From positions 1-54,993 of the forward strand of contig NZ_CP019330.1 in assembly GCF_001971705.1 (NCBI RefSeq): DNA of 54,993 nucleotides, given 5' to 3'. The DNA is from Natronorubrum daqingense (GTDB lineage: Archaea > Halobacteriota > Halobacteria > Halobacteriales > Natrialbaceae). Positions 1 through 54,993 of the stretch are shown here, one piece after another; positions within the stretch are counted from its first letter, which is position 1; each line of letters starts with the position of its first letter. The notes below the pieces were generated by a model. It had not been told where the DNA came from, searched no databases, and was given only the letters and a program-made list of their open reading frames with translations. Position numbers and translations under genes: made by a program.

Positions 1-3
1 CCA

Positions 4-1587
4 ATGTTTAGGAGAGAATTCATCAAAGCAGGCGCAGGAGCAACCGCACTCATCGCAACACCGGCGTTCGTCCCGGTACCGGCGCTCGGCAGCCACGACA
101 CCCTCACCGAGTTCGCACTCTCGGACCCCGAAATCGATCCGTACGGCGCGGATCACAACCCATCGTTCGTCGGCAGCTACGACGACGCTGACGACCGCGA
201 AGCGTTCGAGGCGTGGCTCGAGGATGATACCGATACCGGACGCATCGTCCGCGAGTACGACCATCTCGACCAGACCGCGTTCACGCTGTCGTGGTCCGAA
301 GCTGGCGTCTCACAACTGTGGGGTGGCCTCGAGCATCGATCGGGCGGCCTTGACGACCTGACCTACCTCGAGTTTGCAGACGCGAACGCCATCCTCGACC
401 ATCCAGAGCCGATCGAACCCGACGACCTCGTGAGCGAGTCGGCGTTCTCGCTCGAGACGGGCTGGCTCGAGCGCCAACTGCTCGCACTCGAGCTGGGCCA
501 ACTCGACGCCGAACCCGATATCGACGGCCTCGCCTTCGATGACGACGCACCCGAATCAACGCTCAGAGAGGCACGCCGACTCGTCGGCGCGGGCGATGGC
601 GTCCTCGAAGACACCAACCGCGGTGACGGCGTCACGGTCATCGTGATCGATACCGGTATCGAAGACCGCTCGATCTACGAAGACGAAAACGGCGATCGAC
701 GCATCCAACCGGAATCGACGGACTTCACGAGCGCGGGCGACCCGACGGTCGACGAGAACGGTATCGACACGGTCTCGGATGCCGACGGTCACGGCGATTG
801 GGTCTCGGCGTGCATCCTCGCGGATAACGACGATGACCGATACTCTGGATTCGCGCCCGAAGCCGACCTCGTGACGGCGAAAGCACTCGACGAAGATGGT
901 GGCGCGGTCGCGGATATCGTCGCGGGCGTCGACCTCGCTATCGACGTCGACGCAGACGTGATCTGCATGAGCCTCGGCAGCCCGCAATGGTCCGAAGCAC
1001 TCGCAGACGCGCTCGAGGACGCGTGGGATGCTGGCGCGTTCACGGTCGTCGCCTCTGGCAACGACCGCGTCGGAACGACGTTTACGGCTCATCCCGCCAG
1101 CGCCGAACATGGCCTTCCGGTCAACGCGACGAACGTCCCCGAAAGCGGCGACCGGGACGACACCCAAATCGCGAACTTCGGGAACGTTGGCCCGCATCCG
1201 GGTACGCAGGACTTCTCGAGTGGTGCCTCAGAAGGCGCGGGGCCGGAACTCGCAGCGCCGGGGATGCAGATCGAGATCGACCCCGTCGGGACGCTCACCG
1301 GAACGAGCATGGCCGCGCCGATGGTCGCCGGCGCGGCGGCGGTCCTCGCAGGCGAGGGGCACGATAACGAGGCCATCCACGACCGGCTACTCGAGTCGGC
1401 CTACCCCGTCGAACACTTCGGCGTCACGGAGTCCGAGTACGGCTTGCTCGATCTCGAGGCCGCACTCGAGGGCCGTGAACACGATGACGACCAGGCCGAC
1501 GTGCGCTCGGACAGTGCGCGCACGCGGGATGACTTCAACGAAGCGCTGTCGGTGAGTCGCGGGCGACTAATTTTGAGGCTGTTCTAA
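4..1587 (+). CDS. Tat-exported subtilisin-like serine protease (S8)
   Basis: This is a 527-residue secreted subtilase that should cleave peptides outside the cell. The N-terminus has a twin-arginine signal (RREFIK followed by a hydrophobic run to about residue 30). A propeptide-like region of about 170 residues follows. The catalytic set is visible: Asp216 in VIDTGIED, His263 in DGHGDWVSA, oxyanion Asn353 in ASGN and Ser435 in GTSMAAPMVAG. The His motif is a variant of the usual HGTHVAG. The start lies at the window edge, but the Tat signal makes ATG 4 convincing. The next gene starts 4 bases after the stop. A maturation role for nearby exported proteins is inference. Confidence 0.93.
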   Translation: MFRREFIKAGAGATALIATPAFVPVPALGSHDTLTEFALSDPEIDPYGADHNPSFVGSYDDADDREAFEAWLEDDTDTGRIVREYDHLDQTAFTLSWSEAGVSQLWGGLEHRSGGLDDLTYLEFADANAILDHPEPIEPDDLVSESAFSLETGWLERQLLALELGQLDAEPDIDGLAFDDDAPESTLREARRLVGAGDGVLEDTNRGDGVTVIVIDTGIEDRSIYEDENGDRRIQPESTDFTSAGDPTVDENGIDTVSDADGHGDWVSACILADNDDDRYSGFAPEADLVTAKALDEDGGAVADIVAGVDLAIDVDADVICMSLGSPQWSEALADALEDAWDAGAFTVVASGNDRVGTTFTAHPASAEHGLPVNATNVPESGDRDDTQIANFGNVGPHPGTQDFSSGASEGAGPELAAPGMQIEIDPVGTLTGTSMAAPMVAGAAAVLAGEGHDNEAIHDRLLESAYPVEHFGVTESEYGLLDLEAALEGREHDDDQADVRSDSARTRDDFNEALSVSRGRLILRLF

Positions 1588-1591
1588 GACC

Positions 1592-2458
1592 ATGGCTGGC
1601 TCAGTGACGCGTCGAGAGTACCTCCAGAGCACCGGGAGTGTCGCGTTTCTCGGCTGGGGGGCGTTCGATTCGGCGGATGACGCACTCGAGGACGAACCCG
1701 AACTCGAGTACGACGGCGACGCACCGGTCTTCCCCGACCATATTACGGAGACGCGAGACGATACAGACGAACTCGAGGAGTACGCGCCGAAACTCGTGAC
1801 GACGCCCGAAGCGCGCTCGGAAATGCGTGGCATGTACGGCTGGATCGCCGAAAGCGAGGAGTTCGACGTGACGGCGTACTACTACTGGACGCGCTACAAT
1901 ACCCAACGCAGTTCGCTGGCCTACGTCGGTCTCGATGTCGATGCGATTCGAGTGCCGTTCACTGACCGCGAACTGTTCGGCTTCGATTCGCACTACCTGG
2001 ACCACGAGCCCTATATCTCATTTGTGAACGACGACGGCACCGTCGAGCAAGCGGTCGCGACGGCAGGCCATCACTACGCGATGGAGCTCGATTCAGACTG
2101 GGGCAGTTTCACCGAAGACCGTGTGAGCGGGCGCGAGACGCACGCCAATCTGGCCGTCATCCGCCCGTGGAATCACTTCATGGATGCGCCGCGTGGCGAA
2201 CACGGCGATTTCGTGTTCAACTACGCGAGTTTCGGTAGCTGGCTCAACGAGTACGAGACGTGGTATCGAAACAATCGCTACGAGCGCACCGCCGATATCG
2301 CGGTCATGGACCCCTTCAGGTTCTACGATGACGGCGAGCAGGCCTACCGGGACCACTGGTGGGAGGCCGACGAGTTAGACGCACGCGTCGTGCGCGATAT
2401 CCGACTCCGGCGGATCACCGACCGCGACCAACTCCGGATCGAGGATTGGGACAGATGA
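1592..2458 (+). CDS. Tat-exported protein of unknown function
   Basis: This is a 288-residue protein with a Tat-type signal (TRREYLQSTG plus a short hydrophobic stretch). The mature part is rich in Asp, Glu, Tyr and Trp, with no domain I recognise. It follows the subtilase by 4 bases and is presumably co-transcribed. It probably works outside the membrane as a folded Tat substrate. No catalytic motif is evident. Confidence 0.8.
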   Translation: MAGSVTRREYLQSTGSVAFLGWGAFDSADDALEDEPELEYDGDAPVFPDHITETRDDTDELEEYAPKLVTTPEARSEMRGMYGWIAESEEFDVTAYYYWTRYNTQRSSLAYVGLDVDAIRVPFTDRELFGFDSHYLDHEPYISFVNDDGTVEQAVATAGHHYAMELDSDWGSFTEDRVSGRETHANLAVIRPWNHFMDAPRGEHGDFVFNYASFGSWLNEYETWYRNNRYERTADIAVMDPFRFYDDGEQAYRDHWWEADELDARVVRDIRLRRITDRDQLRIEDWDR

Positions 2459-2550
2459 CTGAGAACGCAAAACCACCGCCAGACCCACCGCCCGATCGAC
2501 CGCGCACAGCTACCGAACACTTAGCGATACAGACACACCATGCCACTTGA
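2455..2550 (+). CDS. possible 31-residue proline-rich peptide
   Basis: A 31-codon reading frame starts with an ATGA overlap on the stop of the upstream gene and ends 11 bases inside the next gene. It begins MTENAKPPPDPPPD. The overlap style matches genuine small genes elsewhere in this window, but the length gives no coding statistics. It may instead be a spurious frame in a short spacer. Confidence 0.3.
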   Translation: MTENAKPPPDPPPDRPRTATEHLAIQTHHAT

Positions 2551-3511
2551 AATCATACCGAATAGACAACTCAAAATCGACACACCCGACGGCGGAAGCG
2601 TCGTCTGGGGGGATGTCGACGGAGAGACGAGCATCCCTGGAACGTTCGGGCGAACGTCTTCGGGCGTGTTGCTCGGCCCACTCGAGATCGCCGTTCCAGA
2701 CGGCGAAACGCTCTGGATCGACGACCTCAGTTTCGAGGCCGAATACGACGGCGGCTGGTTTTCGCTAGGCCTCGTCGCCCCACTGGCGGCAGCCCCAATG
2801 GCTGACCGCGACGAGACTGAATCGAACCCGGTCAACCGACGCCACATTCTCACGCTACTGGCGGCAACCGTCGCTGCCGGTATGTTGTCGGTCAATGCGA
2901 GTGCTGACGAAGACGAAGACGAAGACGACGATGGTACAGTCGCCCTGTCGGTAGCCCGTCTCGAGATTGGCGATTCCGACCAACCGTTTTCGATTCGGAT
3001 CATCGACATCGTAGACGAAGTCTTGCCACCGACGACCGATGTCCTGGTTGATCAGGACGGTCGGCGGACCGGATCGGTCGGTGACAGCGACGAACGTGTT
3101 ACGATCGGTTCGGATGCCGAGACCGTTCGAATCTATCTCGAGGATAGCATCGGGCGGATATCGAAACTACTCGCGTGGGCACAGTCACACTTGCCCGGTG
3201 ACTCGAGTCTGACGTTCGAGCGCGAGTTGCCCGACGATGCCGATAGCTACGACGATGGCACAACAGTCGATCTGACCGATAACCCAGTACTCGTCAACTC
3301 AGTTGATGAGTCTGGCTACGATCGAACGACCCTCGAGATCGGCGAGACACAGATACCGAACGTCAGCGATGCGGACGCTGAAAGTACCACTGCTGGGGAG
3401 TGGGCACTCGAGGATGACACACTCGTCTATGGGGTTGGCGAGGACGCACCATCGGAGTCAGTGTGGACGCTCCGAACGCAACTCAGTTTCACACAAGCAC
3501 TCACAACATAA
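2540..3511 (+). CDS. protein with internal Tat-like signal, unknown function
   Basis: The frame runs 323 residues from ATG 2540. A Tat-like motif (NRRHILTLLAAT, then a hydrophobic run ending near NASA) sits about 100 residues in, preceded by an in-frame ATG at 2798. If 2798 is the true start, the product is an ordinary 237-residue Tat substrate. If 2540 is used, an 86-residue beta-rich segment precedes the signal, which would be unusual. After the signal come a DEDEDEDDD acidic stretch and a region with no recognised domain. Confidence 0.75.
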   Translation: MPLEIIPNRQLKIDTPDGGSVVWGDVDGETSIPGTFGRTSSGVLLGPLEIAVPDGETLWIDDLSFEAEYDGGWFSLGLVAPLAAAPMADRDETESNPVNRRHILTLLAATVAAGMLSVNASADEDEDEDDDGTVALSVARLEIGDSDQPFSIRIIDIVDEVLPPTTDVLVDQDGRRTGSVGDSDERVTIGSDAETVRIYLEDSIGRISKLLAWAQSHLPGDSSLTFERELPDDADSYDDGTTVDLTDNPVLVNSVDESGYDRTTLEIGETQIPNVSDADAESTTAGEWALEDDTLVYGVGEDAPSESVWTLRTQLSFTQALTT

Positions 3512-3513
3512 TC

Positions 3514-3759
3514 ATGACAGACGACACACTCGACCTAACGGTACTGGATGATGAGGGGGAAGAAGTTGACGATGCGGAAGTGACGGTGAATGGAGAAGAA
3601 GTCGGTGGGTCCGGAAGCGGTGGTCCACTCACTGAAAATGACGATGACGAACTCGAGCCAGAGGATGGACAGCCGATTCGGGCCTCGGGCGGATTGTACA
3701 TCCCCGAACTCGAGGAAGACCCAGATGACGGCAATCTATGGATACGGGGCGATCTGTAA
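3514..3759 (+). CDS. small acidic beta-rich protein
   Basis: This 81-residue protein starts at ATG 3514, just after the upstream stop; an upstream in-frame ATG at 3463 is inside the previous gene and is less likely. It opens with a segment reading like an Ig/carboxypeptidase-regulatory strand pattern (LTVLDDEGEEVDDAEVTV), then a Gly/Ser linker and an acidic tail. There is no signal peptide. Its stop shares one base with the next start (TAATG), so it is probably translationally coupled to the WD40 gene. Confidence 0.65.
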   Translation: MTDDTLDLTVLDDEGEEVDDAEVTVNGEEVGGSGSGGPLTENDDDELEPEDGQPIRASGGLYIPELEEDPDDGNLWIRGDL

Positions 3760-4880
3760 TGTCTGATTGGGAACTGCTTGAGTCCTTGGGCGAGTCGTCC
3801 GGTGACATCAATTCAGTCACGTTCTCCCCAGATGGTGAGTGGATCGCTTATACTGGGTCTGACAACGATGTCTACATCCACTCGATTGAGGACCTAGAAC
3901 ATGAAGAGACACTTAGAGAATCAGGTGGAACTGTCCATTCTGTCACGTTTTCCCCAGATGGTGAGTGGATCGCATACGGTGGGTCCAGAGACAATGTGTA
4001 TATCCATTCGACTGAGGACTGGGAATATGAAGAAACACTTACGGAAGCGAGTAATTCTGTCGAGTCCATATCCTTCTCACCAGATGGCGAGTGGATCGCT
4101 TACAGTGGTTCCAGTGGAGATGTAGACATTCATTCGACCGAGGATTGGGAATATGAAGAGACATTAACGGAGGATACTACCACTGTCAGCTCAGTCACAT
4201 TCTCACCAGATAGTGGGTGGATCGCCCATGGAGATTCTGATGATGAAGTCCACATCCATTCGACTGGGGACTGGGAACATGAAGAGACACTCACTGAAGC
4301 GAGCGGTAACATCCAGTCAGTCACTTTCTCACCAGAAGGAGAGTGGATTGCTTACGGGGGGTGGGTTTTTGACGGCGAAGTCTACATCCATTCGACTGAG
4401 GATTGGGCACATGAAGAGACACTCTCGGAAGCGAGTAACAGTATCGAATCTATTGCATTCTCCTCTGGTGATGAGTGGGTTGCTTATAACAGTGGTGACG
4501 AAGAAATACATATTCATTCGACAGAAGATTGGGAGTATGAGGCTACATTAACAGAATCAGGTGAAGATATTAACTCGGTTGAGTTCTCATCAGACGGGTA
4601 CCTAATTGCTTACGGCGGGGACGACGCGGAGGCACACATCCATACGACGCCTGAATTTGACGGCGACCCATACCCAATAGCTACTGCCAGTTACGAAACA
4701 AGTTATGGAACCACGTATGATATTCCACTCTACGACCCAGACGATATAGATGATTCATGGCTTCGCTTCCGCGTAGACGGTACTGTCTCGGTTGCAAAAC
4801 TCATCGATCCTGACAACGAACCACTTCGGGCCAGACAAGGTGCTGGCGAAGAAGTTCAGGGCGTTGAAACCGACACTTAA
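3759..4880 (+). CDS. seven-repeat WD40 beta-propeller protein
   Basis: This 373-residue protein carries seven tandem repeats of about 42 residues, each built on SVTFSPDGEWIAY, a turn, VYIHS, and EDWEYEETL. Seven repeats fit a closed seven-bladed WD40 propeller, a protein-interaction scaffold. There is no signal peptide or membrane segment, so it is probably cytosolic. A tail of about 80 residues after the last blade resembles a beta-sandwich. Start 3759 overlaps the upstream stop by one base; an upstream in-frame ATG at 3738 lies inside the previous gene. Base composition is visibly more AT-rich than in the flanks. Partner and function are unknown. Confidence 0.88.
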   Translation: MSDWELLESLGESSGDINSVTFSPDGEWIAYTGSDNDVYIHSIEDLEHEETLRESGGTVHSVTFSPDGEWIAYGGSRDNVYIHSTEDWEYEETLTEASNSVESISFSPDGEWIAYSGSSGDVDIHSTEDWEYEETLTEDTTTVSSVTFSPDSGWIAHGDSDDEVHIHSTGDWEHEETLTEASGNIQSVTFSPEGEWIAYGGWVFDGEVYIHSTEDWAHEETLSEASNSIESIAFSSGDEWVAYNSGDEEIHIHSTEDWEYEATLTESGEDINSVEFSSDGYLIAYGGDDAEAHIHTTPEFDGDPYPIATASYETSYGTTYDIPLYDPDDIDDSWLRFRVDGTVSVAKLIDPDNEPLRARQGAGEEVQGVETDT

Positions 4881-4898
4881 TCTAAAACGTATGATAAA

Positions 4899-5918
4899 AT
4901 GAAGGGGACTATTGATACCCAGAAAGTATGCAGAAGAACAGCTATGGCATCAATCGCGGGTTTTTTCGCGTCTATAGCCGGAAGTACGTTGTTCTCCTCA
5001 ACCGTGGGTGCAACAGACGATGGCCCTATTGAATTAGAAGTAGGTGCAACAATTCCTGATGGGTCCAATATCACACTCACCACCATCGACAAATCAGATG
5101 ATGAGGTGTCAAGCACGATCGACCTCAAGAATGGTGAACACACGTACGAAGTAGATGGCCTTGACCACTCGGACGAACCCGAGTATTACTGGCGTGCAGA
5201 GTATGAGACGGAAGGTGATAAGACACCATCACTTGAGCGCGTAGAGCTGATCACGCCAGACGACAGCGGACTCTTCTCGATACTCGATTTCGATTTTGAC
5301 TTCAGCTTTGACTTCGACTTTTGGCCGTTCAACGAAGCCGAGGGCGAAGTGCCACTTCTCTCCGGGTTTCGGCGCGGAACGAGCGGAGATGGCGATTCAG
5401 ATACCGTAAGATTCAGACAACGCGGTCATGTGGAATCATCGGCTAAAGAAAGCGGCGTCTGGAGTGAGTCTGAATTCGAAGAAGCTACGAAACGGGGCGT
5501 GGAGCTATCGGGCGGACGTCTGTCATTGATCGAGCTGGAACAGGGACGACCGACTGGGAAAACAGAGGTTAGCAGCCCCGAAGAGGCGCTCTCTCTCGAC
5601 ATCGAAGAACAGGAACAAGGGGATGCATCAAACCTCCATTTCGAATTCTCTGGGACCGATTCCACTGTTGACTCACACCCCGATCTTGATAGCGATATTG
5701 CTGGAATTGCGACCTACGATGGCGACCCTGTTTCAGACGCAAAATTCTACGTTGTGAACACAACAGAAGATACGTACGAAGAAACAGCATACAGCAATTC
5801 TGACGGTGAATTCTATATTGATGTTTCCGACTCAGATGCAGAATACGCCGTTTTTGGCGAAGTAGAAATCGACGGTGAAACGCAGACCAGCATGGCACAG
5901 GCGTCAGTGCTGATCTGA
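4899..5918 (+). CDS. exported protein with C-terminal carboxypeptidase-regulatory-like domain
   Basis: This 339-residue protein has a probable Tat signal (CRRTAMA followed by a hydrophobic run to VGATDD). Around residues 128-140 there is a low-complexity stretch of alternating Asp and Phe. The last 75 residues (IAGIATYDGDPVSDAKFYV to the end) look like a carboxypeptidase-regulatory/Ig-like beta-sandwich. The same fold pattern closes the downstream subtilase, so the two neighbours may share an attachment or partner domain. The gene is in the AT-richer 3.5-7.5 kb island. Confidence 0.75.
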   Translation: MKGTIDTQKVCRRTAMASIAGFFASIAGSTLFSSTVGATDDGPIELEVGATIPDGSNITLTTIDKSDDEVSSTIDLKNGEHTYEVDGLDHSDEPEYYWRAEYETEGDKTPSLERVELITPDDSGLFSILDFDFDFSFDFDFWPFNEAEGEVPLLSGFRRGTSGDGDSDTVRFRQRGHVESSAKESGVWSESEFEEATKRGVELSGGRLSLIELEQGRPTGKTEVSSPEEALSLDIEEQEQGDASNLHFEFSGTDSTVDSHPDLDSDIAGIATYDGDPVSDAKFYVVNTTEDTYEETAYSNSDGEFYIDVSDSDAEYAVFGEVEIDGETQTSMAQASVLI

Positions 5919-5948
5919 GATAACGATCTCATAAACTGAGCAATCATC

Positions 5949-7511
5949 ATGGTGAGCTACAGCCCAACCCTATTGGAAGAGCACGGCGAGAAACGAGCGA
6001 TAATTAACTTCGACCGGCCGGATGAGTACTACGGTCCGTGTGAGACGAGATCTGAGAAAATTGCCGAGTTGAAAGAGTGTTGTAACTCTACTCATGCCCC
6101 ACTCAAGGACTTTATCTCGAGCACTGCCGGTATCGAACTTCTGAGCGATCACTGGGCCGGATCAACTGCAACAGTACGGATCGACTTTAACACGTTCGAT
6201 GTAGACGATCTCGAGGACGTTGATTACGTCAAGAGTGTTGTGGTCGACGATGGAACACTCAAAATCAATTCCGACGATGGTGCTGATACTTATCTCCCAG
6301 GAGACGTTGATTGGTCGCTTGAACAAACGCAAGTCCATGAGTTTTGGACTGAATATGGGGCCCGTGGTGAAAATGTGAAGGTAGCAGTGACTGATACGGG
6401 AATCGATCCCGACCACGAAGCACTTGAGTTGTATACTGATGATCCTGATGATGAGACGTACCCTGGCGGATGGGCCGAATTCGACCTTGACGGAAATGAA
6501 ATCGAAGACAGCGAACCGTGGTACGATTTTTGGCACGGAATCGAAGTCTCGGGTCCAATAAAGGGAAAACCTCCAGAATCAGCGGACGAGGAGTACATGG
6601 GAGTCGCCCCTGAGTGCGATTTGATGATGGTGAAGATGAACGACCCCGATGAAACTGACACGACGACCCATTCGGCTATGATTGCGGCACTCGAGTGGTG
6701 CCTCGAAAATGGCGCAGATATCATAAATAGCAGCTGGGGGAATTACGCAAGACAATCCCCACCGTATGAATTAGACCTCTATTATGACATTTTCCAAGAC
6801 GCATTGGATATGAACTGCATCTCGGTTGGGTCCTCCGGGAACACGGACGAAGGGGGTGAAATAGGGCCGGCACCTGGGTCATACTACAATGCCATCAGCG
6901 TAGGCGGAGTCGAAGAGTCGGGCGAGATGTACGGCAGTTCTACGGGCCGAACAATTGAAGAATCCGATTGGGATGAATACCCTGATGAATGGCCAGATGA
7001 GTATATCATACCAGATATTACGGCCGGGGGTCGAAACGTCCCGACCACAACGGAAGACGATGAATATGGAACGGCATCCGGAACATCGTTCGCCGCCCCG
7101 ATCGTCACTGGCCACATCGCACTGCTCTTGTCCTACTCACGCACGCAAACAGAGTCGGATGCAGATATCAATGACATCATTTCCGCACTGAAAGGAACGG
7201 CGTGGAAGCCCGATGACTGGAGTGATGATGACTTTGAGGACGGATCCGAAGAAGCAGGCGAACACGACACTCGATATGGTTGTGGCATTGCCAAAGTGTT
7301 GGATGCGCAGGAAAAACTCCGAGATATGAGGTCTATCACGGGAGAGGTTATATTCAATTCAATACCGACTAACGATGCGAAAGTATATGTAATCGATCGC
7401 AACTCGAATGATCTTGCTGGCGTTTTGGAGCCTTCAGAGGGCGAATTCAGGTACGAGGGTGGCTCCAGCGACGACTCCTACCACATCGGCGTGGTGGCTG
7501 ACGATGATTAA
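5949..7511 (+). CDS. subtilisin-like serine protease without signal peptide
   Basis: This 520-residue S8 protease has Asp149 in VTDTGID, His196 in FWHGIEVSG, Asn298 in GSSGN and Ser380 in SGTSFAAPIVTG. The first 110 residues resemble an inhibitor-I9 propeptide, but no Sec or Tat signal precedes it and no better start is visible upstream. It may act in the cytosol or reach the outside with a Tat-exported neighbour. The last 60 residues (ITGEVIFNS onward) match the C-terminal domain of the gene before it. The His motif is atypical (usually HGTHVAG). Confidence 0.88.
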   Translation: MVSYSPTLLEEHGEKRAIINFDRPDEYYGPCETRSEKIAELKECCNSTHAPLKDFISSTAGIELLSDHWAGSTATVRIDFNTFDVDDLEDVDYVKSVVVDDGTLKINSDDGADTYLPGDVDWSLEQTQVHEFWTEYGARGENVKVAVTDTGIDPDHEALELYTDDPDDETYPGGWAEFDLDGNEIEDSEPWYDFWHGIEVSGPIKGKPPESADEEYMGVAPECDLMMVKMNDPDETDTTTHSAMIAALEWCLENGADIINSSWGNYARQSPPYELDLYYDIFQDALDMNCISVGSSGNTDEGGEIGPAPGSYYNAISVGGVEESGEMYGSSTGRTIEESDWDEYPDEWPDEYIIPDITAGGRNVPTTTEDDEYGTASGTSFAAPIVTGHIALLLSYSRTQTESDADINDIISALKGTAWKPDDWSDDDFEDGSEEAGEHDTRYGCGIAKVLDAQEKLRDMRSITGEVIFNSIPTNDAKVYVIDRNSNDLAGVLEPSEGEFRYEGGSSDDSYHIGVVADDD

Positions 7512-7661
7512 CTCACAACCAACACTCGAAATGTCACCCATGACCCACACCAAAAACACAATGAGCCGCTGGACTGCCGGAGGCGTCCCGCCACCCTACG
7601 GCTAACAGCCCGCCCAAACAGCACCGCCCACCAACCAACCCTTCCTTCAACCAACACTACA

Positions 7662-8693
7662 ATGAAATTCCAACGCTTCGCAGCGACAGCGATGGCTGCA
7701 CTCATGATCCTCTCGGTTATGGGCGCAGCGTTCGCAGGCACCGCAGCAGCAGACGAACATCACATCGAACTCGAGCTCGACGACGAAGACATCATCGACG
7801 AGTTCGAGGCCGACAGCGACCAGGAGATCGAGGCGACGATCGACGCCGACGGCGCTGACTTCGGCGAGGATGACACCGACACGCTCACCCTCAACGTGAC
7901 CGACGATGACGACCGCGAACACTTCGAACTCGAGGCGTCAGTCGACGACGGTGACGAAGACCACACGGTCGAATTCGACGCGTCGGACCTCGCAACGGTC
8001 CCGATCGACGCTGAGGACACGACCGACGTGACTGTCCACGTCACTGGCGAAGACGCCGACGGCGAGACGACGGACACCAGCGAGGAGGCTGACGTCGAGC
8101 TCGAGAGCACCAACGAGTACGCTTCGATGTACGTCGACGACGATGACGCTGAGACCGAGACCGACGAAGCCGGTATCGGCACGTCGACGCTCGATATGGT
8201 CTCCTTCGGCACGCTTGCCGACTCGGACGACACGGACATCTACACGCTCGAGGACGAGGTCGGCGTTGATGGCGACAACACGACGATCGCCGCTCACGAT
8301 GGCACCGGCGCGGACGCGTTCGACGACGCCGTCGATACGGACGACCTCTCGAGTGGCGACCTGATCACGGACGCCAACGCAGCCGTTGATGGAGACGCCG
8401 TGATGATGTTCTACGACGACGCAGACGACGATATCGTCGACGACAACGACACCTACGTCGTGATGGAGGACTACGACGAGTTCAGCGTTGAACTCGGTGA
8501 CGACCACGAGGACGCCGAGGACGTTGACGTGACGCTCGAGTCCCAGAGCTACGTCGACGCTGGCGTCAGCGCTGACGAGATGGGCGCGCTCTACCTCGAG
8601 CAGGCTGACTTCGGACTCTTCGACGCAACGTCTGAGTTCGGCGTGCTTGACGCGTTCAGCGGCTTCAGCGCGATGGAACTTCTCGGCCTCTAA
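7662..8693 (+). CDS. Sec-exported highly acidic protein
   Basis: This 343-residue protein has a classical Sec signal (FQRFAATAMAALMILSVMG, cleavage near TAAA-DE). The mature chain is extremely rich in Asp and Glu and has beta-strand-like periodicity typical of haloarchaeal surface proteins. No C-terminal anchor or PGF-type sorting motif is seen, so it may be released or held by partners. The family was not recognised. A structural envelope role is inference. Confidence 0.8.
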   Translation: MKFQRFAATAMAALMILSVMGAAFAGTAAADEHHIELELDDEDIIDEFEADSDQEIEATIDADGADFGEDDTDTLTLNVTDDDDREHFELEASVDDGDEDHTVEFDASDLATVPIDAEDTTDVTVHVTGEDADGETTDTSEEADVELESTNEYASMYVDDDDAETETDEAGIGTSTLDMVSFGTLADSDDTDIYTLEDEVGVDGDNTTIAAHDGTGADAFDDAVDTDDLSSGDLITDANAAVDGDAVMMFYDDADDDIVDDNDTYVVMEDYDEFSVELGDDHEDAEDVDVTLESQSYVDAGVSADEMGALYLEQADFGLFDATSEFGVLDAFSGFSAMELLGL

Positions 8694-8720
8694 CGCCGAC
8701 CTACTAACTCCCACAATTTT

Positions 8721-8793
8721 GTCCGCGAGACCGTGGCTTGGCACTGGCAGATCCCCTTCCGTCAGTCTCTGGGTTCGACTCCCAGCGCGGGCG
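8721..8793 (+). ncRNA. tRNA-like structure (degenerate or unusual tRNA)
   Basis: The segment is exactly 73 bases. The first seven (GTCCGCG, 8721-8727) pair with 8786-8792 (CGCGGGC) with a single G-U. A perfect T-arm follows canonical numbering: stem CTGGG 8769-8773, loop TTCGACT, stem CCCAG 8781-8785. Between them I cannot fold a normal D-arm or a 5-bp/7-nt anticodon arm; a six-pair helix is possible instead (8743-8748 with 8761-8766). There is no encoded CCA. It could be a decayed tRNA gene, a tRNA mimic, or a remnant of integration into a tRNA gene. Confidence 0.5.
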
Positions 8794-8802
8794 CTTACGA
8801 CC

Positions 8803-9189
8803 ATGGCAACAACCACTCAGACGACGCAGCCGGCGACCGGTCGACGAGCAACGACTATCGCACGCGAAGCCGGGGAGACCATCCTCGAGACACTCTTCCA
8901 CAGCCCGCGACAGCGCTGTGTGCCCGACGGCGACTGGCAGCGCGTCGACGACACACCACTACGAAAGACGTGGACGCGGCGGACGACCACCGACCGCGTG
9001 CAACTCGCGTCCGACGGCCTCTCGAGTCGCTGGGACGTGCTGCACCAGACGCCCGACGGCAAACAGCACACGCTCGAGACGGGCCTCGAACGCGAGCACG
9101 CCTACCGACGCGCCGAGGAGTACATGGCCGACCTCTCGAGTGTCGATCCGCGGTGTCGAACCGGGCGTGCGAGTACGGAGGGGGCGTAA
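8803..9189 (+). CDS. hypothetical basic protein, 128 residues
   Basis: The frame is open from 8647, but ATG 8803 is chosen because it lies just beyond the tRNA-like element and gives a protein starting MATTTQTTQP. The product is Arg- and Thr-rich, unlike its acidic neighbours, and has Trp-containing segments (WQRVDD, TRKTW-like, SRWDVL) that resemble a short nucleic-acid-binding or viral DUF-type fold. No family was recognised. The stop is 2 bases before the next start. Confidence 0.6.
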   Translation: MATTTQTTQPATGRRATTIAREAGETILETLFHSPRQRCVPDGDWQRVDDTPLRKTWTRRTTTDRVQLASDGLSSRWDVLHQTPDGKQHTLETGLEREHAYRRAEEYMADLSSVDPRCRTGRASTEGA

Positions 9190-9191
9190 CC

Positions 9192-9386
9192 ATGCCACTC
9201 CAATCACTCAGAAACGGCGTTCGGAAGCTGTTCGTCGACGTGCCGATCGGAGCGTACTACTGGTTCAGTGGCGCGCTTCTGGCTGCTGGCTGGTACATTC
9301 CAGGCCTACTTGGCGTGGACTTCGCCAGTAAGGCACGCCGTGAGGCGCGAATCTACCGACAGAAAGGCCGTGAACGCATGTTCTAA
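9192..9386 (+). CDS. small membrane protein, 64 residues
   Basis: One hydrophobic helix (YYWFSGALLAAGWYIPGLLG) is followed by a basic tail ending REARIYRQKGRERMF. By the positive-inside rule the tail is probably cytoplasmic. The gene starts 2 bases after the previous stop. Function is unknown. Single-span proteins with basic tails recur in this block (10-12.5 kb). Confidence 0.6.
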   Translation: MPLQSLRNGVRKLFVDVPIGAYYWFSGALLAAGWYIPGLLGVDFASKARREARIYRQKGRERMF

Positions 9387-9454
9387 CCCGCGATGGATTA
9401 TCGCCAACCCTCGAGTGCAATCCTCGAGCGCGGGCCTGCCCGGATAGGCCGGGC
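9387..9454 (+). other. structured non-coding segment (stacked stems plus hairpin)
   Basis: CCCGCG 9387-9392 can pair with CGCGGG 9429-9434. Directly 5' of the latter is a 6-bp CTCGAG/CTCGAG stem with a 7-nt loop (9410-9428). The 3' side thus stacks like a T-arm on an acceptor, as in the element at 8721. A second hairpin GCCCGG/CCGGGC follows at 9438-9454. It may be a terminator, leader or RNA element. Coding capacity is nil up to 9543. Confidence 0.35.
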
Positions 9455-9543
9455 GCTTGAGAGTAGCATCCAGCAGGCGGGCTTTCCTCCTGCTTGTTGG
9501 CCCTTCCCAACACCAAACCCCACCCACATTTCCGTACAAAACC

Positions 9544-10236
9544 ATGACTACAGACACACCCAATAGACGACAGTTCCTACAGCGTTCCGCTGGTACAGCG
9601 TTGACGGCAGTCGGTATCGGAGCACTGTCGACGACGGCCAGCGCGGAGGACAGAACCGGCGGCCAAGGACTCCTCGCGGATGGATTCGATGTCGAACCCG
9701 ACCGCGACGCGTTTATCACAGGCTATCTCGACGGCTTCAGCGACCAGTTCGGGCGCTTCGATGCACCGGACGAACTCGCAAACGACATGGCCAACGAATT
9801 CAACGCGAACACAGACGCGTGGCTTTCCTACGGCAACTGGCTTCTTGAGGAAGCCGGCGTGACGGCCGCTGGCAGCGCGACAGTCGCCGTCGAAGTCGGC
9901 ATCTCGAGGATCCCGTTCCGAGATGTAGAAGACGCCGTCGAGACCCATATCACGACGGAGTATGACTCCGACGCGGGCGAGTTCAACGACCTCGAATGGG
10001 TGGACGAACCCACCGATGACGCCGATTTCGAGGTGGCACTACACAACTTAGCCGCCGAAAATGGTGATGGCGAGTTGTTTGAATTCCGATCGGAGTATAT
10101 CGACACCGATGGCGACCACGAACTTCCAGATGACGCGTATCTGAACCGTTTGGCCGGCAAATACGGCGGTGTGGTCGGTGTTGGCGAGGAATCGATGACA
10201 GTCTTCGACATCCTGCTTGGCGGGGTGAACCGATAA
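9544..10236 (+). CDS. Tat-exported protein, unknown function
   Basis: This 230-residue protein begins with a textbook Tat signal (NRRQFLQRSAGTALTAVG, cleavage near TASA). ATG 9544 is chosen over the upstream in-frame start at 9457, which would put 29 residues before the signal. The mature part is acidic with an alpha/beta-looking pattern and no recognised motif. It opens the small-membrane-protein operon; its stop overlaps the next ATG (TAATG). Confidence 0.78.
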   Translation: MTTDTPNRRQFLQRSAGTALTAVGIGALSTTASAEDRTGGQGLLADGFDVEPDRDAFITGYLDGFSDQFGRFDAPDELANDMANEFNANTDAWLSYGNWLLEEAGVTAAGSATVAVEVGISRIPFRDVEDAVETHITTEYDSDAGEFNDLEWVDEPTDDADFEVALHNLAAENGDGELFEFRSEYIDTDGDHELPDDAYLNRLAGKYGGVVGVGEESMTVFDILLGGVNR

Positions 10237-10610
10237 TGCCCCGAGACACTCCGGTCCCGACGTTCTCGGACGTGACGAACATCGAACCGTGGGAATTAGC
10301 CCGCGTTGCAGGCGGTCAACGGGGCGCACTGCCGTTCATCTCGGCGTGGCTGTTGATCCTTGGAATCGTCATCTTTTCGGCGGCAACGGGCGGTATCGCG
10401 ACAGTCCTACTCGCGATATTCATCCTGTTCATCCTATCCATCGGAACGGCATGGGCCGCATTTGATAGCCTCGCAGGACTCAGTTACACCGATCCAGAGT
10501 TCATCGGCATCGCCGGCATCTTGCTTGCGATTGCTGCGGCCCTCTTCGCTGGCCCAATGGTTGGTGTTGCTGTCTTCGTTGCTGCAATCGTCCTGATGGC
10601 CGCGTGGTGA
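10236..10610 (+). CDS. membrane protein, 124 residues
   Basis: The protein has about four hydrophobic helices: SAWLLILGIVIF, ATVLLAIFILFILSIG, GIAGILLAIAAALFA and VGVAVFVAAIVLMAAW. A soluble N-terminal 35 residues precede them. It overlaps the Tat gene by 1 base, so it is co-translated. No family was recognised. It probably belongs to the membrane complex encoded by 10236-12489. Confidence 0.65.
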   Translation: MPRDTPVPTFSDVTNIEPWELARVAGGQRGALPFISAWLLILGIVIFSAATGGIATVLLAIFILFILSIGTAWAAFDSLAGLSYTDPEFIGIAGILLAIAAALFAGPMVGVAVFVAAIVLMAAW

Positions 10611-10615
10611 ACACA

Positions 10616-10822
10616 ATGGCTCGAAAAGACGCCGGGTTGGCGGTTGCACTGACGATACTTACACCCGGACTCGGGCACGTGTACCTCGAGTCCTACACTC
10701 GGGCAGTTTCGTTGTTCCTCGCGTTCGTGATTTCGGCAGCGCTGATAGCTGTCGGGATTGGGATCATACTCACGCCTGTGGTGTGGATTTACGCCGCATA
10801 CGACGCTCATAGGAGGGCCTGA
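10616..10822 (+). CDS. TM2-like small membrane protein
   Basis: This 68-residue protein with two helices carries the motif TPGLGHVYLESYTRA between them, reminiscent of TM2-domain proteins (a GxGxxYLG-type turn). ATG 10616 is preferred over the GTG at 10604, which overlaps the previous gene. A GGAGGG-type ribosome site for the next gene lies at its 3' end (10811). The role is unknown. Confidence 0.55.
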   Translation: MARKDAGLAVALTILTPGLGHVYLESYTRAVSLFLAFVISAALIAVGIGIILTPVVWIYAAYDAHRRA

Positions 10823-10826
10823 AACA

Positions 10827-11144
10827 ATGCTACTCACAACTATTGCGATAATCCTGCTTATTGCACTCGTTCTCGTGGTCATTTTCGACCGGCCGATCGT
10901 GACACCGATCCCGAAATCGGTCCTCGAGTTCGTCCGCCGGATCGGTAGCGGCTCGATACTTCTGACCGCGTGGCGAGCGCTGTTAGTTGTCGCACTCGTC
11001 GGCTTCTCGCTGGGGCTGGCCGCGACGGGGGGCATCGTCGCCGGCTTCATCGCGGCGATCGTGCTGACGATGTTGATTCAAGACCCAGTTCGCTCAGTCG
11101 TTCGCGACCTGTGGGATATGAATTTCGTGAGGGTGAATCCATGA
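10827..11144 (+). CDS. membrane protein, 106 residues
   Basis: The frame is open from 10758, but ATG 10827 follows a strong purine-rich ribosome site (AGGAGGG at 10811-10817) and gives a protein starting with a hydrophobic helix (TTIAIILLIALVLVVIF). Two further helices lie at about residues 45-90. The last four bases overlap the start of the next gene (ATGA). The family was not recognised. Confidence 0.62.
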   Translation: MLLTTIAIILLIALVLVVIFDRPIVTPIPKSVLEFVRRIGSGSILLTAWRALLVVALVGFSLGLAATGGIVAGFIAAIVLTMLIQDPVRSVVRDLWDMNFVRVNP

Positions 11145-12031
11145 AGAGAACACTCATACTGGCCGGTATCATCGTGTTCGCACTGGTTGTTGTGGTCGGT
11201 CTCTCGGCGGCAGACTCGGAAATCTATGCCGTCGATGACAGCCACACACTCGACGATGACCGACAGATCGAGGAGTTCGAAACCGACGGCCACACGACCG
11301 GTGAAGCGGATGATTTGGACCTCGAGATGACGATATCCGAGGATAGTGAGCACGTCTCTACGGACCCGATGACGGATATCGGAACGACGTACATCGAACT
11401 CGACTATCAGGAGGATATCGACCGCACGATCCGGTTCTACGTCCCACAGGAGTACTTCCATCCCTACGAGGATCAGTCACTGAGCGTTGACGGTGACGCG
11501 ACGGCTGAAATGGAACCAGTAGAAGGCGGTGAGTACACCGCTGTGACGGTCCATACCGAAGGCGAAGGCACGTATGTTCTGGAGACCTCGAGCGTCGAGA
11601 GCAGTCTGTGGGACCACCGTAACAGCGCCTACGACTGGATGGACGACGCAACCGGCTACGAAGTACCACGATTTGCTGGCAGCGGTGACGGCGAAGAGTG
11701 GGAGTATGTCGAGAGCCGCGAATTCGCGGGCGACGATACGGTAAGTGTCGACGTCAACGCGACCGTCCAACACGATGCAGGTGAGTCGAACAACGAAACG
11801 TCGTGGGTTCACACTCCTGAGTGTAGTGGCTCTGGTGAGGCGATGTGTACCCTCGAGCAAGGCGATGAACAACTGATTATGACTGACAATCACACCAACG
11901 AGACGGCACAGGTCAGGTACAAGACCGATACCTCGCTGACTGATAACCTCCGCGCCGGTCTTAACGAAGTGCGAAGCGATATCGATGCGTGGATCTCGAA
12001 CGTGCAAAACGCCCTCTCGGAGGTGGTCTAA
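11141..12031 (+). CDS. membrane-anchored acidic ectodomain protein
   Basis: This 296-residue protein has an N-terminal hydrophobic segment (LILAGIIVFALVVVVGLSAA) acting as signal or anchor. A large acidic, beta-looking domain follows with several N-glycosylation sequons (NAT, NNETS, NHTNET). The C-terminal 35 residues are amphipathic (VRSDIDAWISNVQNAL). ATG 11141 gives the ATGA overlap with the upstream gene. It could be a surface-exposed component of the 10-12.5 kb membrane cluster. Confidence 0.65.
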   Translation: MKRTLILAGIIVFALVVVVGLSAADSEIYAVDDSHTLDDDRQIEEFETDGHTTGEADDLDLEMTISEDSEHVSTDPMTDIGTTYIELDYQEDIDRTIRFYVPQEYFHPYEDQSLSVDGDATAEMEPVEGGEYTAVTVHTEGEGTYVLETSSVESSLWDHRNSAYDWMDDATGYEVPRFAGSGDGEEWEYVESREFAGDDTVSVDVNATVQHDAGESNNETSWVHTPECSGSGEAMCTLEQGDEQLIMTDNHTNETAQVRYKTDTSLTDNLRAGLNEVRSDIDAWISNVQNALSEVV

Positions 12032-12235
12032 ATGGGCCTCTTCCCCTCGTTCGACTTCGGAAACTGGGGCGGATCGCTCCTACTCATAACGCTCGCGATT
12101 CTCGTTGTCTCGTGGCTGGCGTTCACATTCTGGGGCTTTGCGGTCGTGTTGATCGTAGTCGCGGTTATCGCGCCACTCCTGTACTATACCGGGCTGGCTA
12201 TCGATAACTGGCTTCGGCATGGAGGGCCGCTGTAA
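12032..12235 (+). CDS. small membrane protein, 67 residues
   Basis: Two closely spaced hydrophobic helices (SLLLITLAILVVSWLAF and FAVVLIVVAVIAPLLYY) form a hairpin. The ATG abuts the upstream stop and the stop overlaps the next ATG by one base, so the three frames are coupled. Function is unknown. Confidence 0.6.
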   Translation: MGLFPSFDFGNWGGSLLLITLAILVVSWLAFTFWGFAVVLIVVAVIAPLLYYTGLAIDNWLRHGGPL

Positions 12236-12489
12236 TGCCGTCGTTCATTCTCTTACTGGCGCTGGTCATCCTGGCCCCACTCGCATTGGCGATTATCTTC
12301 CCCGATGTGACCGAGCAGATCTACCGCTGGGCAGTGATGTTTCGCACCGTCGGCGGGGCGATCATACTCGTCGTCACGATCGGGCTCTTTCTCTCAACGG
12401 GCAATATCACGCTCATCGCCCTTGGGGGCGTTCTCGCGGCGTATGGCGTCTGGAAAGTAGTCTACGACACAAACGCGACAGGGGTGTGA
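12235..12489 (+). CDS. small membrane protein, 84 residues
   Basis: Three hydrophobic segments are predicted by eye, at residues 1-22, 40-55 and 58-75 (FILLLALVILAPLALAIIF first). It follows the previous gene with a TAATG overlap and precedes a soluble gene by 6 bases. The family was not recognised. Confidence 0.6.
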   Translation: MPSFILLLALVILAPLALAIIFPDVTEQIYRWAVMFRTVGGAIILVVTIGLFLSTGNITLIALGGVLAAYGVWKVVYDTNATGV

Positions 12490-12495
12490 GACAAC

Positions 12496-13002
12496 ATGGA
12501 ACAACACTTTGACGAACACGTTCAGGCACAGTTCAGAGCCAAACTCGACAACATTCAACAGGAGCGAATCAGTGCGCCGACCGACGTCGACGAGTGGGCA
12601 GAGCAGAAGCTAACCGAAGTCCGTGCAGAGATTCTTCGCTTCCAGCGCTCGAACTCGTACCGGCGGTTCCTGGTGCGTTATCTCTCGGAGTCCTATGATG
12701 ACCTTCAAGACCCGACTACCGACCGCGAAGAGCCCCTGTGCACGTGCGAGAACAACTGTCTGTTGATGCAGGGCAAACTACCGCCGACGGTGCTCGACGC
12801 GCCGACGATCTCGAAAGGGATCGAGGAGTACGCCCACAACCACCCGGGCTCGCCAGCAGGGTTGTTCGATGCAGACACCGCCTATAGAGAAGCTATAGCC
12901 AGCGTACTTTCGGACCTCGAGTTGATCTGGATGGCCCTGAAGAACGGTGAAATCCCTACTTCAGAGCGTGGGGATACGGAGGTCGAGTATGTCGGAGCGT
13001 GA
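12496..13002 (+). CDS. cytosolic protein with Cys cluster, ATPase partner candidate
   Basis: This 168-residue soluble protein has a helical, charged N-terminal half with the opening MEQHFDEHVQAQF. A CTCENNC cluster near residues 76-82 could bind metal. A helical C-terminus follows. It overlaps the ATPase gene by 14 bases; the ATPase opens with a similar phrase (TFGEHVQYQ), suggesting a shared N-terminal docking segment. A role as ATPase cofactor is inference. Confidence 0.6.
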   Translation: MEQHFDEHVQAQFRAKLDNIQQERISAPTDVDEWAEQKLTEVRAEILRFQRSNSYRRFLVRYLSESYDDLQDPTTDREEPLCTCENNCLLMQGKLPPTVLDAPTISKGIEEYAHNHPGSPAGLFDADTAYREAIASVLSDLELIWMALKNGEIPTSERGDTEVEYVGA

Positions 13003-14989
13003 GCAAACGTTTGGTGAGCACGTCCAGTATCAAACGCAGAATCAGCAACAACAGTTCAAGCGTCAAGTGATTCGGTCAGCAACAGAGAGGGGCAATCAGG
13101 CAATTGTCCTCGGGAAATCAGAGCAGTTAGCCGATATCACTGACCGCCATCTGGTACCGAACCTACTCGAGGGCGGCTCGGCACGAGAACTTCGACGCTG
13201 GCGTGAGCGGATCGACGAGCACGAGTTCGATGCTGCGGCGTTGTGGTCGTTCCTCAATCACAGCGATCACAACCCAGAGACCGTCCACCGTGCGTTCACG
13301 TCACTCCAGTCGATTGCGATGCACCGTGGTATCGTCGACGAGTCGATGCGAAACTACGCTCCAGTGACTGGGTTCGGGATGAACATGGGGAAGATGTTCA
13401 AGACGCCGAAGTACCGCGTCAACGGAGAGGTGCAGATTGCATCCTACCACGCTGGAGAGACGAAGACCCTCTACAACGGCGAGACTGGTGAAGGGAAGAG
13501 TACGGCCCTCTCGACAGAGGTTGCCGACCGGTGGATGGCCAGTTGTGCCAACGAGTGGTTCGACGGCCGCGAATACCGGACTGAGGACTTCAAAATTGTC
13601 GACTTAGTCGACACCGACATGGTCGAAAACGGTGTGTACGATATCCCACAACAGCAAGACGTCCTCCGCGATGTTCGGTCTGAAATGGGGTTCCCCAAGG
13701 ACTATAACGGGATAGATGGCTTCGAAAAGCCGAACCTCGAGTTGTTGGTCCCGTTGACTCGAGACTTTCAGGATGAAGAGATTCCGATCGGTGACGATGG
13801 CGACACGATCATCGTCGTGTTCACAATCGCGGCGTCGGACCTGACCAAACGCTCGTTGAAAAACTTCGTGGCGGGGACGACCGGCGAGCAACAGAAAGTC
13901 ATCGGGACCTGTTACGACCGTCTCGAGGCCAGCAAAAACGATTGGACGTTGAAAGACCTCGCGAAAGAGGTCCTGTCGATGGAGGGGATCAACGACTCGT
14001 TCAAACGCCGCGCGCTACATCAGATTGAGACGCTACAACAGACCGGATTCGTTCGGGACAAGAAGTGCCCGCACCGTCTCGAGTGGGGTGAGGTCTTCCG
14101 AGATACCGACACCATCACCGCGTTCACACAGAAGTTCATGAGCGAGTACGACCAGAAACTCATGGTTCTGTCCTACCTCTTCCACTCGGTCTACCACGAA
14201 CGCGAGGGCCGCGAAGACTTACCGCCGGCAGTGGCAGTCGCTCGTGAGCTGCATGAAGTCGTTCCGCACTCGCAGGAATCGAACGGGACGGAACGCGAGC
14301 AATCGCTCCAGAAGGCGATCGTGGGTGAGTTGTCGTACATCCTTCGCAAGCAACGGAAGCAGTCACTCGAGTTTATCTGCGACACACAGGACATCACAGA
14401 CATCAAACGCGGGATTCGGAAGCGATTCAACCGCGCTGTGACGTTCTCGACGCACGAAGACGCGCTCGAGGAACTGTTCGACAAGGTCGTCGGCAACAAG
14501 TCGCTGTTTCGCTCCTATCACCGGTCGATTCAGACGAATACAGTCGGTCGGGGGACTGTGCTCGGGAAAACGGTGCCGAACAACGAGGACGGTAGCGCAT
14601 TCCTGTCTCAAGTGCAGTTCGCACCGCCACCGTGGCACGTCTTTGATGACGACGACCACGATACGGGCCTCCATGCACGCGTTGAGTACACCAGTGAGGA
14701 GTGGGGTGAGCACGAGTGGAACACACGTCTCCCCGACCACCTCGAGTTAGACGTCGACGAGCTCAAGCGCGAGCAAGAAGCCGACGACGATGACGGACTC
14801 TCTGCGAAGGAACAGAAAGACCAGCACAAGAAAGAGGCGAGAAGACGCCGAGAGATGGGCGAATCGGTTCAACAGGTCCGTGAGGCCGTTCCGAACAACC
14901 CGAACACTGGAAATCCGTACTCTGAACGGACCATCCACGAGTGGACGAAAGACGTGTACCAACAACTGGTCAATGAGTCCACCTCGTAA
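12989..14989 (+). CDS. HerA/VirB4-like P-loop ATPase with C-terminal HTH
   Basis: This 666-residue protein probably powers DNA or particle translocation. Walker A is GETGEGKST (residues 164-172). The Walker B position reads AVAVARELHEVVP, where conjugation and HerA ATPases usually have DE-H, so it is a degenerate form. About 50 residues on, ICDTQDITDIKRGIRKRF matches the sensor-like TQ motif of that superfamily. The C-terminus (about 620-666) resembles a resolvase-type HTH (SERTIHEWTKDVY). Start 12989 overlaps the previous gene; a frame-open start at 12947 is less likely. Its neighbours are membrane proteins on both sides. VirD4-like coupling protein is an alternative. Confidence 0.75.
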   Translation: MSEREQTFGEHVQYQTQNQQQQFKRQVIRSATERGNQAIVLGKSEQLADITDRHLVPNLLEGGSARELRRWRERIDEHEFDAAALWSFLNHSDHNPETVHRAFTSLQSIAMHRGIVDESMRNYAPVTGFGMNMGKMFKTPKYRVNGEVQIASYHAGETKTLYNGETGEGKSTALSTEVADRWMASCANEWFDGREYRTEDFKIVDLVDTDMVENGVYDIPQQQDVLRDVRSEMGFPKDYNGIDGFEKPNLELLVPLTRDFQDEEIPIGDDGDTIIVVFTIAASDLTKRSLKNFVAGTTGEQQKVIGTCYDRLEASKNDWTLKDLAKEVLSMEGINDSFKRRALHQIETLQQTGFVRDKKCPHRLEWGEVFRDTDTITAFTQKFMSEYDQKLMVLSYLFHSVYHEREGREDLPPAVAVARELHEVVPHSQESNGTEREQSLQKAIVGELSYILRKQRKQSLEFICDTQDITDIKRGIRKRFNRAVTFSTHEDALEELFDKVVGNKSLFRSYHRSIQTNTVGRGTVLGKTVPNNEDGSAFLSQVQFAPPPWHVFDDDDHDTGLHARVEYTSEEWGEHEWNTRLPDHLELDVDELKREQEADDDDGLSAKEQKDQHKKEARRRREMGESVQQVREAVPNNPNTGNPYSERTIHEWTKDVYQQLVNESTS

Positions 14990-15250
14990 TCGCAAGAGGG
15001 CGACCGGTCGAATGTATTTACTTACTTCCCAAGTCAGGGATAATCAGATCATAGAATAATAGTACGCGCGCGTTTAATTGGTTAGTTTGGCAACTATTTT
15101 TGACGTGCGTACGCGACCCCCTTCCGAAACCGCCGAATTCGACGGAATTCCCGATTTCTCAGCAGATCACACCATGTTCACCGACAGACCACCGCCTCGA
15201 GCACCGTCTATAGAGAGCGTATAGCCTTCCTATCGACACGACACTCCCCA
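14990..15250 (+). promoter_or_regulatory. probable promoter region for the 15251-19969 operon
   Basis: No gene is visible in these 261 bases. The segment has an AT-rich patch around 15070-15105 (TTTAATTGG, CTATTTTTGAC) that could hold a TATA box, and a GAATTC-GACG-GAATTC repeat at 15136-15151. The exact promoter cannot be fixed by eye. Confidence 0.35.
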
Positions 15251-15577
15251 ATGACAAACCATCAACAGAGAGCCACCGGCTCGCTCGAAGTCACACGGCC
15301 GCTGACGCCCAACGGCAACGGCGTCAACCTGTATCTTCCGCCGGAGTTCGTCACGCACCTCGGGTTTCCACTCGAGCCGGGCGGCGACACAACGGCGGTT
15401 ACCGTGCCCGACGTCGGCGTCATCCTCTTTCCCGGCACCGACCCCGACCTACCGAGCGAGATCGACGTCCGACCGGCCGACGAGTACCGCGTAACGACTG
15501 ACACAAACACTGATTCACGAACGATGATCCACACCGAAACAGCAGACGCCGATCGAGGTGACAACGATGGCGCTTGA
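15251..15577 (+). CDS. small acidic protein, possibly AbrB-like
   Basis: This 108-residue protein has an N-terminal half (SLEVTRPLTPNGNGVNLYLPPEFV onward in short strands) that loosely resembles a swapped-hairpin AbrB-type fold with a VNLYLPPEF strand. The C-terminal half is polar and Thr/Asp-rich. It is the first gene of the operon and overlaps the next by 11 bases. The family assignment is weak. Confidence 0.5.
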   Translation: MTNHQQRATGSLEVTRPLTPNGNGVNLYLPPEFVTHLGFPLEPGGDTTAVTVPDVGVILFPGTDPDLPSEIDVRPADEYRVTTDTNTDSRTMIHTETADADRGDNDGA

Positions 15578-16571
15578 ACGCGCACGCGAATGGGCCGGCC
15601 AGAAACTCCGGCCAAAGCAGTACGTCGACGAAGAGAACGCGAAGACGCCGTACGAAACGCAAGACCCGCACACCTGGCGTGACGAGGCCGCGCCGTCGTT
15701 TCGAGACAAACTGGCCCAACGAAAGTACCGCATCCTCTCGAAATCGTTCGTCCTACTCTGTCTGTTGGGCGTCGGTATCGCCGGCATGCGGAGTTTCTTC
15801 CCCGGGATCTACTACTCCGAGGCCGTCCGAACGCTCGTCGCAGTTGTGACAATCGTCGTCGTTACGGGATTGCTCACGATCAACTGGATGCTCAAACGCC
15901 TCGAGCACTTCGACTGGTTGATCCTCAACTTGCCTGGCGGCGTCGAAGTCTACCTCGGCGAGTATACCACGACCAACGGCGGCGAGGAACCGATCTTCAA
16001 ACCGTTGCGCGGATTCACGCTCTGGGGAACCGTCGGCAATCACTACGAGCTGGGCGACCTCTCCGATGACTTCGCACGCTCGTTCGCGAAGAAAGATCGG
16101 AAAGCAGACGACCCAGTTCGAATGGGCCTTCCCAAAGAGGCTGACGAACAATCGGTGTCGACGTGGTACGGGACCGTCTTGTCGGTTGTCTCCGACGGCG
16201 TCGAGCCCGATGCAACCTCTCCAGAGGTGGACGTCCGCGTCTGGCCATCCGCGAGAGACCACGATGACACGATTGACGGACTGATGGACCTCGTGCGCAC
16301 GAAAGAGCGTCGTATCGATGATCTTCAGAAAGAGGTCTCAGACCTTCGCGAATCCCGGAATAAGTACCGACACGAGGCGAATAAGACGCGTCAAGAAGTG
16401 CGTGACGAACTGGTCGACAGTCAGAAAGAGATTTTCGAGTCGATCAACCCGAGCGTGTCGATGGCTGCCGGGCAAGCGTCACAGAACCAGCACACGCAGA
16501 CGCGTTCGAACGGCACAACCGACCCAGATCCAGTGATGCAAGATACAATGGAGGCGATGAGTAATGAATAG
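15567..16571 (+). CDS. two-helix membrane protein with cytosolic coiled coil
   Basis: This 334-residue protein uses ATG 15567 (the frame extends to GTG 15558). A basic N-terminal 60 residues precede two membrane helices (FVLLCLLGVGIAGM and LVAVVTIVVVTGLLTIN). A beta-rich cytosolic domain follows, then a long heptad-like coiled coil (about residues 240-300, ERRIDDLQKEVSDLRESRNK) and a polar tail. It overlaps the next gene by 8 bases. Architecture suggests a scaffold of a membrane machine; no family was recognised. Confidence 0.68.
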   Translation: MALERAREWAGQKLRPKQYVDEENAKTPYETQDPHTWRDEAAPSFRDKLAQRKYRILSKSFVLLCLLGVGIAGMRSFFPGIYYSEAVRTLVAVVTIVVVTGLLTINWMLKRLEHFDWLILNLPGGVEVYLGEYTTTNGGEEPIFKPLRGFTLWGTVGNHYELGDLSDDFARSFAKKDRKADDPVRMGLPKEADEQSVSTWYGTVLSVVSDGVEPDATSPEVDVRVWPSARDHDDTIDGLMDLVRTKERRIDDLQKEVSDLRESRNKYRHEANKTRQEVRDELVDSQKEIFESINPSVSMAAGQASQNQHTQTRSNGTTDPDPVMQDTMEAMSNE

Positions 16572-18108
16572 CGTCGGGCGACTGCTTACAGTGGTGGCGA
16601 TGCTGGCGCTGATCACGTCACTCGTCGGCGCGGGCATGGCCGGTACAGCCGTTGCAGATAACCAGACCGACGCCGATCTCGAGGTCGAACAGCCCTACGC
16701 CGACGGTGACGTGAACATCGACACGTCGGGCAACTACACCACATACGAAGTTGCCGGGTCGTCGCAGTTACTCACACTCGAGGGCGTCGACGAGAACGCA
16801 ACCGTCCTCGATTACGGCACCGAAGAGAGCGAGGCACACCTTAGCGAGCACGACTCGTTCGACGCCTACGAGTTCGAAACTGATAGCGACGGCACCTATC
16901 ACGTCTATTTCGCCATCGAATACGAGCAGGATAGCGACGACGGCAACGAAACCGAGACGGTTCGCGAGGATCACGTCGCCCAACTCTCGGTTTCCGATAC
17001 CGATACGCAAATCGTCGCCGGTGAGACGCTCGATGAGTATCAGAGCGATGCCGACCGCTGGTCGAACTGGGAGAGTGACGTCCGGGCCATCGCTGGCGAT
17101 GACGTCGACGTCGATCAACAGACCGACCTTGCCGGGACGCTGTTGAACCTGCGTCACAACCCGACCGAGGCCCTCACTGGCGAGTTCCTCGGGATCGTGT
17201 TGATGCTGTTCATCACCACGAGCGGGCTGGCTGTGTTGGCACTGTTCGGACTCTACCACCTCGTCGTGACGCGCCAACTCCGAAAACGGACGAATGAGCG
17301 CGAATCACTCGAGGCTGAAGAAGCCGATCTCGAAGAGAAACTGACCGAGCTCGACGACCAGAAACGGAATCGCTTGCTCGTGAACACGACGATGTTCGAC
17401 CATCTCGAGGACGAATGGAGTGCCCGAGCGATGCACGAGGATCTTGGCGAGGATGCCATGAGTGCATGGCTCAACTTCACACAGTTGGTCGGCGCAGGCA
17501 ATCTGCTCAAGGACCGACTGATTGCGATGGGGAAAGATGGGTATCGAGCCGCTGTCACCCGGGGTTCGGACGACCAGTATGCCACTGCACGACTGGTCCA
17601 CCCACAGACCGACCCCGAGTGTAGCGACGACGAAGAACTGGTCGCACTCGAGGAGAAAGACAAGATTAGCGCGGTCGCTGACGCAATCGCCGTCGACGAT
17701 ACCGAGTTGGTCGAGTACGATCTTCGCGAGCACGACACCCGACTGACCGAGATGGGGCCAGAACTCAGCGCCCCCGACTCGGTCGACGAGCTGGTCGAAG
17801 AACTCGATGCCGAACTGCGACGCTTCCAGGGCAACGAGGAAGAGTATACGAAGTACCTCCTCGAGTTCGTCGAGCACGTCCGCGAGCATCCGTTCACGGA
17901 CGCCCATGGCCGGCCGAAACGCCTTCGATACGTCCTCTCGTCCTGGCTCAAGACCGCGCAGATCAACCGCGATATGTTCGGCATGCCGCTGGCCGATATG
18001 CACGCCGAGTTCCTCGAAAAGCTGTTACAAGATCACGATCCGGCCGAAGACGCCGATATCGAGATTGAACAACACCGGAAAGGGGTGAAGCAGAATGCTG
18101 GCGACTGA
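16564..18108 (+). CDS. signal-peptide membrane protein with ectodomain and cytosolic coiled coil
   Basis: This 514-residue protein has a Sec signal (TVVAMLALITSLVGAGMAG), an acidic ectodomain of about 180 residues, one membrane helix (IVLMLFITTSGLAVLALFGLY, about 215-235), then a coiled coil (SLEAEEADLEEKLTELDDQK) and a 240-residue cytosolic domain. This topology couples outside to inside and fits a transmembrane strut of a secretion or transfer complex. It overlaps both neighbours (8 and 14 bases). Confidence 0.7.
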   Translation: MNSVGRLLTVVAMLALITSLVGAGMAGTAVADNQTDADLEVEQPYADGDVNIDTSGNYTTYEVAGSSQLLTLEGVDENATVLDYGTEESEAHLSEHDSFDAYEFETDSDGTYHVYFAIEYEQDSDDGNETETVREDHVAQLSVSDTDTQIVAGETLDEYQSDADRWSNWESDVRAIAGDDVDVDQQTDLAGTLLNLRHNPTEALTGEFLGIVLMLFITTSGLAVLALFGLYHLVVTRQLRKRTNERESLEAEEADLEEKLTELDDQKRNRLLVNTTMFDHLEDEWSARAMHEDLGEDAMSAWLNFTQLVGAGNLLKDRLIAMGKDGYRAAVTRGSDDQYATARLVHPQTDPECSDDEELVALEEKDKISAVADAIAVDDTELVEYDLREHDTRLTEMGPELSAPDSVDELVEELDAELRRFQGNEEEYTKYLLEFVEHVREHPFTDAHGRPKRLRYVLSSWLKTAQINRDMFGMPLADMHAEFLEKLLQDHDPAEDADIEIEQHRKGVKQNAGD

Positions 18109-19969
18109 CGCCTTCTTGCAGGCCGGTGGCAGTGGTGCGTCGACGGCACAACTGGCTATCGCAGTCGGTGTTATCGCAGCGGCGTTCCTATTCCTTGCCG
18201 TCGCCACGTGGCGCTCGCAGTACGTCGGACTCTCGAGTGAACAGGCGGCTCATAAGAGCGCGCTGAAATCCGCGTTCGAAGCCCAACAGGCGACATCGCT
18301 GGCGATCCCCACCGACGCCGACTTTCGGAGTTATCGCGGTCGAATCCGCTCGCTGTGGTCCAACGATCCCGAGATTGATGACCACACGACGATTCGAGAG
18401 GCAATGGCGGCCGTGCACCGGTCGCTCTTGGATTCGTGGACGTCGCTTTCCGGGCGCGTTCCGAAACTCGCTATCTGGCTCGTCGAGGAAGGTATTGCCA
18501 TCCTGGTTCTCGGTGCGTTGGCCGTCGTCTCGATCGAGCAGTGGGAGTCGTTGTTCAGTGCTGAAACCGGCCGGCCAGACGGAACGACCGTTATCGACAC
18601 CGTTGTCTCAGTGACGACACAGACGCTCGCGACCGGGCAGACGCTGTTCGGGATGTTTCCCTACGGTGAAGTCGTCTGGGCGCTGGGACTTGGTTACGGC
18701 CTGTTGGCCTACGAGTTGCTCTACGTCCATTGGTACGTCATCGGCCTGGTGTTGATTCTCGGCGGCGTCTCGCTCGCGCTGTTGGATTACGCCACGCCGT
18801 CGGTCGACGCAACGCCACACCTTACCGACCGTGGTCTTGGCTACCTGTTCGTTCAAGCAGTGGTCGCCGTGTGGGCGGCTGGTGTCATCCCGACGATGAT
18901 CGGGCAGGCGACCGGCGACCCGACTGCCGAGACGGTGTTCGCAACGATTGGCTTTCTCGCAGCGTTCGTCACCGCGCTCGCGATGGTTGGATTCGGCCTG
19001 TGGGCGGCGTTCAACCATCTTCGATTCCGTGCGTTGAACGCGGCGACCGAGCGCGACCTCGAGTCGTGGTTGCTCGTCGCCTATCTCGCCGCGTGTCGGA
19101 TCTACGCGACGATTGCAGCGATTGCGGCCACGTTGATCCCAGTCTATCTCGGGGTCGTGCTTTTGAACGGACGGCTGATCGAGGTCTGGGCGGCGTTCTG
19201 GGCTGGCAGTACCGATATCCAGATCGTTGCCGGGTTGCTCTTTATCGGCGTCGTCGCCGTCCTCGCATGGGAGATTCAAGACGTCTGGCCAGATCTTCGG
19301 GCGTCGATCGGACACACGCTTTCGAGTCGGTCGGTTCGACTCGCGTTGTTCGGTCGTGCAATGCCGTTTGGCGTCATCTTCTTTGCGTATCTGATGGCGA
19401 TTGCGTTCGAACTGTCGGTGCTGGTCGCTGCGATCGTGGCCCTGCTGTCCGGTGTGGCGGCGCGGCTCGGCTACCTGTTGCTCATGCGAGCGCGATACCG
19501 ATTGCAGTTGTTCGAACCGCCGGAGCAGACGCCAAACCGAATCCTGATCGAAGCCTACACGATCGAGGATGCTGACGGCACGGAGCGGTACATCGCGACG
19601 GTCAACCGCGAACGGATTGCACGCGACGACATCGACTCGCTCGTTGATGAAGTCCTCGAGCACGCCGAGTCACTGGCCGATGACGGCCAGTACGCAACGA
19701 CGTTGGGACAGCACTACGCCACGAATCTCTTCGAGTACGGTATCGTCGGCGAGGAGACGTCCCGAAAGAAGCTGCGTGAGCGCGTTCGAAAGCACGTCTA
19801 CACACCGCTCAAGCAGAACAACGCGCGTATTGAGGAGTCGGATATTGAAGACAATCTCGAGGAGTACCCCGACTCGATCGTTGAAGAGCGCCTTCAGAAG
19901 TTCAGGACGTACGGCACCCGTGACGGGAAGGTGTTCCGTCGAGACGGGTATTTCGTCCTCGAGCGGTGA
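18095..19969 (+). CDS. polytopic membrane protein, possible channel component
   Basis: This 624-residue protein has roughly ten hydrophobic helices between residues 10 and 470, then a soluble C-terminal domain of about 150 residues (from IEDADGTERYIATV) ending in a winged-helix-like REDGYF-type strand. Polytopic proteins of this size next to a VirB4-like ATPase are reminiscent of VirB6-type channel proteins, but no homology can be claimed by eye. It closes the + strand operon; the stop is 15 bases from a convergent gene. Confidence 0.65.
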   Translation: MLATDAFLQAGGSGASTAQLAIAVGVIAAAFLFLAVATWRSQYVGLSSEQAAHKSALKSAFEAQQATSLAIPTDADFRSYRGRIRSLWSNDPEIDDHTTIREAMAAVHRSLLDSWTSLSGRVPKLAIWLVEEGIAILVLGALAVVSIEQWESLFSAETGRPDGTTVIDTVVSVTTQTLATGQTLFGMFPYGEVVWALGLGYGLLAYELLYVHWYVIGLVLILGGVSLALLDYATPSVDATPHLTDRGLGYLFVQAVVAVWAAGVIPTMIGQATGDPTAETVFATIGFLAAFVTALAMVGFGLWAAFNHLRFRALNAATERDLESWLLVAYLAACRIYATIAAIAATLIPVYLGVVLLNGRLIEVWAAFWAGSTDIQIVAGLLFIGVVAVLAWEIQDVWPDLRASIGHTLSSRSVRLALFGRAMPFGVIFFAYLMAIAFELSVLVAAIVALLSGVAARLGYLLLMRARYRLQLFEPPEQTPNRILIEAYTIEDADGTERYIATVNRERIARDDIDSLVDEVLEHAESLADDGQYATTLGQHYATNLFEYGIVGEETSRKKLRERVRKHVYTPLKQNNARIEESDIEDNLEEYPDSIVEERLQKFRTYGTRDGKVFRRDGYFVLER

Positions 19970-19984
19970 ACTCGTAGGCCGTAT

Positions 19985-20233
19985 TTAGCGGAACTGATAG
20001 AACCACATCCACCACTTGTAGTTCCGTTCGAACTCGTACGAACGCTCGTACGTCCAGTACTGCAATTTCGTGAACACACTTGGGCTCTGCACCACACTCG
20101 ACCCTACGCCGACCGCATGTCCGCTTTTGTACTTGTGGTAGTTACGAGCACGCTTCGCCTTCGACTTTTCAAGGAATTCACGGTGATATCCACACGTCGA
20201 GCAGGTGCATGTGTACGTTTCTCTCGATCCCAT
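19985..20233 (-). CDS. small zinc-finger-like protein downstream of integrase
   Basis: The 82-residue product from ATG 20233 opens MGSRETYTCTCSTCGYHREF, with a Cys cluster that could bind zinc with downstream His. A GTG at 20239 overlaps the integrase stop (GTGA) and is an alternative start. The rest is aromatic and basic. It is the last gene of the integrase operon; it could be a recombination accessory or an unrelated small protein. Confidence 0.5.
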   Translation of the reverse strand: MGSRETYTCTCSTCGYHREFLEKSKAKRARNYHKYKSGHAVGVGSSVVQSPSVFTKLQYWTYERSYEFERNYKWWMWFYQFR

Positions 20234-20235
20234 AG

Positions 20236-21345
20236 TCACTCCCTCACTTCATCGATCGACTGCGCGACGTCCTCCGCTTTGATATCCGAATACGCCTTGT
20301 GCGTCGTCTCGATCGACTTGTGTCGCAACGCCGATTGGGCGAGTTCCGAGTGGCCTTTTTCGTACAGTTCAGCGCCGAGCGCTCGCCGCGCCCCGTGAGG
20401 TTGCAGGTACTCCTGGTCGCCCTCGAGTTCGATACCCGCCTCTCCAGTCAGTTGTTTCAGGATCTGGCGGCCGGCCTCTTTCGTGATCGACGGCGGTGCA
20501 ACCCGTTTGTCGCGACAGATCGTGTCAATGTCACTGCCGGGTTCGGGACGCTCACCGGTCGCGTCTTCGACGGCGGCGTACTTGCTCGCAGCGTGATCGG
20601 TCGGGAACAGCGGCCAGTCGTCAGTCGGCGGGTCCTGTACGCGCTCGAGGCGCTCCAGTGCGCTGCGAGCGGCTTTCGTGAGCCCGACGGGTTCGCGGTC
20701 GCGTGACTTCCCGAAGACCGTGATCCGGCCACTCTCGAGGTCGACGTCCGCCCACAGGAGGCCAGTTCGCTCATCGTCGTTCGTATCCCGAAACATCTCG
20801 GCCCCTCGAAGGCCGAGTTCGGCGAGTAGGACGACGATCGTCCGGTCGCGGTATGCACGTTCGACCGATACGTCGATGGTCTCCTCGCGAGCCATGCGGA
20901 CCCGTTCGTCGGCGTACTCGAGCAGTCGGTCTCGTTGGGCCGGTTCCCAGAACTGCGTCTCTCCGGACGGGCGGTCTTCGGGGAGGAACTCTTCGGCGCT
21001 CTCGGTCGCCGCGGGGTTCGTATCCAGTTGCTCGTCGCGGACGCAGAACGAGAGGAACGCCCGGACGTACGCGAAGTAGGTGTTGGCGGTCGAGCCGGCG
21101 ATCTCGCCGTCGATGTAGTGCTCGCGCAGCTCGAGGCCAAACTCTCGACAGTCACTCGAGTCCAGGTCGTCGACGTATTCGACGCTCTCTCGAGTGCAGA
21201 ACGCAGCGAACGACTCGAGGACGGGTTTCATCGTCGAGCGACTGCCCCCTGACTCGAGTTTGTGGTTCAGGTAGCGCGAAATAGCGTCTTCGACGGTCTG
21301 ACCCCCACGGTTGCGTGCTCGAGAGTGGGTTCTATCTGCGTTCAT
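20236..21345 (-). CDS. tyrosine recombinase (phage-type integrase)
   Basis: This 369-residue site-specific recombinase has a SAM-like core-binding domain (about 15-120) and a catalytic domain with Arg180 (GLRGAE), Lys213 (FGKSRD), His317-x-x-Arg320 (QPHGARR), His342 (LRHKS) and nucleophile Tyr352 (HKAYSD). All key residues are present, so it should be active. It likely inserts or resolves the element. It overlaps the upstream regulator by 4 bases (ATGA), so the two are co-translated. Confidence 0.93.
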   Translation of the reverse strand: MNADRTHSRARNRGGQTVEDAISRYLNHKLESGGSRSTMKPVLESFAAFCTRESVEYVDDLDSSDCREFGLELREHYIDGEIAGSTANTYFAYVRAFLSFCVRDEQLDTNPAATESAEEFLPEDRPSGETQFWEPAQRDRLLEYADERVRMAREETIDVSVERAYRDRTIVVLLAELGLRGAEMFRDTNDDERTGLLWADVDLESGRITVFGKSRDREPVGLTKAARSALERLERVQDPPTDDWPLFPTDHAASKYAAVEDATGERPEPGSDIDTICRDKRVAPPSITKEAGRQILKQLTGEAGIELEGDQEYLQPHGARRALGAELYEKGHSELAQSALRHKSIETTHKAYSDIKAEDVAQSIDEVRE

Positions 21346-21719
21346 TTCGTATCTTCGCAGAGATCACGCAGGGTCTGTAGAATCTCAACAGCGTTATCGA
21401 ACGTCGGGCCTCGTTCTATTGGCTCTCTATCGCCCACGTTCAATATCCCAGCATCTTCCAGTTTTTCCAGATGCGTTTGTCTGTTTGATGTATGGGTCCG
21501 CTTGCGTTGTTTCCCCGTTACCTCGCTCACCGAGATATTATTTTCCAGCGCGGCGACCTCATCTGAGAGTTTGCTTCGCGTGATACTGGCATTTTCCGTG
21601 AGGACATCTATAACAAACCGCCTTCGGTAGGAACTCAGTAAATGCGTTGCGTCATCCATCGTCAACGTGTCTGATGTTCCATCTGCACCGGTCGAACCCC
21701 CTGAATTTCTGTTTGCCAT
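21342..21719 (-). CDS. DUF7344-like winged-helix regulator
   Basis: This 125-residue protein has the haloarchaeal pattern HLLSSYRRRFVIDVL, a second helix with LSDEVAALE, then RKRTHTSNRQTHLEKLEDAGIL. This resembles the DUF7344 winged helix found in many haloarchaeal regulators. ATG 21719 is chosen because it is followed by a typical linker; the frame is open to 21914. It precedes the integrase in one operon and probably controls it, perhaps through the inverted repeat just upstream. Confidence 0.75.
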   Translation of the reverse strand: MANRNSGGSTGADGTSDTLTMDDATHLLSSYRRRFVIDVLTENASITRSKLSDEVAALENNISVSEVTGKQRKRTHTSNRQTHLEKLEDAGILNVGDREPIERGPTFDNAVEILQTLRDLCEDTK

Positions 21720-21754
21720 GATCCTCACTGTGGGGTACAGCTTCGACCCTAGTA

Positions 21755-21792
21755 AAACTACTTGGTCAAATCGCCTTTTAGCAAAGTAGTTT
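21755..21792. promoter_or_regulatory. inverted repeat, probable operator
   Basis: AAACTACTT at 21755-21763 and AAGTAGTTT at 21784-21792 form a perfect 9-bp inverted repeat with a 20-bp spacer. It sits 36 bases upstream of the DUF7344 gene start. A related ACTAC/GTAGT half-site recurs at 30325, 33126 and 34188. Confidence 0.5.
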
Positions 21793-21871
21793 GTTATACG
21801 TCTGATTCGTTCGATTTCGAAGTTCTCGAGGTCTGTACGGTTAGTTTCCCATGTTATAAACCATATACCGC

Positions 21872-21914
21872 GATATGAATCCGTCAAGTCTACTCCTAGA
21901 TATGAATCCGTCAA
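21872..21914. repeat. direct repeat of 16 bp, period 27 bp
   Basis: GATATGAATCCGTCAA occurs at 21872-21887 and 21899-21914. It lies between two minus-strand genes, upstream of the integrase operon. It could be a pair of recombinase arm sites or regulator sites; function is unknown. Confidence 0.45.
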
Positions 21915-22114
21915 AAACGAACGTCTGACGCCCTCTCGAGCGCCGTTCTCTGTCGAAGTGCATCCTCGATCTCAAGACCGTGGCTCGCTGCGAGGCCTTT
22001 CGCGAGCACCCACGCTCGAGCCGATCGCTCCGGAACGTGTTCTTGCTGTCGGTGGCTGTACTCGACGAGCGCCTCGATAACGAGCAAGTCCTCTTGTGGT
22101 GTCCACGGTGGCAT
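21911..22114 (-). CDS. small protein, 67 residues, helical
   Basis: The product starts MPPWTPQEDLLVIEALVEY and is mostly helical and charged, reminiscent of a Myb/SANT-like opening (W-T-xx-ED-LL). Its 3' end touches the direct repeat. Function is unknown; a DNA-binding role is a guess from the pattern. Confidence 0.45.
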   Translation of the reverse strand: MPPWTPQEDLLVIEALVEYSHRQQEHVPERSARAWVLAKGLAASHGLEIEDALRQRTALERASDVRF

Positions 22115-22162
22115 GCCGACGTTCGCCGCGTCTTCATTGATAAAACCACGACCAAAGGCACA

Positions 22163-22465
22163 TCACCGTTCGCTTCGAGCTGCGTCAATTGCGTTCTCGA
22201 GGGTGTGTTTCAGTTCGACGGCTTCGGGAAGCGGAACCCACGCCGAAGTCTGGACATTATCACCTTCTTCACCGACGTCGTTCATCGTACTTGGTGCAAT
22301 AGATCCATCCATATCGATCCGCACGACCGGTGTCCCGTTCGTTTCAGAGTTCGCCACAAACACCTTATCGACGTGTTCCATGTCGAGGACGGTCCAGTGG
22401 TCTTGTTTGTACGTATCGTGCTTTCGCATTTCTCGTGACTCTCGCTCTACCATGAACGATACCAT
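22163..22465 (-). CDS. hypothetical protein, 100 residues
   Basis: This acidic protein starts at ATG 22465 or in-frame ATG 22453. It has a strand-rich middle (WTVLDMEHVDKVFVAN, PVVRIDMDG) and a helical C-terminus. No family was recognised. It is separated from neighbours by about 50 bases on each side. Confidence 0.5.
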   Translation of the reverse strand: MVSFMVERESREMRKHDTYKQDHWTVLDMEHVDKVFVANSETNGTPVVRIDMDGSIAPSTMNDVGEEGDNVQTSAWVPLPEAVELKHTLENAIDAARSER

Positions 22466-22529
22466 GTTCTATCGGAACTGTATTTTAACTAGCGAGGCCG
22501 ACCTGAAAGTGAAATCTGGTCCTGATTCG

Positions 22530-22727
22530 TCACGCCACATCTGGGTCCCAGATCGCCAGTACCGTTATGACGATCAGAATTGGAGCAGCGATTTCGAGCG
22601 GGACCGACGCCAGTGCATCGAAGGTGGATACACCAAGTTCGTCCGTGAATCCAGACAGTTCCAGTAATCCAATCGCGCCCGCGAGCGAAAGGAGTGCAAT
22701 CCCAACATTAGTTCTAAATTTCCCCAT
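22530..22727 (-). CDS. small membrane protein, 65 residues
   Basis: Two hydrophobic helices (VGIALLSLAGAIGLLEL and IAAPILIVITVLAIW) flank a short polar loop. ATG 22727 is preferred; the open frame extends to 22745. No family was recognised. Confidence 0.5.
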   Translation of the reverse strand: MGKFRTNVGIALLSLAGAIGLLELSGFTDELGVSTFDALASVPLEIAAPILIVITVLAIWDPDVA

Positions 22728-22818
22728 AAGTAGACATTCTCGCACTGATACAAAGTGATTGCGTCAAACTGCATTCTCGAGCACACCACCTATCACGATC
22801 TCATACGTATCCGAAATC

Positions 22819-22979
22819 ATGGACGACACGAAAATCTACGAGTGCCCGTCCCCAGACTGTTCGTTCACGGTCGGCGGTTCGACGAATTAACCGAACACGT
22901 GAATGGAGATCACGCTGGTGAGTATCGCCGCGACGACTGGCCCGACACCGACGCTGGCCGGGCGACTCAAGAAGAATAG
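22819..22979 (+). pseudogene. C2H2 zinc-finger small protein interrupted by a frameshift
   Basis: From ATG 22819 the frame reads MDDTKIYECPSPDCSFTVGG and stops at 22888-22890. The -1 frame continues FDELTEHVNGDHAGEY and ends at 22979. Joined, they form a canonical C-x4-C-x12/13-H-x4-H zinc finger, so the gene is either broken by a one-base loss near 22880 or read by -1 frameshifting. Haloarchaeal genomes carry many tiny proteins of this kind. Confidence 0.55.
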
Positions 22980-22995
22980 GCGTTAGGCTACAGCA

Positions 22996-23475
22996 TTAGT
23001 CGTAGTGTTCGCCGTTTGCGATCGCCATGAACCGATCACTGGCTTCACAAGTGTCTTCTACGACCGTTTCCCCGCAGTCGGGACAGCTAATCACAATCCT
23101 GAATCTCCCGTCGGCTTCGGTTTCCGTCGTCGTTCGCCAGAACTGGTTCACCTGCTCACTGTATGCCGCCGCGCGAGCCTCGAGTAACTCGTCGGGACCG
23201 TCTGCGACCTGGACATCTGGGTCGACAGGTTCGAACCCACAATCCGGGCATGTATCCGGCTGTTCGAGGTCGTTTTCGTCCGTGTAATCGAGTCCGTCGT
23301 CGGGACGTTGTGTCGTGTCGAGTGCTCGCGAATCGAGTTCGCCCGGTGGAGTAGTCGAGAGGCTGTGTGTGAACGACCGGATCCGGTCGGAAAGATCGTC
23401 GTCGAGTGCGTGTCCAGAGCGATTCCCTTCTGGACCAGGAACGTAGAACGAGTCGTTGTGATCGCCGTTTCCCAT
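22996..23475 (-). CDS. zinc-ribbon protein with variable middle
   Basis: This 159-residue protein uses ATG 23475 (frame open to 23664; ATG 23502 is also possible). It contains two CxxC pairs: CPDCGFEP in the middle and SCPDCGETVV near the end, forming one or two zinc ribbons. Between them is a helical stretch with EQVNQFW. It is divergent from the 23657 gene, with a palindrome between them. Function is unknown. Confidence 0.6.
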   Translation of the reverse strand: MGNGDHNDSFYVPGPEGNRSGHALDDDLSDRIRSFTHSLSTTPPGELDSRALDTTQRPDDGLDYTDENDLEQPDTCPDCGFEPVDPDVQVADGPDELLEARAAAYSEQVNQFWRTTTETEADGRFRIVISCPDCGETVVEDTCEASDRFMAIANGEHYD

Positions 23476-23583
23476 ACGAAATGAGTAGGCTTGCCGGTGC
23501 ATAACAGTACCGCCGACAACATCACAATCCAGAACTTTCGAGTAGCCTACACGCCCGGTTGTCGGGGATACGCTTTTACGTAT

Positions 23584-23595
23584 GTTACATGTAAC
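23584..23595. promoter_or_regulatory. 12-bp palindrome in a divergent promoter region
   Basis: GTTACATGTAAC is a perfect palindrome between the divergent genes at 23475 (-) and 23657 (+). An AT-rich TACGTAAAAGC on the minus strand lies beside it. This is a plausible operator; the cognate regulator is unknown. Confidence 0.4.
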
Positions 23596-23656
23596 CACTG
23601 TATAGGATTTCAAGCGTCTCGAGTACTCGAGGCCGACGAAATCAGGTGATTCGAAG

Positions 23657-23935
23657 ATGAGCATCGAGACAGACGCTGGCCGAACTGCACAGATCGGGCC
23701 GCTGGCACGACTCCGAGAGGGCGAGGTGCTTCGGTGCCGAGACGACAGAACCGGATGGACGTGGTACTACGACGTCGTCGAAGGCGAGACGCGAAAGTAT
23801 CACGCCTACCACGAGTTCGACGGACGGGCGCTGTCCGACCTCGAGACCGTGTCCGAGACGGTCGCATACGAGCGCGTCGACGAGCGGATTGTCAGTGAGC
23901 GACAGTTGGCGGTGCTTCGGGGTGACGAGCAGTGA
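23657..23935 (+). CDS. hypothetical protein, 92 residues
   Basis: This small soluble protein has a beta-rich first half (GEVLRCRDDRTGWTWYYDVV) resembling a small SH3-like barrel, and a charged C-terminal helix. Its last four bases overlap the next start (GTGA). Function is unknown. Confidence 0.55.
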   Translation: MSIETDAGRTAQIGPLARLREGEVLRCRDDRTGWTWYYDVVEGETRKYHAYHEFDGRALSDLETVSETVAYERVDERIVSERQLAVLRGDEQ

Positions 23936-24129
23936 GCTCGACAACGCAGCGCCGACGGTGTGCGTTCAGTCAGGACTGCGAGGCCGGCGCGATATTCGCG
24001 TTCGAGCAGTCGGGAATGTCCGTTCCGATCTGTCGGCCCTGCGGCCACGATCTCCTCGAGTCCAACCCCGAGTTGAGTCTTTCCGAGTTGACGGTACTCG
24101 AGCCACACGAACGATTCGAACAGAAATAG
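23932..24129 (+). CDS. small zinc-binding protein, 65 residues
   Basis: GTG start 23932 overlaps the upstream stop. Two Cys pairs with a long spacing (RRCAFSQDC and PICRPCGHDL) suggest a treble-clef or zinc-ribbon fold. It ends 5 bases from the convergent partition operon. Confidence 0.55.
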   Translation: MSSTTQRRRCAFSQDCEAGAIFAFEQSGMSVPICRPCGHDLLESNPELSLSELTVLEPHERFEQK

Positions 24130-24133
24130 GGCG

Positions 24134-24520
24134 TTACGAGTTTCGTCGCGCCTCGAGTAGGAGTTCTGCTACGCGGTCGGGTTCTTCGATAGCTAACCGA
24201 AGCACCGCGTCATGTGTCTCTCGCATTTCTTCGTCCACAACATCAGCCTCCGCGAGTTTCGGTCCAATTCGAGTCCGGAACGTTTTCTCGAATTCAGACC
24301 ACGTCTTATCGCGAGCGTAGAGCGGCCGCTGACGTACTTCGGAGTATTCGAACGCCGGGCCAGTCTCAGATGGCGGTAATTCGGCGTCTGGTTCGGGCTC
24401 TGGTTCGCTGGGTTCAGTTGGACTCGATTCGATAGCCGACGCTTCAGCGTCTTCTTGTGCGTCAGGCTCGCTCGATTCGTCCGTGTCGTCGCTCTCGAGG
24501 TCGTCGAACGGATTCGTCAT
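24134..24520 (-). CDS. putative ParA partner (centromere-binding candidate)
   Basis: This 128-residue protein lies directly downstream of parA with an ATGA overlap. The first 60 residues are an acidic, Glu/Pro/Ser-rich linker. The C-terminal half is helical and charged (RQRPLYARDKTWSEFEKTF, then DRVAELLLEARRN). It has no canonical ParB domain. Position and size fit a small type Ib partition partner that would bind the 25.5 kb repeats; that is inference. Confidence 0.55.
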   Translation of the reverse strand: MTNPFDDLESDDTDESSEPDAQEDAEASAIESSPTEPSEPEPEPDAELPPSETGPAFEYSEVRQRPLYARDKTWSEFEKTFRTRIGPKLAEADVVDEEMRETHDAVLRLAIEEPDRVAELLLEARRNS

Positions 24521-25401
24521 CGGTCCACCCCTCCGTTCGAGACGATGGTCGCGAGTTCCTCGTAGTACTCGATTTGGTCGCTGTCGGGTTTGTAATCCTG
24601 CAACGGTTGGTTCTCGCTCAGTGAGCGAGAGAGGGCAGCCCGAGCACGGATTCCCGGCTTGGGTGTCTCGATTTCGCCCGCGTCAATCTGGTCGAATTCC
24701 TCGCTCGAGATGCGAGCGAAATTCGGTACGACCGATGGGAGTTCCTCGCCGGGATTGACTTCGTAACTGGCCGTATTCAGGTTCTCGAGCAGTTCTCTAT
24801 CCTCAGTTTGCTGGTCGATCCGATCCTCGAGTTTGTTCGGGACGATGGCGAGTACGTCCACGTCGATGTACTCACGGGCGGGTTCGATGAGCCGCTCCAT
24901 CGTGCGTTGGTACCCACCGATAGCGCTCGACCCCGGCTCGATCGGGATGATGACGTTGCCCGTCGCGACGAGTGCGTTGTTGTTGAGCATTCCCGGATAC
25001 GCCGGGCAATCGAACACGATGTACTCGTACTCGTCTCCCAGTAGCGGGTCGACGATTTTCTGTTTGATTCGCGCCGAGCCTTGCATTGCCCCTTTGAGAT
25101 CATCTTCCACGTCCTCGAGCGTGTTTGAGGATGGGAGAAGATCAAAGCCGAACTCGGTCGGTTCGATGAGATCACCTGGAGTTGAGTTGCCCTCGAGAAT
25201 GACGTCGCCGATGTCCGTGTCACCACGGTAGACCGATCCGAATCCGAGCCCATTCGTCGCGTGACCGTTCGGGTCCAGATCCGCGAATAGGACGTTACCA
25301 TGCTCTGCGAGCTGGCGAGCGAGATTCATCGACGTGGTGCTTTTCCCGACGCCGCCTTTCAGGATGACGACGCTCACTGCACGTGGGTCTGTGTCTGCCA
25401 T
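24517..25401 (-). CDS. parA: ParA/Soj-type partition ATPase
   Basis: This 294-residue protein drives segregation of the replicon. The deviant Walker A motif KGGVGKSTT is at residues 15-23, an FADLDPNGHATNGLG motif (Walker A') follows, and YIVFDCPAYPG matches Walker B. ATG 25401 is chosen over 25431 because it gives the usual short lead-in. It has no N-terminal HTH, as in type Ib ParA. The 9-bp repeat array lies just upstream. Confidence 0.92.
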   Translation of the reverse strand: MADTDPRAVSVVILKGGVGKSTTSMNLARQLAEHGNVLFADLDPNGHATNGLGFGSVYRGDTDIGDVILEGNSTPGDLIEPTEFGFDLLPSSNTLEDVEDDLKGAMQGSARIKQKIVDPLLGDEYEYIVFDCPAYPGMLNNNALVATGNVIIPIEPGSSAIGGYQRTMERLIEPAREYIDVDVLAIVPNKLEDRIDQQTEDRELLENLNTASYEVNPGEELPSVVPNFARISSEEFDQIDAGEIETPKPGIRARAALSRSLSENQPLQDYKPDSDQIEYYEELATIVSNGGVDR

Positions 25402-25434
25402 TGTATCTGACTCCGCCCGTCGCAAGTCCAATAG

Positions 25435-25645
25435 GTACCTATTGTGCTACTGAAGCTTGTTTCAACGGGCAATTAGTATATCTCCAAAGTGTTACTTAAT
25501 GCTACCTCTTACGACTGTAATAGCTGGTGTAGCTACTGTACCTATTACAGCTACTGCACCTATTACACCTATTGGGACTACTGAGTCTGGTGTATCTATC
25601 GGGACTGGTGGAACTGGTGAGTTTATTGTAGCTACTCAGGAGGAG
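25435..25645. repeat. array of degenerate 9-bp repeats, candidate parS or iterons
   Basis: From about 25511 to 25640 the sequence moves in 9-base units such as GTAGCTACT, GTACCTATT, ACAGCTACT, GCACCTATT, ACACCTATT and GGGACTACT, with CT at positions 5-6 and T at 9 nearly fixed. Two more units (GTACCTATT GTGCTACTG) lie at 25435-25452 near the parA start. The plus frame through it encodes only low-complexity triads, so it is more likely non-coding. Location upstream of parA suggests a centromere. Confidence 0.65.
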
Positions 25646-25824
25646 TAGGAGTCAGTGGCGGCAGAGCCGCCCCAGTTGAATCTGGTATTTTGACAGCCAA
25701 CTAGTGTTGGCGTGTGAAGGTACATGCGTTGGGAGGATAGATGTTGTGCCCCGAGAGTGCACCTGCTACTCTTCAATGTCGCAATGTAACGTGCGCGCGC
25801 TTCATTCACATGGGGTTGTGGAAG
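25646..25824. other. intergenic region without a clear gene
   Basis: These 179 bases follow the repeat array. I see an alternating CG stretch (GTGCGCGCGC, about 25791-25800) and no convincing frame. Confidence 0.3.
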
Positions 25825-26334
25825 CTATGTCGGTCGTAGGTAATCCGTTATTGGTTCGTAGACCTCTCCCTTCTGTTTGAGTTTCTCTATTTCATGTTCA
25901 GCCTTCGAACGGTCCATCCCAATATCTGCTGCCCGCTCAAGGATTACTTCAACAGGAGCACCTTCGTCATACTCCAATTCTATGTCTGAGATTAGTTCCT
26001 TGATGCTCTTGATTCGCTCTCCTTGATCCCGATCCTGGTCACCGATAGTAAATCGAATTGGTGTAGTTACGTTCACCTCTTCGTCGAAATCGTCATCAAT
26101 ATCTTTCTGTAATTTATCTGGGGTACAAGTCACGTTGAATGCCTTCCCCTTTAGAGTCACCGTCACTCGGCATTCGAACGGGATTTTTTCGTCGACTTTC
26201 TCAAGAACTTCGTGCTTGGCTTCGGCGCGGAGGCGTTCAGCACGATCTTCGTGATCCGTTGCTATCTCGAGTTTCTGAAAGGGGCCCGAGCCAACATCAG
26301 AGTTAGAACTCTCTTCTGATTTGTTTTCGGCCAT
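25825..26334 (-). CDS. protein with MCM-type C-terminal winged helix
   Basis: This 169-residue protein has an acidic N-terminal half with a strand-rich segment (CRVTVTLKGKAFNVTC). The last 65 residues read like the C-terminal winged helix of archaeal MCM helicase: SIKELISDIELEYDEGAPVE, then AADIGMDRSKAEHEIEKLK and GEVYEPITDYLRPT. There is no AAA+ core. It could bind DNA or act as a decoy or recruiter at the replication machinery. Assignment rests on remembered MCM family patterns. Confidence 0.65.
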   Translation of the reverse strand: MAENKSEESSNSDVGSGPFQKLEIATDHEDRAERLRAEAKHEVLEKVDEKIPFECRVTVTLKGKAFNVTCTPDKLQKDIDDDFDEEVNVTTPIRFTIGDQDRDQGERIKSIKELISDIELEYDEGAPVEVILERAADIGMDRSKAEHEIEKLKQKGEVYEPITDYLRPT

Positions 26335-26405
26335 GTGCCCACTACCACGGCAACTAATATGAAAACTTGGACCGCTCCTGTGAAATCCCGCCCGCGAGTT
26401 GATCG

Positions 26406-26648
26406 TTACTCGTCACTGTACTCACCTCGAATGACCTTCCTAACGTCGTCGACCTCGAGTTTTCCTTCCAGGTATTCCGGGACAGGTGGCTCGCCTAGCT
26501 CGAGGCGGGCTAAGGCCAGCGATCGATATTCGATCCAGCCCCATGCTGCATCCTCCGGGTCTTCGAACTCTTTGACCTTCTTCGCAAGCCTATCCTTTGC
26601 GACCTCTTTCGGAACGCCATAGACGGTATCCGAGAGGTTTTCACCCAT
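26406..26648 (-). CDS. small charged protein, 80 residues
   Basis: ATG 26648 (frame open to 26858) gives a product starting MGENLSDTVYGVPKEVAKDRL, mostly helical with a mid WGWIEYRSLALARLELG segment. It overlaps the 3' part of the next gene in another frame, so only one may be full length. Function is unknown. Confidence 0.5.
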   Translation of the reverse strand: MGENLSDTVYGVPKEVAKDRLAKKVKEFEDPEDAAWGWIEYRSLALARLELGEPPVPEYLEGKLEVDDVRKVIRGEYSDE

Positions 26649-26785
26649 TCTATCACCGTCCCGCAGCGGGAACATACGAATGCGCTTAGACCGTCGATCT
26701 CGAGACCTTGTCCCTCTTGAATTTCGTGCCTCGTCTGCATCTTGCCGGCGTGTAGGCCGATTTGGCACTTCAGGCCGGAGATCAT
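26510..26785 (-). CDS. zinc-ribbon small protein, overlapping
   Basis: The first 50 residues (GLKCQIGLHAGK to CSRCGTVIEW) contain a C-x-x-x-x-H and CxxC pair typical of small phage-type zinc proteins. ATG 26785 has an ATGA overlap with the upstream gene. The basic C-terminal tail overlaps the 26406 gene by about 139 bases in a different frame, so its 3' end may be read through after a frameshift. Confidence 0.45.
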   Translation of the reverse strand: MISGLKCQIGLHAGKMQTRHEIQEGQGLEIDGLSAFVCSRCGTVIEWVKTSRIPSMAFRKRSQRIGLRRRSKSSKTRRMQHGAGSNIDRWP

Positions 26786-27099
26786 AGTTCCAGCACCTCA
26801 TCGACTTTGTAGACTCGGATCTCACCATGCTCATCGAACCGTTCAGCGACCCACGCACCCGATCGGGAGATCCGAGTGCCTGATCGTACGTCGTCGATCA
26901 CCGACTGGCGGACCCATTCGGCGTCGTTGCGGTCGGATTGGCTTTCATCACCAAATTGCTTCCATCGGTTCCGCATTCTATGGACCGCCTGCTCTGCGAT
27001 ATCGTGGAACTCTGGTCCACCTTTGGCCATTTCGTCGCAAACTTCATCGTACGCTTTGTCTGCTGGGTGGCGATCAGTTCGAGTATCCTGATTGTTCAA
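26782..27099 (-). CDS. hypothetical protein, 105 residues
   Basis: This charged, helical protein (KAYDEVCDEMAKGGPEFHDI) ends in a strand pattern (AERFDEHGEIRVYKVDEVL). It overlaps its neighbours by four bases on both sides, so it is a link in the methyltransferase operon. Function is unknown. Confidence 0.6.
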   Translation of the reverse strand: MNNQDTRTDRHPADKAYDEVCDEMAKGGPEFHDIAEQAVHRMRNRWKQFGDESQSDRNDAEWVRQSVIDDVRSGTRISRSGAWVAERFDEHGEIRVYKVDEVLEL

Positions 27100-27248
27100 A
27101 GCTTCTCACCCCAGTCGTAGTGCTGGCGTCGGTGTCGTCGCCACGTCGAAGCCTTGTATCCGCCATGCAGCTCCTCTCCACAGATCGGGCACTCCTGATA
27201 CGGCAGCTTTTGGATCTTCGCGGTTCGCATGGTTCGCTGGGAGGGCAT
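27096..27248 (-). CDS. C2H2-type micro-protein, 50 residues
   Basis: A 50-residue frame reads MPSQRTMRTAKIQ, then ECPICGEELHGGYKASTWRRH and RRQHYDWGEKL. C-x2-C with H-x3-H spacing matches a small zinc finger. ATGA overlap with the gene after it and TAATG overlap with the methyltransferase before it strongly support it. Confidence 0.6.
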   Translation of the reverse strand: MPSQRTMRTAKIQKLPYQECPICGEELHGGYKASTWRRHRRQHYDWGEKL

Positions 27249-28153
27249 TACGCCGACACCTCCGACAGTTTTGACTGGTGCTGGCTCCCGTCGACGAACT
27301 GTGCCGTCGACGTCGGATCAAAGTTGCACACCAACCGTTCAGTCACCTCATCGCCACTGCTTCCGTGTCCCTGAGCGAGTTGATGATAGCCGTCCATCTC
27401 GAGGACGTAGAACTGCCGCGCACCGGATCTGGTTTCGCCGATCATCTGTGCAACGAACTCGCCAGGGACCTCGTCGTACGACACCATCCAGTTCGCATCA
27501 ACGGACACGAGCGCGTTCGCGAGCGCTGCATGATCGAATCCTTCGGCGTGATAGTATCGTCCCCGGTCAAGGTACGGCGGGTCGAGATACATGAAGACGT
27601 GGCCGCCGTCGTATGCATCGAGGATTTCTCGCCAGTCCTGGTTCTCGATTATGACTGAGCTGAATCTCTTCGCGATGGATCGGACTCGGTCGCGGGCATT
27701 GTTGAACGTCTTCGCTGGACTACGGAACGTGGAACGGGCCTTGAACCCGTTTTTCATTCCGATGACGCCGCCCCACTGCATGAAGCGGAGTGTGTAGAAG
27801 CGACCAGCACGTTCAACTGGGTCGTCCGGCCGTTCTCCGTTGTAGTACTCGGAAGCCCACTGCTCGTAAAGAGTCCTCGAGTACGGCACCATCTCGAGCC
27901 ACTCGGCCAGCTCGTCGACGCAATCGCGAACTACTCGGAAGAACTGAACCAAATCGTCGTTCACGTCGTTGTACACCTCGCAGTCCGATCGAGGTTTGTT
28001 GTATAGCGTGGCCCCGGAACCGCCGAATACTTCGACGTAGCATTCGTGGTCAGGCATCTGCTCGATGATGTTCGTTGCGTACCTGCCCTTTCCGCCAGGA
28101 TACGGGAACGGACTGCCTTTGTGATAGGTGTCTTTCTCTGATTGGTCGCTCAT
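27248..28153 (-). CDS. D12-class N6-adenine DNA methyltransferase (Dam-like)
   Basis: This 301-residue enzyme should methylate adenine in a short DNA motif. The SAM-binding FPYPGGK is at residues 16-22 and catalytic DPPY at 191-194 (MYLDPPYLDRG). Length and layout fit Dam-type MTases. No restriction endonuclease gene is adjacent, so it is an orphan, probably for protection or regulation. N-terminus MSDQSEKDTYH shares the tag seen in nearby small proteins. Confidence 0.92.
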   Translation of the reverse strand: MSDQSEKDTYHKGSPFPYPGGKGRYATNIIEQMPDHECYVEVFGGSGATLYNKPRSDCEVYNDVNDDLVQFFRVVRDCVDELAEWLEMVPYSRTLYEQWASEYYNGERPDDPVERAGRFYTLRFMQWGGVIGMKNGFKARSTFRSPAKTFNNARDRVRSIAKRFSSVIIENQDWREILDAYDGGHVFMYLDPPYLDRGRYYHAEGFDHAALANALVSVDANWMVSYDEVPGEFVAQMIGETRSGARQFYVLEMDGYHQLAQGHGSSGDEVTERLVCNFDPTSTAQFVDGSQHQSKLSEVSA

Positions 28154-28572
28154 TCTGAATCACGGCCTTTGAGGCCTGGAATCTCGCGAACTTCCTGGAA
28201 GTCGTCCGGTTGCGGCTCATCAGTCGGTGCGAACAGCGCGTCGTCGTCTGGGTGTCTCCCCTGGTAAGCGTCCTCGTCGTCGGGTTCGGGTGTTTCTACG
28301 TCCGGTTCAGGAACGTTCCCAGCCGGGTAGGCGTAGTGCCGTTTCACGATCTGCCCAGAGCACTCGCACGTTCCTTGCTCGAGGGCTACGGTTTCGCCTA
28401 CCTCCTCGAACGGGCCGATAGCCTCGATTATGTCGACCCGATGCACCGGTTCCTCGAGTTCGTTTGCGATCTCCTCATTTGCGTCGACGAGCTGGCCGCA
28501 GTTTTCGCAGTATTCCGCGTGATAACTCGAGAACTGATTGTCTTCATTTCCAGATCGTGCACTGTCCGTCAT
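28150..28572 (-). CDS. acidic zinc-binding protein, 140 residues
   Basis: CENCGQLV (about residue 22) and CECSG (about 70) provide a four-Cys zinc site. The C-terminus is a disordered acidic/Pro-rich tail. The 4-base overlap with the methyltransferase start puts it immediately upstream in the same operon. Function is unknown. Confidence 0.6.
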   Translation of the reverse strand: MTDSARSGNEDNQFSSYHAEYCENCGQLVDANEEIANELEEPVHRVDIIEAIGPFEEVGETVALEQGTCECSGQIVKRHYAYPAGNVPEPDVETPEPDDEDAYQGRHPDDDALFAPTDEPQPDDFQEVREIPGLKGRDSE

Positions 28573-28606
28573 TGTTCACTCCCCGTGCTTAGTGTGCGGA
28601 AAGCAC

Positions 28607-28765
28607 TCATCGGCCATCACCCGCTTGACGCATGAACCAGCGGATCTCTTCACGGTCGAAGAAGGACGCGCCACACGACGGGCACTTCTGTCGGTGCGGG
28701 TTGAACGAAGACTCACCTCTGGTTTCCTGCCATCCGCAATCGCAGATATTAACGTCAGTCGCCAC
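28607..28765 (-). CDS. zinc-ribbon micro-protein, 52 residues (copy 1)
   Basis: GTG 28765 gives 52 residues with CDCGW at positions 8-12 and CPSCGASFFDREEIRWFM, a compact zinc ribbon. It overlaps the upstream gene by 11 bases. A near copy lies in inverted orientation at 30810-30968, which supports it as a real gene. Confidence 0.6.
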   Translation of the reverse strand: MATDVNICDCGWQETRGESSFNPHRQKCPSCGASFFDREEIRWFMRQAGDGR

Positions 28766-28901
28766 TGCGACCACCTCCTAAGGCCGCTTCTATCTCGATC
28801 CGTTCGGGGCAGGCGAGACACTGGAACGTTGATCCGGGTGCGCTCGAGGGACTGATCTGACGGTGCGGGGTCTCGTCTTCGCAGCCATCGCACCAGCGTT
28901 C
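28607..28901 (-). repeat. inverted duplication arm 1 (295 bp)
   Basis: The reverse complement of this segment matches 30674-30968 over the same 295-base length with about 26 differences by my count. It spans the 3' part of one zinc gene and all of the next. Confidence 0.75.
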
Positions 28902-28946
28902 AGTCCCGCTCGAGGAGTTGTCGTGACTGGTACCATCGGCGGACAT
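28755..28946 (-). CDS. zinc-finger micro-protein, 63 residues (copy 1)
   Basis: Contains WCDGCEDETPHRQIS and FQCLACPERIEIE, a four-Cys zinc site. Its 3' part duplicates the + strand gene 30641-30820. It overlaps the upstream gene start by one base. The first 18 residues are Ser/Thr-rich and differ from the copy. Confidence 0.62.
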   Translation of the reverse strand: MSADGTSHDNSSSGTERWCDGCEDETPHRQISPSSAPGSTFQCLACPERIEIEAALGGGRSGD

Positions 28947-29353
28947 TACGTTTCACCTCGTTGAGTATCCGTGTCTACATACCGCTCTACCCATTCGTGG
29001 CCGCACTCAATACAGGACTTCTTAGAGACAGTCCCGTTCTCGCCAACGATCACCTCGACGTAGGCGTTGACCGGCTCGAGACACCCGGGACACTCTTCGG
29101 GCTGGTAGCCGCTTGCGTCGGCGCAAACGCTACCGTCCTCTGGTGGTTTTGCGTCGGCACAATCAGATTCGTCCACCACCATCTTTTCCACGATGTCGGC
29201 GGCCAACTCTTCCCCGTTCTCTCGGAGGTGCTCGATGTACTCCTCTTTCGAGACGCCGATCATCCGCGCCCCGCATTTGTGACACGGGTCTTGGTATGTT
29301 CCGTTCGAGGAGTGTTCGGTCCCGTCCTCGGACTGTTCGCTATTCTGAGTCAT
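28946..29353 (-). CDS. zinc-binding protein, 135 residues
   Basis: Cys pairs at PCHKCGARM, ECPGCLEPV and SCIECGHEWV imply two zinc sites. The N-terminus MTQNSEQSEDGTEHSSNGTYQ is a variant of the SDQSGE tag. It overlaps the next start by one base and the previous by four. Function is unknown. Confidence 0.6.
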   Translation of the reverse strand: MTQNSEQSEDGTEHSSNGTYQDPCHKCGARMIGVSKEEYIEHLRENGEELAADIVEKMVVDESDCADAKPPEDGSVCADASGYQPEECPGCLEPVNAYVEVIVGENGTVSKKSCIECGHEWVERYVDTDTQRGET

Positions 29354-29547
29354 TGTTGAAGAAACTCCAGTGTGCTATCGATGCCCGACTCGTCGGAGTT
29401 GGACGAACCAGCAAACGGATTCGGAGCGTCGCGAAGCTCGTCCCAGTCCTCTTGAGTCATCGGATAGTCCGGCCCATCGCCGTCGACCATCCGGACTGCC
29501 ACTTCACTCACAACGTGCTCTGTCTCGTCCCCGGATTGGTCGCTCAT
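29350..29547 (-). CDS. small acidic protein with SDQSG tag, 65 residues
   Basis: ATG 29547 gives MSDQSGDETEHVVSEVAVRM. The open frame reaches 29655, but 29547 is supported by the ATGA overlap with the upstream gene. The rest is acidic and helical. Function is unknown. Confidence 0.55.
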   Translation of the reverse strand: MSDQSGDETEHVVSEVAVRMVDGDGPDYPMTQEDWDELRDAPNPFAGSSNSDESGIDSTLEFLQQ

Positions 29548-29951
29548 TCGTAACCCCCGAAGATGCTTTCCGGTAGGTGCTCGGTCTCGGATTCCCACCC
29601 CTCTTCGGGCGGTGAGATGTATCCGCAGTCCTCGCCAGCCAGAACGTAGTCCCACATGTCGGCAACGTAGTCGGACTCGGTCTCCAGCTCATCACGAGTC
29701 GTCGCCTGATCGACGACTCGGTGAATGGCGATCGCGTCATCCTCTGTCCGCCGGACGATGTATCCGCCCCAGTGGTGAACGCCGTAATCAGTGTTGTTGA
29801 TCGCCTCTCCGATCATCTGTGGGATGCCGTGCCATTCGTTCGTCTCTTCAACCTCGGCCGTGTCGTTGTCTGCGTTCATGGTTTCGTGTAGGTCCGCGTC
29901 GTTGTTAGTATCGCTGTGCTGAACTCCCTCGCCAGATTGGTCGCTACTCAT
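29544..29951 (-). CDS. acidic protein with SDQSG tag, 135 residues
   Basis: Starts MSSDQSGEGVQHSDTNND, followed by an acidic linker and a domain with Trp/Tyr-rich strands (HHWGGYIVRRTEDD, YVADMWDYVLAGEDCGY). Overlaps both neighbours. Family not recognised. Confidence 0.6.
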   Translation of the reverse strand: MSSDQSGEGVQHSDTNNDADLHETMNADNDTAEVEETNEWHGIPQMIGEAINNTDYGVHHWGGYIVRRTEDDAIAIHRVVDQATTRDELETESDYVADMWDYVLAGEDCGYISPPEEGWESETEHLPESIFGGYE

Positions 29952-30114
29952 GAACGATCGCCTCCTCGAGCAGGTCGGCCTCGCTGACCACTTCCATTTC
30001 CACTGCCTGTTCGTCGTGCACGCAGTGTAACGTCGGGGGAAGGTTGAACGCGCCTGCCGACGTGGAGTTCGTTGCGACCTCTTTGCCGCATCGCGGACAC
30101 TCGTGAAGACTCAT
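29944..30114 (-). CDS. zinc micro-protein, 56 residues
   Basis: The product reads MSLHECPRCGKEVATN, then LHCVHDEQAVEME and an acidic helix. Cys/His spacing (C-x2-C ... C-x-H) fits one zinc site. It overlaps the genes on both sides by 8 and 4 bases. Confidence 0.55.
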   Translation of the reverse strand: MSLHECPRCGKEVATNSTSAGAFNLPPTLHCVHDEQAVEMEVVSEADLLEEAIVHE

Positions 30115-30293
30115 ACTCCCACCTCATTACCCTCAGCTTTCGCGAGTTGATCGACTATTTTGTGGAGCGTGCCGTATTTCTCCTCTTCATTCAGGAAGTC
30201 CCAGTCCTCGATGGTACGCATCGCCGTCCGCCGCGCTTCGGATACGTGATTGGCTCCTTCTCCGGATTGGTCGCTTTCTGTCTCTCCTTCCAT
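30111..30293 (-). CDS. small acidic protein with SDQSG tag, 60 residues
   Basis: Starts MEGETESDQSGEGANHVSE, then a helical segment (MRTIEDWDFLNEEEKYGT). It is the first gene of the minus-strand operon that runs to the methyltransferase, with the 30325 palindrome as likely operator. Confidence 0.55.
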   Translation of the reverse strand: MEGETESDQSGEGANHVSEARRTAMRTIEDWDFLNEEEKYGTLHKIVDQLAKAEGNEVGV

Positions 30294-30324
30294 ATCACTA
30301 CTCTCAACTCGAGAGAACTTAGTT

Positions 30325-30339
30325 CTTACTAATAGTAAG
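30325..30339. promoter_or_regulatory. palindromic operator candidate in divergent promoter
   Basis: CTTACTAATAGTAAG is a near-perfect palindrome between divergent starts at 30293 (-) and 30406 (+). The ACTA/TAGT core is similar to half-sites at 21755, 33126 and 34188. The winged-helix protein encoded at 30406 is the obvious candidate ligand. Confidence 0.45.
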
Positions 30340-30405
30340 GTGTCTTTCGTATATTACCCATCGTAACACTGAAGCCGTAGCAGGTTGAATAGAAACTATC
30401 TTACG

Positions 30406-30648
30406 ATGGACGAACGCTATCAACTCGTGATGGACCGGTCGGAGATCGACGAAGAGGAGTTTACCGAGACTGAGATCGGGATGCTCGACATGCTCGAGCA
30501 AGGGCGTTGTACACCAAGCTATCTCGCAGATGAGCTTGACGTCAGCCAGGAATACGTCCGAGGGCGACTCCAGGACTTGAAGCGTCTTGGTCTGATTAAG
30601 AAGGTCCACCGTGGGCTTTATGAAATCTCGGAGGGTGCCGATGACTGA
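30406..30648 (+). CDS. winged-helix regulator (phiH1-repressor-like)
   Basis: This 80-residue protein starts MDERYQLVMDRSE and has a helix-turn-helix (TPSYLADELDVSQEYVRGRL) followed by a wing (GLIKKVHRGLYEIS). The layout resembles haloarchaeal phage phiH1 repressor-type small wHTH proteins. ATG 30406 is chosen over the TTG at 30385. It likely autoregulates the divergent promoter. ATGA overlap to the next gene. Confidence 0.7.
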   Translation: MDERYQLVMDRSEIDEEEFTETEIGMLDMLEQGRCTPSYLADELDVSQEYVRGRLQDLKRLGLIKKVHRGLYEISEGADD

Positions 30649-30820
30649 AACCGAACGGTCCTCGAGAAGTACTGAACGCTGGTGTGATGGCTGCGAAGAC
30701 GAGACACCGCACCGTCAGATCAGCCCCTCGAACGCGCCCGGATCGACGTACCAGTGTCTTGCCTGCCCGGAACGGATCGAGATAGAAGCGGTGTTGGGAG
30801 GTGGGCGCAGTGGCGACTGA
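30641..30820 (+). CDS. zinc-finger micro-protein, 59 residues (copy 2)
   Basis: MTETERSSRSTERWCDGCEDE opens the product; the zinc site is WCDGC ... YQCLACPERIE. ATG 30641 overlaps the wHTH stop. From residue 12 it duplicates the minus-strand gene at 28755. Confidence 0.6.
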   Translation: MTETERSSRSTERWCDGCEDETPHRQISPSNAPGSTYQCLACPERIEIEAVLGGGRSGD

Positions 30821-30968
30821 TGTTAATATCTGCGATTGTGGGTGGCAGGAAACCAGAGACGAGCCTTCGTTCAACCCGCGCCGACAGAAGTGCCCGTCGT
30901 GTGGCGCGTCGTTCTTCGATCGGGAAGAGATCCGCTGGTTCATGAGTCAAGCTGGTGATAGCCGATGA
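30674..30968 (+). repeat. inverted duplication arm 2 (295 bp)
   Basis: This segment matches the reverse complement of 28607-28901. The two arms flank about 1.8 kb that holds the minus-strand operon and the divergent promoter. Confidence 0.75.
30810..30968 (+). CDS. zinc-ribbon micro-protein, 52 residues (copy 2)
   Basis: GTG 30810 start, inside the previous gene by 11 bases; 52 residues with CDCGWQ and CPSCGASFF. Same length as its copy at 28607, with mostly synonymous or conservative differences, which supports purifying selection. Confidence 0.6.
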   Translation: MATDVNICDCGWQETRDEPSFNPRRQKCPSCGASFFDREEIRWFMSQAGDSR

Positions 30969-31090
30969 AGTGCGACCGGTGCGGTCATGATATCGACCGC
31001 GGCTTCCCACTTGACGCGGTTATACATCCAAACGCGGGTACTGTCGGGGAATGCTGCCTCAGAGACACTGACGAGGTGGTCGACGTATGA
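30965..31090 (+). CDS. zinc micro-protein, 41 residues
   Basis: MKCDRCGHDIDRGFPLDAV, then ECCLRDTDEVVDV; C-x2-C plus CC gives a zinc-ribbon pattern. ATGA overlaps link it to both neighbours, so the frame is credible despite its length. Confidence 0.55.
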   Translation: MKCDRCGHDIDRGFPLDAVIHPNAGTVGECCLRDTDEVVDV

Positions 31091-31251
31091 CTGGCACTGA
31101 ACCCCACTGCGGCGACTGCGAATCAATCCGACTCCGCCACGTCGGGGCCCATCATCCAACCGTATGCCTTGATTGTGGCTGGTACACTGACGACGACGGG
31201 CCGGAAGACGACTTCGACTGGCATTCTATACAGCCGATCACTGTCCGATAG
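31087..31251 (+). CDS. zinc micro-protein, 54 residues
   Basis: MTGTEPHCGDCESIRLRHVG, then VCLDCGWYTDDDG; two CxxC pairs form a ribbon. Overlaps the preceding gene by four bases and ends 3 bases before the convergent recombinase. Confidence 0.55.
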   Translation: MTGTEPHCGDCESIRLRHVGAHHPTVCLDCGWYTDDDGPEDDFDWHSIQPITVR

Positions 31252-31253
31252 AA

Positions 31254-31925
31254 TTAATCGCCGTGCGCATCTTTTAGCGCCTTCGCCGTTGCACCGCCAC
31301 TGAGCCGGAGGTATTTCTGTGCGGTCTGGAGGTTGCTCCAGCCGAAAAGAGACTGGAGAGCGGCTGCTGGCAGCCCACGATAGGCGTGATGACTTGCAGC
31401 GGTCGCCCGAAGGCTGTGCGGGTAGCACTTGGACGTCGGATAGCCGGCGGCCTCGAGCACCCGATCGACGCGCCGGTTGATGGAGACGCGCGAGTGTGGC
31501 CAGCAGTCGCGGTCGTCGAAGAACTCGCGGACAACGGTCTCGATGAACGGGTCGAAATCGAACGGAATCGCTCGCGCGCTATTCTCAGTCTTGGGCTCCC
31601 AACGGTTCTCGACAGCTTCCTCGAGCGTTCCGTAGGTGCCGTTCTCGACAGCAAGGTCTGCTTGCGCGCGACAGTAGCCACAGACAGTACCGTTCTTGCC
31701 GTGGTCGCAGGGATCGAAGCGCGGTATTTGGATCTGGTTGGTATCCCAGTCGATCCACGACTCGCGTAGGTGCGCGATCTCTCCCGCGCGCATGCCGAGG
31801 CGTCCCGCTGCGACCAGGACGAACAGACACTCGGCATCGTAGGGTTTCGAGAGGTCGTCGGTCGACTCGAGGAGCTGCGTGAACTCCGATTCAGAAAGGG
31901 CGTCTTGGTGGCTGTGGCGAACCAT
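31254..31925 (-). CDS. short tyrosine recombinase with zinc knuckle
   Basis: This 223-residue protein contains a complete catalytic set: Arg46 (GMRAGE), His170-x-x-Arg173 (YPHSLRAT), Trp196 and nucleophile Tyr205 (AQKYLRLSG). A CDHGKNGTVCGYC knuckle at about 73-85 is typical of haloarchaeal recombinases of this kind. It lacks an N-terminal core-binding domain, as in short integrase-like proteins. ATG 31925 is chosen because products of this type usually open MVRHSHQDAL. It is distinct from the 20236 integrase. Confidence 0.88.
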   Translation of the reverse strand: MVRHSHQDALSESEFTQLLESTDDLSKPYDAECLFVLVAAGRLGMRAGEIAHLRESWIDWDTNQIQIPRFDPCDHGKNGTVCGYCRAQADLAVENGTYGTLEEAVENRWEPKTENSARAIPFDFDPFIETVVREFFDDRDCWPHSRVSINRRVDRVLEAAGYPTSKCYPHSLRATAASHHAYRGLPAAALQSLFGWSNLQTAQKYLRLSGGATAKALKDAHGD

Positions 31926-32054
31926 ACAGTGAATGGGCCGCATCCCTAATTAAGATGTATGTCTGTGTGACGTTCACTAATCCAGAAACTAGACGTCTCT
32001 AAGCTTCTACGTGCGAAATTGCACAACCGAGTCAAGCACAACGGTCTGAAACAG

Positions 32055-33116
32055 CTACTCGTCTTCGAGGTATTCGACCGACACAACGTGTTTCTCCCGG
32101 TACTGGTGCTCGCTGTCGTTAATGTCGGTCTCCGATTTCAGCGCCTTGCGGGTGAACTCTTCCCACAGGTCGAACGCTTCGGTGACGAACTCGTCAATCT
32201 CGTCTTCGGTTGGGTCGTCGAGCATCTCTTTCGCTCGAGCGCGTTCGTCGTTGCGATTCGGGAGTCGGGTGTCGTCGCGGTCCTTGACGAACACGCGCGG
32301 GTTGATGTGAATGGGTTCCTGTGAGAGGTCGGGGGGATAGTAGTTGCCCTCCTCGCTGTAGTAGATCGATGCGTCAGTTGTCGATTCGAACGGCGGCGTC
32401 ACTCGAAGGACAGCGGCTCGGCGGTTCGTGTACTCCGGCGGTTGGTTGTTGAATCGAAGCGCTTCGATCAAGTCGTCGACTGGCACCCGAACCGTGTTGA
32501 TCCGGTTGCGTGGGTCAGATAGGATCTCTTTGGCCTGATTGACGTTTTTCGATACACTCTGTTGGCTACAGCCACGAGCCTCGGACCACTCCGATTGCGT
32601 CCGGCCGCGTTCTTCGACGGCGTAGTAGTCGATTGCCTCGGCGGGACTCAATCCAGACTCGAGCAGTTCGGTTAGCTCGTCGAACGTCGGTTCGGCTTCG
32701 TCGGCTGGCTGGCCGCCGTCGGTCATTAGCCGACCATTGTCTTCCTCAGGAGGTTTAGAGTTGAACGCACGCTGCGCCTCAATCTGCTGGGCCTGTCCGG
32801 CTGCTTTCTGGTATCCGTCGTCTTTAACGTGTTCGTTCGTCGGCTCCGCGCGGTTCTCGTCGTTAGAAGACTCGTCGTCGGTTTCGTCGGCTTCGTCATC
32901 GCCAGGTGCCTCGAGCACTTCCTCAACGTCGAAGTTCTTCATGTGCTTGTGACCGCCGTACTCGCCAACGAACGAAACGGAATCGCCGGTCTCCTCGGGG
33001 ACGAGATCGTCATCGAGTTTGTCGATCGCGCTCGTGGGGACAGGGTACGCGCTTCCCCCGTCGAACTGCATTTCGTAGTGATCTTCAGTCTTGGTGACGC
33101 TGATTTCCTGAGTCAT
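32055..33116 (-). CDS. acidic protein with HTH, regulator-like
   Basis: This 353-residue protein has an N-terminal beta domain (about 1-65), a long acidic linker (to about 150), then an HTH-like segment (GLSPAEAIDYYAVEERGRTQ, then WSEARGCSQQSVSKNVNQ) and a C-terminal domain with aromatic residues. The HTH tail matches the end of the 33223 gene (GLTPGQAWAYYGVE). Its promoter carries an imperfect inverted repeat at 33126-33176. Confidence 0.62.
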   Translation of the reverse strand: MTQEISVTKTEDHYEMQFDGGSAYPVPTSAIDKLDDDLVPEETGDSVSFVGEYGGHKHMKNFDVEEVLEAPGDDEADETDDESSNDENRAEPTNEHVKDDGYQKAAGQAQQIEAQRAFNSKPPEEDNGRLMTDGGQPADEAEPTFDELTELLESGLSPAEAIDYYAVEERGRTQSEWSEARGCSQQSVSKNVNQAKEILSDPRNRINTVRVPVDDLIEALRFNNQPPEYTNRRAAVLRVTPPFESTTDASIYYSEEGNYYPPDLSQEPIHINPRVFVKDRDDTRLPNRNDERARAKEMLDDPTEDEIDEFVTEAFDLWEEFTRKALKSETDINDSEHQYREKHVVSVEYLEDE

Positions 33117-33125
33117 CTTTCTTCT

Positions 33126-33176
33126 ACAACCATAGGTAGTACCGCCGAGTACTTATACCTTACTACTATAGGTTGT
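33126..33176. promoter_or_regulatory. imperfect inverted repeat upstream of 32055-33116
   Basis: ACAACCATAGGTAGTA (33126-33141) faces TACTACTATAGGTTGT (33161-33176). The arms match at most positions. The GTAGTA core is shared with the 34188 repeat. The AT-rich centre (ACTTATACCTT) may contain the TATA box. Confidence 0.45.
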
Positions 33177-33222
33177 AATGTGGCCCAGGTGGTATGATGA
33201 TACAGTAGATCCGCCCAGCCGG

Positions 33223-34179
33223 TCACGGCAGTTTCTGCTTCGCCTTCTCGAGTGCGTCCGAGACGTTTTTGTGATCGTGGTCGCCTTTTCGGTTCCCCCA
33301 GCGATTCTGGGAGTTGCCACGAATTTCGACGCCGTAGTACGCCCATGCCTGTCCTGGGGTGAGCCCCCTGCGCTGGAGGCCGTTTACGATTGCCTCGACG
33401 TAGTCTTGGCCGTCGTCGACACCATCGGGCTTGCGGGCGACGAAGGGGTACGAGACCGACCAACTGTAGTCACACCGTTCGCGTGCCAGCTCGTGGTGGA
33501 TCTCCGTGACGATCGACATGGCGATATCGCCCACTTCAAGATCGCCATCGTAGAACTCGAGTTCTTCTGCAACGCTGTTGAAGTCACCAGTCGAAAGGAC
33601 GACGGTGCTACCGTCCTCGTAAACGACTTCTGCGCTGGCATCTTCGATTTGATCCATGTAGACATCCCAGGCCTCTTCGGCACACTGCTGGACCCACGCA
33701 AGTAGGTCGCGGATTTCGTCGACAGTCCAGGCGTCTGGGTGGTCTGGGCCGTCGTTGCTGTTGATTGCGCTCTCGATCGTTTCGTCGTCAACGTGTGCGG
33801 TGATGTCTTCGCCGCCGTCGGTGACGATATCCTTCTCGCCGTTACTATCGTCTAGTCGTCGGATGTCGTCGATAATCTCGCACGTTGTGTGCGTCTTCCA
33901 GGCCTCGCACGTTTCGTATTCGAGCGTCGGTGAGAATCGACCGTGTCCGTCGTCGTCGATCGTGATTTTTGCATTGCGCTTGTCGTCGATTTCGAGATGA
34001 ACGACGCGGCGCACGACGTGGCCCTCGGAATCGAGGTCCACAACGTCGAAACCAGTCACAGTGGCTTTGACGCACCCTGTTTCGGCCACAACCTCAACTT
34101 CTGTGCCGGTGGTGTCTGCGTACAGGTCGGCGATTTTCGCTTCGGTGCTGTCGTCGGTGGTGAGTTTACCAGTCATCAT
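33223..34179 (-). CDS. acidic protein with C-terminal HTH-like tail
   Basis: This 318-residue protein has an N-terminal beta-rich region (about 1-120), a central acidic segment, and a C-terminal HTH-like tail similar to that of 32055-33116 (RGLTPGQAWAYYGVEIRGNS). The related pair suggests duplication with diverged fronts. The inverted repeat 34188-34238 lies just upstream. Function is unknown. Confidence 0.6.
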   Translation of the reverse strand: MMTGKLTTDDSTEAKIADLYADTTGTEVEVVAETGCVKATVTGFDVVDLDSEGHVVRRVVHLEIDDKRNAKITIDDDGHGRFSPTLEYETCEAWKTHTTCEIIDDIRRLDDSNGEKDIVTDGGEDITAHVDDETIESAINSNDGPDHPDAWTVDEIRDLLAWVQQCAEEAWDVYMDQIEDASAEVVYEDGSTVVLSTGDFNSVAEELEFYDGDLEVGDIAMSIVTEIHHELARERCDYSWSVSYPFVARKPDGVDDGQDYVEAIVNGLQRRGLTPGQAWAYYGVEIRGNSQNRWGNRKGDHDHKNVSDALEKAKQKLP

Positions 34180-34187
34180 CTTCCTAC

Positions 34188-34238
34188 TTGGTAGTAATAT
34201 ACCCTACTGCAATAAACGTTTGGGTCTATTACTACCAA
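34188..34238. promoter_or_regulatory. perfect 12-bp inverted repeat, operator candidate
   Basis: TTGGTAGTAATA at 34188-34199 and TATTACTACCAA at 34227-34238 are perfect inverse copies with a 27-bp spacer. They lie 9 bases upstream of the 33223 gene's start. Confidence 0.55.
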
Positions 34239-34501
34239 TGTCATACAGTAGCAAGTGCTAGAGTAGATTCTCGAGTCTGGCAGGAACGTGTAAGGCACGA
34301 GAATGGGGCCCGATCGGTGCGCAACCGATTGTGACTGACCTATCCAGTGGTCGAAGCGCAACGGTCAGTCTGTCCGCCGTGACGAGGTCGCTACAGACGC
34401 TCAAGTCCGTGCGAGGACCAGTCGGGATACTCGGGCCGGGGCATCCACACGACCGCGCGTCGAGAATTGCACTCGAGGTCTGGCGTGAATACCAGCGCGG
34501 T
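34239..34501. other. intergenic, no confident gene
   Basis: Both strands are open here (a GTG at 34331 on + and a frame on - to 34258), but neither has haloarchaeal-like third positions or a motif I trust. The segment lies 3' of the 34502-39664 minus operon and may hold its terminator or leader. Confidence 0.3.
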
Positions 34502-34705
34502 CTATCGCATCGATTCGAGCGAGACGAACGACTCAGTGCCTTCGGCGACGATCCAATTTCGCAGTTCGCCCTGGTTCGCGGACGGATCGAACAGCGCGAG
34601 CTCATCCGGCCAGTCGTCGCGTTTGATGTGCGTGTGCTCGATTGTCGGCTCTTCCAGGGTTTCGAGATCGTGGTCGTAGTCGAACGGGTCGCCGGTCGTG
34701 CTCAT
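34502..34705 (-). CDS. small acidic protein, 67 residues
   Basis: MSTTGDPFDYDHDLETLEEP opens a helix-rich acidic protein with TIEHTHIKRDDWPDELALF. It is the last gene of the operon and overlaps the 34702 gene by four bases. Function is unknown. Confidence 0.5.
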   Translation of the reverse strand: MSTTGDPFDYDHDLETLEEPTIEHTHIKRDDWPDELALFDPSANQGELRNWIVAEGTESFVSLESMR

Positions 34706-34833
34706 CGTCGGATGCCCTCGCTGTGCTCGAGTCGCAGGTATTCGGCGGCCAGTCGCGCGCCGTAGTACGCGACCAGCAGTCCCAGTCCGGTCAGTCCGAC
34801 CAACAGGACCGCGAGCGTTGGGCCGGCCGTCAT
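34702..34833 (-). CDS. single-span membrane micro-protein, 43 residues
   Basis: MTAGPTLAVLLVGLTGLGLL, then a basic/acidic tail (ARLAAEYLRLEHSEGIRR). It overlaps the next two frames by four bases each. Short holin- or anchor-like peptides look similar, but the function is unknown. Confidence 0.5.
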   Translation of the reverse strand: MTAGPTLAVLLVGLTGLGLLVAYYGARLAAEYLRLEHSEGIRR

Positions 34834-34934
34834 CCGTTTCCCTCCGCGCTGTTGATTGCTCGAGCGACGTCTGCTTGTGAGGCCTGTTCGGATTCCGGCA
34901 CGAGGTTCCACTCTGGCTCTTGGTCGTCGCTCAC
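34830..34934 (-). CDS. micro-protein, 34 residues
   Basis: GTG 34934 gives MSDDQEPEWNLVPESEQASQ, ending EGNG. Translation is coupled by GTGA to the gene upstream and by ATGA to the gene after. Too short to classify. Confidence 0.4.
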   Translation of the reverse strand: MSDDQEPEWNLVPESEQASQADVARAINSAEGNG

Positions 34935-35404
34935 GCGGCACCACCCCGGAATGCCGCTGGAAGATCATCTCCGACGTCGCCCGGCTCCATCGACTCGAGG
35001 CGCTGTGCGAGCGTCCGATGGTCGTCGGGAACTCTGATTCCGTAGTGCTTGAGGCGGTCGCGAACGGTCTCGAAGCTTCGATACGTGCCGAGTAGGTCCG
35101 ACAGGTCGGAGATCGACAACTCGCGCTCGTCGAAATAGTGCTCGAGGCGATCGGCATCGTCGATCCACGGGCGCGGGAACTGGAAGATCGGGGCCTGTTC
35201 GGTCGTGGGGCGGTCGTCGACCGGAAACGTAGGGGTTGGCGTTGGTTCTCTGGGATTTGGGACGCCGAACGCGTCGAGTGAGGACTGTTCGGTTTCGATG
35301 CGTTCGTTTTCCTCGAGTGGCTGTGGGTCGTGCTCGAGGTCGAGCGTCGGCCACTCGAGTCGGGCTGTCGGTTGCGTTTGCGTGGGTGGATTCTGGGTAC
35401 TCAT
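34931..35404 (-). CDS. hypothetical protein with C-terminal HTH-like helices
   Basis: This 157-residue protein has a disordered Pro/Thr-rich N-terminus (about 1-60) and a helical C-terminal domain (LSISDLSDLLGTYRSFETVR, then YGIRVPDDHRTLAQRLE) that resembles a winged-helix fold. It overlaps neighbours by four bases. Function unknown; DNA binding possible. Confidence 0.55.
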   Translation of the reverse strand: MSTQNPPTQTQPTARLEWPTLDLEHDPQPLEENERIETEQSSLDAFGVPNPREPTPTPTFPVDDRPTTEQAPIFQFPRPWIDDADRLEHYFDERELSISDLSDLLGTYRSFETVRDRLKHYGIRVPDDHRTLAQRLESMEPGDVGDDLPAAFRGGAA

Positions 35405-35634
35405 TGGACCTCGTAGGCGAGTGTGTAGCGCACTCGTCGCTGGTCGTCATCATCCGGGACGGGTTCGATGCAGTCCTCCTCGTGAAGCTTCGTGAGGATG
35501 CGTCTGAGTTGTGACTTCGATCGATGTGTCTCGAGTGCTAACTCCGAGCGCGTTGGTGGCGTCTCGGCCGACGCGATCGCCGTCAGGACGTGGCCGTATT
35601 TGCGCCCGCGTTCGATAGCTCCGTTCTCAGTCAT
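35401..35634 (-). CDS. MarR-like winged-helix protein, 77 residues
   Basis: The core LALETHRSKSQLRRILTKLH matches helices 2-3 of a winged helix, and the wing is DDDQRRVRYTLAYEV. It sits next to the methyltransferase with an overlap of 8 bases, so it may regulate this operon. No ligand is predictable. Confidence 0.65.
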   Translation of the reverse strand: MTENGAIERGRKYGHVLTAIASAETPPTRSELALETHRSKSQLRRILTKLHEEDCIEPVPDDDDQRRVRYTLAYEVQ

Positions 35635-37378
35635 CGCTCTCGATCACCTCCGAATACGCTGGGACGTTCGTCGCTGGGTCGGCTGTGACACCGCCGCCGA
35701 ACTGCGATAGGCTCGGCGTTTCATCGACGAGCAGGTGACGACAGAGTGCCCGCGCGAGGTTTACGGGCACGGCGTTTCCGATCTGTGCCGTGACGCTCTT
35801 TTTCGTCCCGCCGGCCAGCTCGTAGCTCTCGGGGAAGCCCTGAGCCTGCTTGAGTTCGTGTGGCTCGAGCATCCGATAGCGGACGTCGAGGCCGTACGGG
35901 AACACTTCGGGCACGCACAGCGCGAAGCGTTCTTTCTTGGTGACGGTCGGGAGCGGAGAGTCGATCGGCTGTGGTCGCCCCTTGCCGTAGTGCTCATCGA
36001 GGAACGGTGCAACGATCGGATTCGAAAGTGCGAACGCGCCACCTTTCTCGGTCGCGATCGTCGGCATCGGGTCGTCAATATCCCGCAGCGAGCCGCCGTG
36101 TGAGTAGTGCAGGATCGACGGCGAAACGAGGTAGCCGTCCGTGTTCTTCGCTGTGACCGTGTGTAGTGGTCGATCCGCCGGGTCGTACAGCGGGTTCGAA
36201 TGAATCCCGCGACGCGGGCCGTTGCGCGGCATCACGAGCGACCGAGTTTGGGCGGTCGCCATGCCGATCGCTCCTTTCTTCGCGACCGTTGGGAGCGGGC
36301 CGTTTGTCGGTGCCGGGACGCCGCCCGATTGCTGCCGGAGGCAGAACGCTTCGGGCGTCGTGAGGGCCGTTCGGCCACTCGGTACGCGCACGAGGAACGG
36401 ATGATCGATAGCGTCGGCGACGGTTGCCGCGTGTTCGGCCGGGACGACGTTCTCGCGAAGCTCGCGGAGTTCGTCCTTGCCGATCTGCTCGAGGGCGTCT
36501 GCCAGCGCTGCGAGTCGGTCGTCGCAGTGACGACGAATACCCTCTGCAATTCGAGACATCGTGCTCTTCGCGAGCGGTTGGACACGTGGGTTCTCGAGGT
36601 CGCGCGTCCACAGACTCGAACCGAGGTCCGACCAATCGATGATGTCCGCGGCCGTCCGGCGGTCGGGTTTGTCCGAATCGGCGTCGGAGTGAGTCGATTC
36701 CGGCGCGGTCGGTCGAATCGATTGTGAGGCCAGGATGAACAGCCGCGTTCGAGATTGGGCTTCTCCGAAATCCGCGGCGTTCAGGACGGACCCGTAAGCC
36801 TCGTCGACGTCGTCGTACAGCACCGAGTAGCCGAGTGCCTCGAGCATGCCGACCCAGCGTCGGAAGATCGATCCGTCGCGAGTGGGTTGTCCGTCGACAA
36901 TCGGCCCCCAATCGCGAAACTCGGGGACGTTCTCGAGGACCAGGTGTTCGGGCTGGAGTAGTTCGACCCAGTGCAGAACGTGCCAGCCGCTCGCTCGTTT
37001 CTGTTCGCTCACGGGTTTTCCACCCCGAGCCCGGCTGTAGTGCGTACACGAAGGGCCGCCGACCAGAAGATCGACGTCGCCCGGTTCGACGACGTCCGGT
37101 GGGTGGAGTTCTTCGATTTTCGCGTGGTAGTGTTCGGCCCACGGATGATTTTGCTCGTGGGTCTCGATCGCGTGTTCCCAGTGATTGACCGCGTGTAACT
37201 CGACGTTCTCCCCGATCCACCAGTGTACGCGGTCGTTATCGAGCGTGATCTGGTCGGCCTCGAGCCCGGTCTCGCGGGCGATCGTCTCTGCGTGCGTGTC
37301 GAGAATTGCTTTCGCGAGTCCCGTCGAGAGGCCGCCCGCGCCTGCAAACAGGTCGACTGCGACGAGTTTGTCGGTCAT
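35627..37378 (-). CDS. C5-cytosine DNA methyltransferase (Dcm-like)
   Basis: This 583-residue enzyme has motif I DLFAGAGG (9-16), motif IV GGPSCTHYS with the candidate nucleophile Cys111, motif VI LENVPEF (149-155) and a C-terminal motif IX-X block (IGNAVPVNLARALCRHL). The standard PCQ is replaced by PSC. A target-recognition region of about 200 residues is present. No cognate endonuclease is adjacent. Length and layout are normal for a large phage-type C5 MTase. Confidence 0.9.
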   Translation of the reverse strand: MTDKLVAVDLFAGAGGLSTGLAKAILDTHAETIARETGLEADQITLDNDRVHWWIGENVELHAVNHWEHAIETHEQNHPWAEHYHAKIEELHPPDVVEPGDVDLLVGGPSCTHYSRARGGKPVSEQKRASGWHVLHWVELLQPEHLVLENVPEFRDWGPIVDGQPTRDGSIFRRWVGMLEALGYSVLYDDVDEAYGSVLNAADFGEAQSRTRLFILASQSIRPTAPESTHSDADSDKPDRRTAADIIDWSDLGSSLWTRDLENPRVQPLAKSTMSRIAEGIRRHCDDRLAALADALEQIGKDELRELRENVVPAEHAATVADAIDHPFLVRVPSGRTALTTPEAFCLRQQSGGVPAPTNGPLPTVAKKGAIGMATAQTRSLVMPRNGPRRGIHSNPLYDPADRPLHTVTAKNTDGYLVSPSILHYSHGGSLRDIDDPMPTIATEKGGAFALSNPIVAPFLDEHYGKGRPQPIDSPLPTVTKKERFALCVPEVFPYGLDVRYRMLEPHELKQAQGFPESYELAGGTKKSVTAQIGNAVPVNLARALCRHLLVDETPSLSQFGGGVTADPATNVPAYSEVIESDD

Positions 37379-37641
37379 CGATTCTCTCCTCGCTGTGGAA
37401 AGATTGGGTGATGGTCTGAGGTGTCGCCGCGGTCGATAGCCGGGTCGTAGTCGGGGTTTTTGCCCGCCCCCTGTCGCATATCTCGGATTGCGATCTCGGG
37501 ACAGTTCGGGCAGTGCCAGAGGTCGTCATTCTCGTCGCCGTAACCGCGTGCCGTCTGGGGCGTGACGTGTGCCCCGCAGTTCTGGCACTCGTTGTTCGAG
37601 GTCATCTGTGTCGGCGTCCAACTCGGGCGTTTGGTGCTCAT
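37375..37641 (-). CDS. zinc-ribbon protein (DUF7563-like), 88 residues
   Basis: CQNCGAHVTPQTARGYGDEN and WHCPNCPEIAIR provide two CxxC knuckles, a pattern of small haloarchaeal DUF7563-type proteins. ATG 37641 overlaps the upstream stop. It precedes the cytosine methyltransferase by 4-base overlap. Confidence 0.62.
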   Translation of the reverse strand: MSTKRPSWTPTQMTSNNECQNCGAHVTPQTARGYGDENDDLWHCPNCPEIAIRDMRQGAGKNPDYDPAIDRGDTSDHHPIFPQRGENR

Positions 37642-37931
37642 CGGTTCGATCCTCCATCAGCCACGAGCCGCTGGTCGGTTTCGGTGTTCTCGACGGGCGC
37701 GTACGCGAGTTGCTTGCCGTGTGGCGTCAGCCCCCAGTCGCGCTCGAGGTCGCCCTGTTCTGCGAGTGCACGGAGTCGGCGTTTGGTCGTCATCGCGACG
37801 ATCGGCAGTTCTTCGGCGACCGTCGCTGCCGTGACGCCGCCCGCCGGGAGTGTCTCGTCGTTCGCGTAGCACTCGCGAACGCGCTCGAGGATTCTCGAGT
37901 CCGTGACTTTTTGGCCAGGTTTGTGGCTCAT
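37638..37931 (-). CDS. winged-helix protein, 97 residues
   Basis: Helices VTAATVAEELPIVAMTTKRR and LRALAEQGDLERDWGL followed by a TPHGKQLAY wing form a winged helix. The tail ends RLVADGGSNR, related to the TDGG linker of its neighbours. Probable operon regulator. Confidence 0.6.
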   Translation of the reverse strand: MSHKPGQKVTDSRILERVRECYANDETLPAGGVTAATVAEELPIVAMTTKRRLRALAEQGDLERDWGLTPHGKQLAYAPVENTETDQRLVADGGSNR

Positions 37932-38590
37932 TTGGACCCCTCCGGTTCAGTTTCCGTGTCGAGTGAACAGTCGAGTGAGCAGTATGGCCCATCGTTGAAC
38001 CCGAACACGTCTTTGACTGGAACCGACTCTCCATCCTCAACGTCGTCGAATGCCCCAGCCACCAACCCGCTGTTGGCGTAAAATGGGTTGTTTCCAACCG
38101 CATCTCCGCATTCGATGCACTGCTCAGTATCGCTCGAGGATGTGCCGCCATCAGTTCGAATCTGGCGATCGTCGTCAGAGTCAGTATTCGCGTTCTCCGA
38201 TCGTTTGTCTTTTATTTCAGTTTCGCACGCTGCACAGACTGAAAACTCACGTACTTCGCCTCTTATAATTTCTTCCACCGTTTTTGTCGCCTCTTCTTGC
38301 TCGCACATGATACAGTTGTGTGGCATGTCGAGTTCAGTCTCATCCGTGGAAGTTCCGCCATCAGTTCGGATTTCGCGTTCGTCGTCGTAGTCAGTATCCG
38401 GGACGCGTTCCCGGATCACCGATATCGACTCTGCCAATTCCTCGTTGGATTCGAACACGCCATGTTTGAGAATATTCGCCCGGATTTTCCCGTCAGTCAT
38501 ATCCCTATTTAAGTGCTGTTCGGGCACCTGAACCGTCGATATTACGTTGACTCCGATACTCCGACTCTGGCCAGTATCGTCTGGAGACAT
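37928..38590 (-). CDS. multi-zinc acidic protein with repeated IRTDGG linker
   Basis: The 220-residue product has Cys pairs CIMCEQEE, CAACE, CIECGDA and CSLDCSLD. Two linkers read DDEREIRTDGGTS and DDDRQIRTDGGTSS, dividing it into zinc modules. ATG 38590 overlaps the upstream stop by one base (a GTG at 38593 is alternative). Function is unknown; modular assembly is evident. Confidence 0.62.
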   Translation of the reverse strand: MSPDDTGQSRSIGVNVISTVQVPEQHLNRDMTDGKIRANILKHGVFESNEELAESISVIRERVPDTDYDDEREIRTDGGTSTDETELDMPHNCIMCEQEEATKTVEEIIRGEVREFSVCAACETEIKDKRSENANTDSDDDRQIRTDGGTSSSDTEQCIECGDAVGNNPFYANSGLVAGAFDDVEDGESVPVKDVFGFNDGPYCSLDCSLDTETEPEGSK

Positions 38591-38830
38591 CACGAACCGC
38601 CCCCGTTCTGGTGTTTTCCTGTCTGTAGTGAACGGACCAATTCCTCGAGTTCGTCGTCAGTAAGGATACCCTCAAGAGCATCCGCGAGTAGCTCTTTATC
38701 TCCCCCTCCATCTTCCAGCGCGAGTGGAGCGAACGTCCGCGGAGTGTCCGCTGCAAGGTATATCCCGCGATCAATTCCATCTGTGGAAGCTCCGCCATCA
38801 GTTCGAATCTCGCGTTCGTCCTCGAGTTCG
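38141..38830. repeat. three in-frame repeats encoding the IRTDGG linker
   Basis: The minus strand carries three near-copies of about 50 bp at 38141-38190, 38347-38397 and 38781-38830, all containing CCGCCATCAGTTCG on the + strand. All are in the same reading frame direction and join protein modules. Confidence 0.65.
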
Positions 38831-38910
38831 TCCACGACATCCTGCGGCGCGTAGCGCTCTGCCGCTCTGTAGGCGCGCTCGTGGAGTTCGTCGCGCGTTC
38901 GGGGCATCAT
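38590..38910 (-). CDS. helical protein with IRTDGG linker, 106 residues
   Basis: An N-terminal helix (RDELHERAYRAAERYAPQD) leads to DEREIRTDGGASTDG, then a helical segment (TDDELEELVRSLQTG). The same linker appears twice in the next gene. ATG 38910 overlaps the upstream stop. Confidence 0.55.
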   Translation of the reverse strand: MMPRTRDELHERAYRAAERYAPQDVVDELEDEREIRTDGGASTDGIDRGIYLAADTPRTFAPLALEDGGGDKELLADALEGILTDDELEELVRSLQTGKHQNGGGS

Positions 38911-39509
38911 TTCTCACCCCGCGTTGCCGCTGCCCGTGGCGCGTTTTTCTCGAGGCTCTCGTTCGAGACGGTCTCGGTCTCGAGTCCGAGTCGGGACTGT
39001 ATCTCGCCGATCGAGAGCATCGTCTCCATGCTCTCGTTATCTTCGGCGTCGAACGCGCGCATCACGTAGGGTTGTGGCGCGTTGGGCGTCGTCGGCCAGA
39101 CGTACTCACTCGAGTCGTTGCGGTCGACGACCAGGACTTCACCGACTTCGAGGCCTTTCGTCTCCGGGTGGAGTTCGTCGGGTTCGGATTCGGGTTCGGG
39201 TTCGGTCACGATCTCGCCGCCGTCGGTCGCCGGGATCGGTTGTTCTTCAGGTTCGGGTTGGCCCGTGAGCTCGCGTTCGCGAGCTGCGAGGTGTTCGAGG
39301 ACCTCCGTTTTCGAGGAGCCCGAGAGAATCTGTTTCGTCACTGCGCGGTAGGCCTCGAGTAGTTCGGGGTCGCGAATGCCGGCGATTCGCGCTTTCGCGA
39401 GTTGTTTTCCCGACTGGAGGAATCTGGACGGGTCCTCGCCGTGTTCGGCTTTGATCTTCGGGAACTCGTGGCGATCGCCGACGTCGGGATTGTAGCCCGA
39501 TCGGGTCAT
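38907..39509 (-). CDS. hypothetical protein, 200 residues
   Basis: A helical first domain (FPKIKAEHGEDPSRFLQSGK to EHLAARERELTG) is joined by a PIPATDGGEIV linker to an acidic region and a second small domain. Four-base overlaps tie it into the operon. Function is unknown. Confidence 0.55.
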   Translation of the reverse strand: MTRSGYNPDVGDRHEFPKIKAEHGEDPSRFLQSGKQLAKARIAGIRDPELLEAYRAVTKQILSGSSKTEVLEHLAARERELTGQPEPEEQPIPATDGGEIVTEPEPESEPDELHPETKGLEVGEVLVVDRNDSSEYVWPTTPNAPQPYVMRAFDAEDNESMETMLSIGEIQSRLGLETETVSNESLEKNAPRAAATRGEK

Positions 39510-39664
39510 GGGCGGGTCGCCTCCTCGAGTGTTAGGAGTGAGTTGTACTCGCGGTCGTACGTTGGTTGGGCGGTGAGTGAGAGACCGCGTGGTGGTTGTG
39601 AACGATTCTCCGCTTCCGATTCGTTCCGACTAGATTTAAGTCGGTTTGTCTGTAACTGTCGCAT
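39506..39664 (-). CDS. micro-protein, 52 residues
   Basis: A 52-residue frame MRQLQTNRLKSSRNESEAEN ends with an ATGA overlap on the next gene. It covers the AT-rich leader repeat, so it may instead be a leader segment. Low confidence. Confidence 0.35.
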   Translation of the reverse strand: MRQLQTNRLKSSRNESEAENRSQPPRGLSLTAQPTYDREYNSLLTLEEATRP

Positions 39665-39747
39665 GGTTCGTTATTCACTTCCCAGTGGAACACGGACCAC
39701 GCGCGTCATGCCCAAACATGACGTTTTCGCGAGATGGACTATCTCGG
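39626..39747. repeat. leader repeat A (upstream of the 34.5-39.7 kb operon)
   Basis: Contains CCGACTAGATTTAAGTCGG (39626-39644, a near-palindrome), ATTCACTTCCCAGTGGA (39673-39689), a hairpin with CCCAAA loop (39704-39723) and ACTATCTCGG (39738-39747). The same blocks occur in order at 44017-44165. Confidence 0.6.
39704..39723. promoter_or_regulatory. CCCAAA-loop hairpin 1
   Basis: CGTCATG and CATGACG form a perfect 7-bp stem around the loop CCCAAA. Confidence 0.5.
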
Positions 39748-39805
39748 TAGCGTGGCGTTCGTGCTAATTGGTACATTGAACTGGATATACTTAGGTTTTG
39801 CCCTC

Positions 39806-39842
39806 GGTGCAACTGCACATCGGCCCACAGTGCAGTTGCACC
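39806..39842. promoter_or_regulatory. perfect 13-bp inverted-repeat operator
   Basis: GGTGCAACTGCAC (39806-39818) and GTGCAGTTGCACC (39830-39842) are exact inverse copies with an 11-bp spacer. TTTATATT at 39847-39854 immediately follows as a TATA box, so a bound dimer should block the 39877 gene's promoter. Confidence 0.65.
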
Positions 39843-39876
39843 ACCCTTTATATTCCCCGCACCCGTATCTACCTCC

Positions 39877-40107
39877 ATGTCACCAGAGCGCCGACGGGAT
39901 CAGGACAGCGGCCGGTACGGGTCCGAGTATTCTTCAAATCAATACCTCGAGGCCGTTCGGCGGCTCGAACCAACGACGACAGGCGAAGTGGCAGAGGAAC
40001 TCGAGTGTCACAGGAATACTGCCCGTCGAAATCTCGAAAAACTCGCGGAACGGGGTGAACTTGAGCAGTCGAAACGAAGCGGAGCGTTCCTCTGGCAGAC
40101 GATTTGA
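39877..40107 (+). CDS. winged-helix regulator, likely autorepressor
   Basis: This 76-residue protein has the helix-turn-helix TTTGEVAEELECHRNTARRN and a wing GELEQSKRSGAFLW. It sits just after the perfect inverted repeat and TATA box, which is the usual layout for autorepression. It may also control nearby repH. Confidence 0.75.
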   Translation: MSPERRRDQDSGRYGSEYSSNQYLEAVRRLEPTTTGEVAEELECHRNTARRNLEKLAERGELEQSKRSGAFLWQTI

Positions 40108-40167
40108 GTTTACTTTCAGTCCGGTAGGGCAGCGTTTATACTTCTGTCTGTTGTAGGACCTATCACA

Positions 40168-40629
40168 ATGAGTGCCGAATCAGAACCCTCGAGTGAGTCC
40201 GTTATCCGGCAGGATATCGATCGGGTGCAAGACGATGTGTCAGCACTCAGTGATTCATCCGACAACGAGCAGGTGGTCGAGTTGCTATCGGCAATTGAGG
40301 ATTTTATCATCGAGTTCAAGCGATTGGATGCAGAGAAGCGCAAGCTCGAGGCGCGGGTCGACGACCTCGATCGGCGTGTCCCGGCGGGTGGGATCAAAGC
40401 CGACAGTAGTGCCGGTGGCACGAACCCACGAGACCAGGCTGTCCTCGATGCGCTCGAAGACCGTGGCCGATGTAAGATTCAGGTTCCAGAACTCAAGCAA
40501 CTGTACCGTCGGCACACCGATATCAAAAACAAACGTACGCTCGATGACCGCGTTCGTCACCTGACCGTCGACGGGCCGTTCGAGTTCGTCAGTCCTGGCC
40601 TCTGGGAATATATCCCCGGTTCGAATTAG
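40168..40629 (+). CDS. coiled-coil protein with C-terminal winged helix
   Basis: Residues 30-75 form a coiled coil (FIIEFKRLDAEKRKLEARVD). After a Gly/Ser linker, the C-terminus has a winged-helix pattern (DQAVLDALEDRGRCKIQVPE). A TATA-like TTTATAC lies at 40134. It converges with repH; the stops overlap by 3 bases. A role in replication control or partition is inference. Confidence 0.62.
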   Translation: MSAESEPSSESVIRQDIDRVQDDVSALSDSSDNEQVVELLSAIEDFIIEFKRLDAEKRKLEARVDDLDRRVPAGGIKADSSAGGTNPRDQAVLDALEDRGRCKIQVPELKQLYRRHTDIKNKRTLDDRVRHLTVDGPFEFVSPGLWEYIPGSN

Positions 40630-43600
40630 TCTGCGGCCGCTTCTGTAATCGCCTGTTGTCGCACCGCTGGACCCATCGAGACGAGTTTTTCCGGTTTCTC
40701 CCCAGGTTGTTCACCCAGTAATCGGAGCGCTATCGAGATCCACGATTCGAACTCATCAATCTCGAGCAGTTGTCGTGGGTTCTGTGGCCAATAGAGTGTG
40801 CTGCCCGCTGGGTCATCCGGATCGGCGTACCGATCGGGTGGCAACATCGTCTCGAGTAGGCCGTCTGCCGCATCGATCAACAGACCGTCGGCAGTCGTCA
40901 ACGCCGGGATAACAGGATCGTTCCGTTCCTGTCGTGTTGGGAACGAGAGACTGAGTCGCCACCCCGAACTGCTGTGTGAGACCAACGAGAGGGACTGGAG
41001 TCGTTCAGCGTGATTGCGAACGGTTCGGGCCGTTACGTCGGCCAGTTCTGCAAGGCGTTTCTGTGAGAGTGAATCGTCGGCCGCGAGTAAAACGGATAGG
41101 AGTTTGCCGACCGACCGTGGGAGCTCGGGGACGAACGCGTCAGCGTCCACACCACGGAGTGCGACACGAAGTTCATCCGGCCGGAGTTGTCGCGAATCGT
41201 CTTCTGGCTCGAGACGGCGTTGTAGGGCATCGGCGATATCGTGTGGCGTCGCGACCAGTGCATTGAGGATCGATACGGCGCGATCCGTTACGCCGATGTT
41301 TTTGGGTGCGAGGATTCGTGTCGCCATCCGTCCGAAATCAGCGCGTTTCGGGTCGCGAACACGGATATCGATCGAAAACGCTGGCGCATCGTCGAGTGTC
41401 TCTCGAGGCGTTTCGAGGAAGTGTTCGAGGTCGTCACGGAACCGATGGACGTCGGGGCCACGAATCACGAACGAGCCGATGAGGTCGCCAGTCGGGGTTT
41501 CGGCGTCGATCGAGGCGGCAACCGGCGGTTTGTCGCAGTCTGGGACATCAAACAGTTGTCGGTACGGTGCGAATTTTCGGTATTCGGACTGGATAGCCGC
41601 CGAGATACCGATCGACTTCGCGAGTGGTCGAAGCTGTTTCTCGATATTCCGACCGCCAGGAACGCGAATCTCGCGAACGAGGTCGATGCCGACAGTCTCG
41701 AGAAGATGGGCGATCGAGCCGGCAAGCCCGTGTGCCGATCGGATGATCGATCCCCGGAACCGGTCGCGGTCCTGGTAGTCCTCATTTCGGAGTGCGGTCG
41801 TCATATCCTGAACGTCACGGCCCCACTCGACGAGATTGTCGCGAAGCTGTTGGGCGTCCGAGGCAGCATGCGCCGACAGACCACCGATATTCCGAACGTC
41901 GCGGAGTAGTGACGGCGGTTCCGTGATATCCTCGAGCCGGTCAACTGGCAGGGCTCGGTCTATAAATTCCTCACTCGCTAATGCGGCTGCAAGCGTCGTC
42001 GTGTATGGTAGCGGTTCGGCGGCCTGTATGGCCACAACCGCTTCGTCGCGTTCATCGTCGTAACTCACCAGCCGTACTTTCCCATCTAACCCGTTTTCGT
42101 GTTCTACGTCGCCTCGCACCACCGTCACAGCCCCGTTGCGGGCGCATGCCGCGGCGGCGTGGTGCGTGCTGGGGCTGGCGTAGTCCGTTCGGTACGGGCG
42201 GCCGGCCTGCGGTTGGTCGGCCTGGCCGTCCTCCCCACCCACTCCCTCCTGCGGGGTTACACGGCACTTGTTATACGAATTTCCGGAAAAAAATTCCAGA
42301 TCGCTGATGTTTGACTGGCGTCCTGCGTCAGCGTTGATCTGCTCGAGAACGAGTTGGCCAGCAGCCTGTAGCGCAACCATCTGGCCGCCATCGGGACCGT
42401 AGACTGAGACCAATCCAAGGGCGGTCAACGAATCGGAACCGTTCCGGAGCAACTGCGAAATCCGGGCAGTAGTCACATCATGTTCAGCTTCAATATCGGC
42501 ACGTGCGAGTACTTGATCGGGTTGTGCTGCCAGTTGGCGAAGGATTCGAACCTTCCGACCGTCCGGATCGAGAACGCGGCGTGCGGCGCTCGCAGTGTCT
42601 TCGATTTGTTCGCTCGCACGGTCTTGATTGCACCATTCGCTAAACCCATCGAGGTCCGATCGGTGGCGATCGGCGACCTTCTGGAGGGTGTTCGGTGATC
42701 CGACGAGTTGCAGATCCAATCCGGCGGCAAGCACACTCAGTAGGTCGCAGATATCGACACGCTGGTCACGTCGCACCTGTTTCGGGTCGACGAACGGCTC
42801 GCGAACGACGACGGCGACTGTCGGGTCCTCCTCGAGCGCGCCGAACAAACTGGCAACAGTCAACAAATCCTCTGTTGCAGCAAGTGGGTTTGCGGAAAGC
42901 GTCGGTGTGAGCTCAGTGACGAGCTGCCAAATCGATCGCGTCTGGCCGTTGACTGCGGCGGCGATCGGGGTCCGAAGCCAGAACGGGACGCCCATCTCTT
43001 GAAGTTCGTCGTAACACTCGTTCGCGTCAAGGTTCCCGAACCGGCTTCCAATCGCGTCTGCAAGCGTCTGTTGCAGCCCGGTTGATTGGAACAGATCGTT
43101 CCAGAACTCTGTGACAGTCGTCGAACCGAGTTCGACTGTTGTGACTGACGAGACAGGCTGTGTCTCAGTGACCGTAATCGATCCGCGTGCGTGTGCGTCA
43201 CGATCAGCGCGCTCACTCCACCCATCAAGTGCATCGTCGACGTACTCCTGGCAAATCTCGTGCTCTGGGTTCTCGAGTGAAATCTCGTCTTCGAAGGCGC
43301 TGACACCGATGCCGCTGTACTCGTCTGCCCATTCCTCGAATTTCCGCCGGCCCGGCTCGAGGACGGTCTTCGCGAGCGTGTCGTAGCGGTCGGACTCGAT
43401 GGGCGTGAGGTCCATCTTGTCGGCGTCCAGCGTGAACGAATCGATCTGCTGTTCGACCTCCGCGTGTTGCTCTGCGTACTGGCCACGATCTTCGATAAAC
43501 CGTTCGTAGATGTCGGATTCGTCGGCTTCGCCAGCCTCGATACGCGACCGAAGCTCGGCCGCACGGGCCTTGGTTTCTTGCGAGCCGCGAATCTTGACGA

Positions 43601-43721
43601 GGTTTGTGGCGCGTTCGGAACCGCAGTGTGGGCACGAAACTGTGTCGTGTGCCTGCCAGCCTGATTCCTGAAGCCAGGTATTCTCACAGGTTTTGCAGGG
43701 GAGGATGTCGAACCCGCTCAT
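40626..43721 (-). CDS. repH: large RepH-like replication protein
   Basis: This 1031-residue protein fits the size and gene-plus-structured-upstream-region layout of the RepH family of haloarchaeal plasmids (pNRC100, pHH1 type). An N-terminal zinc ribbon has Cys9, Cys12, Cys30 and Cys33. Two winged-helix-like segments are visible (VLARADIEAEHDVTTARISQ; SLSQKRLAELADVTARTVRN). No polymerase or helicase motif is visible. ATG 43721 is chosen because residues before it do not look like the family (frame open to 43829). Assignment is from recollection of family size, not a search; a large regulator is the alternative. Confidence 0.55.
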   Translation of the reverse strand: MSGFDILPCKTCENTWLQESGWQAHDTVSCPHCGSERATNLVKIRGSQETKARAAELRSRIEAGEADESDIYERFIEDRGQYAEQHAEVEQQIDSFTLDADKMDLTPIESDRYDTLAKTVLEPGRRKFEEWADEYSGIGVSAFEDEISLENPEHEICQEYVDDALDGWSERADRDAHARGSITVTETQPVSSVTTVELGSTTVTEFWNDLFQSTGLQQTLADAIGSRFGNLDANECYDELQEMGVPFWLRTPIAAAVNGQTRSIWQLVTELTPTLSANPLAATEDLLTVASLFGALEEDPTVAVVVREPFVDPKQVRRDQRVDICDLLSVLAAGLDLQLVGSPNTLQKVADRHRSDLDGFSEWCNQDRASEQIEDTASAARRVLDPDGRKVRILRQLAAQPDQVLARADIEAEHDVTTARISQLLRNGSDSLTALGLVSVYGPDGGQMVALQAAGQLVLEQINADAGRQSNISDLEFFSGNSYNKCRVTPQEGVGGEDGQADQPQAGRPYRTDYASPSTHHAAAACARNGAVTVVRGDVEHENGLDGKVRLVSYDDERDEAVVAIQAAEPLPYTTTLAAALASEEFIDRALPVDRLEDITEPPSLLRDVRNIGGLSAHAASDAQQLRDNLVEWGRDVQDMTTALRNEDYQDRDRFRGSIIRSAHGLAGSIAHLLETVGIDLVREIRVPGGRNIEKQLRPLAKSIGISAAIQSEYRKFAPYRQLFDVPDCDKPPVAASIDAETPTGDLIGSFVIRGPDVHRFRDDLEHFLETPRETLDDAPAFSIDIRVRDPKRADFGRMATRILAPKNIGVTDRAVSILNALVATPHDIADALQRRLEPEDDSRQLRPDELRVALRGVDADAFVPELPRSVGKLLSVLLAADDSLSQKRLAELADVTARTVRNHAERLQSLSLVSHSSSGWRLSLSFPTRQERNDPVIPALTTADGLLIDAADGLLETMLPPDRYADPDDPAGSTLYWPQNPRQLLEIDEFESWISIALRLLGEQPGEKPEKLVSMGPAVRQQAITEAAAD

Positions 43722-43901
43722 TTGAAAATCACCATGCTGGCGGCTGGCTGTGTATGGAAAACGGCACTCTCTTCGGTGGGTGTGGGCTCGTAGCTCATGT
43801 ATTGGAAACCTCGATAACAGAGCGCACACTCACCACTCGTCGACCGGGCGCGAACTCGGAAATTCGAGTCTCGCCAGTCGTCGTGGGGGAAAGCTTAAGA
43901 C

Positions 43902-43953
43902 CAAAGCCCGCCAAAACCAGAGTGATTGAGTGGTTCTGGCGTGGCGGGCTTTG
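43902..43953. repeat. long inverted repeat near repH
   Basis: CAAAGCCCGCCA (43902-43913) and TGGCGGGCTTTG (43942-43953) are perfect 12-bp arms, with further partial pairing (AACCA/TGGTT) inside. Could be an origin hairpin, a terminator, or a leader structure. Confidence 0.55.
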
Positions 43954-44016
43954 CCCCAGCGCCCTGCGGTAAATTTTCCTTAGCTGTGCATATCCGAAAC
44001 GAACGAACGCGCCCGT

Positions 44017-44165
44017 CTTAAATCTAGTCGGACTGTCTGACGTTATATTCATTCACTTCCCAGTGGATTGTGTTGGCTAACTCACAGCCAACGGCTGCCC
44101 AAACAGCCGTCTTCAGTTCACTCTCTCGCTGCCCAAACAACGAGGAGTGGCCGATACTATCTCGG
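44017..44165. repeat. leader repeat B (upstream of repH)
   Basis: Contains CTTAAATCTAGTCGGA, ATTCACTTCCCAGTGGA (44051-44067, identical 17 bases), two CCCAAA-loop hairpins (44091-44110 and 44125-44144) and ACTATCTCGG (44156-44165). It matches repeat A block by block but carries an extra hairpin. Confidence 0.6.
44072..44144. promoter_or_regulatory. cluster of three hairpins, two with CCCAAA loop
   Basis: GTTGGCT/AGCCAAC with 7-nt loop (44072-44092), ACGGCTG/CAGCCGT around CCCAAA (44091-44110) and CTCGCTG/CAACGAG around CCCAAA with one mismatch (44125-44144). Confidence 0.55.
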
Positions 44166-44169
44166 ACCA

Positions 44170-44481
44170 TCAGCGCATGGACACCTCGCGGATCTCCAAC
44201 TCAGCGCAGACGGCCCGAATCCAGCCGGGGACGCGCTCGGGTTTCCCGACCTGGTCACCGCCAACAGCGTAGACGGCCGTCAGTTCGGCGACGTCGCCTG
44301 CCCCTTCGACAGTCCATCGAGTCTCGCGACGCGTGAACTCGAGCTCGTAACTCGAGCGGTCGCCGGCCACGGCGAGGTCGCAGGTCGTCCCCGGTGGGAC
44401 GTCCGCGACGATCTCACCGAGGTCGACCGTCGTGTGTTCGCGTGCCGAGTGTCCGATCGTGTGTGTTTGCGTGAGTGCCAT
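44170..44481 (-). CDS. acidic beta-rich protein, 103 residues
   Basis: Starts MALTQTHTIGHSAREHTTVD at ATG 44481 (frame open to 44664) and is strand-rich (CDLAVAGDRSSYELEFTRRE, ELTAVYAVGG). Function is unknown. It ends 4 bases from the leader repeat. Confidence 0.5.
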   Translation of the reverse strand: MALTQTHTIGHSAREHTTVDLGEIVADVPPGTTCDLAVAGDRSSYELEFTRRETRWTVEGAGDVAELTAVYAVGGDQVGKPERVPGWIRAVCAELEIREVSMR

Positions 44482-44875
44482 GGTATCTGATACGGCTTCG
44501 GGGGGCTTAACGAGGGGAGGGTCGCTTCCACCCGTTCCACCCTCTGCCGTCTTGCGATTTCGATCTTCCACCCTGACAGAGCAGGCGCGAACCAGTCGGG
44601 AAACCTGACGTTGCGCGCAGCGCAACTGTTGTAGGTCCGGCATAGTTTTGGGGTCGCGCGTCATCTGCCATGGTAGGGTATCAGCGTTATCAGCCCATTG
44701 GGCGGCGTGTTTGTGGCACGTCCGTCCGATTGATTTTCACGAACGGGTAGCCCGGCCAATGTCTCAATTTCGCTGATAGTCACACCATTATGCCACTGCT
44801 ACTTAAGCTTTGACTACGGAACCCGTATCATACGATACGACTATTGGTATTGAAAAATTACAACCACACAAGATT
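44482..44875. other. intergenic region with a hairpin
   Basis: No gene is evident. GTTGCGC-GCA-GCGCAAC (44610-44626) is a perfect 7-bp hairpin. The short repeats TATCAGCG/TATCAGCC occur near 44690. The AT-rich TACTTAAGC before 44810 may be a promoter for 44876. Confidence 0.4.
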
Positions 44876-45172
44876 ATGAATCATTCAGCCGACGGTGGCG
44901 ACGACGGAATGCACAGAGATGTCGACTGGTTGAGGCCGTCAGACCGGCCAATTGTGAGAAAAATCGCAGATTATAATGGTGATTGGGTGAAAGCACCAAC
45001 TCTTGCGTTAAACCTACCATATACACGCCGACACATCTCTAACCGATGCCGAGAGTTAACAGATAACGGACTCCTCGAGCGACATTCTGATGCCGCGGCG
45101 TACCGAATTACGGAGAAAGGATGCGAGTTCCTTGCTGACAATCTTGAACCAGAGGACCTCAAGGACGACTAA
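44876..45172 (+). CDS. winged-helix regulator, 98 residues
   Basis: RPSDRPIVRKIADYNGDWVK, then LALNLPYTRRHISNRCRELT and a wing SDAAAYRITEKGCEF form a clear wHTH. The frame is open from TTG 44810; ATG 44876 follows an A-rich region and gives a normal start. Probably a local regulator. It converges with the Orc1/Cdc6 gene. Confidence 0.65.
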   Translation: MNHSADGGDDGMHRDVDWLRPSDRPIVRKIADYNGDWVKAPTLALNLPYTRRHISNRCRELTDNGLLERHSDAAAYRITEKGCEFLADNLEPEDLKDD

Positions 45173-45175
45173 ACT

Positions 45176-46216
45176 CTATCCTCGTGCCACAACTCCCAAC
45201 TCCTCGAGCACGACCTCGCGAACACTGTACCGGGGCTCGTGCTCTGGCCCCTCCACGTCCACCAACTCGTAGTTCTTGAATTTCGGCAGCCACCCCCGAA
45301 GCGTCCGCTTTCGAACAGCCGACTCCGAACACTCAGCGTAGGCGTGGAACATCTCTCCACTGGTCGCGGGCGCGATCTCGGCGAGCGCCTCGAGTGAGAC
45401 GCGTTGCTCTCTCGAGAGTGCCGATAACCGCGACCGGATGATATCCCGAGTGGCATCGGACTTCGATCGATCAATCAGCGCACGCGTAACTCGGTCTCTG
45501 CCTCCCCGATCGGCCGCGCGAACGCTATGATACAAGTGGGCAATCGCGACTCGAGCATCATTCTCGGCGAGTCGCGCGATGTACTCCAACTCCGAGCCCA
45601 TGACCACACCGGGCTCGACGCCGACGCTCACCCGTTTCTCGAGAATCGAGACGAGCTCCGTATCGGAATACGCAGAAAACGGTATCTCCTCGAGCGCCCG
45701 AATACGCGAATCGAGACGCGGGTGGGACTCGACCTCTCGCAAATCGAACTCGCGCCAGGACTCGTTCGAAATCAACACGAGCGTCAGGTCCGGGATGCCG
45801 TACAGTTCGTGGAGCACACGCAACTCGTCGATCTGGTCGGCTTCATCGAGAACGACGACGGTCGGCTTTTCGATGGCCTGCCGGACGAGTGAGGAGAGGT
45901 CGTCGGTCGCGATCGAGCGCCGCTCGAGTGTCGCGCCCTCTCCCAACCCTTCGAGGACGCGATTCAGAACTGAGCGGCGCGAGTGCGACCCCAGACAATC
46001 GAGATAGACGACGCGCTCGAGCTCGGAACAGACAGAGCGGACGGCACACGTTTTGCCCGCTCCCGGTGGCCCGTGGACGAACGCACCGTTGGGGGCGACG
46101 CCGTGGGTGATCGGCTCGAGAACGGAGGTTAGATGATCGATTTGGCCGTCCCGTTGCATAATAATCTCTCTGTCGGGCTGGACGTCGGTTTGGAGGACGG
46201 CGTAATCGGTAATCAT
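45176..46216 (-). CDS. Orc1/Cdc6-type replication initiator (AAA+)
   Basis: This 346-residue ATPase has Walker A GPPGAGKTC (49-57) and Walker B VVVLDEADQ (120-128), then a region reading LVLISN like a sensor, followed by a winged-helix domain (LSREQRVSLEALAEIAPATS). These match haloarchaeal Orc1/Cdc6. ATG 46216 is chosen; the frame extends to 46246. Its closeness to ORB-like sequences (46381) supports an origin role, in addition to the repH locus. Confidence 0.82.
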   Translation of the reverse strand: MITDYAVLQTDVQPDREIIMQRDGQIDHLTSVLEPITHGVAPNGAFVHGPPGAGKTCAVRSVCSELERVVYLDCLGSHSRRSVLNRVLEGLGEGATLERRSIATDDLSSLVRQAIEKPTVVVLDEADQIDELRVLHELYGIPDLTLVLISNESWREFDLREVESHPRLDSRIRALEEIPFSAYSDTELVSILEKRVSVGVEPGVVMGSELEYIARLAENDARVAIAHLYHSVRAADRGGRDRVTRALIDRSKSDATRDIIRSRLSALSREQRVSLEALAEIAPATSGEMFHAYAECSESAVRKRTLRGWLPKFKNYELVDVEGPEHEPRYSVREVVLEELGVVARG

Positions 46217-46380
46217 GACTGTCACAAAGAGCGAGAGGATAATCAAATCGGTGGGGTACGTTCCGATTTTCCGATATGTTTGTGGGCTCGAGCGTAGTTC
46301 TCGATTCGACTCAGTACAGCACTACGGTGTCGCGTTCTTCTTCAGGTTCGCTCCGCTCTGGCACCATTTTTATGCACGTA

Positions 46381-46411
46381 GTTCCACTGAACTGTTGTGG
46401 TCATTGACCAC
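46381..46411. promoter_or_regulatory. ORB-like half-site and palindrome upstream of Orc1/Cdc6
   Basis: GTTCCACTGAA (46381-46391, CAGTGGAAC on the other strand) resembles the mini-ORB core CAGTGGAAA bound by archaeal Orc1/Cdc6; similar CAGTGGA cores occur at 39683 and 44061. GTGGTCA-T-TGACCAC (46397-46411) is a perfect inverted repeat. Confidence 0.4.
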
Positions 46412-46464
46412 TCACGCACGAATGAATTGCGTGGCTAAATAAGAAATGCTACTGGGGTGATTAC

Positions 46465-46596
46465 ATGACCCCGAAAGTCCGAGCGGCTTTGGTCAAGGGC
46501 GGCGCAATCGTGCTGATACACGAACCTTTGGTCGGGTGTGCGCTTATCGCCCTTGCCCTGACCGCACCGAATGCGGAATCGCCGAACGACCGATAA
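46465..46596 (+). CDS. small membrane peptide, 43 residues
   Basis: ATG 46465 lies 4-5 bases after a strong ribosome site (GGGGTGAT, 46454-46461). The product MTPKVRAALVKGGAIVLIHE continues with one hydrophobic helix (PLVGCALIALALTAP). The clear initiation signal supports it. Function is unknown. Confidence 0.4.
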   Translation: MTPKVRAALVKGGAIVLIHEPLVGCALIALALTAPNAESPNDR

Positions 46597-47120
46597 GTCT
46601 GGCCGTGTGCATCGGCCAGCGTGCTGCCTTTTTTAGTTCGGTGATGATGTAGGCAGTTGGCTTTGTGTGTGGGGCCTACGGGCAGTACTACTACTTCTGC
46701 TGCAAAAAACCTTGCTATGAATGACAATCATGACTGTGGCACCTTCGGTATAGTAATACAATCGTGATTCTCAGAGCATGACCGAATTCTCGTTTTGTTA
46801 ACTCTAAATCGGCGTCTGAACGACGTTCCAGACAGCCTACCCCGACCATACCGAACCTTTCGAATCGACATGTCGGCGTTTCTGTGACACTCGGGCAACC
46901 CACAGACAACACTCCGAAAGTCGAGTCTGAAAATACCTATTAAAACTGGTAAGATACCTCGAAAAACGGCACCCGGTACGATCGAATTTCATAGTCATCA
47001 ATCTGGTAGATGGTCGGTATCTTTATAATGGAATAGCACGATGGACTAGACAACTCAGGACACGCCGAATGAAGGATTCGGCCGGTGTTGTAGCACCGAC
47101 CTGGGTTCACCGGAGTAACG
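46597..47120. other. intergenic region without a clear gene
   Basis: I see no convincing frame over 300 bases here. AT-rich patches occur around 46695-46760, and 46940-47040 has TACCTATTAAAAC and TATAATGG boxes that could be promoters for 47121. A GTGCATCGGCC/GGCCG-type pairing is seen near 46610. Confidence 0.3.
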
Positions 47121-47522
47121 ATGAACATGTCCACCGAAACCACCAGCAGGCAAAAGCGTACCGACTACAACCAACCCGAATCGGGTATCGAACTCATCGA
47201 CGAGTCGACCATCCGATCGCTCGAGGACCAGGACAGCGACGAGGATGGCTGCCGATTCGCGGCGGTCGCGAAAACCCACGAACTCGCAACCGGGGCCAAC
47301 AGCACCATCAAACTCCCCGTGACCGTCGTCGCCTACGTCGACGGCTCTGGCGAATACGCCGTCGAGTCCGAGTTCTTCGGCTATCTCGAAGATTGGGAGT
47401 ACATCCCGAGAACGATTGTCGTCACTGACGACTCGGTCGTGCGCGAGCTGCCCGACGCGCACAAAGCGCGCTACGCACCGATTCTCGAAAGCTACGAGCG
47501 CGTTCTCTCGGAGGACGAATGA
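47121..47522 (+). CDS. acidic protein, 133 residues
   Basis: This soluble protein has a beta-rich core (CRFAAVAKTHELATG, KLPVTVVAYVDGSGEYAVE) and an acidic first 40 residues. ATG 47121 is used; 47127 is also possible. Its last four bases overlap the next gene. Function unknown. Confidence 0.6.
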   Translation: MNMSTETTSRQKRTDYNQPESGIELIDESTIRSLEDQDSDEDGCRFAAVAKTHELATGANSTIKLPVTVVAYVDGSGEYAVESEFFGYLEDWEYIPRTIVVTDDSVVRELPDAHKARYAPILESYERVLSEDE

Positions 47523-47824
47523 AACTCGAGACCGAAGACGCGCTGTTGTCGGGCATCCCGATCGGGGCTGGCCAGCTCGCACACTGCGATTGCTGTAACG
47601 TCTGTCTGCGACCGAATCACCGCGTCGAAATCCTCGTGACCATCGTCGGCACGCAGATCGACGTCGCGACGACTCGATGCGCCGTCTGTTCGCAGGGATC
47701 GCTCTCGAAGGAAACCGAACGTCCGTGTCTGTTGGCTCGAGGGCGGGTGGCCGCGTCGGTCTCCTCGAGCGGCCGCTCGAAGTTAATCTTGAGTGGTGCG
47801 AGCGTCGTCGATCGGGCAGAGTAG
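47519..47824 (+). CDS. zinc-binding protein, 101 residues
   Basis: CDCCNVCLRPNH and CAVCSQG give a four-Cys site. It overlaps the upstream gene by four bases. The C-terminal third is polar. Function is unknown. Confidence 0.55.
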   Translation: MKLETEDALLSGIPIGAGQLAHCDCCNVCLRPNHRVEILVTIVGTQIDVATTRCAVCSQGSLSKETERPCLLARGRVAASVSSSGRSKLILSGASVVDRAE

Positions 47825-47844
47825 GCTACACACTCTTTTCGGAT

Positions 47845-48210
47845 TTAGAATATCGGAATCGGGTTGTGTCCGAGGTACCAGCCATACAGATTCCATCCGG
47901 TCAGCGCAGCGCCAACAAGAGTGAGGCCGATTGGGATTCCTATGCGGATCTGCTTCGGCACCACTCGATAGCCGAGATAGAAGACGCCGATCGCCGCGAA
48001 CTTCCATGGAACTAAGATCCACGTCCCAACCGATTCGACAACTGGTGCCACAATCGGATTCCCTTCAACACCAGCACCAATCTCGATGAAGACGATTGTC
48101 GTGGCTAAATCTCCGGTTCCAAAGAGCGCGACGGCGAAGATCCACATCCACGTCTCGGTTGGCGTGCTCTTGTGGGATCTGACGACCCACCGACTATGTT
48201 GAACAGACAT
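47845..48210 (-). CDS. membrane protein (DUF5658-like), 121 residues
   Basis: Three hydrophobic segments (WIFAVALFGTGDLATTIVFI, WILVPWKFAAIGVFYLGY, IGIPIGLTLVGAALTGW) with the GDLATT ... EGNPI motif typical of this haloarchaeal membrane family. ATG 48210 is chosen over 48255. Function unknown. Confidence 0.62.
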   Translation of the reverse strand: MSVQHSRWVVRSHKSTPTETWMWIFAVALFGTGDLATTIVFIEIGAGVEGNPIVAPVVESVGTWILVPWKFAAIGVFYLGYRVVPKQIRIGIPIGLTLVGAALTGWNLYGWYLGHNPIPIF

Positions 48211-48348
48211 TACGAATACGTGCTTTTCTCGAGCATTAATATCTACTCCTGACAATTATACAATTGACCAATATGTACATATCTATATAAAATGGAATAT
48301 AACATCTGGGGCAATATTCGAATTAAAAATATCGGTATCTATACTATG

Positions 48349-48906
48349 TTAAGGCTCGTGGGTGTGTGTTCCGACTGTGCCATCAGATGGTGTGTGGATC
48401 AACTGAACTTCTACTTCATCAATATCGTAGAAGGCCGCATCGCTTTCTTCACCACCTTCAGTTTCAACCGTTATCGTGGAACCACCGCCGAATTCTTCAC
48501 CGGTGAAATCATCACCATTCAATGTTGCATTGATGCCGAATTCATTGTCACCAACTTCATTATCTTGCGCTTCACCCGATAGTGTGGTTAACGCCGCTCC
48601 ATTCTCGTCACGAATTACAACGTCTAGATCTTCACCATCAATCGAATCGCCAGATTGATGACTAATATACGCAAATTCTTCCCATTCACTTTCTTCTTCG
48701 TCCCAGTCACTGTTTGCACTCATATCTGTTCCAACAGTGGGAGTATTGTCATCACCAAGGTCGTCACCCATTCCCATCACCATCGCGGCAATAACGGCAG
48801 CTAGAATGACAGTCACAGCTACCATAAGAACGACCCCTATAACGGGCGATACTGCACGTTCGTCCTCCGATCCGACTAACTTATTCCGATACTTTGTCAA
48901 GTCCAT
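48349..48906 (-). CDS. type IV pilin-like protein
   Basis: The 185-residue product has the archaeal pilin N-terminus: a short basic leader, then DERAVSPVIGVVLMVAVTVI as the class III signal and hydrophobic assembly helix. The rest is an acidic beta-rich head (DVVIRDENGAALTTLSGEAQ). ATG 48906 or 48915 can start it. It would need host PibD peptidase and could serve adhesion or contact. Confidence 0.78.
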   Translation of the reverse strand: MDLTKYRNKLVGSEDERAVSPVIGVVLMVAVTVILAAVIAAMVMGMGDDLGDDNTPTVGTDMSANSDWDEEESEWEEFAYISHQSGDSIDGEDLDVVIRDENGAALTTLSGEAQDNEVGDNEFGINATLNGDDFTGEEFGGGSTITVETEGGEESDAAFYDIDEVEVQLIHTPSDGTVGTHTHEP

Positions 48907-49230
48907 TGTAGTCACGCACCCTGTGCCGGCCGGAACGCTTTATATCGGCAATCATGTCTGACCACATGGCGCAGATCGCTGGCCGACCTCTCCGGCCTCC
49001 CCGCGCCACCGTCCCACCGTGCGATTTTGGTGCTAACTTCCCAACTCGAGTACCAGTACATATATTCATAGGATCGTGAAATTCTTTAGTTCTGATAAGG
49101 CTTTCAAACCTGATAATTAGGCAGCGATAGAGACCTTCCAGCCACCACTTGAACGCGCTCACGTCGCCGATTTCGACACTCTCGAAGCCCAACCGGAAAC
49201 AGTTATAGATGGCCGACACAACCCACGCGT
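48907..49230. other. intergenic region, no clear gene
   Basis: About 320 bases between the pilin and the LAGLIDADG-like gene. AT-rich around 49055-49105 (TATATATTCATAGG), a likely promoter area. A minus frame (48881-49399) is open but lacks haloarchaeal codon character. Confidence 0.3.
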
Positions 49231-50022
49231 ATGTCTGACCGCGGTCCTCTGTCGGAACGCGCCCTCGCCAGAACGTACGAGAGTACGTCCTACACCGACG
49301 CGTACGAAACGGTCGAAGAGTACCGGCGCGTGATGAGCTACGCCAGCAGGCACCCGAATAAGGGATCGACGTCGATCGCGTCGACGTTCGACCTGCCACG
49401 TGGCCGCGTCCGACCGTGGATTGAACACGTCTCAGTACCCGACCCTGTCCGCGCGATTGAGACGGCGCGTGAGTATGGTTGGCTCGAGGCCGATCTCGAC
49501 AGCCCGACGTTCACTGCGCTGAACACTCTCGTCGCGAACGTGTTCTCTGGAGGGTCGATTTCGACAGCCCACTATGCGCCGACCTTCGCGTTGAACCATC
49601 ACGGCGAACACTCACACGTAGTCGACGCGCTCGAGTCCTCCAACATCGAGTTCGACGTAATCGAGCGCGATGGCCGAGCTGATGAAGCACGGCCCGCAAC
49701 CGACGGCACGATTCTCGGCCGCACGCTGGCGGTTCTCGGTGCACCCGTGGGTCCGAAAGCCGAACAGCGACTCGAGTTACCGTCATACCTGAGTGATGCA
49801 CCCGAACCCGTTCGCGAACGATTCGTCCACTCGTATCTCAAGAACCGGGCGGTCGAGCACAACCAGAAAGACACGCTGACGATCCAAGAAGAGCGGAACC
49901 GAGACTATCTCGAGTCGCTGTGCGAGCTCATCGATTCGGTGGTCGACGAACGCGTTGTACTCGGAGAGCGCCATATCGTCATCTCGGCGGACGCCGCTCG
50001 TTCGCTCGGGACGGTTCGATAG
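49231..50022 (+). CDS. LAGLIDADG-like protein with HTH
   Basis: This 263-residue protein has an N-terminal HTH-like part (SYASRHPNKGSTSIASTFDL, PRGRVRPWIE). The middle reads TALNTLVANVFSGGSIS and later LGRTLAVLGAPVGPKAEQRL, PSYLSDAPEPVRERFVHSYL, which resembles a haloarchaeal LAGLIDADG-type domain. There is no clear catalytic acidic pair in both motifs, so it may be a domesticated DNA-binding protein. Assignment is from pattern memory. Confidence 0.55.
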   Translation: MSDRGPLSERALARTYESTSYTDAYETVEEYRRVMSYASRHPNKGSTSIASTFDLPRGRVRPWIEHVSVPDPVRAIETAREYGWLEADLDSPTFTALNTLVANVFSGGSISTAHYAPTFALNHHGEHSHVVDALESSNIEFDVIERDGRADEARPATDGTILGRTLAVLGAPVGPKAEQRLELPSYLSDAPEPVRERFVHSYLKNRAVEHNQKDTLTIQEERNRDYLESLCELIDSVVDERVVLGERHIVISADAARSLGTVR

Positions 50023-50081
50023 ATTCGGCGCATTTTATCACCTGATAGCGACAGTCGTGTCTATGGAGGTGATGAGTCACG

Positions 50082-50237
50082 ATGGTCAAACGCGAGATCG
50101 AAGTGCCCGAACCGTTGGATTCGTGGGTGATGGACGAGTTCGGGGACGTTGCGACCTCGCGTGCCGAGGCGTATCGCATGGCACTCGCGTATGCAAAACG
50201 CGAGTACGAGCTCGAGGACAAGCGGGCCAGTGAGTAG
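50082..50237 (+). CDS. ribbon-helix-helix (CopG/Arc-like) protein, 51 residues
   Basis: A strong ribosome site GGAGGTGAT (50065-50073) precedes ATG 50082. The product MVKREIEVPEPLDSWVMDEF, then ATSRAEAYRMALAYAKREYE matches an RHH strand plus two helices. Palindrome-like TATCAccTGATA lies upstream near 50037. Probably a small regulator, or an antitoxin without a visible toxin. Confidence 0.65.
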   Translation: MVKREIEVPEPLDSWVMDEFGDVATSRAEAYRMALAYAKREYELEDKRASE

Positions 50238-50585
50238 GGCGCTCGTCAGTCACATTTTAGGACCGTCTCCGTATTCAATCCAGCGACTCGAGTAGCAACC
50301 ATCTCACTGCGTACAACTCGCCTGTATTCTCCCCCTAAACTACGGGCAATTCCCCAGTAGCTTATCCGCTTATTTCGGGCACTATACGGGTTTGTTCCCG
50401 GTACTTTCATGTAGTAGGGAGTATTTGTAATTGGTAACAGGTCATCGCCACGGTAATCGTCCTGAAACGGGGCCGGAATGACCGGACTCGGCCTGAAGGC
50501 AGCACCCTTGAGGGTGGCCGGTTGGCGAGGCTTTCCGACCGGTAAAACGGTTGGAAAAACAATCAGCTACGCTTCTCCCAAACCC
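50238..50585. other. intergenic region upstream of 50586
   Basis: 348 bases without a clear gene. The frame from 50478 is open but its first 36 residues look non-native, so this part is likely leader. ACCGGTAAAACGGTTGG near 50538 is a short interrupted inverted repeat. Confidence 0.3.
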
Positions 50586-51194
50586 ATGCCCGCAACTAAA
50601 ACACAGCCCGATGAGTCGTCAGACCGTCCATCGCTCGAGCGAGCCCAATACGCTCGCTACGATCACTGGGGCGAAGACGACGAAGATGAACAACTCGAGA
50701 GAACAGGCCACAGCGAGCTTCGCGGGACGACGAAAGAGGACTCGTTCTCCCATTTGTGGCTTAAGCAAACTAGTGAGGGGTTACTGGACCCGATCGCACT
50801 CAACGAGCCACCGGAGGATGGCTTACACGAGTACGAGGGCGAAGTGATCGAACTCTCGGATGCAGCCGAGTACCCGCCGACGAGGAACAACCGAAAAACG
50901 CCCCAGACACAGATGCAGAAGAAAGCACCGTCGACGAGACGCTGGCGAATCTCGGAGGTTGGGCACGTCACGTTTGGGGGGATAATCCCCGACCGAGGAA
51001 AAGACGAGCTGCGGGATCTCATCGATTACGTCACGGCGAACATGAACAACGTGAGCGTCCCGCCGCGAAATCGGCGTGAAATCCGAGACCGGGCCATGCG
51101 AATGAAGGAATCAGGGCGATACCACGACACGCAGATCATGCGGCAGGTTGCGACGTGGGTTTTAAACCCGAACGAACTGCGCGACGATAACTGA
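50586..51194 (+). CDS. acidic hypothetical protein, 202 residues
   Basis: ATG 50586 gives MPATKTQPDESSDRPSLERA. The first half is acidic and disordered. The second half is basic and helical (DELRDLIDYVTANMNN, RRRNRREIRDRAMRMKE-like) ending ATWVLNPNELRDDN. No family was recognised. It ends 14 bases before the large propeller gene, so it may be co-transcribed with it. Confidence 0.55.
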   Translation: MPATKTQPDESSDRPSLERAQYARYDHWGEDDEDEQLERTGHSELRGTTKEDSFSHLWLKQTSEGLLDPIALNEPPEDGLHEYEGEVIELSDAAEYPPTRNNRKTPQTQMQKKAPSTRRWRISEVGHVTFGGIIPDRGKDELRDLIDYVTANMNNVSVPPRNRREIRDRAMRMKESGRYHDTQIMRQVATWVLNPNELRDDN

Positions 51195-51208
51195 GAGAAC
51201 CATTTCCA

Positions 51209-54200
51209 ATGACACAAAACAATACCAAGAGCAACAGCATCCGCCTCGGTTCTCGGACTAGCCTGATTGCAGTTGTCTTCGCGGTCCTGATGGCGACCTC
51301 GATGGCAGCGATGCCGATCGCGGCGGCTGGGTTCGACGACCCGGCACAGACAGCCCAACCCGAGATGCAGGACGGCCAGTTTGAGGATGACGCGCTTGCG
51401 GCGATAGGCGACGAAGCACTCTCCGCAGACGGTGGCGAGTCACTCGAGTCGATGAGTTCGGGTGACGAGTTGGATGCTGAGACTGCCGAATCGTTGAACG
51501 TCGACGCTGAGGATTCGGTTGAGTCGGATGGCGTTGTCTACTCTGCATCGGGGGACGAAACGGTGAAAGCGTTGGACGCAGAGACGGGCGAGGAAATCTG
51601 GGAGTCGACAGCCCACTCGGACACGGTGGGGTCGGTCGCGCCGTCGCCGGATGAGGATACCGTTTACTCTGGCTCGTACGACGACACGGTGAAAGCGCTG
51701 GACGCGGAGACAGGCGAGGAGATCTGGGAGTCGACAGCCCATTCGGACTCGGTGGAGTCGGTCGCGCCGTCGCCGGATGGGGATATCGTCTACTCTGGCG
51801 GGTCCGACAATACGGTGAAAGCGCTGGACTCGGAGACGGGCGACGAAATCTGGGAGTCGACAGCCAACTCGGGGGTTGTGTACTCGGTCGCGTCGTCGCC
51901 GGATGGGGATATCGTCTACTCTACCGGGTCCGACAACACGGTGAAGGCGCTCGATGCGGACGATGGCGAGGAGATCTGGGAGGTCGACCTTTCGAGTAAT
52001 GTGATGTCGGTCGCGCCGTCGCCGGATGGGGAAATCGTCTACTCTGACTCGACCGACGACACGGTGATAGCGCTGGACGCGGAGACGGGCGACGAAATCT
52101 GGGAGTCTACAACCCACTCGGGCTCGCTGCGGTCGGTCGCGCCGTCGCCGGATGGGGACATCGTCTACTCTGGCTCGTTTGAAGGCACGGTGAAGGCGCT
52201 GGATGCGGACGGTGGCGAGGAAATCTGGGAGTCGACAGCCCACTCGGACACGGTGCAGTCGGTCGCGCCGTCGTCGGATGGGGACGTCGTCTACTCTGGC
52301 TCGGACGACGACATGGTGAAAGCGCTGGATGCGGGCGATGGCGAGGAGATCTGGGAGTCCGACGCCCACTCGGGCTCGGTGGAGTCGGTCGCAACAACCG
52401 GAATGTTTGCCGCCGGCGACCCAACCACTGGCGTCGTCGAAGACCAATCCGGCTCGCCAGTTGAAAACGCAACCGTCGCGGCACAGGGTTCGAACCCACC
52501 GAACTTCAGCGAAGACTTAATCGAGGACCTCGAGACCGAAGCCGAAAACGCCGATGAACTCGTCGAAGAACTTGGTGATCTCCCCGAGGAGTTCGATGAG
52601 TTCCAAGATGAGTTCGAAACCGGTGACCACCTCGTAGACGCCGACGACTGGGCAGACGATATCGACGCAACGTACCCACTCGTACACGAAGAAGACGACT
52701 GGGGCGTTGGCACGACCACACTCGTCCAATCGAGCGTAGATGACCCACAGATGCAAATCGATAGCGGCGAGACGGTCGTCATCTCGCTGTGGGACCCAGC
52801 GGAAGATGGCTGGGTCGAGAATCAGGTCGATGGCTCGTTCCCCGGTGCAGCCACCGAGGGCGACGTTGAAATCCGACAGATCGACCCGTTCGGCGACCCA
52901 CTCGACACGGAGACGCATTCCACACAACCAGAATACGAGACGACGGGCGCGAACCCGATATCGACGAACGAACACCACGCGGTCAAGACCCAACTCTCGA
53001 CTGGGATCTACCAGGCCTACCCTGAAGACCACCCAGAACGCGCGTACACGTTCACGGTCGGTGAGCCAACAGACCTCGTAGACAACTTCGCGGACGACCT
53101 CCGCGATGAAGCTGGCGACCTCACGGAACGCTCGCAAACACTCCAGAACCTCCGCGATGAGGACTTCATCGTCACTGAGCGAACGTCGACGAACGAAGAC
53201 GGCGAGTTCGAAATCGACATTCCAGAAGGCACGGAACACGCCCAACTCCAGGCCTATCAGGCTGACTCTGAGATCATCGACACACTCGAGGATATCCGCG
53301 AAGACGAGTTCGACGAGGATGACCCACCGGGAATCGAGGATATCGAACTCTCGGACCTTCGTGACTACCAATCTGACTTCGACTACAACGGCAGCTTCCA
53401 CTTACCGGCTGAAAGCCGGTCCGTCGATCCCGGCGACCAGAACGTGACGGTCCAAACGTACGGCACGACTGATCTACCGTTCGGCGATATGGATCGCTAC
53501 GATTCCATCGAGGAATTCCTCGAAGAACAACGCCTCGATGACCGAGTCAGCGATATCCAAGACGAGTACGACGAGGAGTTCGCGGAGATGGATGAGGCGC
53601 GACTCGAGGCAACCTACCAGATGCACGTTCCGATCGTGGAAACGGTACCGAACGCCGAAGATAACTACCTGAACGAAAGCGAGTTCGACGAGATTCAGGA
53701 TGCTGACGACCTCGATCGCGACGAGCTCGAGACAGAAACCGAGTTGATGCAAGAGGCGACGGTCGACCTCGATAACATCGGCACTCCGGACTGGGACGAA
53801 GACCATCTCGAAATCGATGATGGTGAGTTACAGGTTGAGATTCCACTCCCAGCGGTCGACCATGATTCGGTCGCCCCAGAAATCCACTGGGCAGATGGTA
53901 GCTCTGACAGCATTGACGAGGATTACTACTCGATCGAATCGAACGGCCTGTTCGGAGAGGATACGCTGGTTATCGAGGAGTTCCCGATCGACGCTGACGA
54001 CTCAGCGATGTTCGACGTCCGCGTGACGGGCGGAGGAGACGATGGGATGCTCGACGACCGGATTAGCGGACAGAACCCCGCGTTCGAGGGCGAAGTCCCC
54101 GATATCCGATCGGTCGACCTCAACACCAAATCGCCGGGTAGTTCGGACCGCGTCAGCATGACGTTCCGACCGGACGATGACTCGAGCTTCGGCGACATCT

Positions 54201-54991
54201 CGGACGTGCAAGTCACGAACCCTGAGGGCGAGTCGGTCAACACGAGCACCGAAGACGATAGCGCCACGTTCACCACCGATGGCGCGGGCCAACACCGCGT
54301 GCAGGCAACCGTCACGGATAGCACGGGATCGGAGTTCGTGAAAACGTTCTCCATCCGCGCACTCGAGGACCCGCGCTCCGATCCACCAACGATCCGCGCG
54401 GAAACCGGCGTCGGTGACGAAACGTTCGCACTCGCCGGCGAAGGACTTCGAGATGCCGAAGTCGCAACCGATGGTGGCCAACTCGAGGCCACAGCCGTCA
54501 CGCACGAAGGCGACACACCCGGCTCAATCCACCTGAAGCCACAGGGTGCACTCGAAGGCACGACCCACGATATCGATATCACGGTCGTGGAGGGCGAGAA
54601 CGAGCGGTCGGTCTCCTCGAATATCGAGACGGTGATCCACTTCGACTCGCTGCAAGCTGGCGACGACAGCACCGTCTGGCGAGGCGACTCGGGTGCGCTC
54701 TTCGGCGACCCACTGGACTTCGATGGGTCGACGCGCTACGGTGAGATGATCGACCGAAGCGATGACGATGACGAGAAGTACGTCCTCCGCAGCTACACCG
54801 AGGGCGATGGCTCCGTCAGCTTCGATATCGACGAAGATCCGGGCAGGATCTCGTCGTGGGAGCACCGGATTGCACTCTCACTCCCAAGTCTCACGTTCCC
54901 GTTCTCGCCACTGTCTGTCGCCGGTGGCGCGGTTCCAGTCGTCTTCGGAGCCGGCTGGTTCGTCTATCGGCGGCACGGATTCGCAGGGTGA
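51209..54991 (+). CDS. exported, membrane-anchored seven-blade propeller protein
   Basis: This 1260-residue protein has a Sec-type N-terminus (LIAVVFAVLMATSMAAMPIAA). Seven repeats of about 42 residues follow at roughly 108-400, each containing VYSGS-DDTVKALDAETGEEIWES, then SVAPSPDG: a hybrid PQQ/WD40 propeller. The C-terminal 850 residues are acidic, with Ig-like segments (VRVTGGGDDG, HRVQATVTDSTGSEF) and end with a hydrophobic helix and RRH tail that anchors it. It is a likely receptor or adhesion protein of the element. Confidence 0.85.
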   Translation: MTQNNTKSNSIRLGSRTSLIAVVFAVLMATSMAAMPIAAAGFDDPAQTAQPEMQDGQFEDDALAAIGDEALSADGGESLESMSSGDELDAETAESLNVDAEDSVESDGVVYSASGDETVKALDAETGEEIWESTAHSDTVGSVAPSPDEDTVYSGSYDDTVKALDAETGEEIWESTAHSDSVESVAPSPDGDIVYSGGSDNTVKALDSETGDEIWESTANSGVVYSVASSPDGDIVYSTGSDNTVKALDADDGEEIWEVDLSSNVMSVAPSPDGEIVYSDSTDDTVIALDAETGDEIWESTTHSGSLRSVAPSPDGDIVYSGSFEGTVKALDADGGEEIWESTAHSDTVQSVAPSSDGDVVYSGSDDDMVKALDAGDGEEIWESDAHSGSVESVATTGMFAAGDPTTGVVEDQSGSPVENATVAAQGSNPPNFSEDLIEDLETEAENADELVEELGDLPEEFDEFQDEFETGDHLVDADDWADDIDATYPLVHEEDDWGVGTTTLVQSSVDDPQMQIDSGETVVISLWDPAEDGWVENQVDGSFPGAATEGDVEIRQIDPFGDPLDTETHSTQPEYETTGANPISTNEHHAVKTQLSTGIYQAYPEDHPERAYTFTVGEPTDLVDNFADDLRDEAGDLTERSQTLQNLRDEDFIVTERTSTNEDGEFEIDIPEGTEHAQLQAYQADSEIIDTLEDIREDEFDEDDPPGIEDIELSDLRDYQSDFDYNGSFHLPAESRSVDPGDQNVTVQTYGTTDLPFGDMDRYDSIEEFLEEQRLDDRVSDIQDEYDEEFAEMDEARLEATYQMHVPIVETVPNAEDNYLNESEFDEIQDADDLDRDELETETELMQEATVDLDNIGTPDWDEDHLEIDDGELQVEIPLPAVDHDSVAPEIHWADGSSDSIDEDYYSIESNGLFGEDTLVIEEFPIDADDSAMFDVRVTGGGDDGMLDDRISGQNPAFEGEVPDIRSVDLNTKSPGSSDRVSMTFRPDDDSSFGDISDVQVTNPEGESVNTSTEDDSATFTTDGAGQHRVQATVTDSTGSEFVKTFSIRALEDPRSDPPTIRAETGVGDETFALAGEGLRDAEVATDGGQLEATAVTHEGDTPGSIHLKPQGALEGTTHDIDITVVEGENERSVSSNIETVIHFDSLQAGDDSTVWRGDSGALFGDPLDFDGSTRYGEMIDRSDDDDEKYVLRSYTEGDGSVSFDIDEDPGRISSWEHRIALSLPSLTFPFSPLSVAGGAVPVVFGAGWFVYRRHGFAG

Positions 54992-54993
54992 TA

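Follow-up and report, generated by a model that had tools for sequence, protein, structure and literature searches.

Gene content of contig C4

The window, meaning the whole stretch of DNA analyzed, is the entire 54,993-bp contig C4 of the four-contig, 3.8-Mb genome of Natronorubrum daqingense (referred to in the following as G000). Its features are collected in Table 1. All genes in the first 19,969 bp lie on one strand, as an earlier reading of the sequence alone had stated. That sequence-only reading placed an envelope or transfer module within these 20 kb and suggested that a surface propeller encoded at the far end might belong to it. The propeller gene is indeed the first gene of the block, the homologue of pR1SE ORF6, but the proposed extent needed correction: the block related to the pR1SE vesicle-plasmid core starts across the contig ends, running continuously through 50478–54991/1–19969, and includes a non-core insert at 2540–7511. 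Once the ends of C4 are joined, the ORF6 stop (54991) and the ORF7 start (4) are a few bases apart, and the same tight junction is the arrangement in circular relatives, suggesting that C4 is most likely a circular plasmid that was opened between these two genes.

The backbone of C4 includes Cdc6/Orc1 and ParA, along with two each of tyrosine recombinases and DNA methyltransferases; when the surroundings of the Cdc6 gene were searched for an origin, weak repeats were all that emerged. An archaeal type IV pilin gene is located on the minus strand at 48349–48915 (PF07790, 1e-22). Pilin genes were present on six of the nine relative plasmids that were fetched, and are not mentioned in the accessible text of PMC10818511.

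Table 1. Coordinates of core and backbone features of C4. RS names are pR1SE locus-tag numbers.
Coordinates	Strand	Feature	Support
50478..51194	+	Conserved gene, ORF5 position upstream of ORF6	Profile finds counterpart in 16 other elements
51209..54991	+	ORF6 homologue	phmmer 3e-106 to pR1SE ORF6, 1.8e-249 to Halosolutus; propeller Pfam matches
4..1587	+	ORF7 homologue, Tat-exported S8 subtilase	PF00082 8e-33; 4e-80 to pR1SE ORF7
1592..2458	+	ORF8 homologue, Tat-exported	tblastn matches in 15 plasmids including pR1SE
2540..7511	+	Variable insert	Tat protein, WD40 propeller, beta-domain protein, second subtilase
7662..8693	+	ORF9 homologue, acidic Sec-exported protein	Profile joins pR1SE ORF9; hhalign P100
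9457..10236	+	Homologue of pR1SE HXZ11_RS00065, Tat protein, real start about 9532	hhalign P100
10970..12031	+	ORF17 homologue, membrane-anchored, real start about 11141	hhalign P97.9
12032..12235	+	Small membrane protein, RS90 position	Position only
12235..12489	+	RS95 homologue, small membrane protein	hhalign P93.7
12496..13002	+	Candidate ORF21 counterpart	Best match ORF21 but P34.6
12947..14989	+	Type II ORF25, HerA/VirB4-type ATPase, real start about 12989	hhalign to type I ORF25 P99.1–99.2
15251..15577	+	RS100 homologue	hhalign P97.0; phmmer 3e-7 to Halosolutus type I
15558..16571	+	ORF22 homologue, 2 membrane helices and coiled coil	hhalign P97.5
16564..18108	+	ORF23 homologue, exported N-domain, membrane helix, coiled coil	hhalign P96.4
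18095..19969	+	ORF24 homologue, about 9 membrane helices	hhalign P97.5
20236..21345	-	Tyrosine recombinase adjoining core	PF00589 8e-14
24517..25431	-	ParA partition ATPase	PF13614 1e-28
45176..46246	-	Cdc6/Orc1 replication initiator	Pfam matches AAA and Cdc6_lid

Cluster 1 and its insert

Plasmid pR1SE of Halorubrum lacusprofundi was shown to move in vesicles holding the plasmid's own proteins, and its 40 relatives, the apHPVs, have a core of two clusters, cluster 1 (ORF6–9) and cluster 2 (ORF17, 21, 23, 24 and 25), whose gene order is reported to be the same throughout the complete elements (PMC10818511). ORF6, ORF7, ORF8 and ORF9 of C4 matched pR1SE-like plasmids in ordinary or iterated sequence searches, and the ORF6-7-8-9 order of the apHPVs is kept, with ORF9 set apart by the insert. 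The counterpart of ORF9 is the Sec-exported acidic protein that had already been picked out from the sequence, rather than the product of the gene adjoining ORF8. C4 ORF6, with 1260 aa, has a signal peptide, an N-terminal propeller and a C-terminal hydrophobic stretch, and is a candidate for the major surface or coat protein.

ORF8 has invariant alignment columns H134-x2-D137-x-E139, H160 and H184, the first of which form an NLP-like metal-site motif that aligns with the GHRHDWE site of NLP 3ST1. The same structure was the best PDB profile match of ORF8, with an E-value (0.28) that is not significant alone. A structural match between ORF8 and NLP proteins has been published (PMC10818511); our profile match is in line with it and supports but does not prove it. 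AlphaFold models of the cluster 2 ATPase and ORF8, built from 5–6 sequences, were poor (pLDDT 55 and 48), and the fold match of the low-confidence ORF8 model to 3ST1 (prob 0.30) serves only as a pointer.

Of the exported proteins proposed from the sequence, the four Tat-type substrates were recovered, with N-termini at 4, 1592, 4899 and 9457; an internal one in the gene at 2540 makes the count four or five. The two S8 subtilases (4–1587 and 5949–7511) and the WD40 propeller (3738–4880) were likewise confirmed. The propeller and the second subtilase were ruled out as core genes because both lie in the insert, which is absent from the relatives. Over most of its length the insert has a GC content of 0.475–0.55, lower than its surroundings, and its genes have no or few homologues among 27 other elements.

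Cluster 2 is homologous to that of pR1SE

We refer to cluster 2 of the C4 kind as type II and to pR1SE-like cluster 2 as type I. Gene families were built separately for each type, from loci with a type II ATPase and from six type I plasmids, and all pairs were compared by hhalign; the pR1SE sequence (NZ_KX687704) was compared directly. For the ATPase, ORF17, ORF22, ORF23 and ORF24, homology to type I was visible only in this profile-profile comparison, unlike that of cluster 1, which ordinary searches had picked up. Each C4 cluster 2 family paired best with its positional pR1SE counterpart, all other pairings scoring 78.5 or less, and the homologues of ORF17, ORF22, ORF23, ORF24 and ORF25 gave P96.4–99.2. 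For ORF25, the type II and type I families aligned over 534 columns with an E-value of 1e-19 and about 16% identity. This pairing of profiles, with ATPases so dissimilar, indicates that C4 cluster 2 is homologous to that of pR1SE yet deeply diverged. The sequence-only reading had supposed a strategy similar to that of pR1SE; the relationship is stronger than that, being one of homology in both clusters. No homology to RS90 was detected by hhalign for the protein at 12032–12235. The ORF21 candidate adjoins the ATPase in all 17 type II elements.

The HerA/VirB4-like ATPase stood up to this analysis with a corrected start, and carries the motifs GETGEGKS (Walker A), RELHEVVPH and DTQ. Like HerA, VirB4 and TrwB it has P-loop motifs, and it resembles them remotely in profile and fold, but it differs from them in having additional regions, helical at the N-terminus and HTH-like at the C-terminus, and it gave no significant sequence match to solved structures. 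Given the poor structure models, its fold is assigned from motifs, distant profile similarity and weak fold matches (HerA with prob 1.00 but E 5e-3, and also VirB4), the latter being pointers from a low-confidence model. HerA-like ATPases serve in DNA repair and defence too. Scans of sequence collections with single proteins returned nothing beyond the alignment query itself, and the full 17-row alignment was too diverse for use as a scan query. The three larger membrane proteins noted before (genes at 15558, 16564 and 18095) have two, two and nine predicted hydrophobic helices, respectively. Seven or more small membrane proteins had been counted; we found five (10236, 10604, about 10827–11144, 12032 and 12235).

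Gene order and distribution of the two types

Type II was found in 17 elements and the type I order in 14. The type I order is 17-90-95-100-21-22-23-24-25 (11 of 11, plus G000 C3, G090 C35 and the seen part of G287), and the type II order is 17-90-95-21-25-100-22-23-24 (17 of 17, some small genes being undetected in individual elements and ORF24 being lost at a contig end in G362). The ATPase precedes ORF22 in every type II element, whereas it is the last gene in all 14 of type I. Conserved gene order had been put forward as a check against pR1SE: it holds for ORF6-7-8-9 but not for the ATPase. In five type II elements, namely pNPA70 (Natrinema pallidum), the 39-kb Salinigranum rubrum plasmid, the Halomontanus rarus KZCA124 plasmid, Natronocalculus pAArc-St2 and G145, genes for a MoxR-type AAA ATPase and a VWA protein separate ORF25 from ORF22, and C4 lacks both of these genes; the four plasmids have the type II order together with cluster 1, like C4. 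Across the 17 elements, the type II ATPase frame is open at 24–44% identity, implying selection.

In the plasmid collection, the C4 ATPase matched only three plasmids, at ~30% identity, each with cluster 1 also. Used as a single query against 391 Halobacteria genomes, it gave 15 clear matches including itself. Among the same genomes, ORF8 (counted at ≥100 bits) was present in 41, type I ORF25 in 27 and type II ORF25 in 15, with both types in G000 and G090; these counts leave out weak extra ATPase matches, which were to the C-terminal HTH-like region or to type I ORF25s. An ATPase of either type accompanied ORF8 in 39 of the 41 (Fisher p 4e-50), a single genome had an ATPase without ORF8, and two (G297 and G024) had cluster 1 remnants with neither ATPase. 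The clusters occur jointly, and the scattering of genes without the ATPase that would have spoken against a module was not seen. With type I models alone, 13 of the 41 ORF8 genomes would appear ATPase-free.

When the chromosomal copies were searched for tRNA attachment sites, three tRNAs turned up close to a single element (G017). In the type II loci of G017 and G305 (L039, L054), the ORF22-23-24 block is inverted with respect to the ATPase, as would befit an invertible or separately moved sub-block. In a chromosomal type II element (G145 C1:2412313-2418516, L036), ORF6 and ORF7 form a single 6.2-kb open frame, either a fusion or a sequencing error. Two type II elements are filed as viral contigs in IMG/VR (IMGVR_UViG_3300046051_000081 and _000044; L066, L067); no complete apHPV had been found in that database (PMC10818511).

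Cluster 2 was exchanged as a block

In a tree of ORF7 and ORF8, types I and II were intermixed, with eight type changes, no fewer than with shuffled labels. Type II formed one clade in 0 of 200 bootstrap trees, and its monophyly was rejected (AU p 3e-52). Three pairs of elements have similar cluster 1 regions beside opposite cluster 2 types. The DNA of G295 (type II) and pHTUR05 (type I) is 85.6% identical along a 3.9-kb part of cluster 1; at the ORF9 side the two are 80% identical, have no DNA similarity in cluster 2, and are again 80% identical just beyond. pNPA70 (II) and Halomontanus TS33 (I) have 66–69% DNA identity through ORF6–9 and again past cluster 2. Contigs C24 (II) and C35 (I) of G090 are 85% identical through ORF7-8, and the type II ORF24 of C24 is immediately followed by a C-terminal ORF25 fragment of type I origin (246 aa, 68% identical), at the site held by ORF25 in type I. 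We read this fragment as a recombination scar left when a type I block was replaced by type II.

C4 itself is a mosaic whose two clusters have different relatives: cluster 1 groups with pHALXA03, pHTUR05, Halosolutus and G362, and cluster 2 groups near Natronocalculus (G054) and one IMG/VR contig. Forcing C4 with G362 in the cluster 2 tree was rejected (p 4e-7), as was forcing C4 with G054 in the cluster 1 tree (p 1e-5); both p values are nominal, the two-row groups having been chosen after a quick first tree. At the level of sequence, these comparisons show that cluster 2 has been exchanged as a unit between such plasmids. The swaps suggest that cluster 2 acts as a functional unit and that few of its contacts with cluster 1 would have to be closely fitted. 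A complete type I element is present on contig C3 of the host (ORF6 79722–83168 to ORF25 58353–60821), and the presence of both types in one cell provides an opportunity for exchange. On C3 (L068), a second, partial type I ORF25 (56585–58252) directly adjoins the intact copy.

Relation to the described apHPVs

The published operational criterion for an apHPV is at least five of ORF6, 8, 17, 21, 23 and 24 detected by HMM (PMC10818511). We imitated these HMMs with models from pR1SE, pHTUR05 and pHALXA03 together, or from all type I elements, and a 50-bit cut-off. C4 reached 50 bits for ORF6 and ORF8 only, short of five of six, and all fetched type II elements reached at most those two, whereas type I controls reached four, in cases fetched without cluster 1, and up to six. 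C4 also departs from the published cluster 2 order ORF17-21-23-24-25, in that its ATPase gene is flanked by the ORF21 position and ORF22 and does not follow ORF24 as in pR1SE. Further differences from pR1SE are a cluster 2 below 50 bits by plain HMM and the propeller and second subtilase inserted between ORF8 and ORF9. The two plasmids are alike in the order of ORF6-7-8-9, in having counterparts of ORF17, RS95, RS100, ORF22, ORF23, ORF24 and ORF25, in size and nearby integrase, and, as inferred for C4, in circularity. The hhalign comparisons indicate common descent with pR1SE for ORF17, 22, 23, 24 and 25. C4 falls outside the published operational definition, yet belongs to a sister lineage by common descent of both clusters.

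Because type II elements score on ORF6 and ORF8 only, they would be missed with such HMMs or read as having cluster 1 alone. The published survey lists 38 incomplete elements and 34 with cluster 1 alone, suggested as possible remnants (PMC10818511), and some of the latter may be type II. Type II, about half as common as type I in the 391 genomes, shifts the element counts and may account for some "incomplete" elements. The module had been described as undescribed-looking; cluster 1 is the already described apHPV cluster, and what appears to be new is the form and gene order of cluster 2, for which we found no description in the literature searched, including papers after PMC10818511.

Proposed working of C4

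Taken together, the results make it likely that C4 represents a whole circular plasmid from a second pR1SE-like lineage, in which cluster 1 encodes vesicle proteins and type II cluster 2 a DNA-loading membrane complex. Vesicle release, DNA loading and the role of each protein in C4 are drawn by analogy with pR1SE, the one plasmid for which core proteins have been published from plasmid-carrying vesicles (PMC10818511). Based on that proteomics, the exported, vesicle-borne products of cluster 1 would coat and mature the vesicle, with ORF6 as the surface propeller, ORF7 as a maturation protease, ORF8 as an NLP-like membrane-active protein and ORF9 as an acidic coat. Type II ORF22, 23 and 24, with the small helical proteins, would form a membrane complex around the HerA/VirB4-type ATPase, whose most likely task is to pump the plasmid DNA into vesicles as they bud or to recruit it to them; a role for the ATPase in DNA loading is a published prediction (PMC10818511).

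The best-surviving alternative, which we nevertheless regard as improbable, is conjugation-like transfer by cell contact, the ATPase and membrane proteins forming a channel and the exported proteins acting as adhesins. A Thermoanaerobacter VirB4 is indeed among the fold matches of the low-confidence ATPase model, and C4 has the pilin gene described above. However, no relaxase or mating-pair gene was detected among 40 C4 proteins scanned with Pfam (a set leaving out small ORFs), nor any known pilus-assembly gene among the scanned proteins, the three related plasmids with an ATPase match are typed non-mobilizable, and the homologous pR1SE moves in vesicles with structural proteins that are homologues of those of C4 (PMC10818511). 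It is slightly less probable still that C4 is a decayed or domesticated element in which cluster 2 is dead and the genes are kept as host surface genes: elements with cluster 1 alone have been interpreted as remnants (PMC10818511), and G297 and G024 carry remnants of that sort, but every core reading frame of C4 is intact and its ATPase type appears to be under selection. An enveloped, capsidless virus of the pleolipovirus kind merits as little credence, for although two type II clusters are filed as viral and a particle built from a membrane vesicle would resemble a pleolipovirus in function, the ATPase, ORF24 and ORF8 had no match in 50,697 phage records and no PHROG match was informative. 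As for a capsid-bearing virus, Pfam, PHROG and phage-collection scans of C4 proteins revealed no capsid, portal or terminase, bearing out the earlier statement that capsid and known conjugation markers beyond the ATPase are lacking.

Returning to the vesicle plasmid reading, the only described family was believed to have one fixed core, to which a second packaging cluster is now added. We lean towards a broader view in which vesicle plasmids consist of two exchangeable modules, surface and loading, the loading cluster existing in two deeply diverged, mutually replacing forms, and in which many cluster-1-only "remnants" would be intact elements with the second form. The natural swaps point to the genes that act as a unit, and the second type opens the function of cluster 2 to direct experiment.

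Two other C4 genes have relatives on these plasmids. A 263-aa gene at 49231–50022 (+) is closely matched in pHTUR05, pNPA70 and G202 (1e-104 to 1e-107), in each case ahead of ORF6, its relatives occurring with both cluster 2 types. A 1067-aa protein encoded at 40626–43829 (-) has DUF5817 and winged-helix matches, and a DUF5817 protein is also found on the Salinigranum relative.

Follow-up and report, generated by a model that had tools for sequence, protein, structure and literature searches.

The window, i.e. the whole stretch of DNA that was analysed, is one entire contig of 54,993 bp in a genome of four contigs, and is therefore most likely a complete plasmid. A two-gene operon for a ParA ATPase and a small partner protein lies on its minus strand, together with three sequence elements (Table 1). 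The ParA protein has no N-terminal DNA-binding extension, since the PF13614 domain begins at residue 8 and the Walker motif KGGVGKS occupies residues 15–21. Its ATG start fits those of relatives, the longer alternative being a TTG at 25431. The partner is built of an NPFDDL N-terminus, an acidic linker and a C-terminal folded domain. An ATPase without N-terminal domain, a small partner gene downstream and repeats upstream, the latter presumably acting as the centromere, correspond to a type Ib ParA system.

Table 1. Coordinates of the features of the par locus (positions in the window).
Feature	Position	Strand	Evidence or remark
Partner of parA, 128 aa, predicted centromere-binding protein	24134–24520	-	ATGA overlap (4 bp) with parA
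parA, 294-aa Walker ATPase, type Ib-like	24517–25401	-	PF13614 AAA_31, E 1.3e-28
Inverted repeat enclosing the palindrome	25415–25425 / 25460–25470		Also in some relatives, where compensatory variants occur
18-bp palindrome ACAATAGGT/ACCTATTGG (read from 25445 to 25428)	25428–25445	-	Two inverted units in 9-bp register, just before the parA ATG
Candidate centromere (parS), 15 contiguous degenerate 9-bp units	25504–25638	-	Periodicity, matrix scores, conservation in relatives

Between parA and the next gene, the parA (minus) strand can be read as 15 consecutive 9-mers, from TGAGTAGCT at 25638 to GTAAGAGGT ending at 25504, with the consensus RNAATAGST (ASCTATTNY on the plus strand). The initial annotation had placed a degenerate 9-bp tandem array here, with units sharing CT at positions 5–6 and T at position 9. 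The array is indeed present, and the shared letters are the complement of a near-invariant TAG/CAG core. In a plasmid-wide scan, the top period-9 peak of the 55 kb was found at 25529–25636 (IC 7.15, z 8.4), and the region upstream of parA gave a z of 12.7 at period 9 against dinucleotide shuffles. These two results exclude a chance origin. Moreover, when all 9-mers of the plasmid were scored with a unit matrix trained only on other species, from the neighbours of their AATAGGT sites, the seven best units of the array outranked 99.8% of them. Tandem Repeats Finder called 25528–25573 only, which is the least degenerate part of the array. Dyad symmetry within single units (p<0.05 in 24 of 76 arrays) is suggestive only.

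Signals were also obtained elsewhere on the plasmid. The next-best period-9 peak (8424–8531) is located inside an ORF rich in GAC codons. A strong intergenic period-11 signal was detected at 50298–50407 (z 7.5), where Tandem Repeats Finder reported no array. Three unit-like high scorers, ACCATAGGT, ACTATAGGT and ACAGTAGAT, are found on the plus strand at 33129, 33165 and 33202, that is with spacings of 36 and 37 bp; they lie between the ORFs at about 32055–33116 and 33178–34179 or where these begin, and are possibly regulatory.

Two further units had been noted at the parA end, and these correspond to the 18-bp palindrome. The same palindrome occurs in 37 of 50 close-clade loci, 31–68 bp ahead of parA, and is likely an operator for autoregulation. 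The enclosing inverted repeat and its compensatory variants were observed in the window and in relatives (L007, L028, L035 and L038). Its inner arm is close to the GGAG that precedes the parA ATG, suggesting that the repeat may act as an mRNA hairpin that controls translation. A palindrome of two units at the parA promoter, and the fact that known centromere-binding proteins double as autorepressors, are also compatible with the array being nothing but an extended operator, on which many partner dimers would regulate parA while the real centromere would be located elsewhere. However, fifteen units placed about 100–240 bp upstream of parA are far beyond the needs of repression, and the array is the strongest period-9 signal of a plasmid on which the scan revealed no second period-9 array. 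We therefore regard this reading of the array as unlikely.

Of 391 genomes sampled from the class, 151 encode ParA relatives, and a scan of viral contigs detected none. An array was scored as present when the 450 bp upstream of parA displayed the period with z>3 against dinucleotide shuffles. The search in other haloarchaeal par loci proposed by the initial annotation was clearly positive: a period-9 array was observed in 86 of 92 distinct loci of the first set and in 38 of 40 more distant, held-out loci (mean excess information 3.09 bits at period 9, with values near 0 at the other periods), i.e. in 124 of 132 when both sets are pooled. The six exceptions of the first set are L048, truncated upstream, L056, L064, L067 and L069, in which the signal is weak or short, and L088, which is described below. 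Over 90 loci, the mean excess at period 9 was 2.90 bits, and periods 7, 8, 10 and 11 stayed within -0.09 to 0.05 bits; control stretches gave 0.7 bits at period 9, and simple autocorrelation peaked at 9, 18, 27 and 36 only. No excess at period 7, that of omega-type heptads, was found in haloarchaeal loci of either set. The array was always upstream of parA.

The unit sequence varies between clades while the 9-bp spacing is constant. Arrays were detected on pNRC100 (unit ATACTATTC, z 19.5) and pHS3 (unit TCTACTGTG, z 12.5) of Halobacterium, on pHTUR02 (z 11.5) and on pSVX82-3 of Haloferax lucentense (z 7.7), and a second par locus of the same genome as the window (L002, contig C2) has its own 9-bp array of different sequence. 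These replicons show that the spacing is kept when the sequence changes. The parA-partner-array cassette was also encountered on chromosome-sized contigs of 2.5–4.2 Mb (L016, L022, L038, L040, L050, L107, L113 and L123–L126), where either a plasmid has integrated or the cassette is a partition locus of the chromosome in a polyploid archaeon.

As 9 is a multiple of 3 and a small ORF of the plus strand (25457–25648) is open across the array, the periodicity could be that of the codons of a small repetitive protein, with three residues per unit. Coding DNA, however, gives equal small values at periods 6, 9 and 12, whereas the haloarchaeal loci have an excess of about 0.4–0.6 bits at periods 6 and 12, like coding sequence, against 2.9 bits at period 9. 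Furthermore, no more than 37 of 88 arrays fall within an ORF of at least 60 aa, as expected for a short repeat, and a second family of loci has a period of 13 (see below). The ORF 25457–25648 has no Pfam match and no conserved reading frame was seen across the relatives. A codon origin of the period is very improbable.

The partner encoded in the window belongs to a family, here called A, whose members share a C-terminal domain (about 73 residues) in which F, Y, E, A and R occupy invariant positions, and an acidic linker before it that varies in length. A partner of this kind is found downstream of parA in all loci but one, the operon overlap is nearly universal, and an F.DL-type motif is present near the partner N-terminus in 125 of 132 loci. 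The exceptional locus, L088 (G234:C6), is a natural chimera of a family A ParA and another partner, and a search with this partner retrieved relatives (family B) in 124 of 381 haloarchaeal genomes. The family B loci examined, which fall in the L156–L219 range (e.g. L164, L165, L171 and L183), adjoin another ParA subfamily with the Walker motif SEAGGVGK, mostly with a 4-bp overlap. Upstream of parA in 23 of these loci, the mean excess information was 3.48 bits at period 13 and 0.16 at period 9. In 36 held-out loci the values were 3.60 bits at 13 versus 0.11 at 9, with the peak at 13 in 31 of them. The subgroup formed by L169, L173, L187 and L192 (Walker motif SESGGVGK) has period 12.

The two genes of L088 were assigned separately. 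Its ParA is nested in family A (51% identity to L055, about 32% to family B), and its partner matches family B with an E value of 4e-16 and family A without significance. The L088 array has period 13 (IC 7.62, the highest value among 300 shuffles being 6.70; z 6.0), with a z of -2.1 at period 9. Because a family A ParA is here associated with a 13-bp array, the period follows the partner and not ParA in this locus, the one natural ParA/partner swap that was found, and this is what is expected if the partner binds the array. At the haloviral ParA loci of phiCh1 and ChaoS9, which have other partners, no clear 9-bp array was detected upstream. In these two loci (L150 and L149, respectively) the gene after parA encodes a different small protein, whose sequence, similar to KNVNMYLPEDLVEEL, resembles ribbon-helix-helix N-termini.

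The dependence of the period on the partner also bears on the idea that the array is an iteron-type replication origin to which an initiator protein would bind. Such an origin would fit the short direct repeats beside a plasmid backbone gene and the Orc1 genes found near parA on pHS3 and pHTUR02. However, no replication gene is constant beside the array, which stays with parA whatever the other neighbours and has the period of the parA partner. An origin function is thus very improbable. The operon structure, the universality of the partner and a period that changes when the partner family does, as seen cleanly in one swap, point instead to the family A protein of the window as the probable ligand of the array. 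The gene at 25825–26334 was ruled out as the array binder because it is not a constant neighbour of par loci in the relatives.

The family A partner matches no Pfam, NCBIfam or PHROG family, and among 196 genomes sampled from the phylum it was detected in the window's own order only. AlphaFold (AF2) models of two members (pLDDT 93 and 92) contain an extended segment at residues 9–15, devoid of intramolecular pairing partner, followed by three helices. A ribbon-helix-helix monomer would look like this in such models. No PDB relatives of the partner were found by sequence or Foldseek, neither Foldseek nor VIA gave a clear match for the ribbon-helix-helix likeness (the VIA rows are weak, with Z of 3.3 or less), and hhalign of the partner to the RHH_1 proteins of the same genome gave a probability of 0.2%.

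Two proposals concerning sequence recognition did not hold up. A rule linking the partner strand QxPxYAR to the AATAG core was highly significant in the first set (Mann-Whitney p 3e-13) and failed in the held-out loci, where AKQRPLYAR partners are accompanied by TAGCTG-like arrays, contrary to the rule. The k-mer similarity of the arrays correlated with the similarity of their partners (partial r 0.27 given ParA). A control stretch of parA coding DNA behaved likewise (r 0.37), so that the co-variation does not rise above phylogeny.

Several known partition systems resemble the present one in part. The delta/omega system of pSM19035 from Firmicutes likewise combines a small ParA without N-terminal domain, a small site-specific partner and contiguous short units in either orientation, and at least four contiguous heptads are required there for full ParA activation (PMC9499535). 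It differs in its units, which are heptads instead of 9 bp (or 13 bp), in its non-archaeal host and in its partner, the haloarchaeal protein, which carries an FDDL motif and an acidic tether, being of an unrelated-looking family. Plasmid R388 (stbDR/StbA) also possesses arrays of a 9-bp direct repeat, which are located in the operon promoter and required for plasmid stability (PMC3098194). Those repeats are however spaced by two bases (period 11), whereas the units described here are contiguous, and the ParA-like StbB is dispensable for stability, whereas the present array lies beside an orthodox ParA. In view of these heptads and 9-bp repeats with 2-bp gaps, the contrast that had been drawn with iterons of 11–20 bp was overstated. 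Among archaea, SegAB of Sulfolobales has a ParA, a small site-specific partner downstream and sites upstream of the operon (PMC5120986, PMC12284271), but SegB reads the 13-bp palindrome TCTAGASTCTAGA at scattered single sites (PMC12284271) and not contiguous 9-bp units, and the general searches with the partner brought up no resemblance to SegB. The archaeal plasmid pNOB8 also relies on a small DNA-binding protein for partition, which spreads from a site upstream of its own gene (AspA-ParB-ParA; PMC5120986). That system differs by its three proteins, its single 23-bp palindrome and its gene order. Contiguous units of 9 or 13 bp are absent from the pSM19035, R388 and SegB systems as published. 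A review of archaeal genome segregation lists archaeal plasmid centromeres and multi-replicon segregation in halophilic archaea as open questions (PMC5120986), and no description of haloarchaeal parS arrays was found in the openly searchable literature, subscription papers and preprints being outside the scope of this search.

The array is a real and conserved centromere candidate of the ParA/repeat-centromere kind, associated with unnamed partner families. A candidate centromere beside ParA and a small partner, as initially annotated, is supported by the conserved position and spacing, by an operator of like unit and by the switch to 13 bp with the partner. We consider it very probable that the array serves a ParA-type partition system as its centromere (parS), with the palindrome as operator for the same regulator. 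By analogy, the system would best be read as working like the contiguous heptad centromere of pSM19035. Dimers of the partner C-terminal domain would each occupy one unit and line the array side by side. The N-terminus with its FDDL-type motif, carried on an acidic tether, would touch nucleoid-bound ParA-ATP and trigger ATP hydrolysis, the cargo would then trail ParA across the nucleoid, and plasmids would reach both daughter cells. On the 18-bp palindrome, the same partner would repress parA and its own gene.

A broader proposal, whose chances we judge to be evenly balanced, is that haloarchaea possess at least two unnamed families of centromere-binding proteins, each with a fixed unit length (9 bp for one; 13 bp, with a 12-bp offshoot, for the other) and with a unit sequence that drifts freely between replicons. 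The proteins would constitute a structurally new class that binds side by side, and the drift would prevent interference between the several plasmids of a cell. If the centromere reading of the array is true, haloarchaeal plasmids, pNRC100 and pHS3 of Halobacterium salinarum among them, would have centromeres that can be recognised directly in their sequence, the length of the unit would indicate the centromere-binding family in use, plasmid compatibility could be predicted and tested, and the array would provide a short cis element for stabilising haloarchaeal vectors.

What the first reader, a model, noticed from the sequence alone, without database searches (positions are those of the whole stretch)
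39704..44144. Hairpins with variable stems and an invariant CCCAAA loop
Three hairpins have stems CGTCATG, ACGGCTG and CTCGCTG (complement on the right) with the same CCCAAA loop and TG/CA closing pairs. Stem sequence changes with pairing kept points to selection on structure plus loop, perhaps a binding site for a Rep or ssDNA/RNA protein.
Basis: seen in the sequence. Interest (0 to 1): 0.7.

Follow-up and report, generated by a model that had tools for sequence, protein, structure and literature searches.

The report
Matched RNA hairpins on haloarchaeal plasmids
Two places on this salt-loving archaeon's plasmid carry hairpins that share a short code private to each plasmid, most likely because an RNA made at one place pairs with the start of a messenger RNA made at the other, which would be a new kind of plasmid self-control in archaea.

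Summary
The hairpins are real: TGCCCAAACA occurs 3 times against 0.03 expected, in two perfect 7-bp stems and one with a single C·A mismatch. They belong to two larger structured sites flanking the RepH-like gene of a 55-kb haloarchaeal plasmid. Relatives show compensatory stem changes. The loop varies between plasmids but agrees between sites A and B within a plasmid. All 15 plasmids with both sites also share a second identical block of 12-19 nt, mostly private to that plasmid (0 of 200,000 permutations).

Site A is the leader of a minus-strand mRNA: in 16 of 16 A sites examined the structure precedes the ATG of a small ORF, and the leader has two mutually exclusive helices, one pairing the start codon. 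Site B shows no codon signal and keeps a promoter-like sequence for the opposite strand.

Best reading: B makes a noncoding RNA that pairs in trans with the A mRNA through its loops (6-10 nt) and the block next to the start codon; loop and block form a replicon-specific code. Structure, leader and matching are shown; transcription, pairing and outcome are inferred. A protein binding both RNAs is the main rival. No Rfam match.

The parts
39704..39723 (-). Hairpin Z of site A: 7-bp stem, loop CCCAAA on + (UUUGGG in the minus-strand mRNA)
   Evidence: compensatory changes
39673..39689 (-). Block Y of site A, beside the start codon of the A-ORF
   Evidence: identical to site B
39626..39644 (-). 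Palindrome X of site A, inside the A-ORF start
39750..39763 (-). c3, 5' copy of the switch sequence, near the inferred mRNA start
39691..39702 (-). c2, middle copy; pairs with c3 or with c1
39662..39670 (-). c1, copy that holds the ATG of the A-ORF
   Evidence: invariant in 11 of 11 group 1 sequences for GAACCATG
39783..39802 (-). Promoter-like sequence of the A mRNA (inferred)
   Evidence: similar in relatives by eye
39506..39664 (-). A-ORF, 52 aa, first gene after the leader; start annotated in relatives
43885..43902 (+). Conserved promoter-like sequence for a + strand RNA over site B (inferred)
   Evidence: 11 of 12 B sites
44013..44031 (+). Palindrome X of site B, core in the opposite orientation to site A
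44051..44067 (+). Block Y of site B
44072..44092 (+). Helix P of site B (GTTGGCT/AGCCAAC)
44091..44110 (+). Hairpin Z1 of site B, loop CCCAAA
44125..44144 (+). Hairpin Z2 of site B, loop CCCAAA, one C.A mismatch
40626..43829 (-). RepH-like replication protein between the sites (likely ATG at 43721)
   Evidence: phrog_17376
44170..44487 (-). 106-aa protein gene next to site B, present in both plasmid groups; candidate regulator in the protein rival
39877..40107 (+). Small winged-helix protein gene next to site A, present in both groups

Best explanation
The hairpins are parts of two structured RNAs. Site A is the 5' leader of a minus-strand mRNA (A-ORF plus left operon). Its segment c2 can pair with c3 upstream, leaving the start codon free, or with c1, which covers it. 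Site B gives a noncoding RNA from the + strand, divergent from rep. That RNA pairs in trans with the A leader in two places: its hairpin loops with the A loop (6-10 nt), and block Y with its complement beside the start codon (12-19 nt). Only the paired segments must match, so stems drift while loop and Y stay identical within a plasmid; a change of both makes a new private code, like an incompatibility group. As B RNA would rise with copy number, it would tie translation of the left operon to copy number. Shown: structure, leader position, matched segments, no codon signal in B. Inferred: the transcripts, the pairing, and repression as the outcome.
For: Compensatory changes in Z and X, 0 of 500 shuffles for cells changed on both sides. 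Conserved ATG after the structure in 16 of 16 A sites examined, start annotated in 4 of 6 named records viewed, coding pattern of the A-ORF. Alternative helices c3:c2 89.9% and c2:c1 85.2% paired. Matched Y in 15 of 15 replicons, 0 of 200,000 permutations; loop agreement reached in 25 of 200,000; shared loop segment 10 nt in 12 of 15. No codon signal in B and a promoter-like sequence on the opposite strand in 11 of 12. No other good copy of Y for a separate sRNA gene. Two plasmids of one cell carry different codes.
Against: No transcript data. In B hairpins C.A on + outnumbers G.U on + by 13 to 3, which favours the minus strand, though many cases share descent. In G043 and G016 one or both B loops differ from A at the last base. 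The A site of G077 shares 17 nt with the B site of G066. The B promoter fits the published haloarchaeal motifs only in part and no terminator was found. A related leader of RPA-like genes shows no second site in 2 of 4 genomes checked, so such a hairpin can work without a partner of this kind.
Confidence: 0.48

Rival explanations
1. A plasmid-encoded RNA-binding protein recognises loop plus Y in both RNAs (A leader, and B as second target or sponge) and coordinates them. Protein and sites coevolve, giving one code per plasmid. Candidates are the 106-aa product next to B and the small winged-helix protein next to A.
For: Both small proteins occur with the sites in both plasmid groups and diverge fast. 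RPA-leader hairpins have loops of the same type without a visible RNA partner in 2 of 4 genomes.
Against: Single-base changes in Y occur in step at both sites over 12-19 nt, which is long and exact for a protein site. The 106-aa model has no clear match to a known RNA-binding fold (a weak match proves little).
Confidence: 0.25
2. Site B is a leader or intercistronic element of the minus-strand mRNA that runs into rep, and A and B are two copies of one cis-element read by a common factor on the same strand.
For: An ATG also follows the B structure in 9 of 9 examined; wobble pairs in B favour the minus strand.
Against: The ORF opened by that ATG has no codon signal.
Confidence: 0.15
3. The sites act as DNA: hairpins or cruciforms for replication, partition or site-specific recombination, bound by Rep or another protein.
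For: They flank a replication gene; core identity with variable arms is also expected of recombination sites.
Against: Conserved start codon and alternative helices over it; a second matched block Y apart from the hairpin; the flanked gene differs between groups.
Confidence: 0.1

Closest known systems
CopA/CopT of plasmid R1, RNAI/RNAII of ColE1 (antisense RNA copy control; recalled, with passages in PMC4485353)
   Same: Complementary hairpin loops plus a second complementary stretch; loop identity private to a plasmid; loop changes are reported to make new incompatibility groups
   Different: There the two RNAs come from opposite strands of the same DNA; here from two sites 4.3 kb apart with only loop and Y matched. 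The inferred target is not the rep mRNA itself. Archaeal host.
pMV158 RNAII (PMC4485353, passages)
   Same: Antisense RNA blocking translation, with pairing in a single-stranded stretch and a loop
   Different: Full overlap with its target repB mRNA; bacterial
RepH-type haloarchaeal replicons (phrog_17376)
   Same: RepH-like protein
   Different: N-terminal extension of about 215 residues outside the phrog match, and the two matched sites
RPA-like gene leaders of haloarchaea found here
   Same: Hairpin with loop U(A/U)NGGG 38-50 nt before a start codon
   Different: Stem was fixed by my search pattern; no paired second site in 2 of 4 genomes checked

Membership tests
Plasmid antisense-RNA copy control (CopA/CopT type) | Complementary loops in the two RNAs | tested here: met
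   loops agree on one strand, so complementary between opposite strands: 13 of 15 exact, 14 after correcting G042
Plasmid antisense-RNA copy control (CopA/CopT type) | Antisense RNA transcribed from the opposite strand of its own target | tested here: not met
   the matched sites are separate loci 4.3 kb apart
Plasmid antisense-RNA copy control (CopA/CopT type) | Target is the rep mRNA | tested here: inconclusive
   inferred target is the A-ORF mRNA; an effect on rep is not excluded
Plasmid antisense-RNA copy control (CopA/CopT type) | Both transcripts exist and pair; loop change alters incompatibility | not testable with these tools
   no transcript data or experiment
RepH-type replicon | RepH-like protein | tested here: met
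   phrog_17376 E 1.5e-99 over residues 216-1066
RepH-type replicon | Autonomous replication from the region | not testable with these tools
   needs a replication assay
Rolling-circle origin hairpin | HUH-type Rep with nick site in the loop | tested here: inconclusive
   Pfam scan of the 1067-aa protein shows HTH and zinc-ribbon type hits and no HUH family
Any Rfam family | Covariance-model match | tested here: not met
   window 38400-45600: one sub-threshold hit, not at the hairpins; 5 related loci: none

The most novel reading that the evidence does not exclude
An archaeal plasmid family uses a trans-acting RNA whose loops and a 12-19-nt stretch pair with a bistable mRNA leader elsewhere on the plasmid. 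The loop-plus-block code changes between plasmids and would define compatibility groups, including for two plasmids in one cell.
Probability: 0.42. Interest if true: 0.85.

Novelty: new variant of a known kind. Interest (0 to 1): 0.7.

Why it matters
A genome-wide study of Haloferax concluded that structured leaders are not typical of haloarchaeal translation control (passage of PMC4983044). Here a conserved, switch-like leader with a plasmid-specific partner recurs in many plasmids, so RNA-based compatibility of archaeal plasmids becomes directly testable by swapping a few bases. The listings showed me no report of antisense control for haloarchaeal plasmids; I read passages of five papers only, so this is not proof of absence.

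Tried and rejected
Viral contigs: one scan with the Rep protein, no relative. Rfam: nothing. Pairing of the loop with Y inside one molecule does not hold for Hrar, G066 and G064/G077 (by eye, sequences). X as a promoter: it lies inside the A-ORF and its core is inverted between A and B; left open. A separate sRNA gene: no other good copy of Y. A second site for the RPA leaders: in G334 and G082 the 10-mer occurs only at the leader; in G407 a second copy is another such leader with a shorter perfect stem; in G407 and G010 one further copy each is not a hairpin. Duplex energies favour cognate partners in both opposite-strand combinations and not in same-strand ones, but this restates the identity and ignores internal folding. 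U-turn motif YUNR in the A loop: 11 of 15, no clear test. Fold of the 106-aa protein: no clear match.

Rows left out: of 20 A sites, 15 had a B site on the same replicon and entered; G083, G108C62, G111, G064 and G054 did not. The G042 row is off register (7-nt loop; its A and B loop segments agree over 9 nt). Some plasmids are close relatives (pHTUR05/G024, Ntherm/Npall) and win/Nejin share the same Y, so the 15 are not independent; the permutation tests do not correct for this.

Full report
Observation. The window is the whole 54,993-base contig C4 of a haloarchaeal genome. TGCCCAAACA occurs three times on + at the stated places. Two hairpins are perfect; the third has one C.A. This is far above chance.

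Anatomy. Both places are larger modules. Each has a palindrome X, a 17-nt block Y (ATTCACTTCCCAGTGGA) identical at both, and hairpin Z (one at site A, two at site B). X to loop is 81-85 bases in the window and the pHTUR05 and DC36 plasmids, and Z1 to Z2 is 34 in the window and four relatives, more in others. The RepH-like gene lies between the sites (phrog_17376).

Relatives. Plasmids of Natrinema, Haloterrigena and others carry the same layout. Covariance models of the two sites found site A in 21 of 391 and site B in 9 of 391 haloarchaeal genomes at E up to 0.001; the weak A hits include other plasmid types and the RPA leaders described below. In group 1 the + strand loops are CCCAAA, CCCTAA or CCCTAC. 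In a second group the gene between the sites is a ~391-aa protein instead of RepH (6 of 7 records or genomes searched), and loops are TCCCAC, CCTCAA, TTCCAG, TGGCAG, TGCCAC or CCCATAA. Stems differ between sites and plasmids and remain paired: on 11 group 1 A sites the Z, c2:c1 and X helices gave 88.4% paired cells and 13 cells changed on both sides, reached by 0 of 500 shuffles.

Strand and leader. Reading the minus strand, in 16 of 16 A sites examined an ATG 39-63 nt after the loop opens a small ORF. The starts coincide with annotated genes in 4 of the 6 named records viewed. The A-ORF shows the codon pattern of coding sequence (0.351/0.266/0.439 past the first 20 columns), like two control genes. 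Three copies of a short sequence surround the hairpin: c3 near the inferred mRNA start, c2 after Z, and c1 holding the start codon. c3:c2 pairs in 89.9% of cells and c2:c1 in 85.2%; both cannot form together. These two helices show no change on both sides within group 1, so they rest on pairing alone there; in group 2 the copies read GCTTCG/CGAAGC instead of GGTTCG/CGAACC, a concerted change.

Site B. A minus-strand ATG follows the structure in 9 of 9 B sites examined, but that ORF has no codon signal: 0.233/0.265/0.239 by position in group 1 and 0.392/0.386/0.394 overall. On the opposite strand 11 of 12 B sites keep GGGGAAAG followed by CTTAAG, CTATAAG or TATTAAG. I read this as a promoter for a + strand RNA running into Y, Z1 and Z2; haloarchaeal motifs are given as TTWT and CGAAA (PMC4983044 passages), so the match is partial.

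The code. In the 15 replicons with both sites, A and B share 12-19 identical nt in the Y region and mostly the same loop. Permuting B sites among plasmids never reached the observed total in 200,000 trials, also within groups; loop agreement was reached in 25 of 200,000. The same genome has a second plasmid (C3) with a different code; A and B across the two plasmids share only TCCCAG in Y. No third copy of Y exists in the window with up to 3 mismatches; the rest of the genome has one hit with 2 mismatches.

Interpretation. Separate sites that change the same 6-10 and 12-19 nt in step, while the stems drift, are what pairing of a B + strand RNA with the A mRNA requires. A coevolving RNA-binding protein is the main rival. 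Against the RNA reading: in B hairpins C.A on + outnumbers G.U on + by 13 to 3 (many cases share descent), two plasmids have a loop mismatch, there is no transcript evidence, and a related leader works elsewhere without a visible partner.

That related leader. The hairpin CGCGATG-T(A/T)NGGG-CATCGCG is present in 19 of 391 haloarchaeal genomes against 0 for the reversed pattern; in 17 of the 19 an SSB/RPA-like OB-fold gene follows. In two of four genomes checked the 10-mer is found only there.

Literature. Seen as passages: PMC4983044, PMC4485353, PMC5924565, PMC3528665, PMC4379921; all others only as listings. The pairing mechanism, its sign and its role in copy control or incompatibility are inference.

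Noticed in passing
L133-L151 (19 haloarchaeal genomes): A conserved leader (three hairpins, the last with variable stem ending at the start codon in most) before SSB/RPA-like OB-fold genes, 17 of 19; not in Rfam as far as scanned.
   Followed up: partly
L006 (pHTUR05): A published table lists pHTUR05 as lacking orc/cdc6 and rep genes (PMC3528665 passage); the record now annotates a Cdc6/Cdc18 family protein and a RepH-like homologue is present.
   Followed up: partly
window 39806-39842: Perfect 13-bp inverted repeat GGTGCAACTGCAC/GTGCAGTTGCACC before the small winged-helix gene, perhaps its operator.
   Followed up: no
window 43903-43952: Long hairpin between rep and site B, also present with other sequence in relatives by eye.
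   Followed up: no
window 4-7511: Two S8 subtilase genes and a WD40-repeat protein gene on the plasmid.
   Followed up: no
G000:C3 (L082): A second plasmid of the same cell carries the same system with another loop and block.
   Followed up: yes
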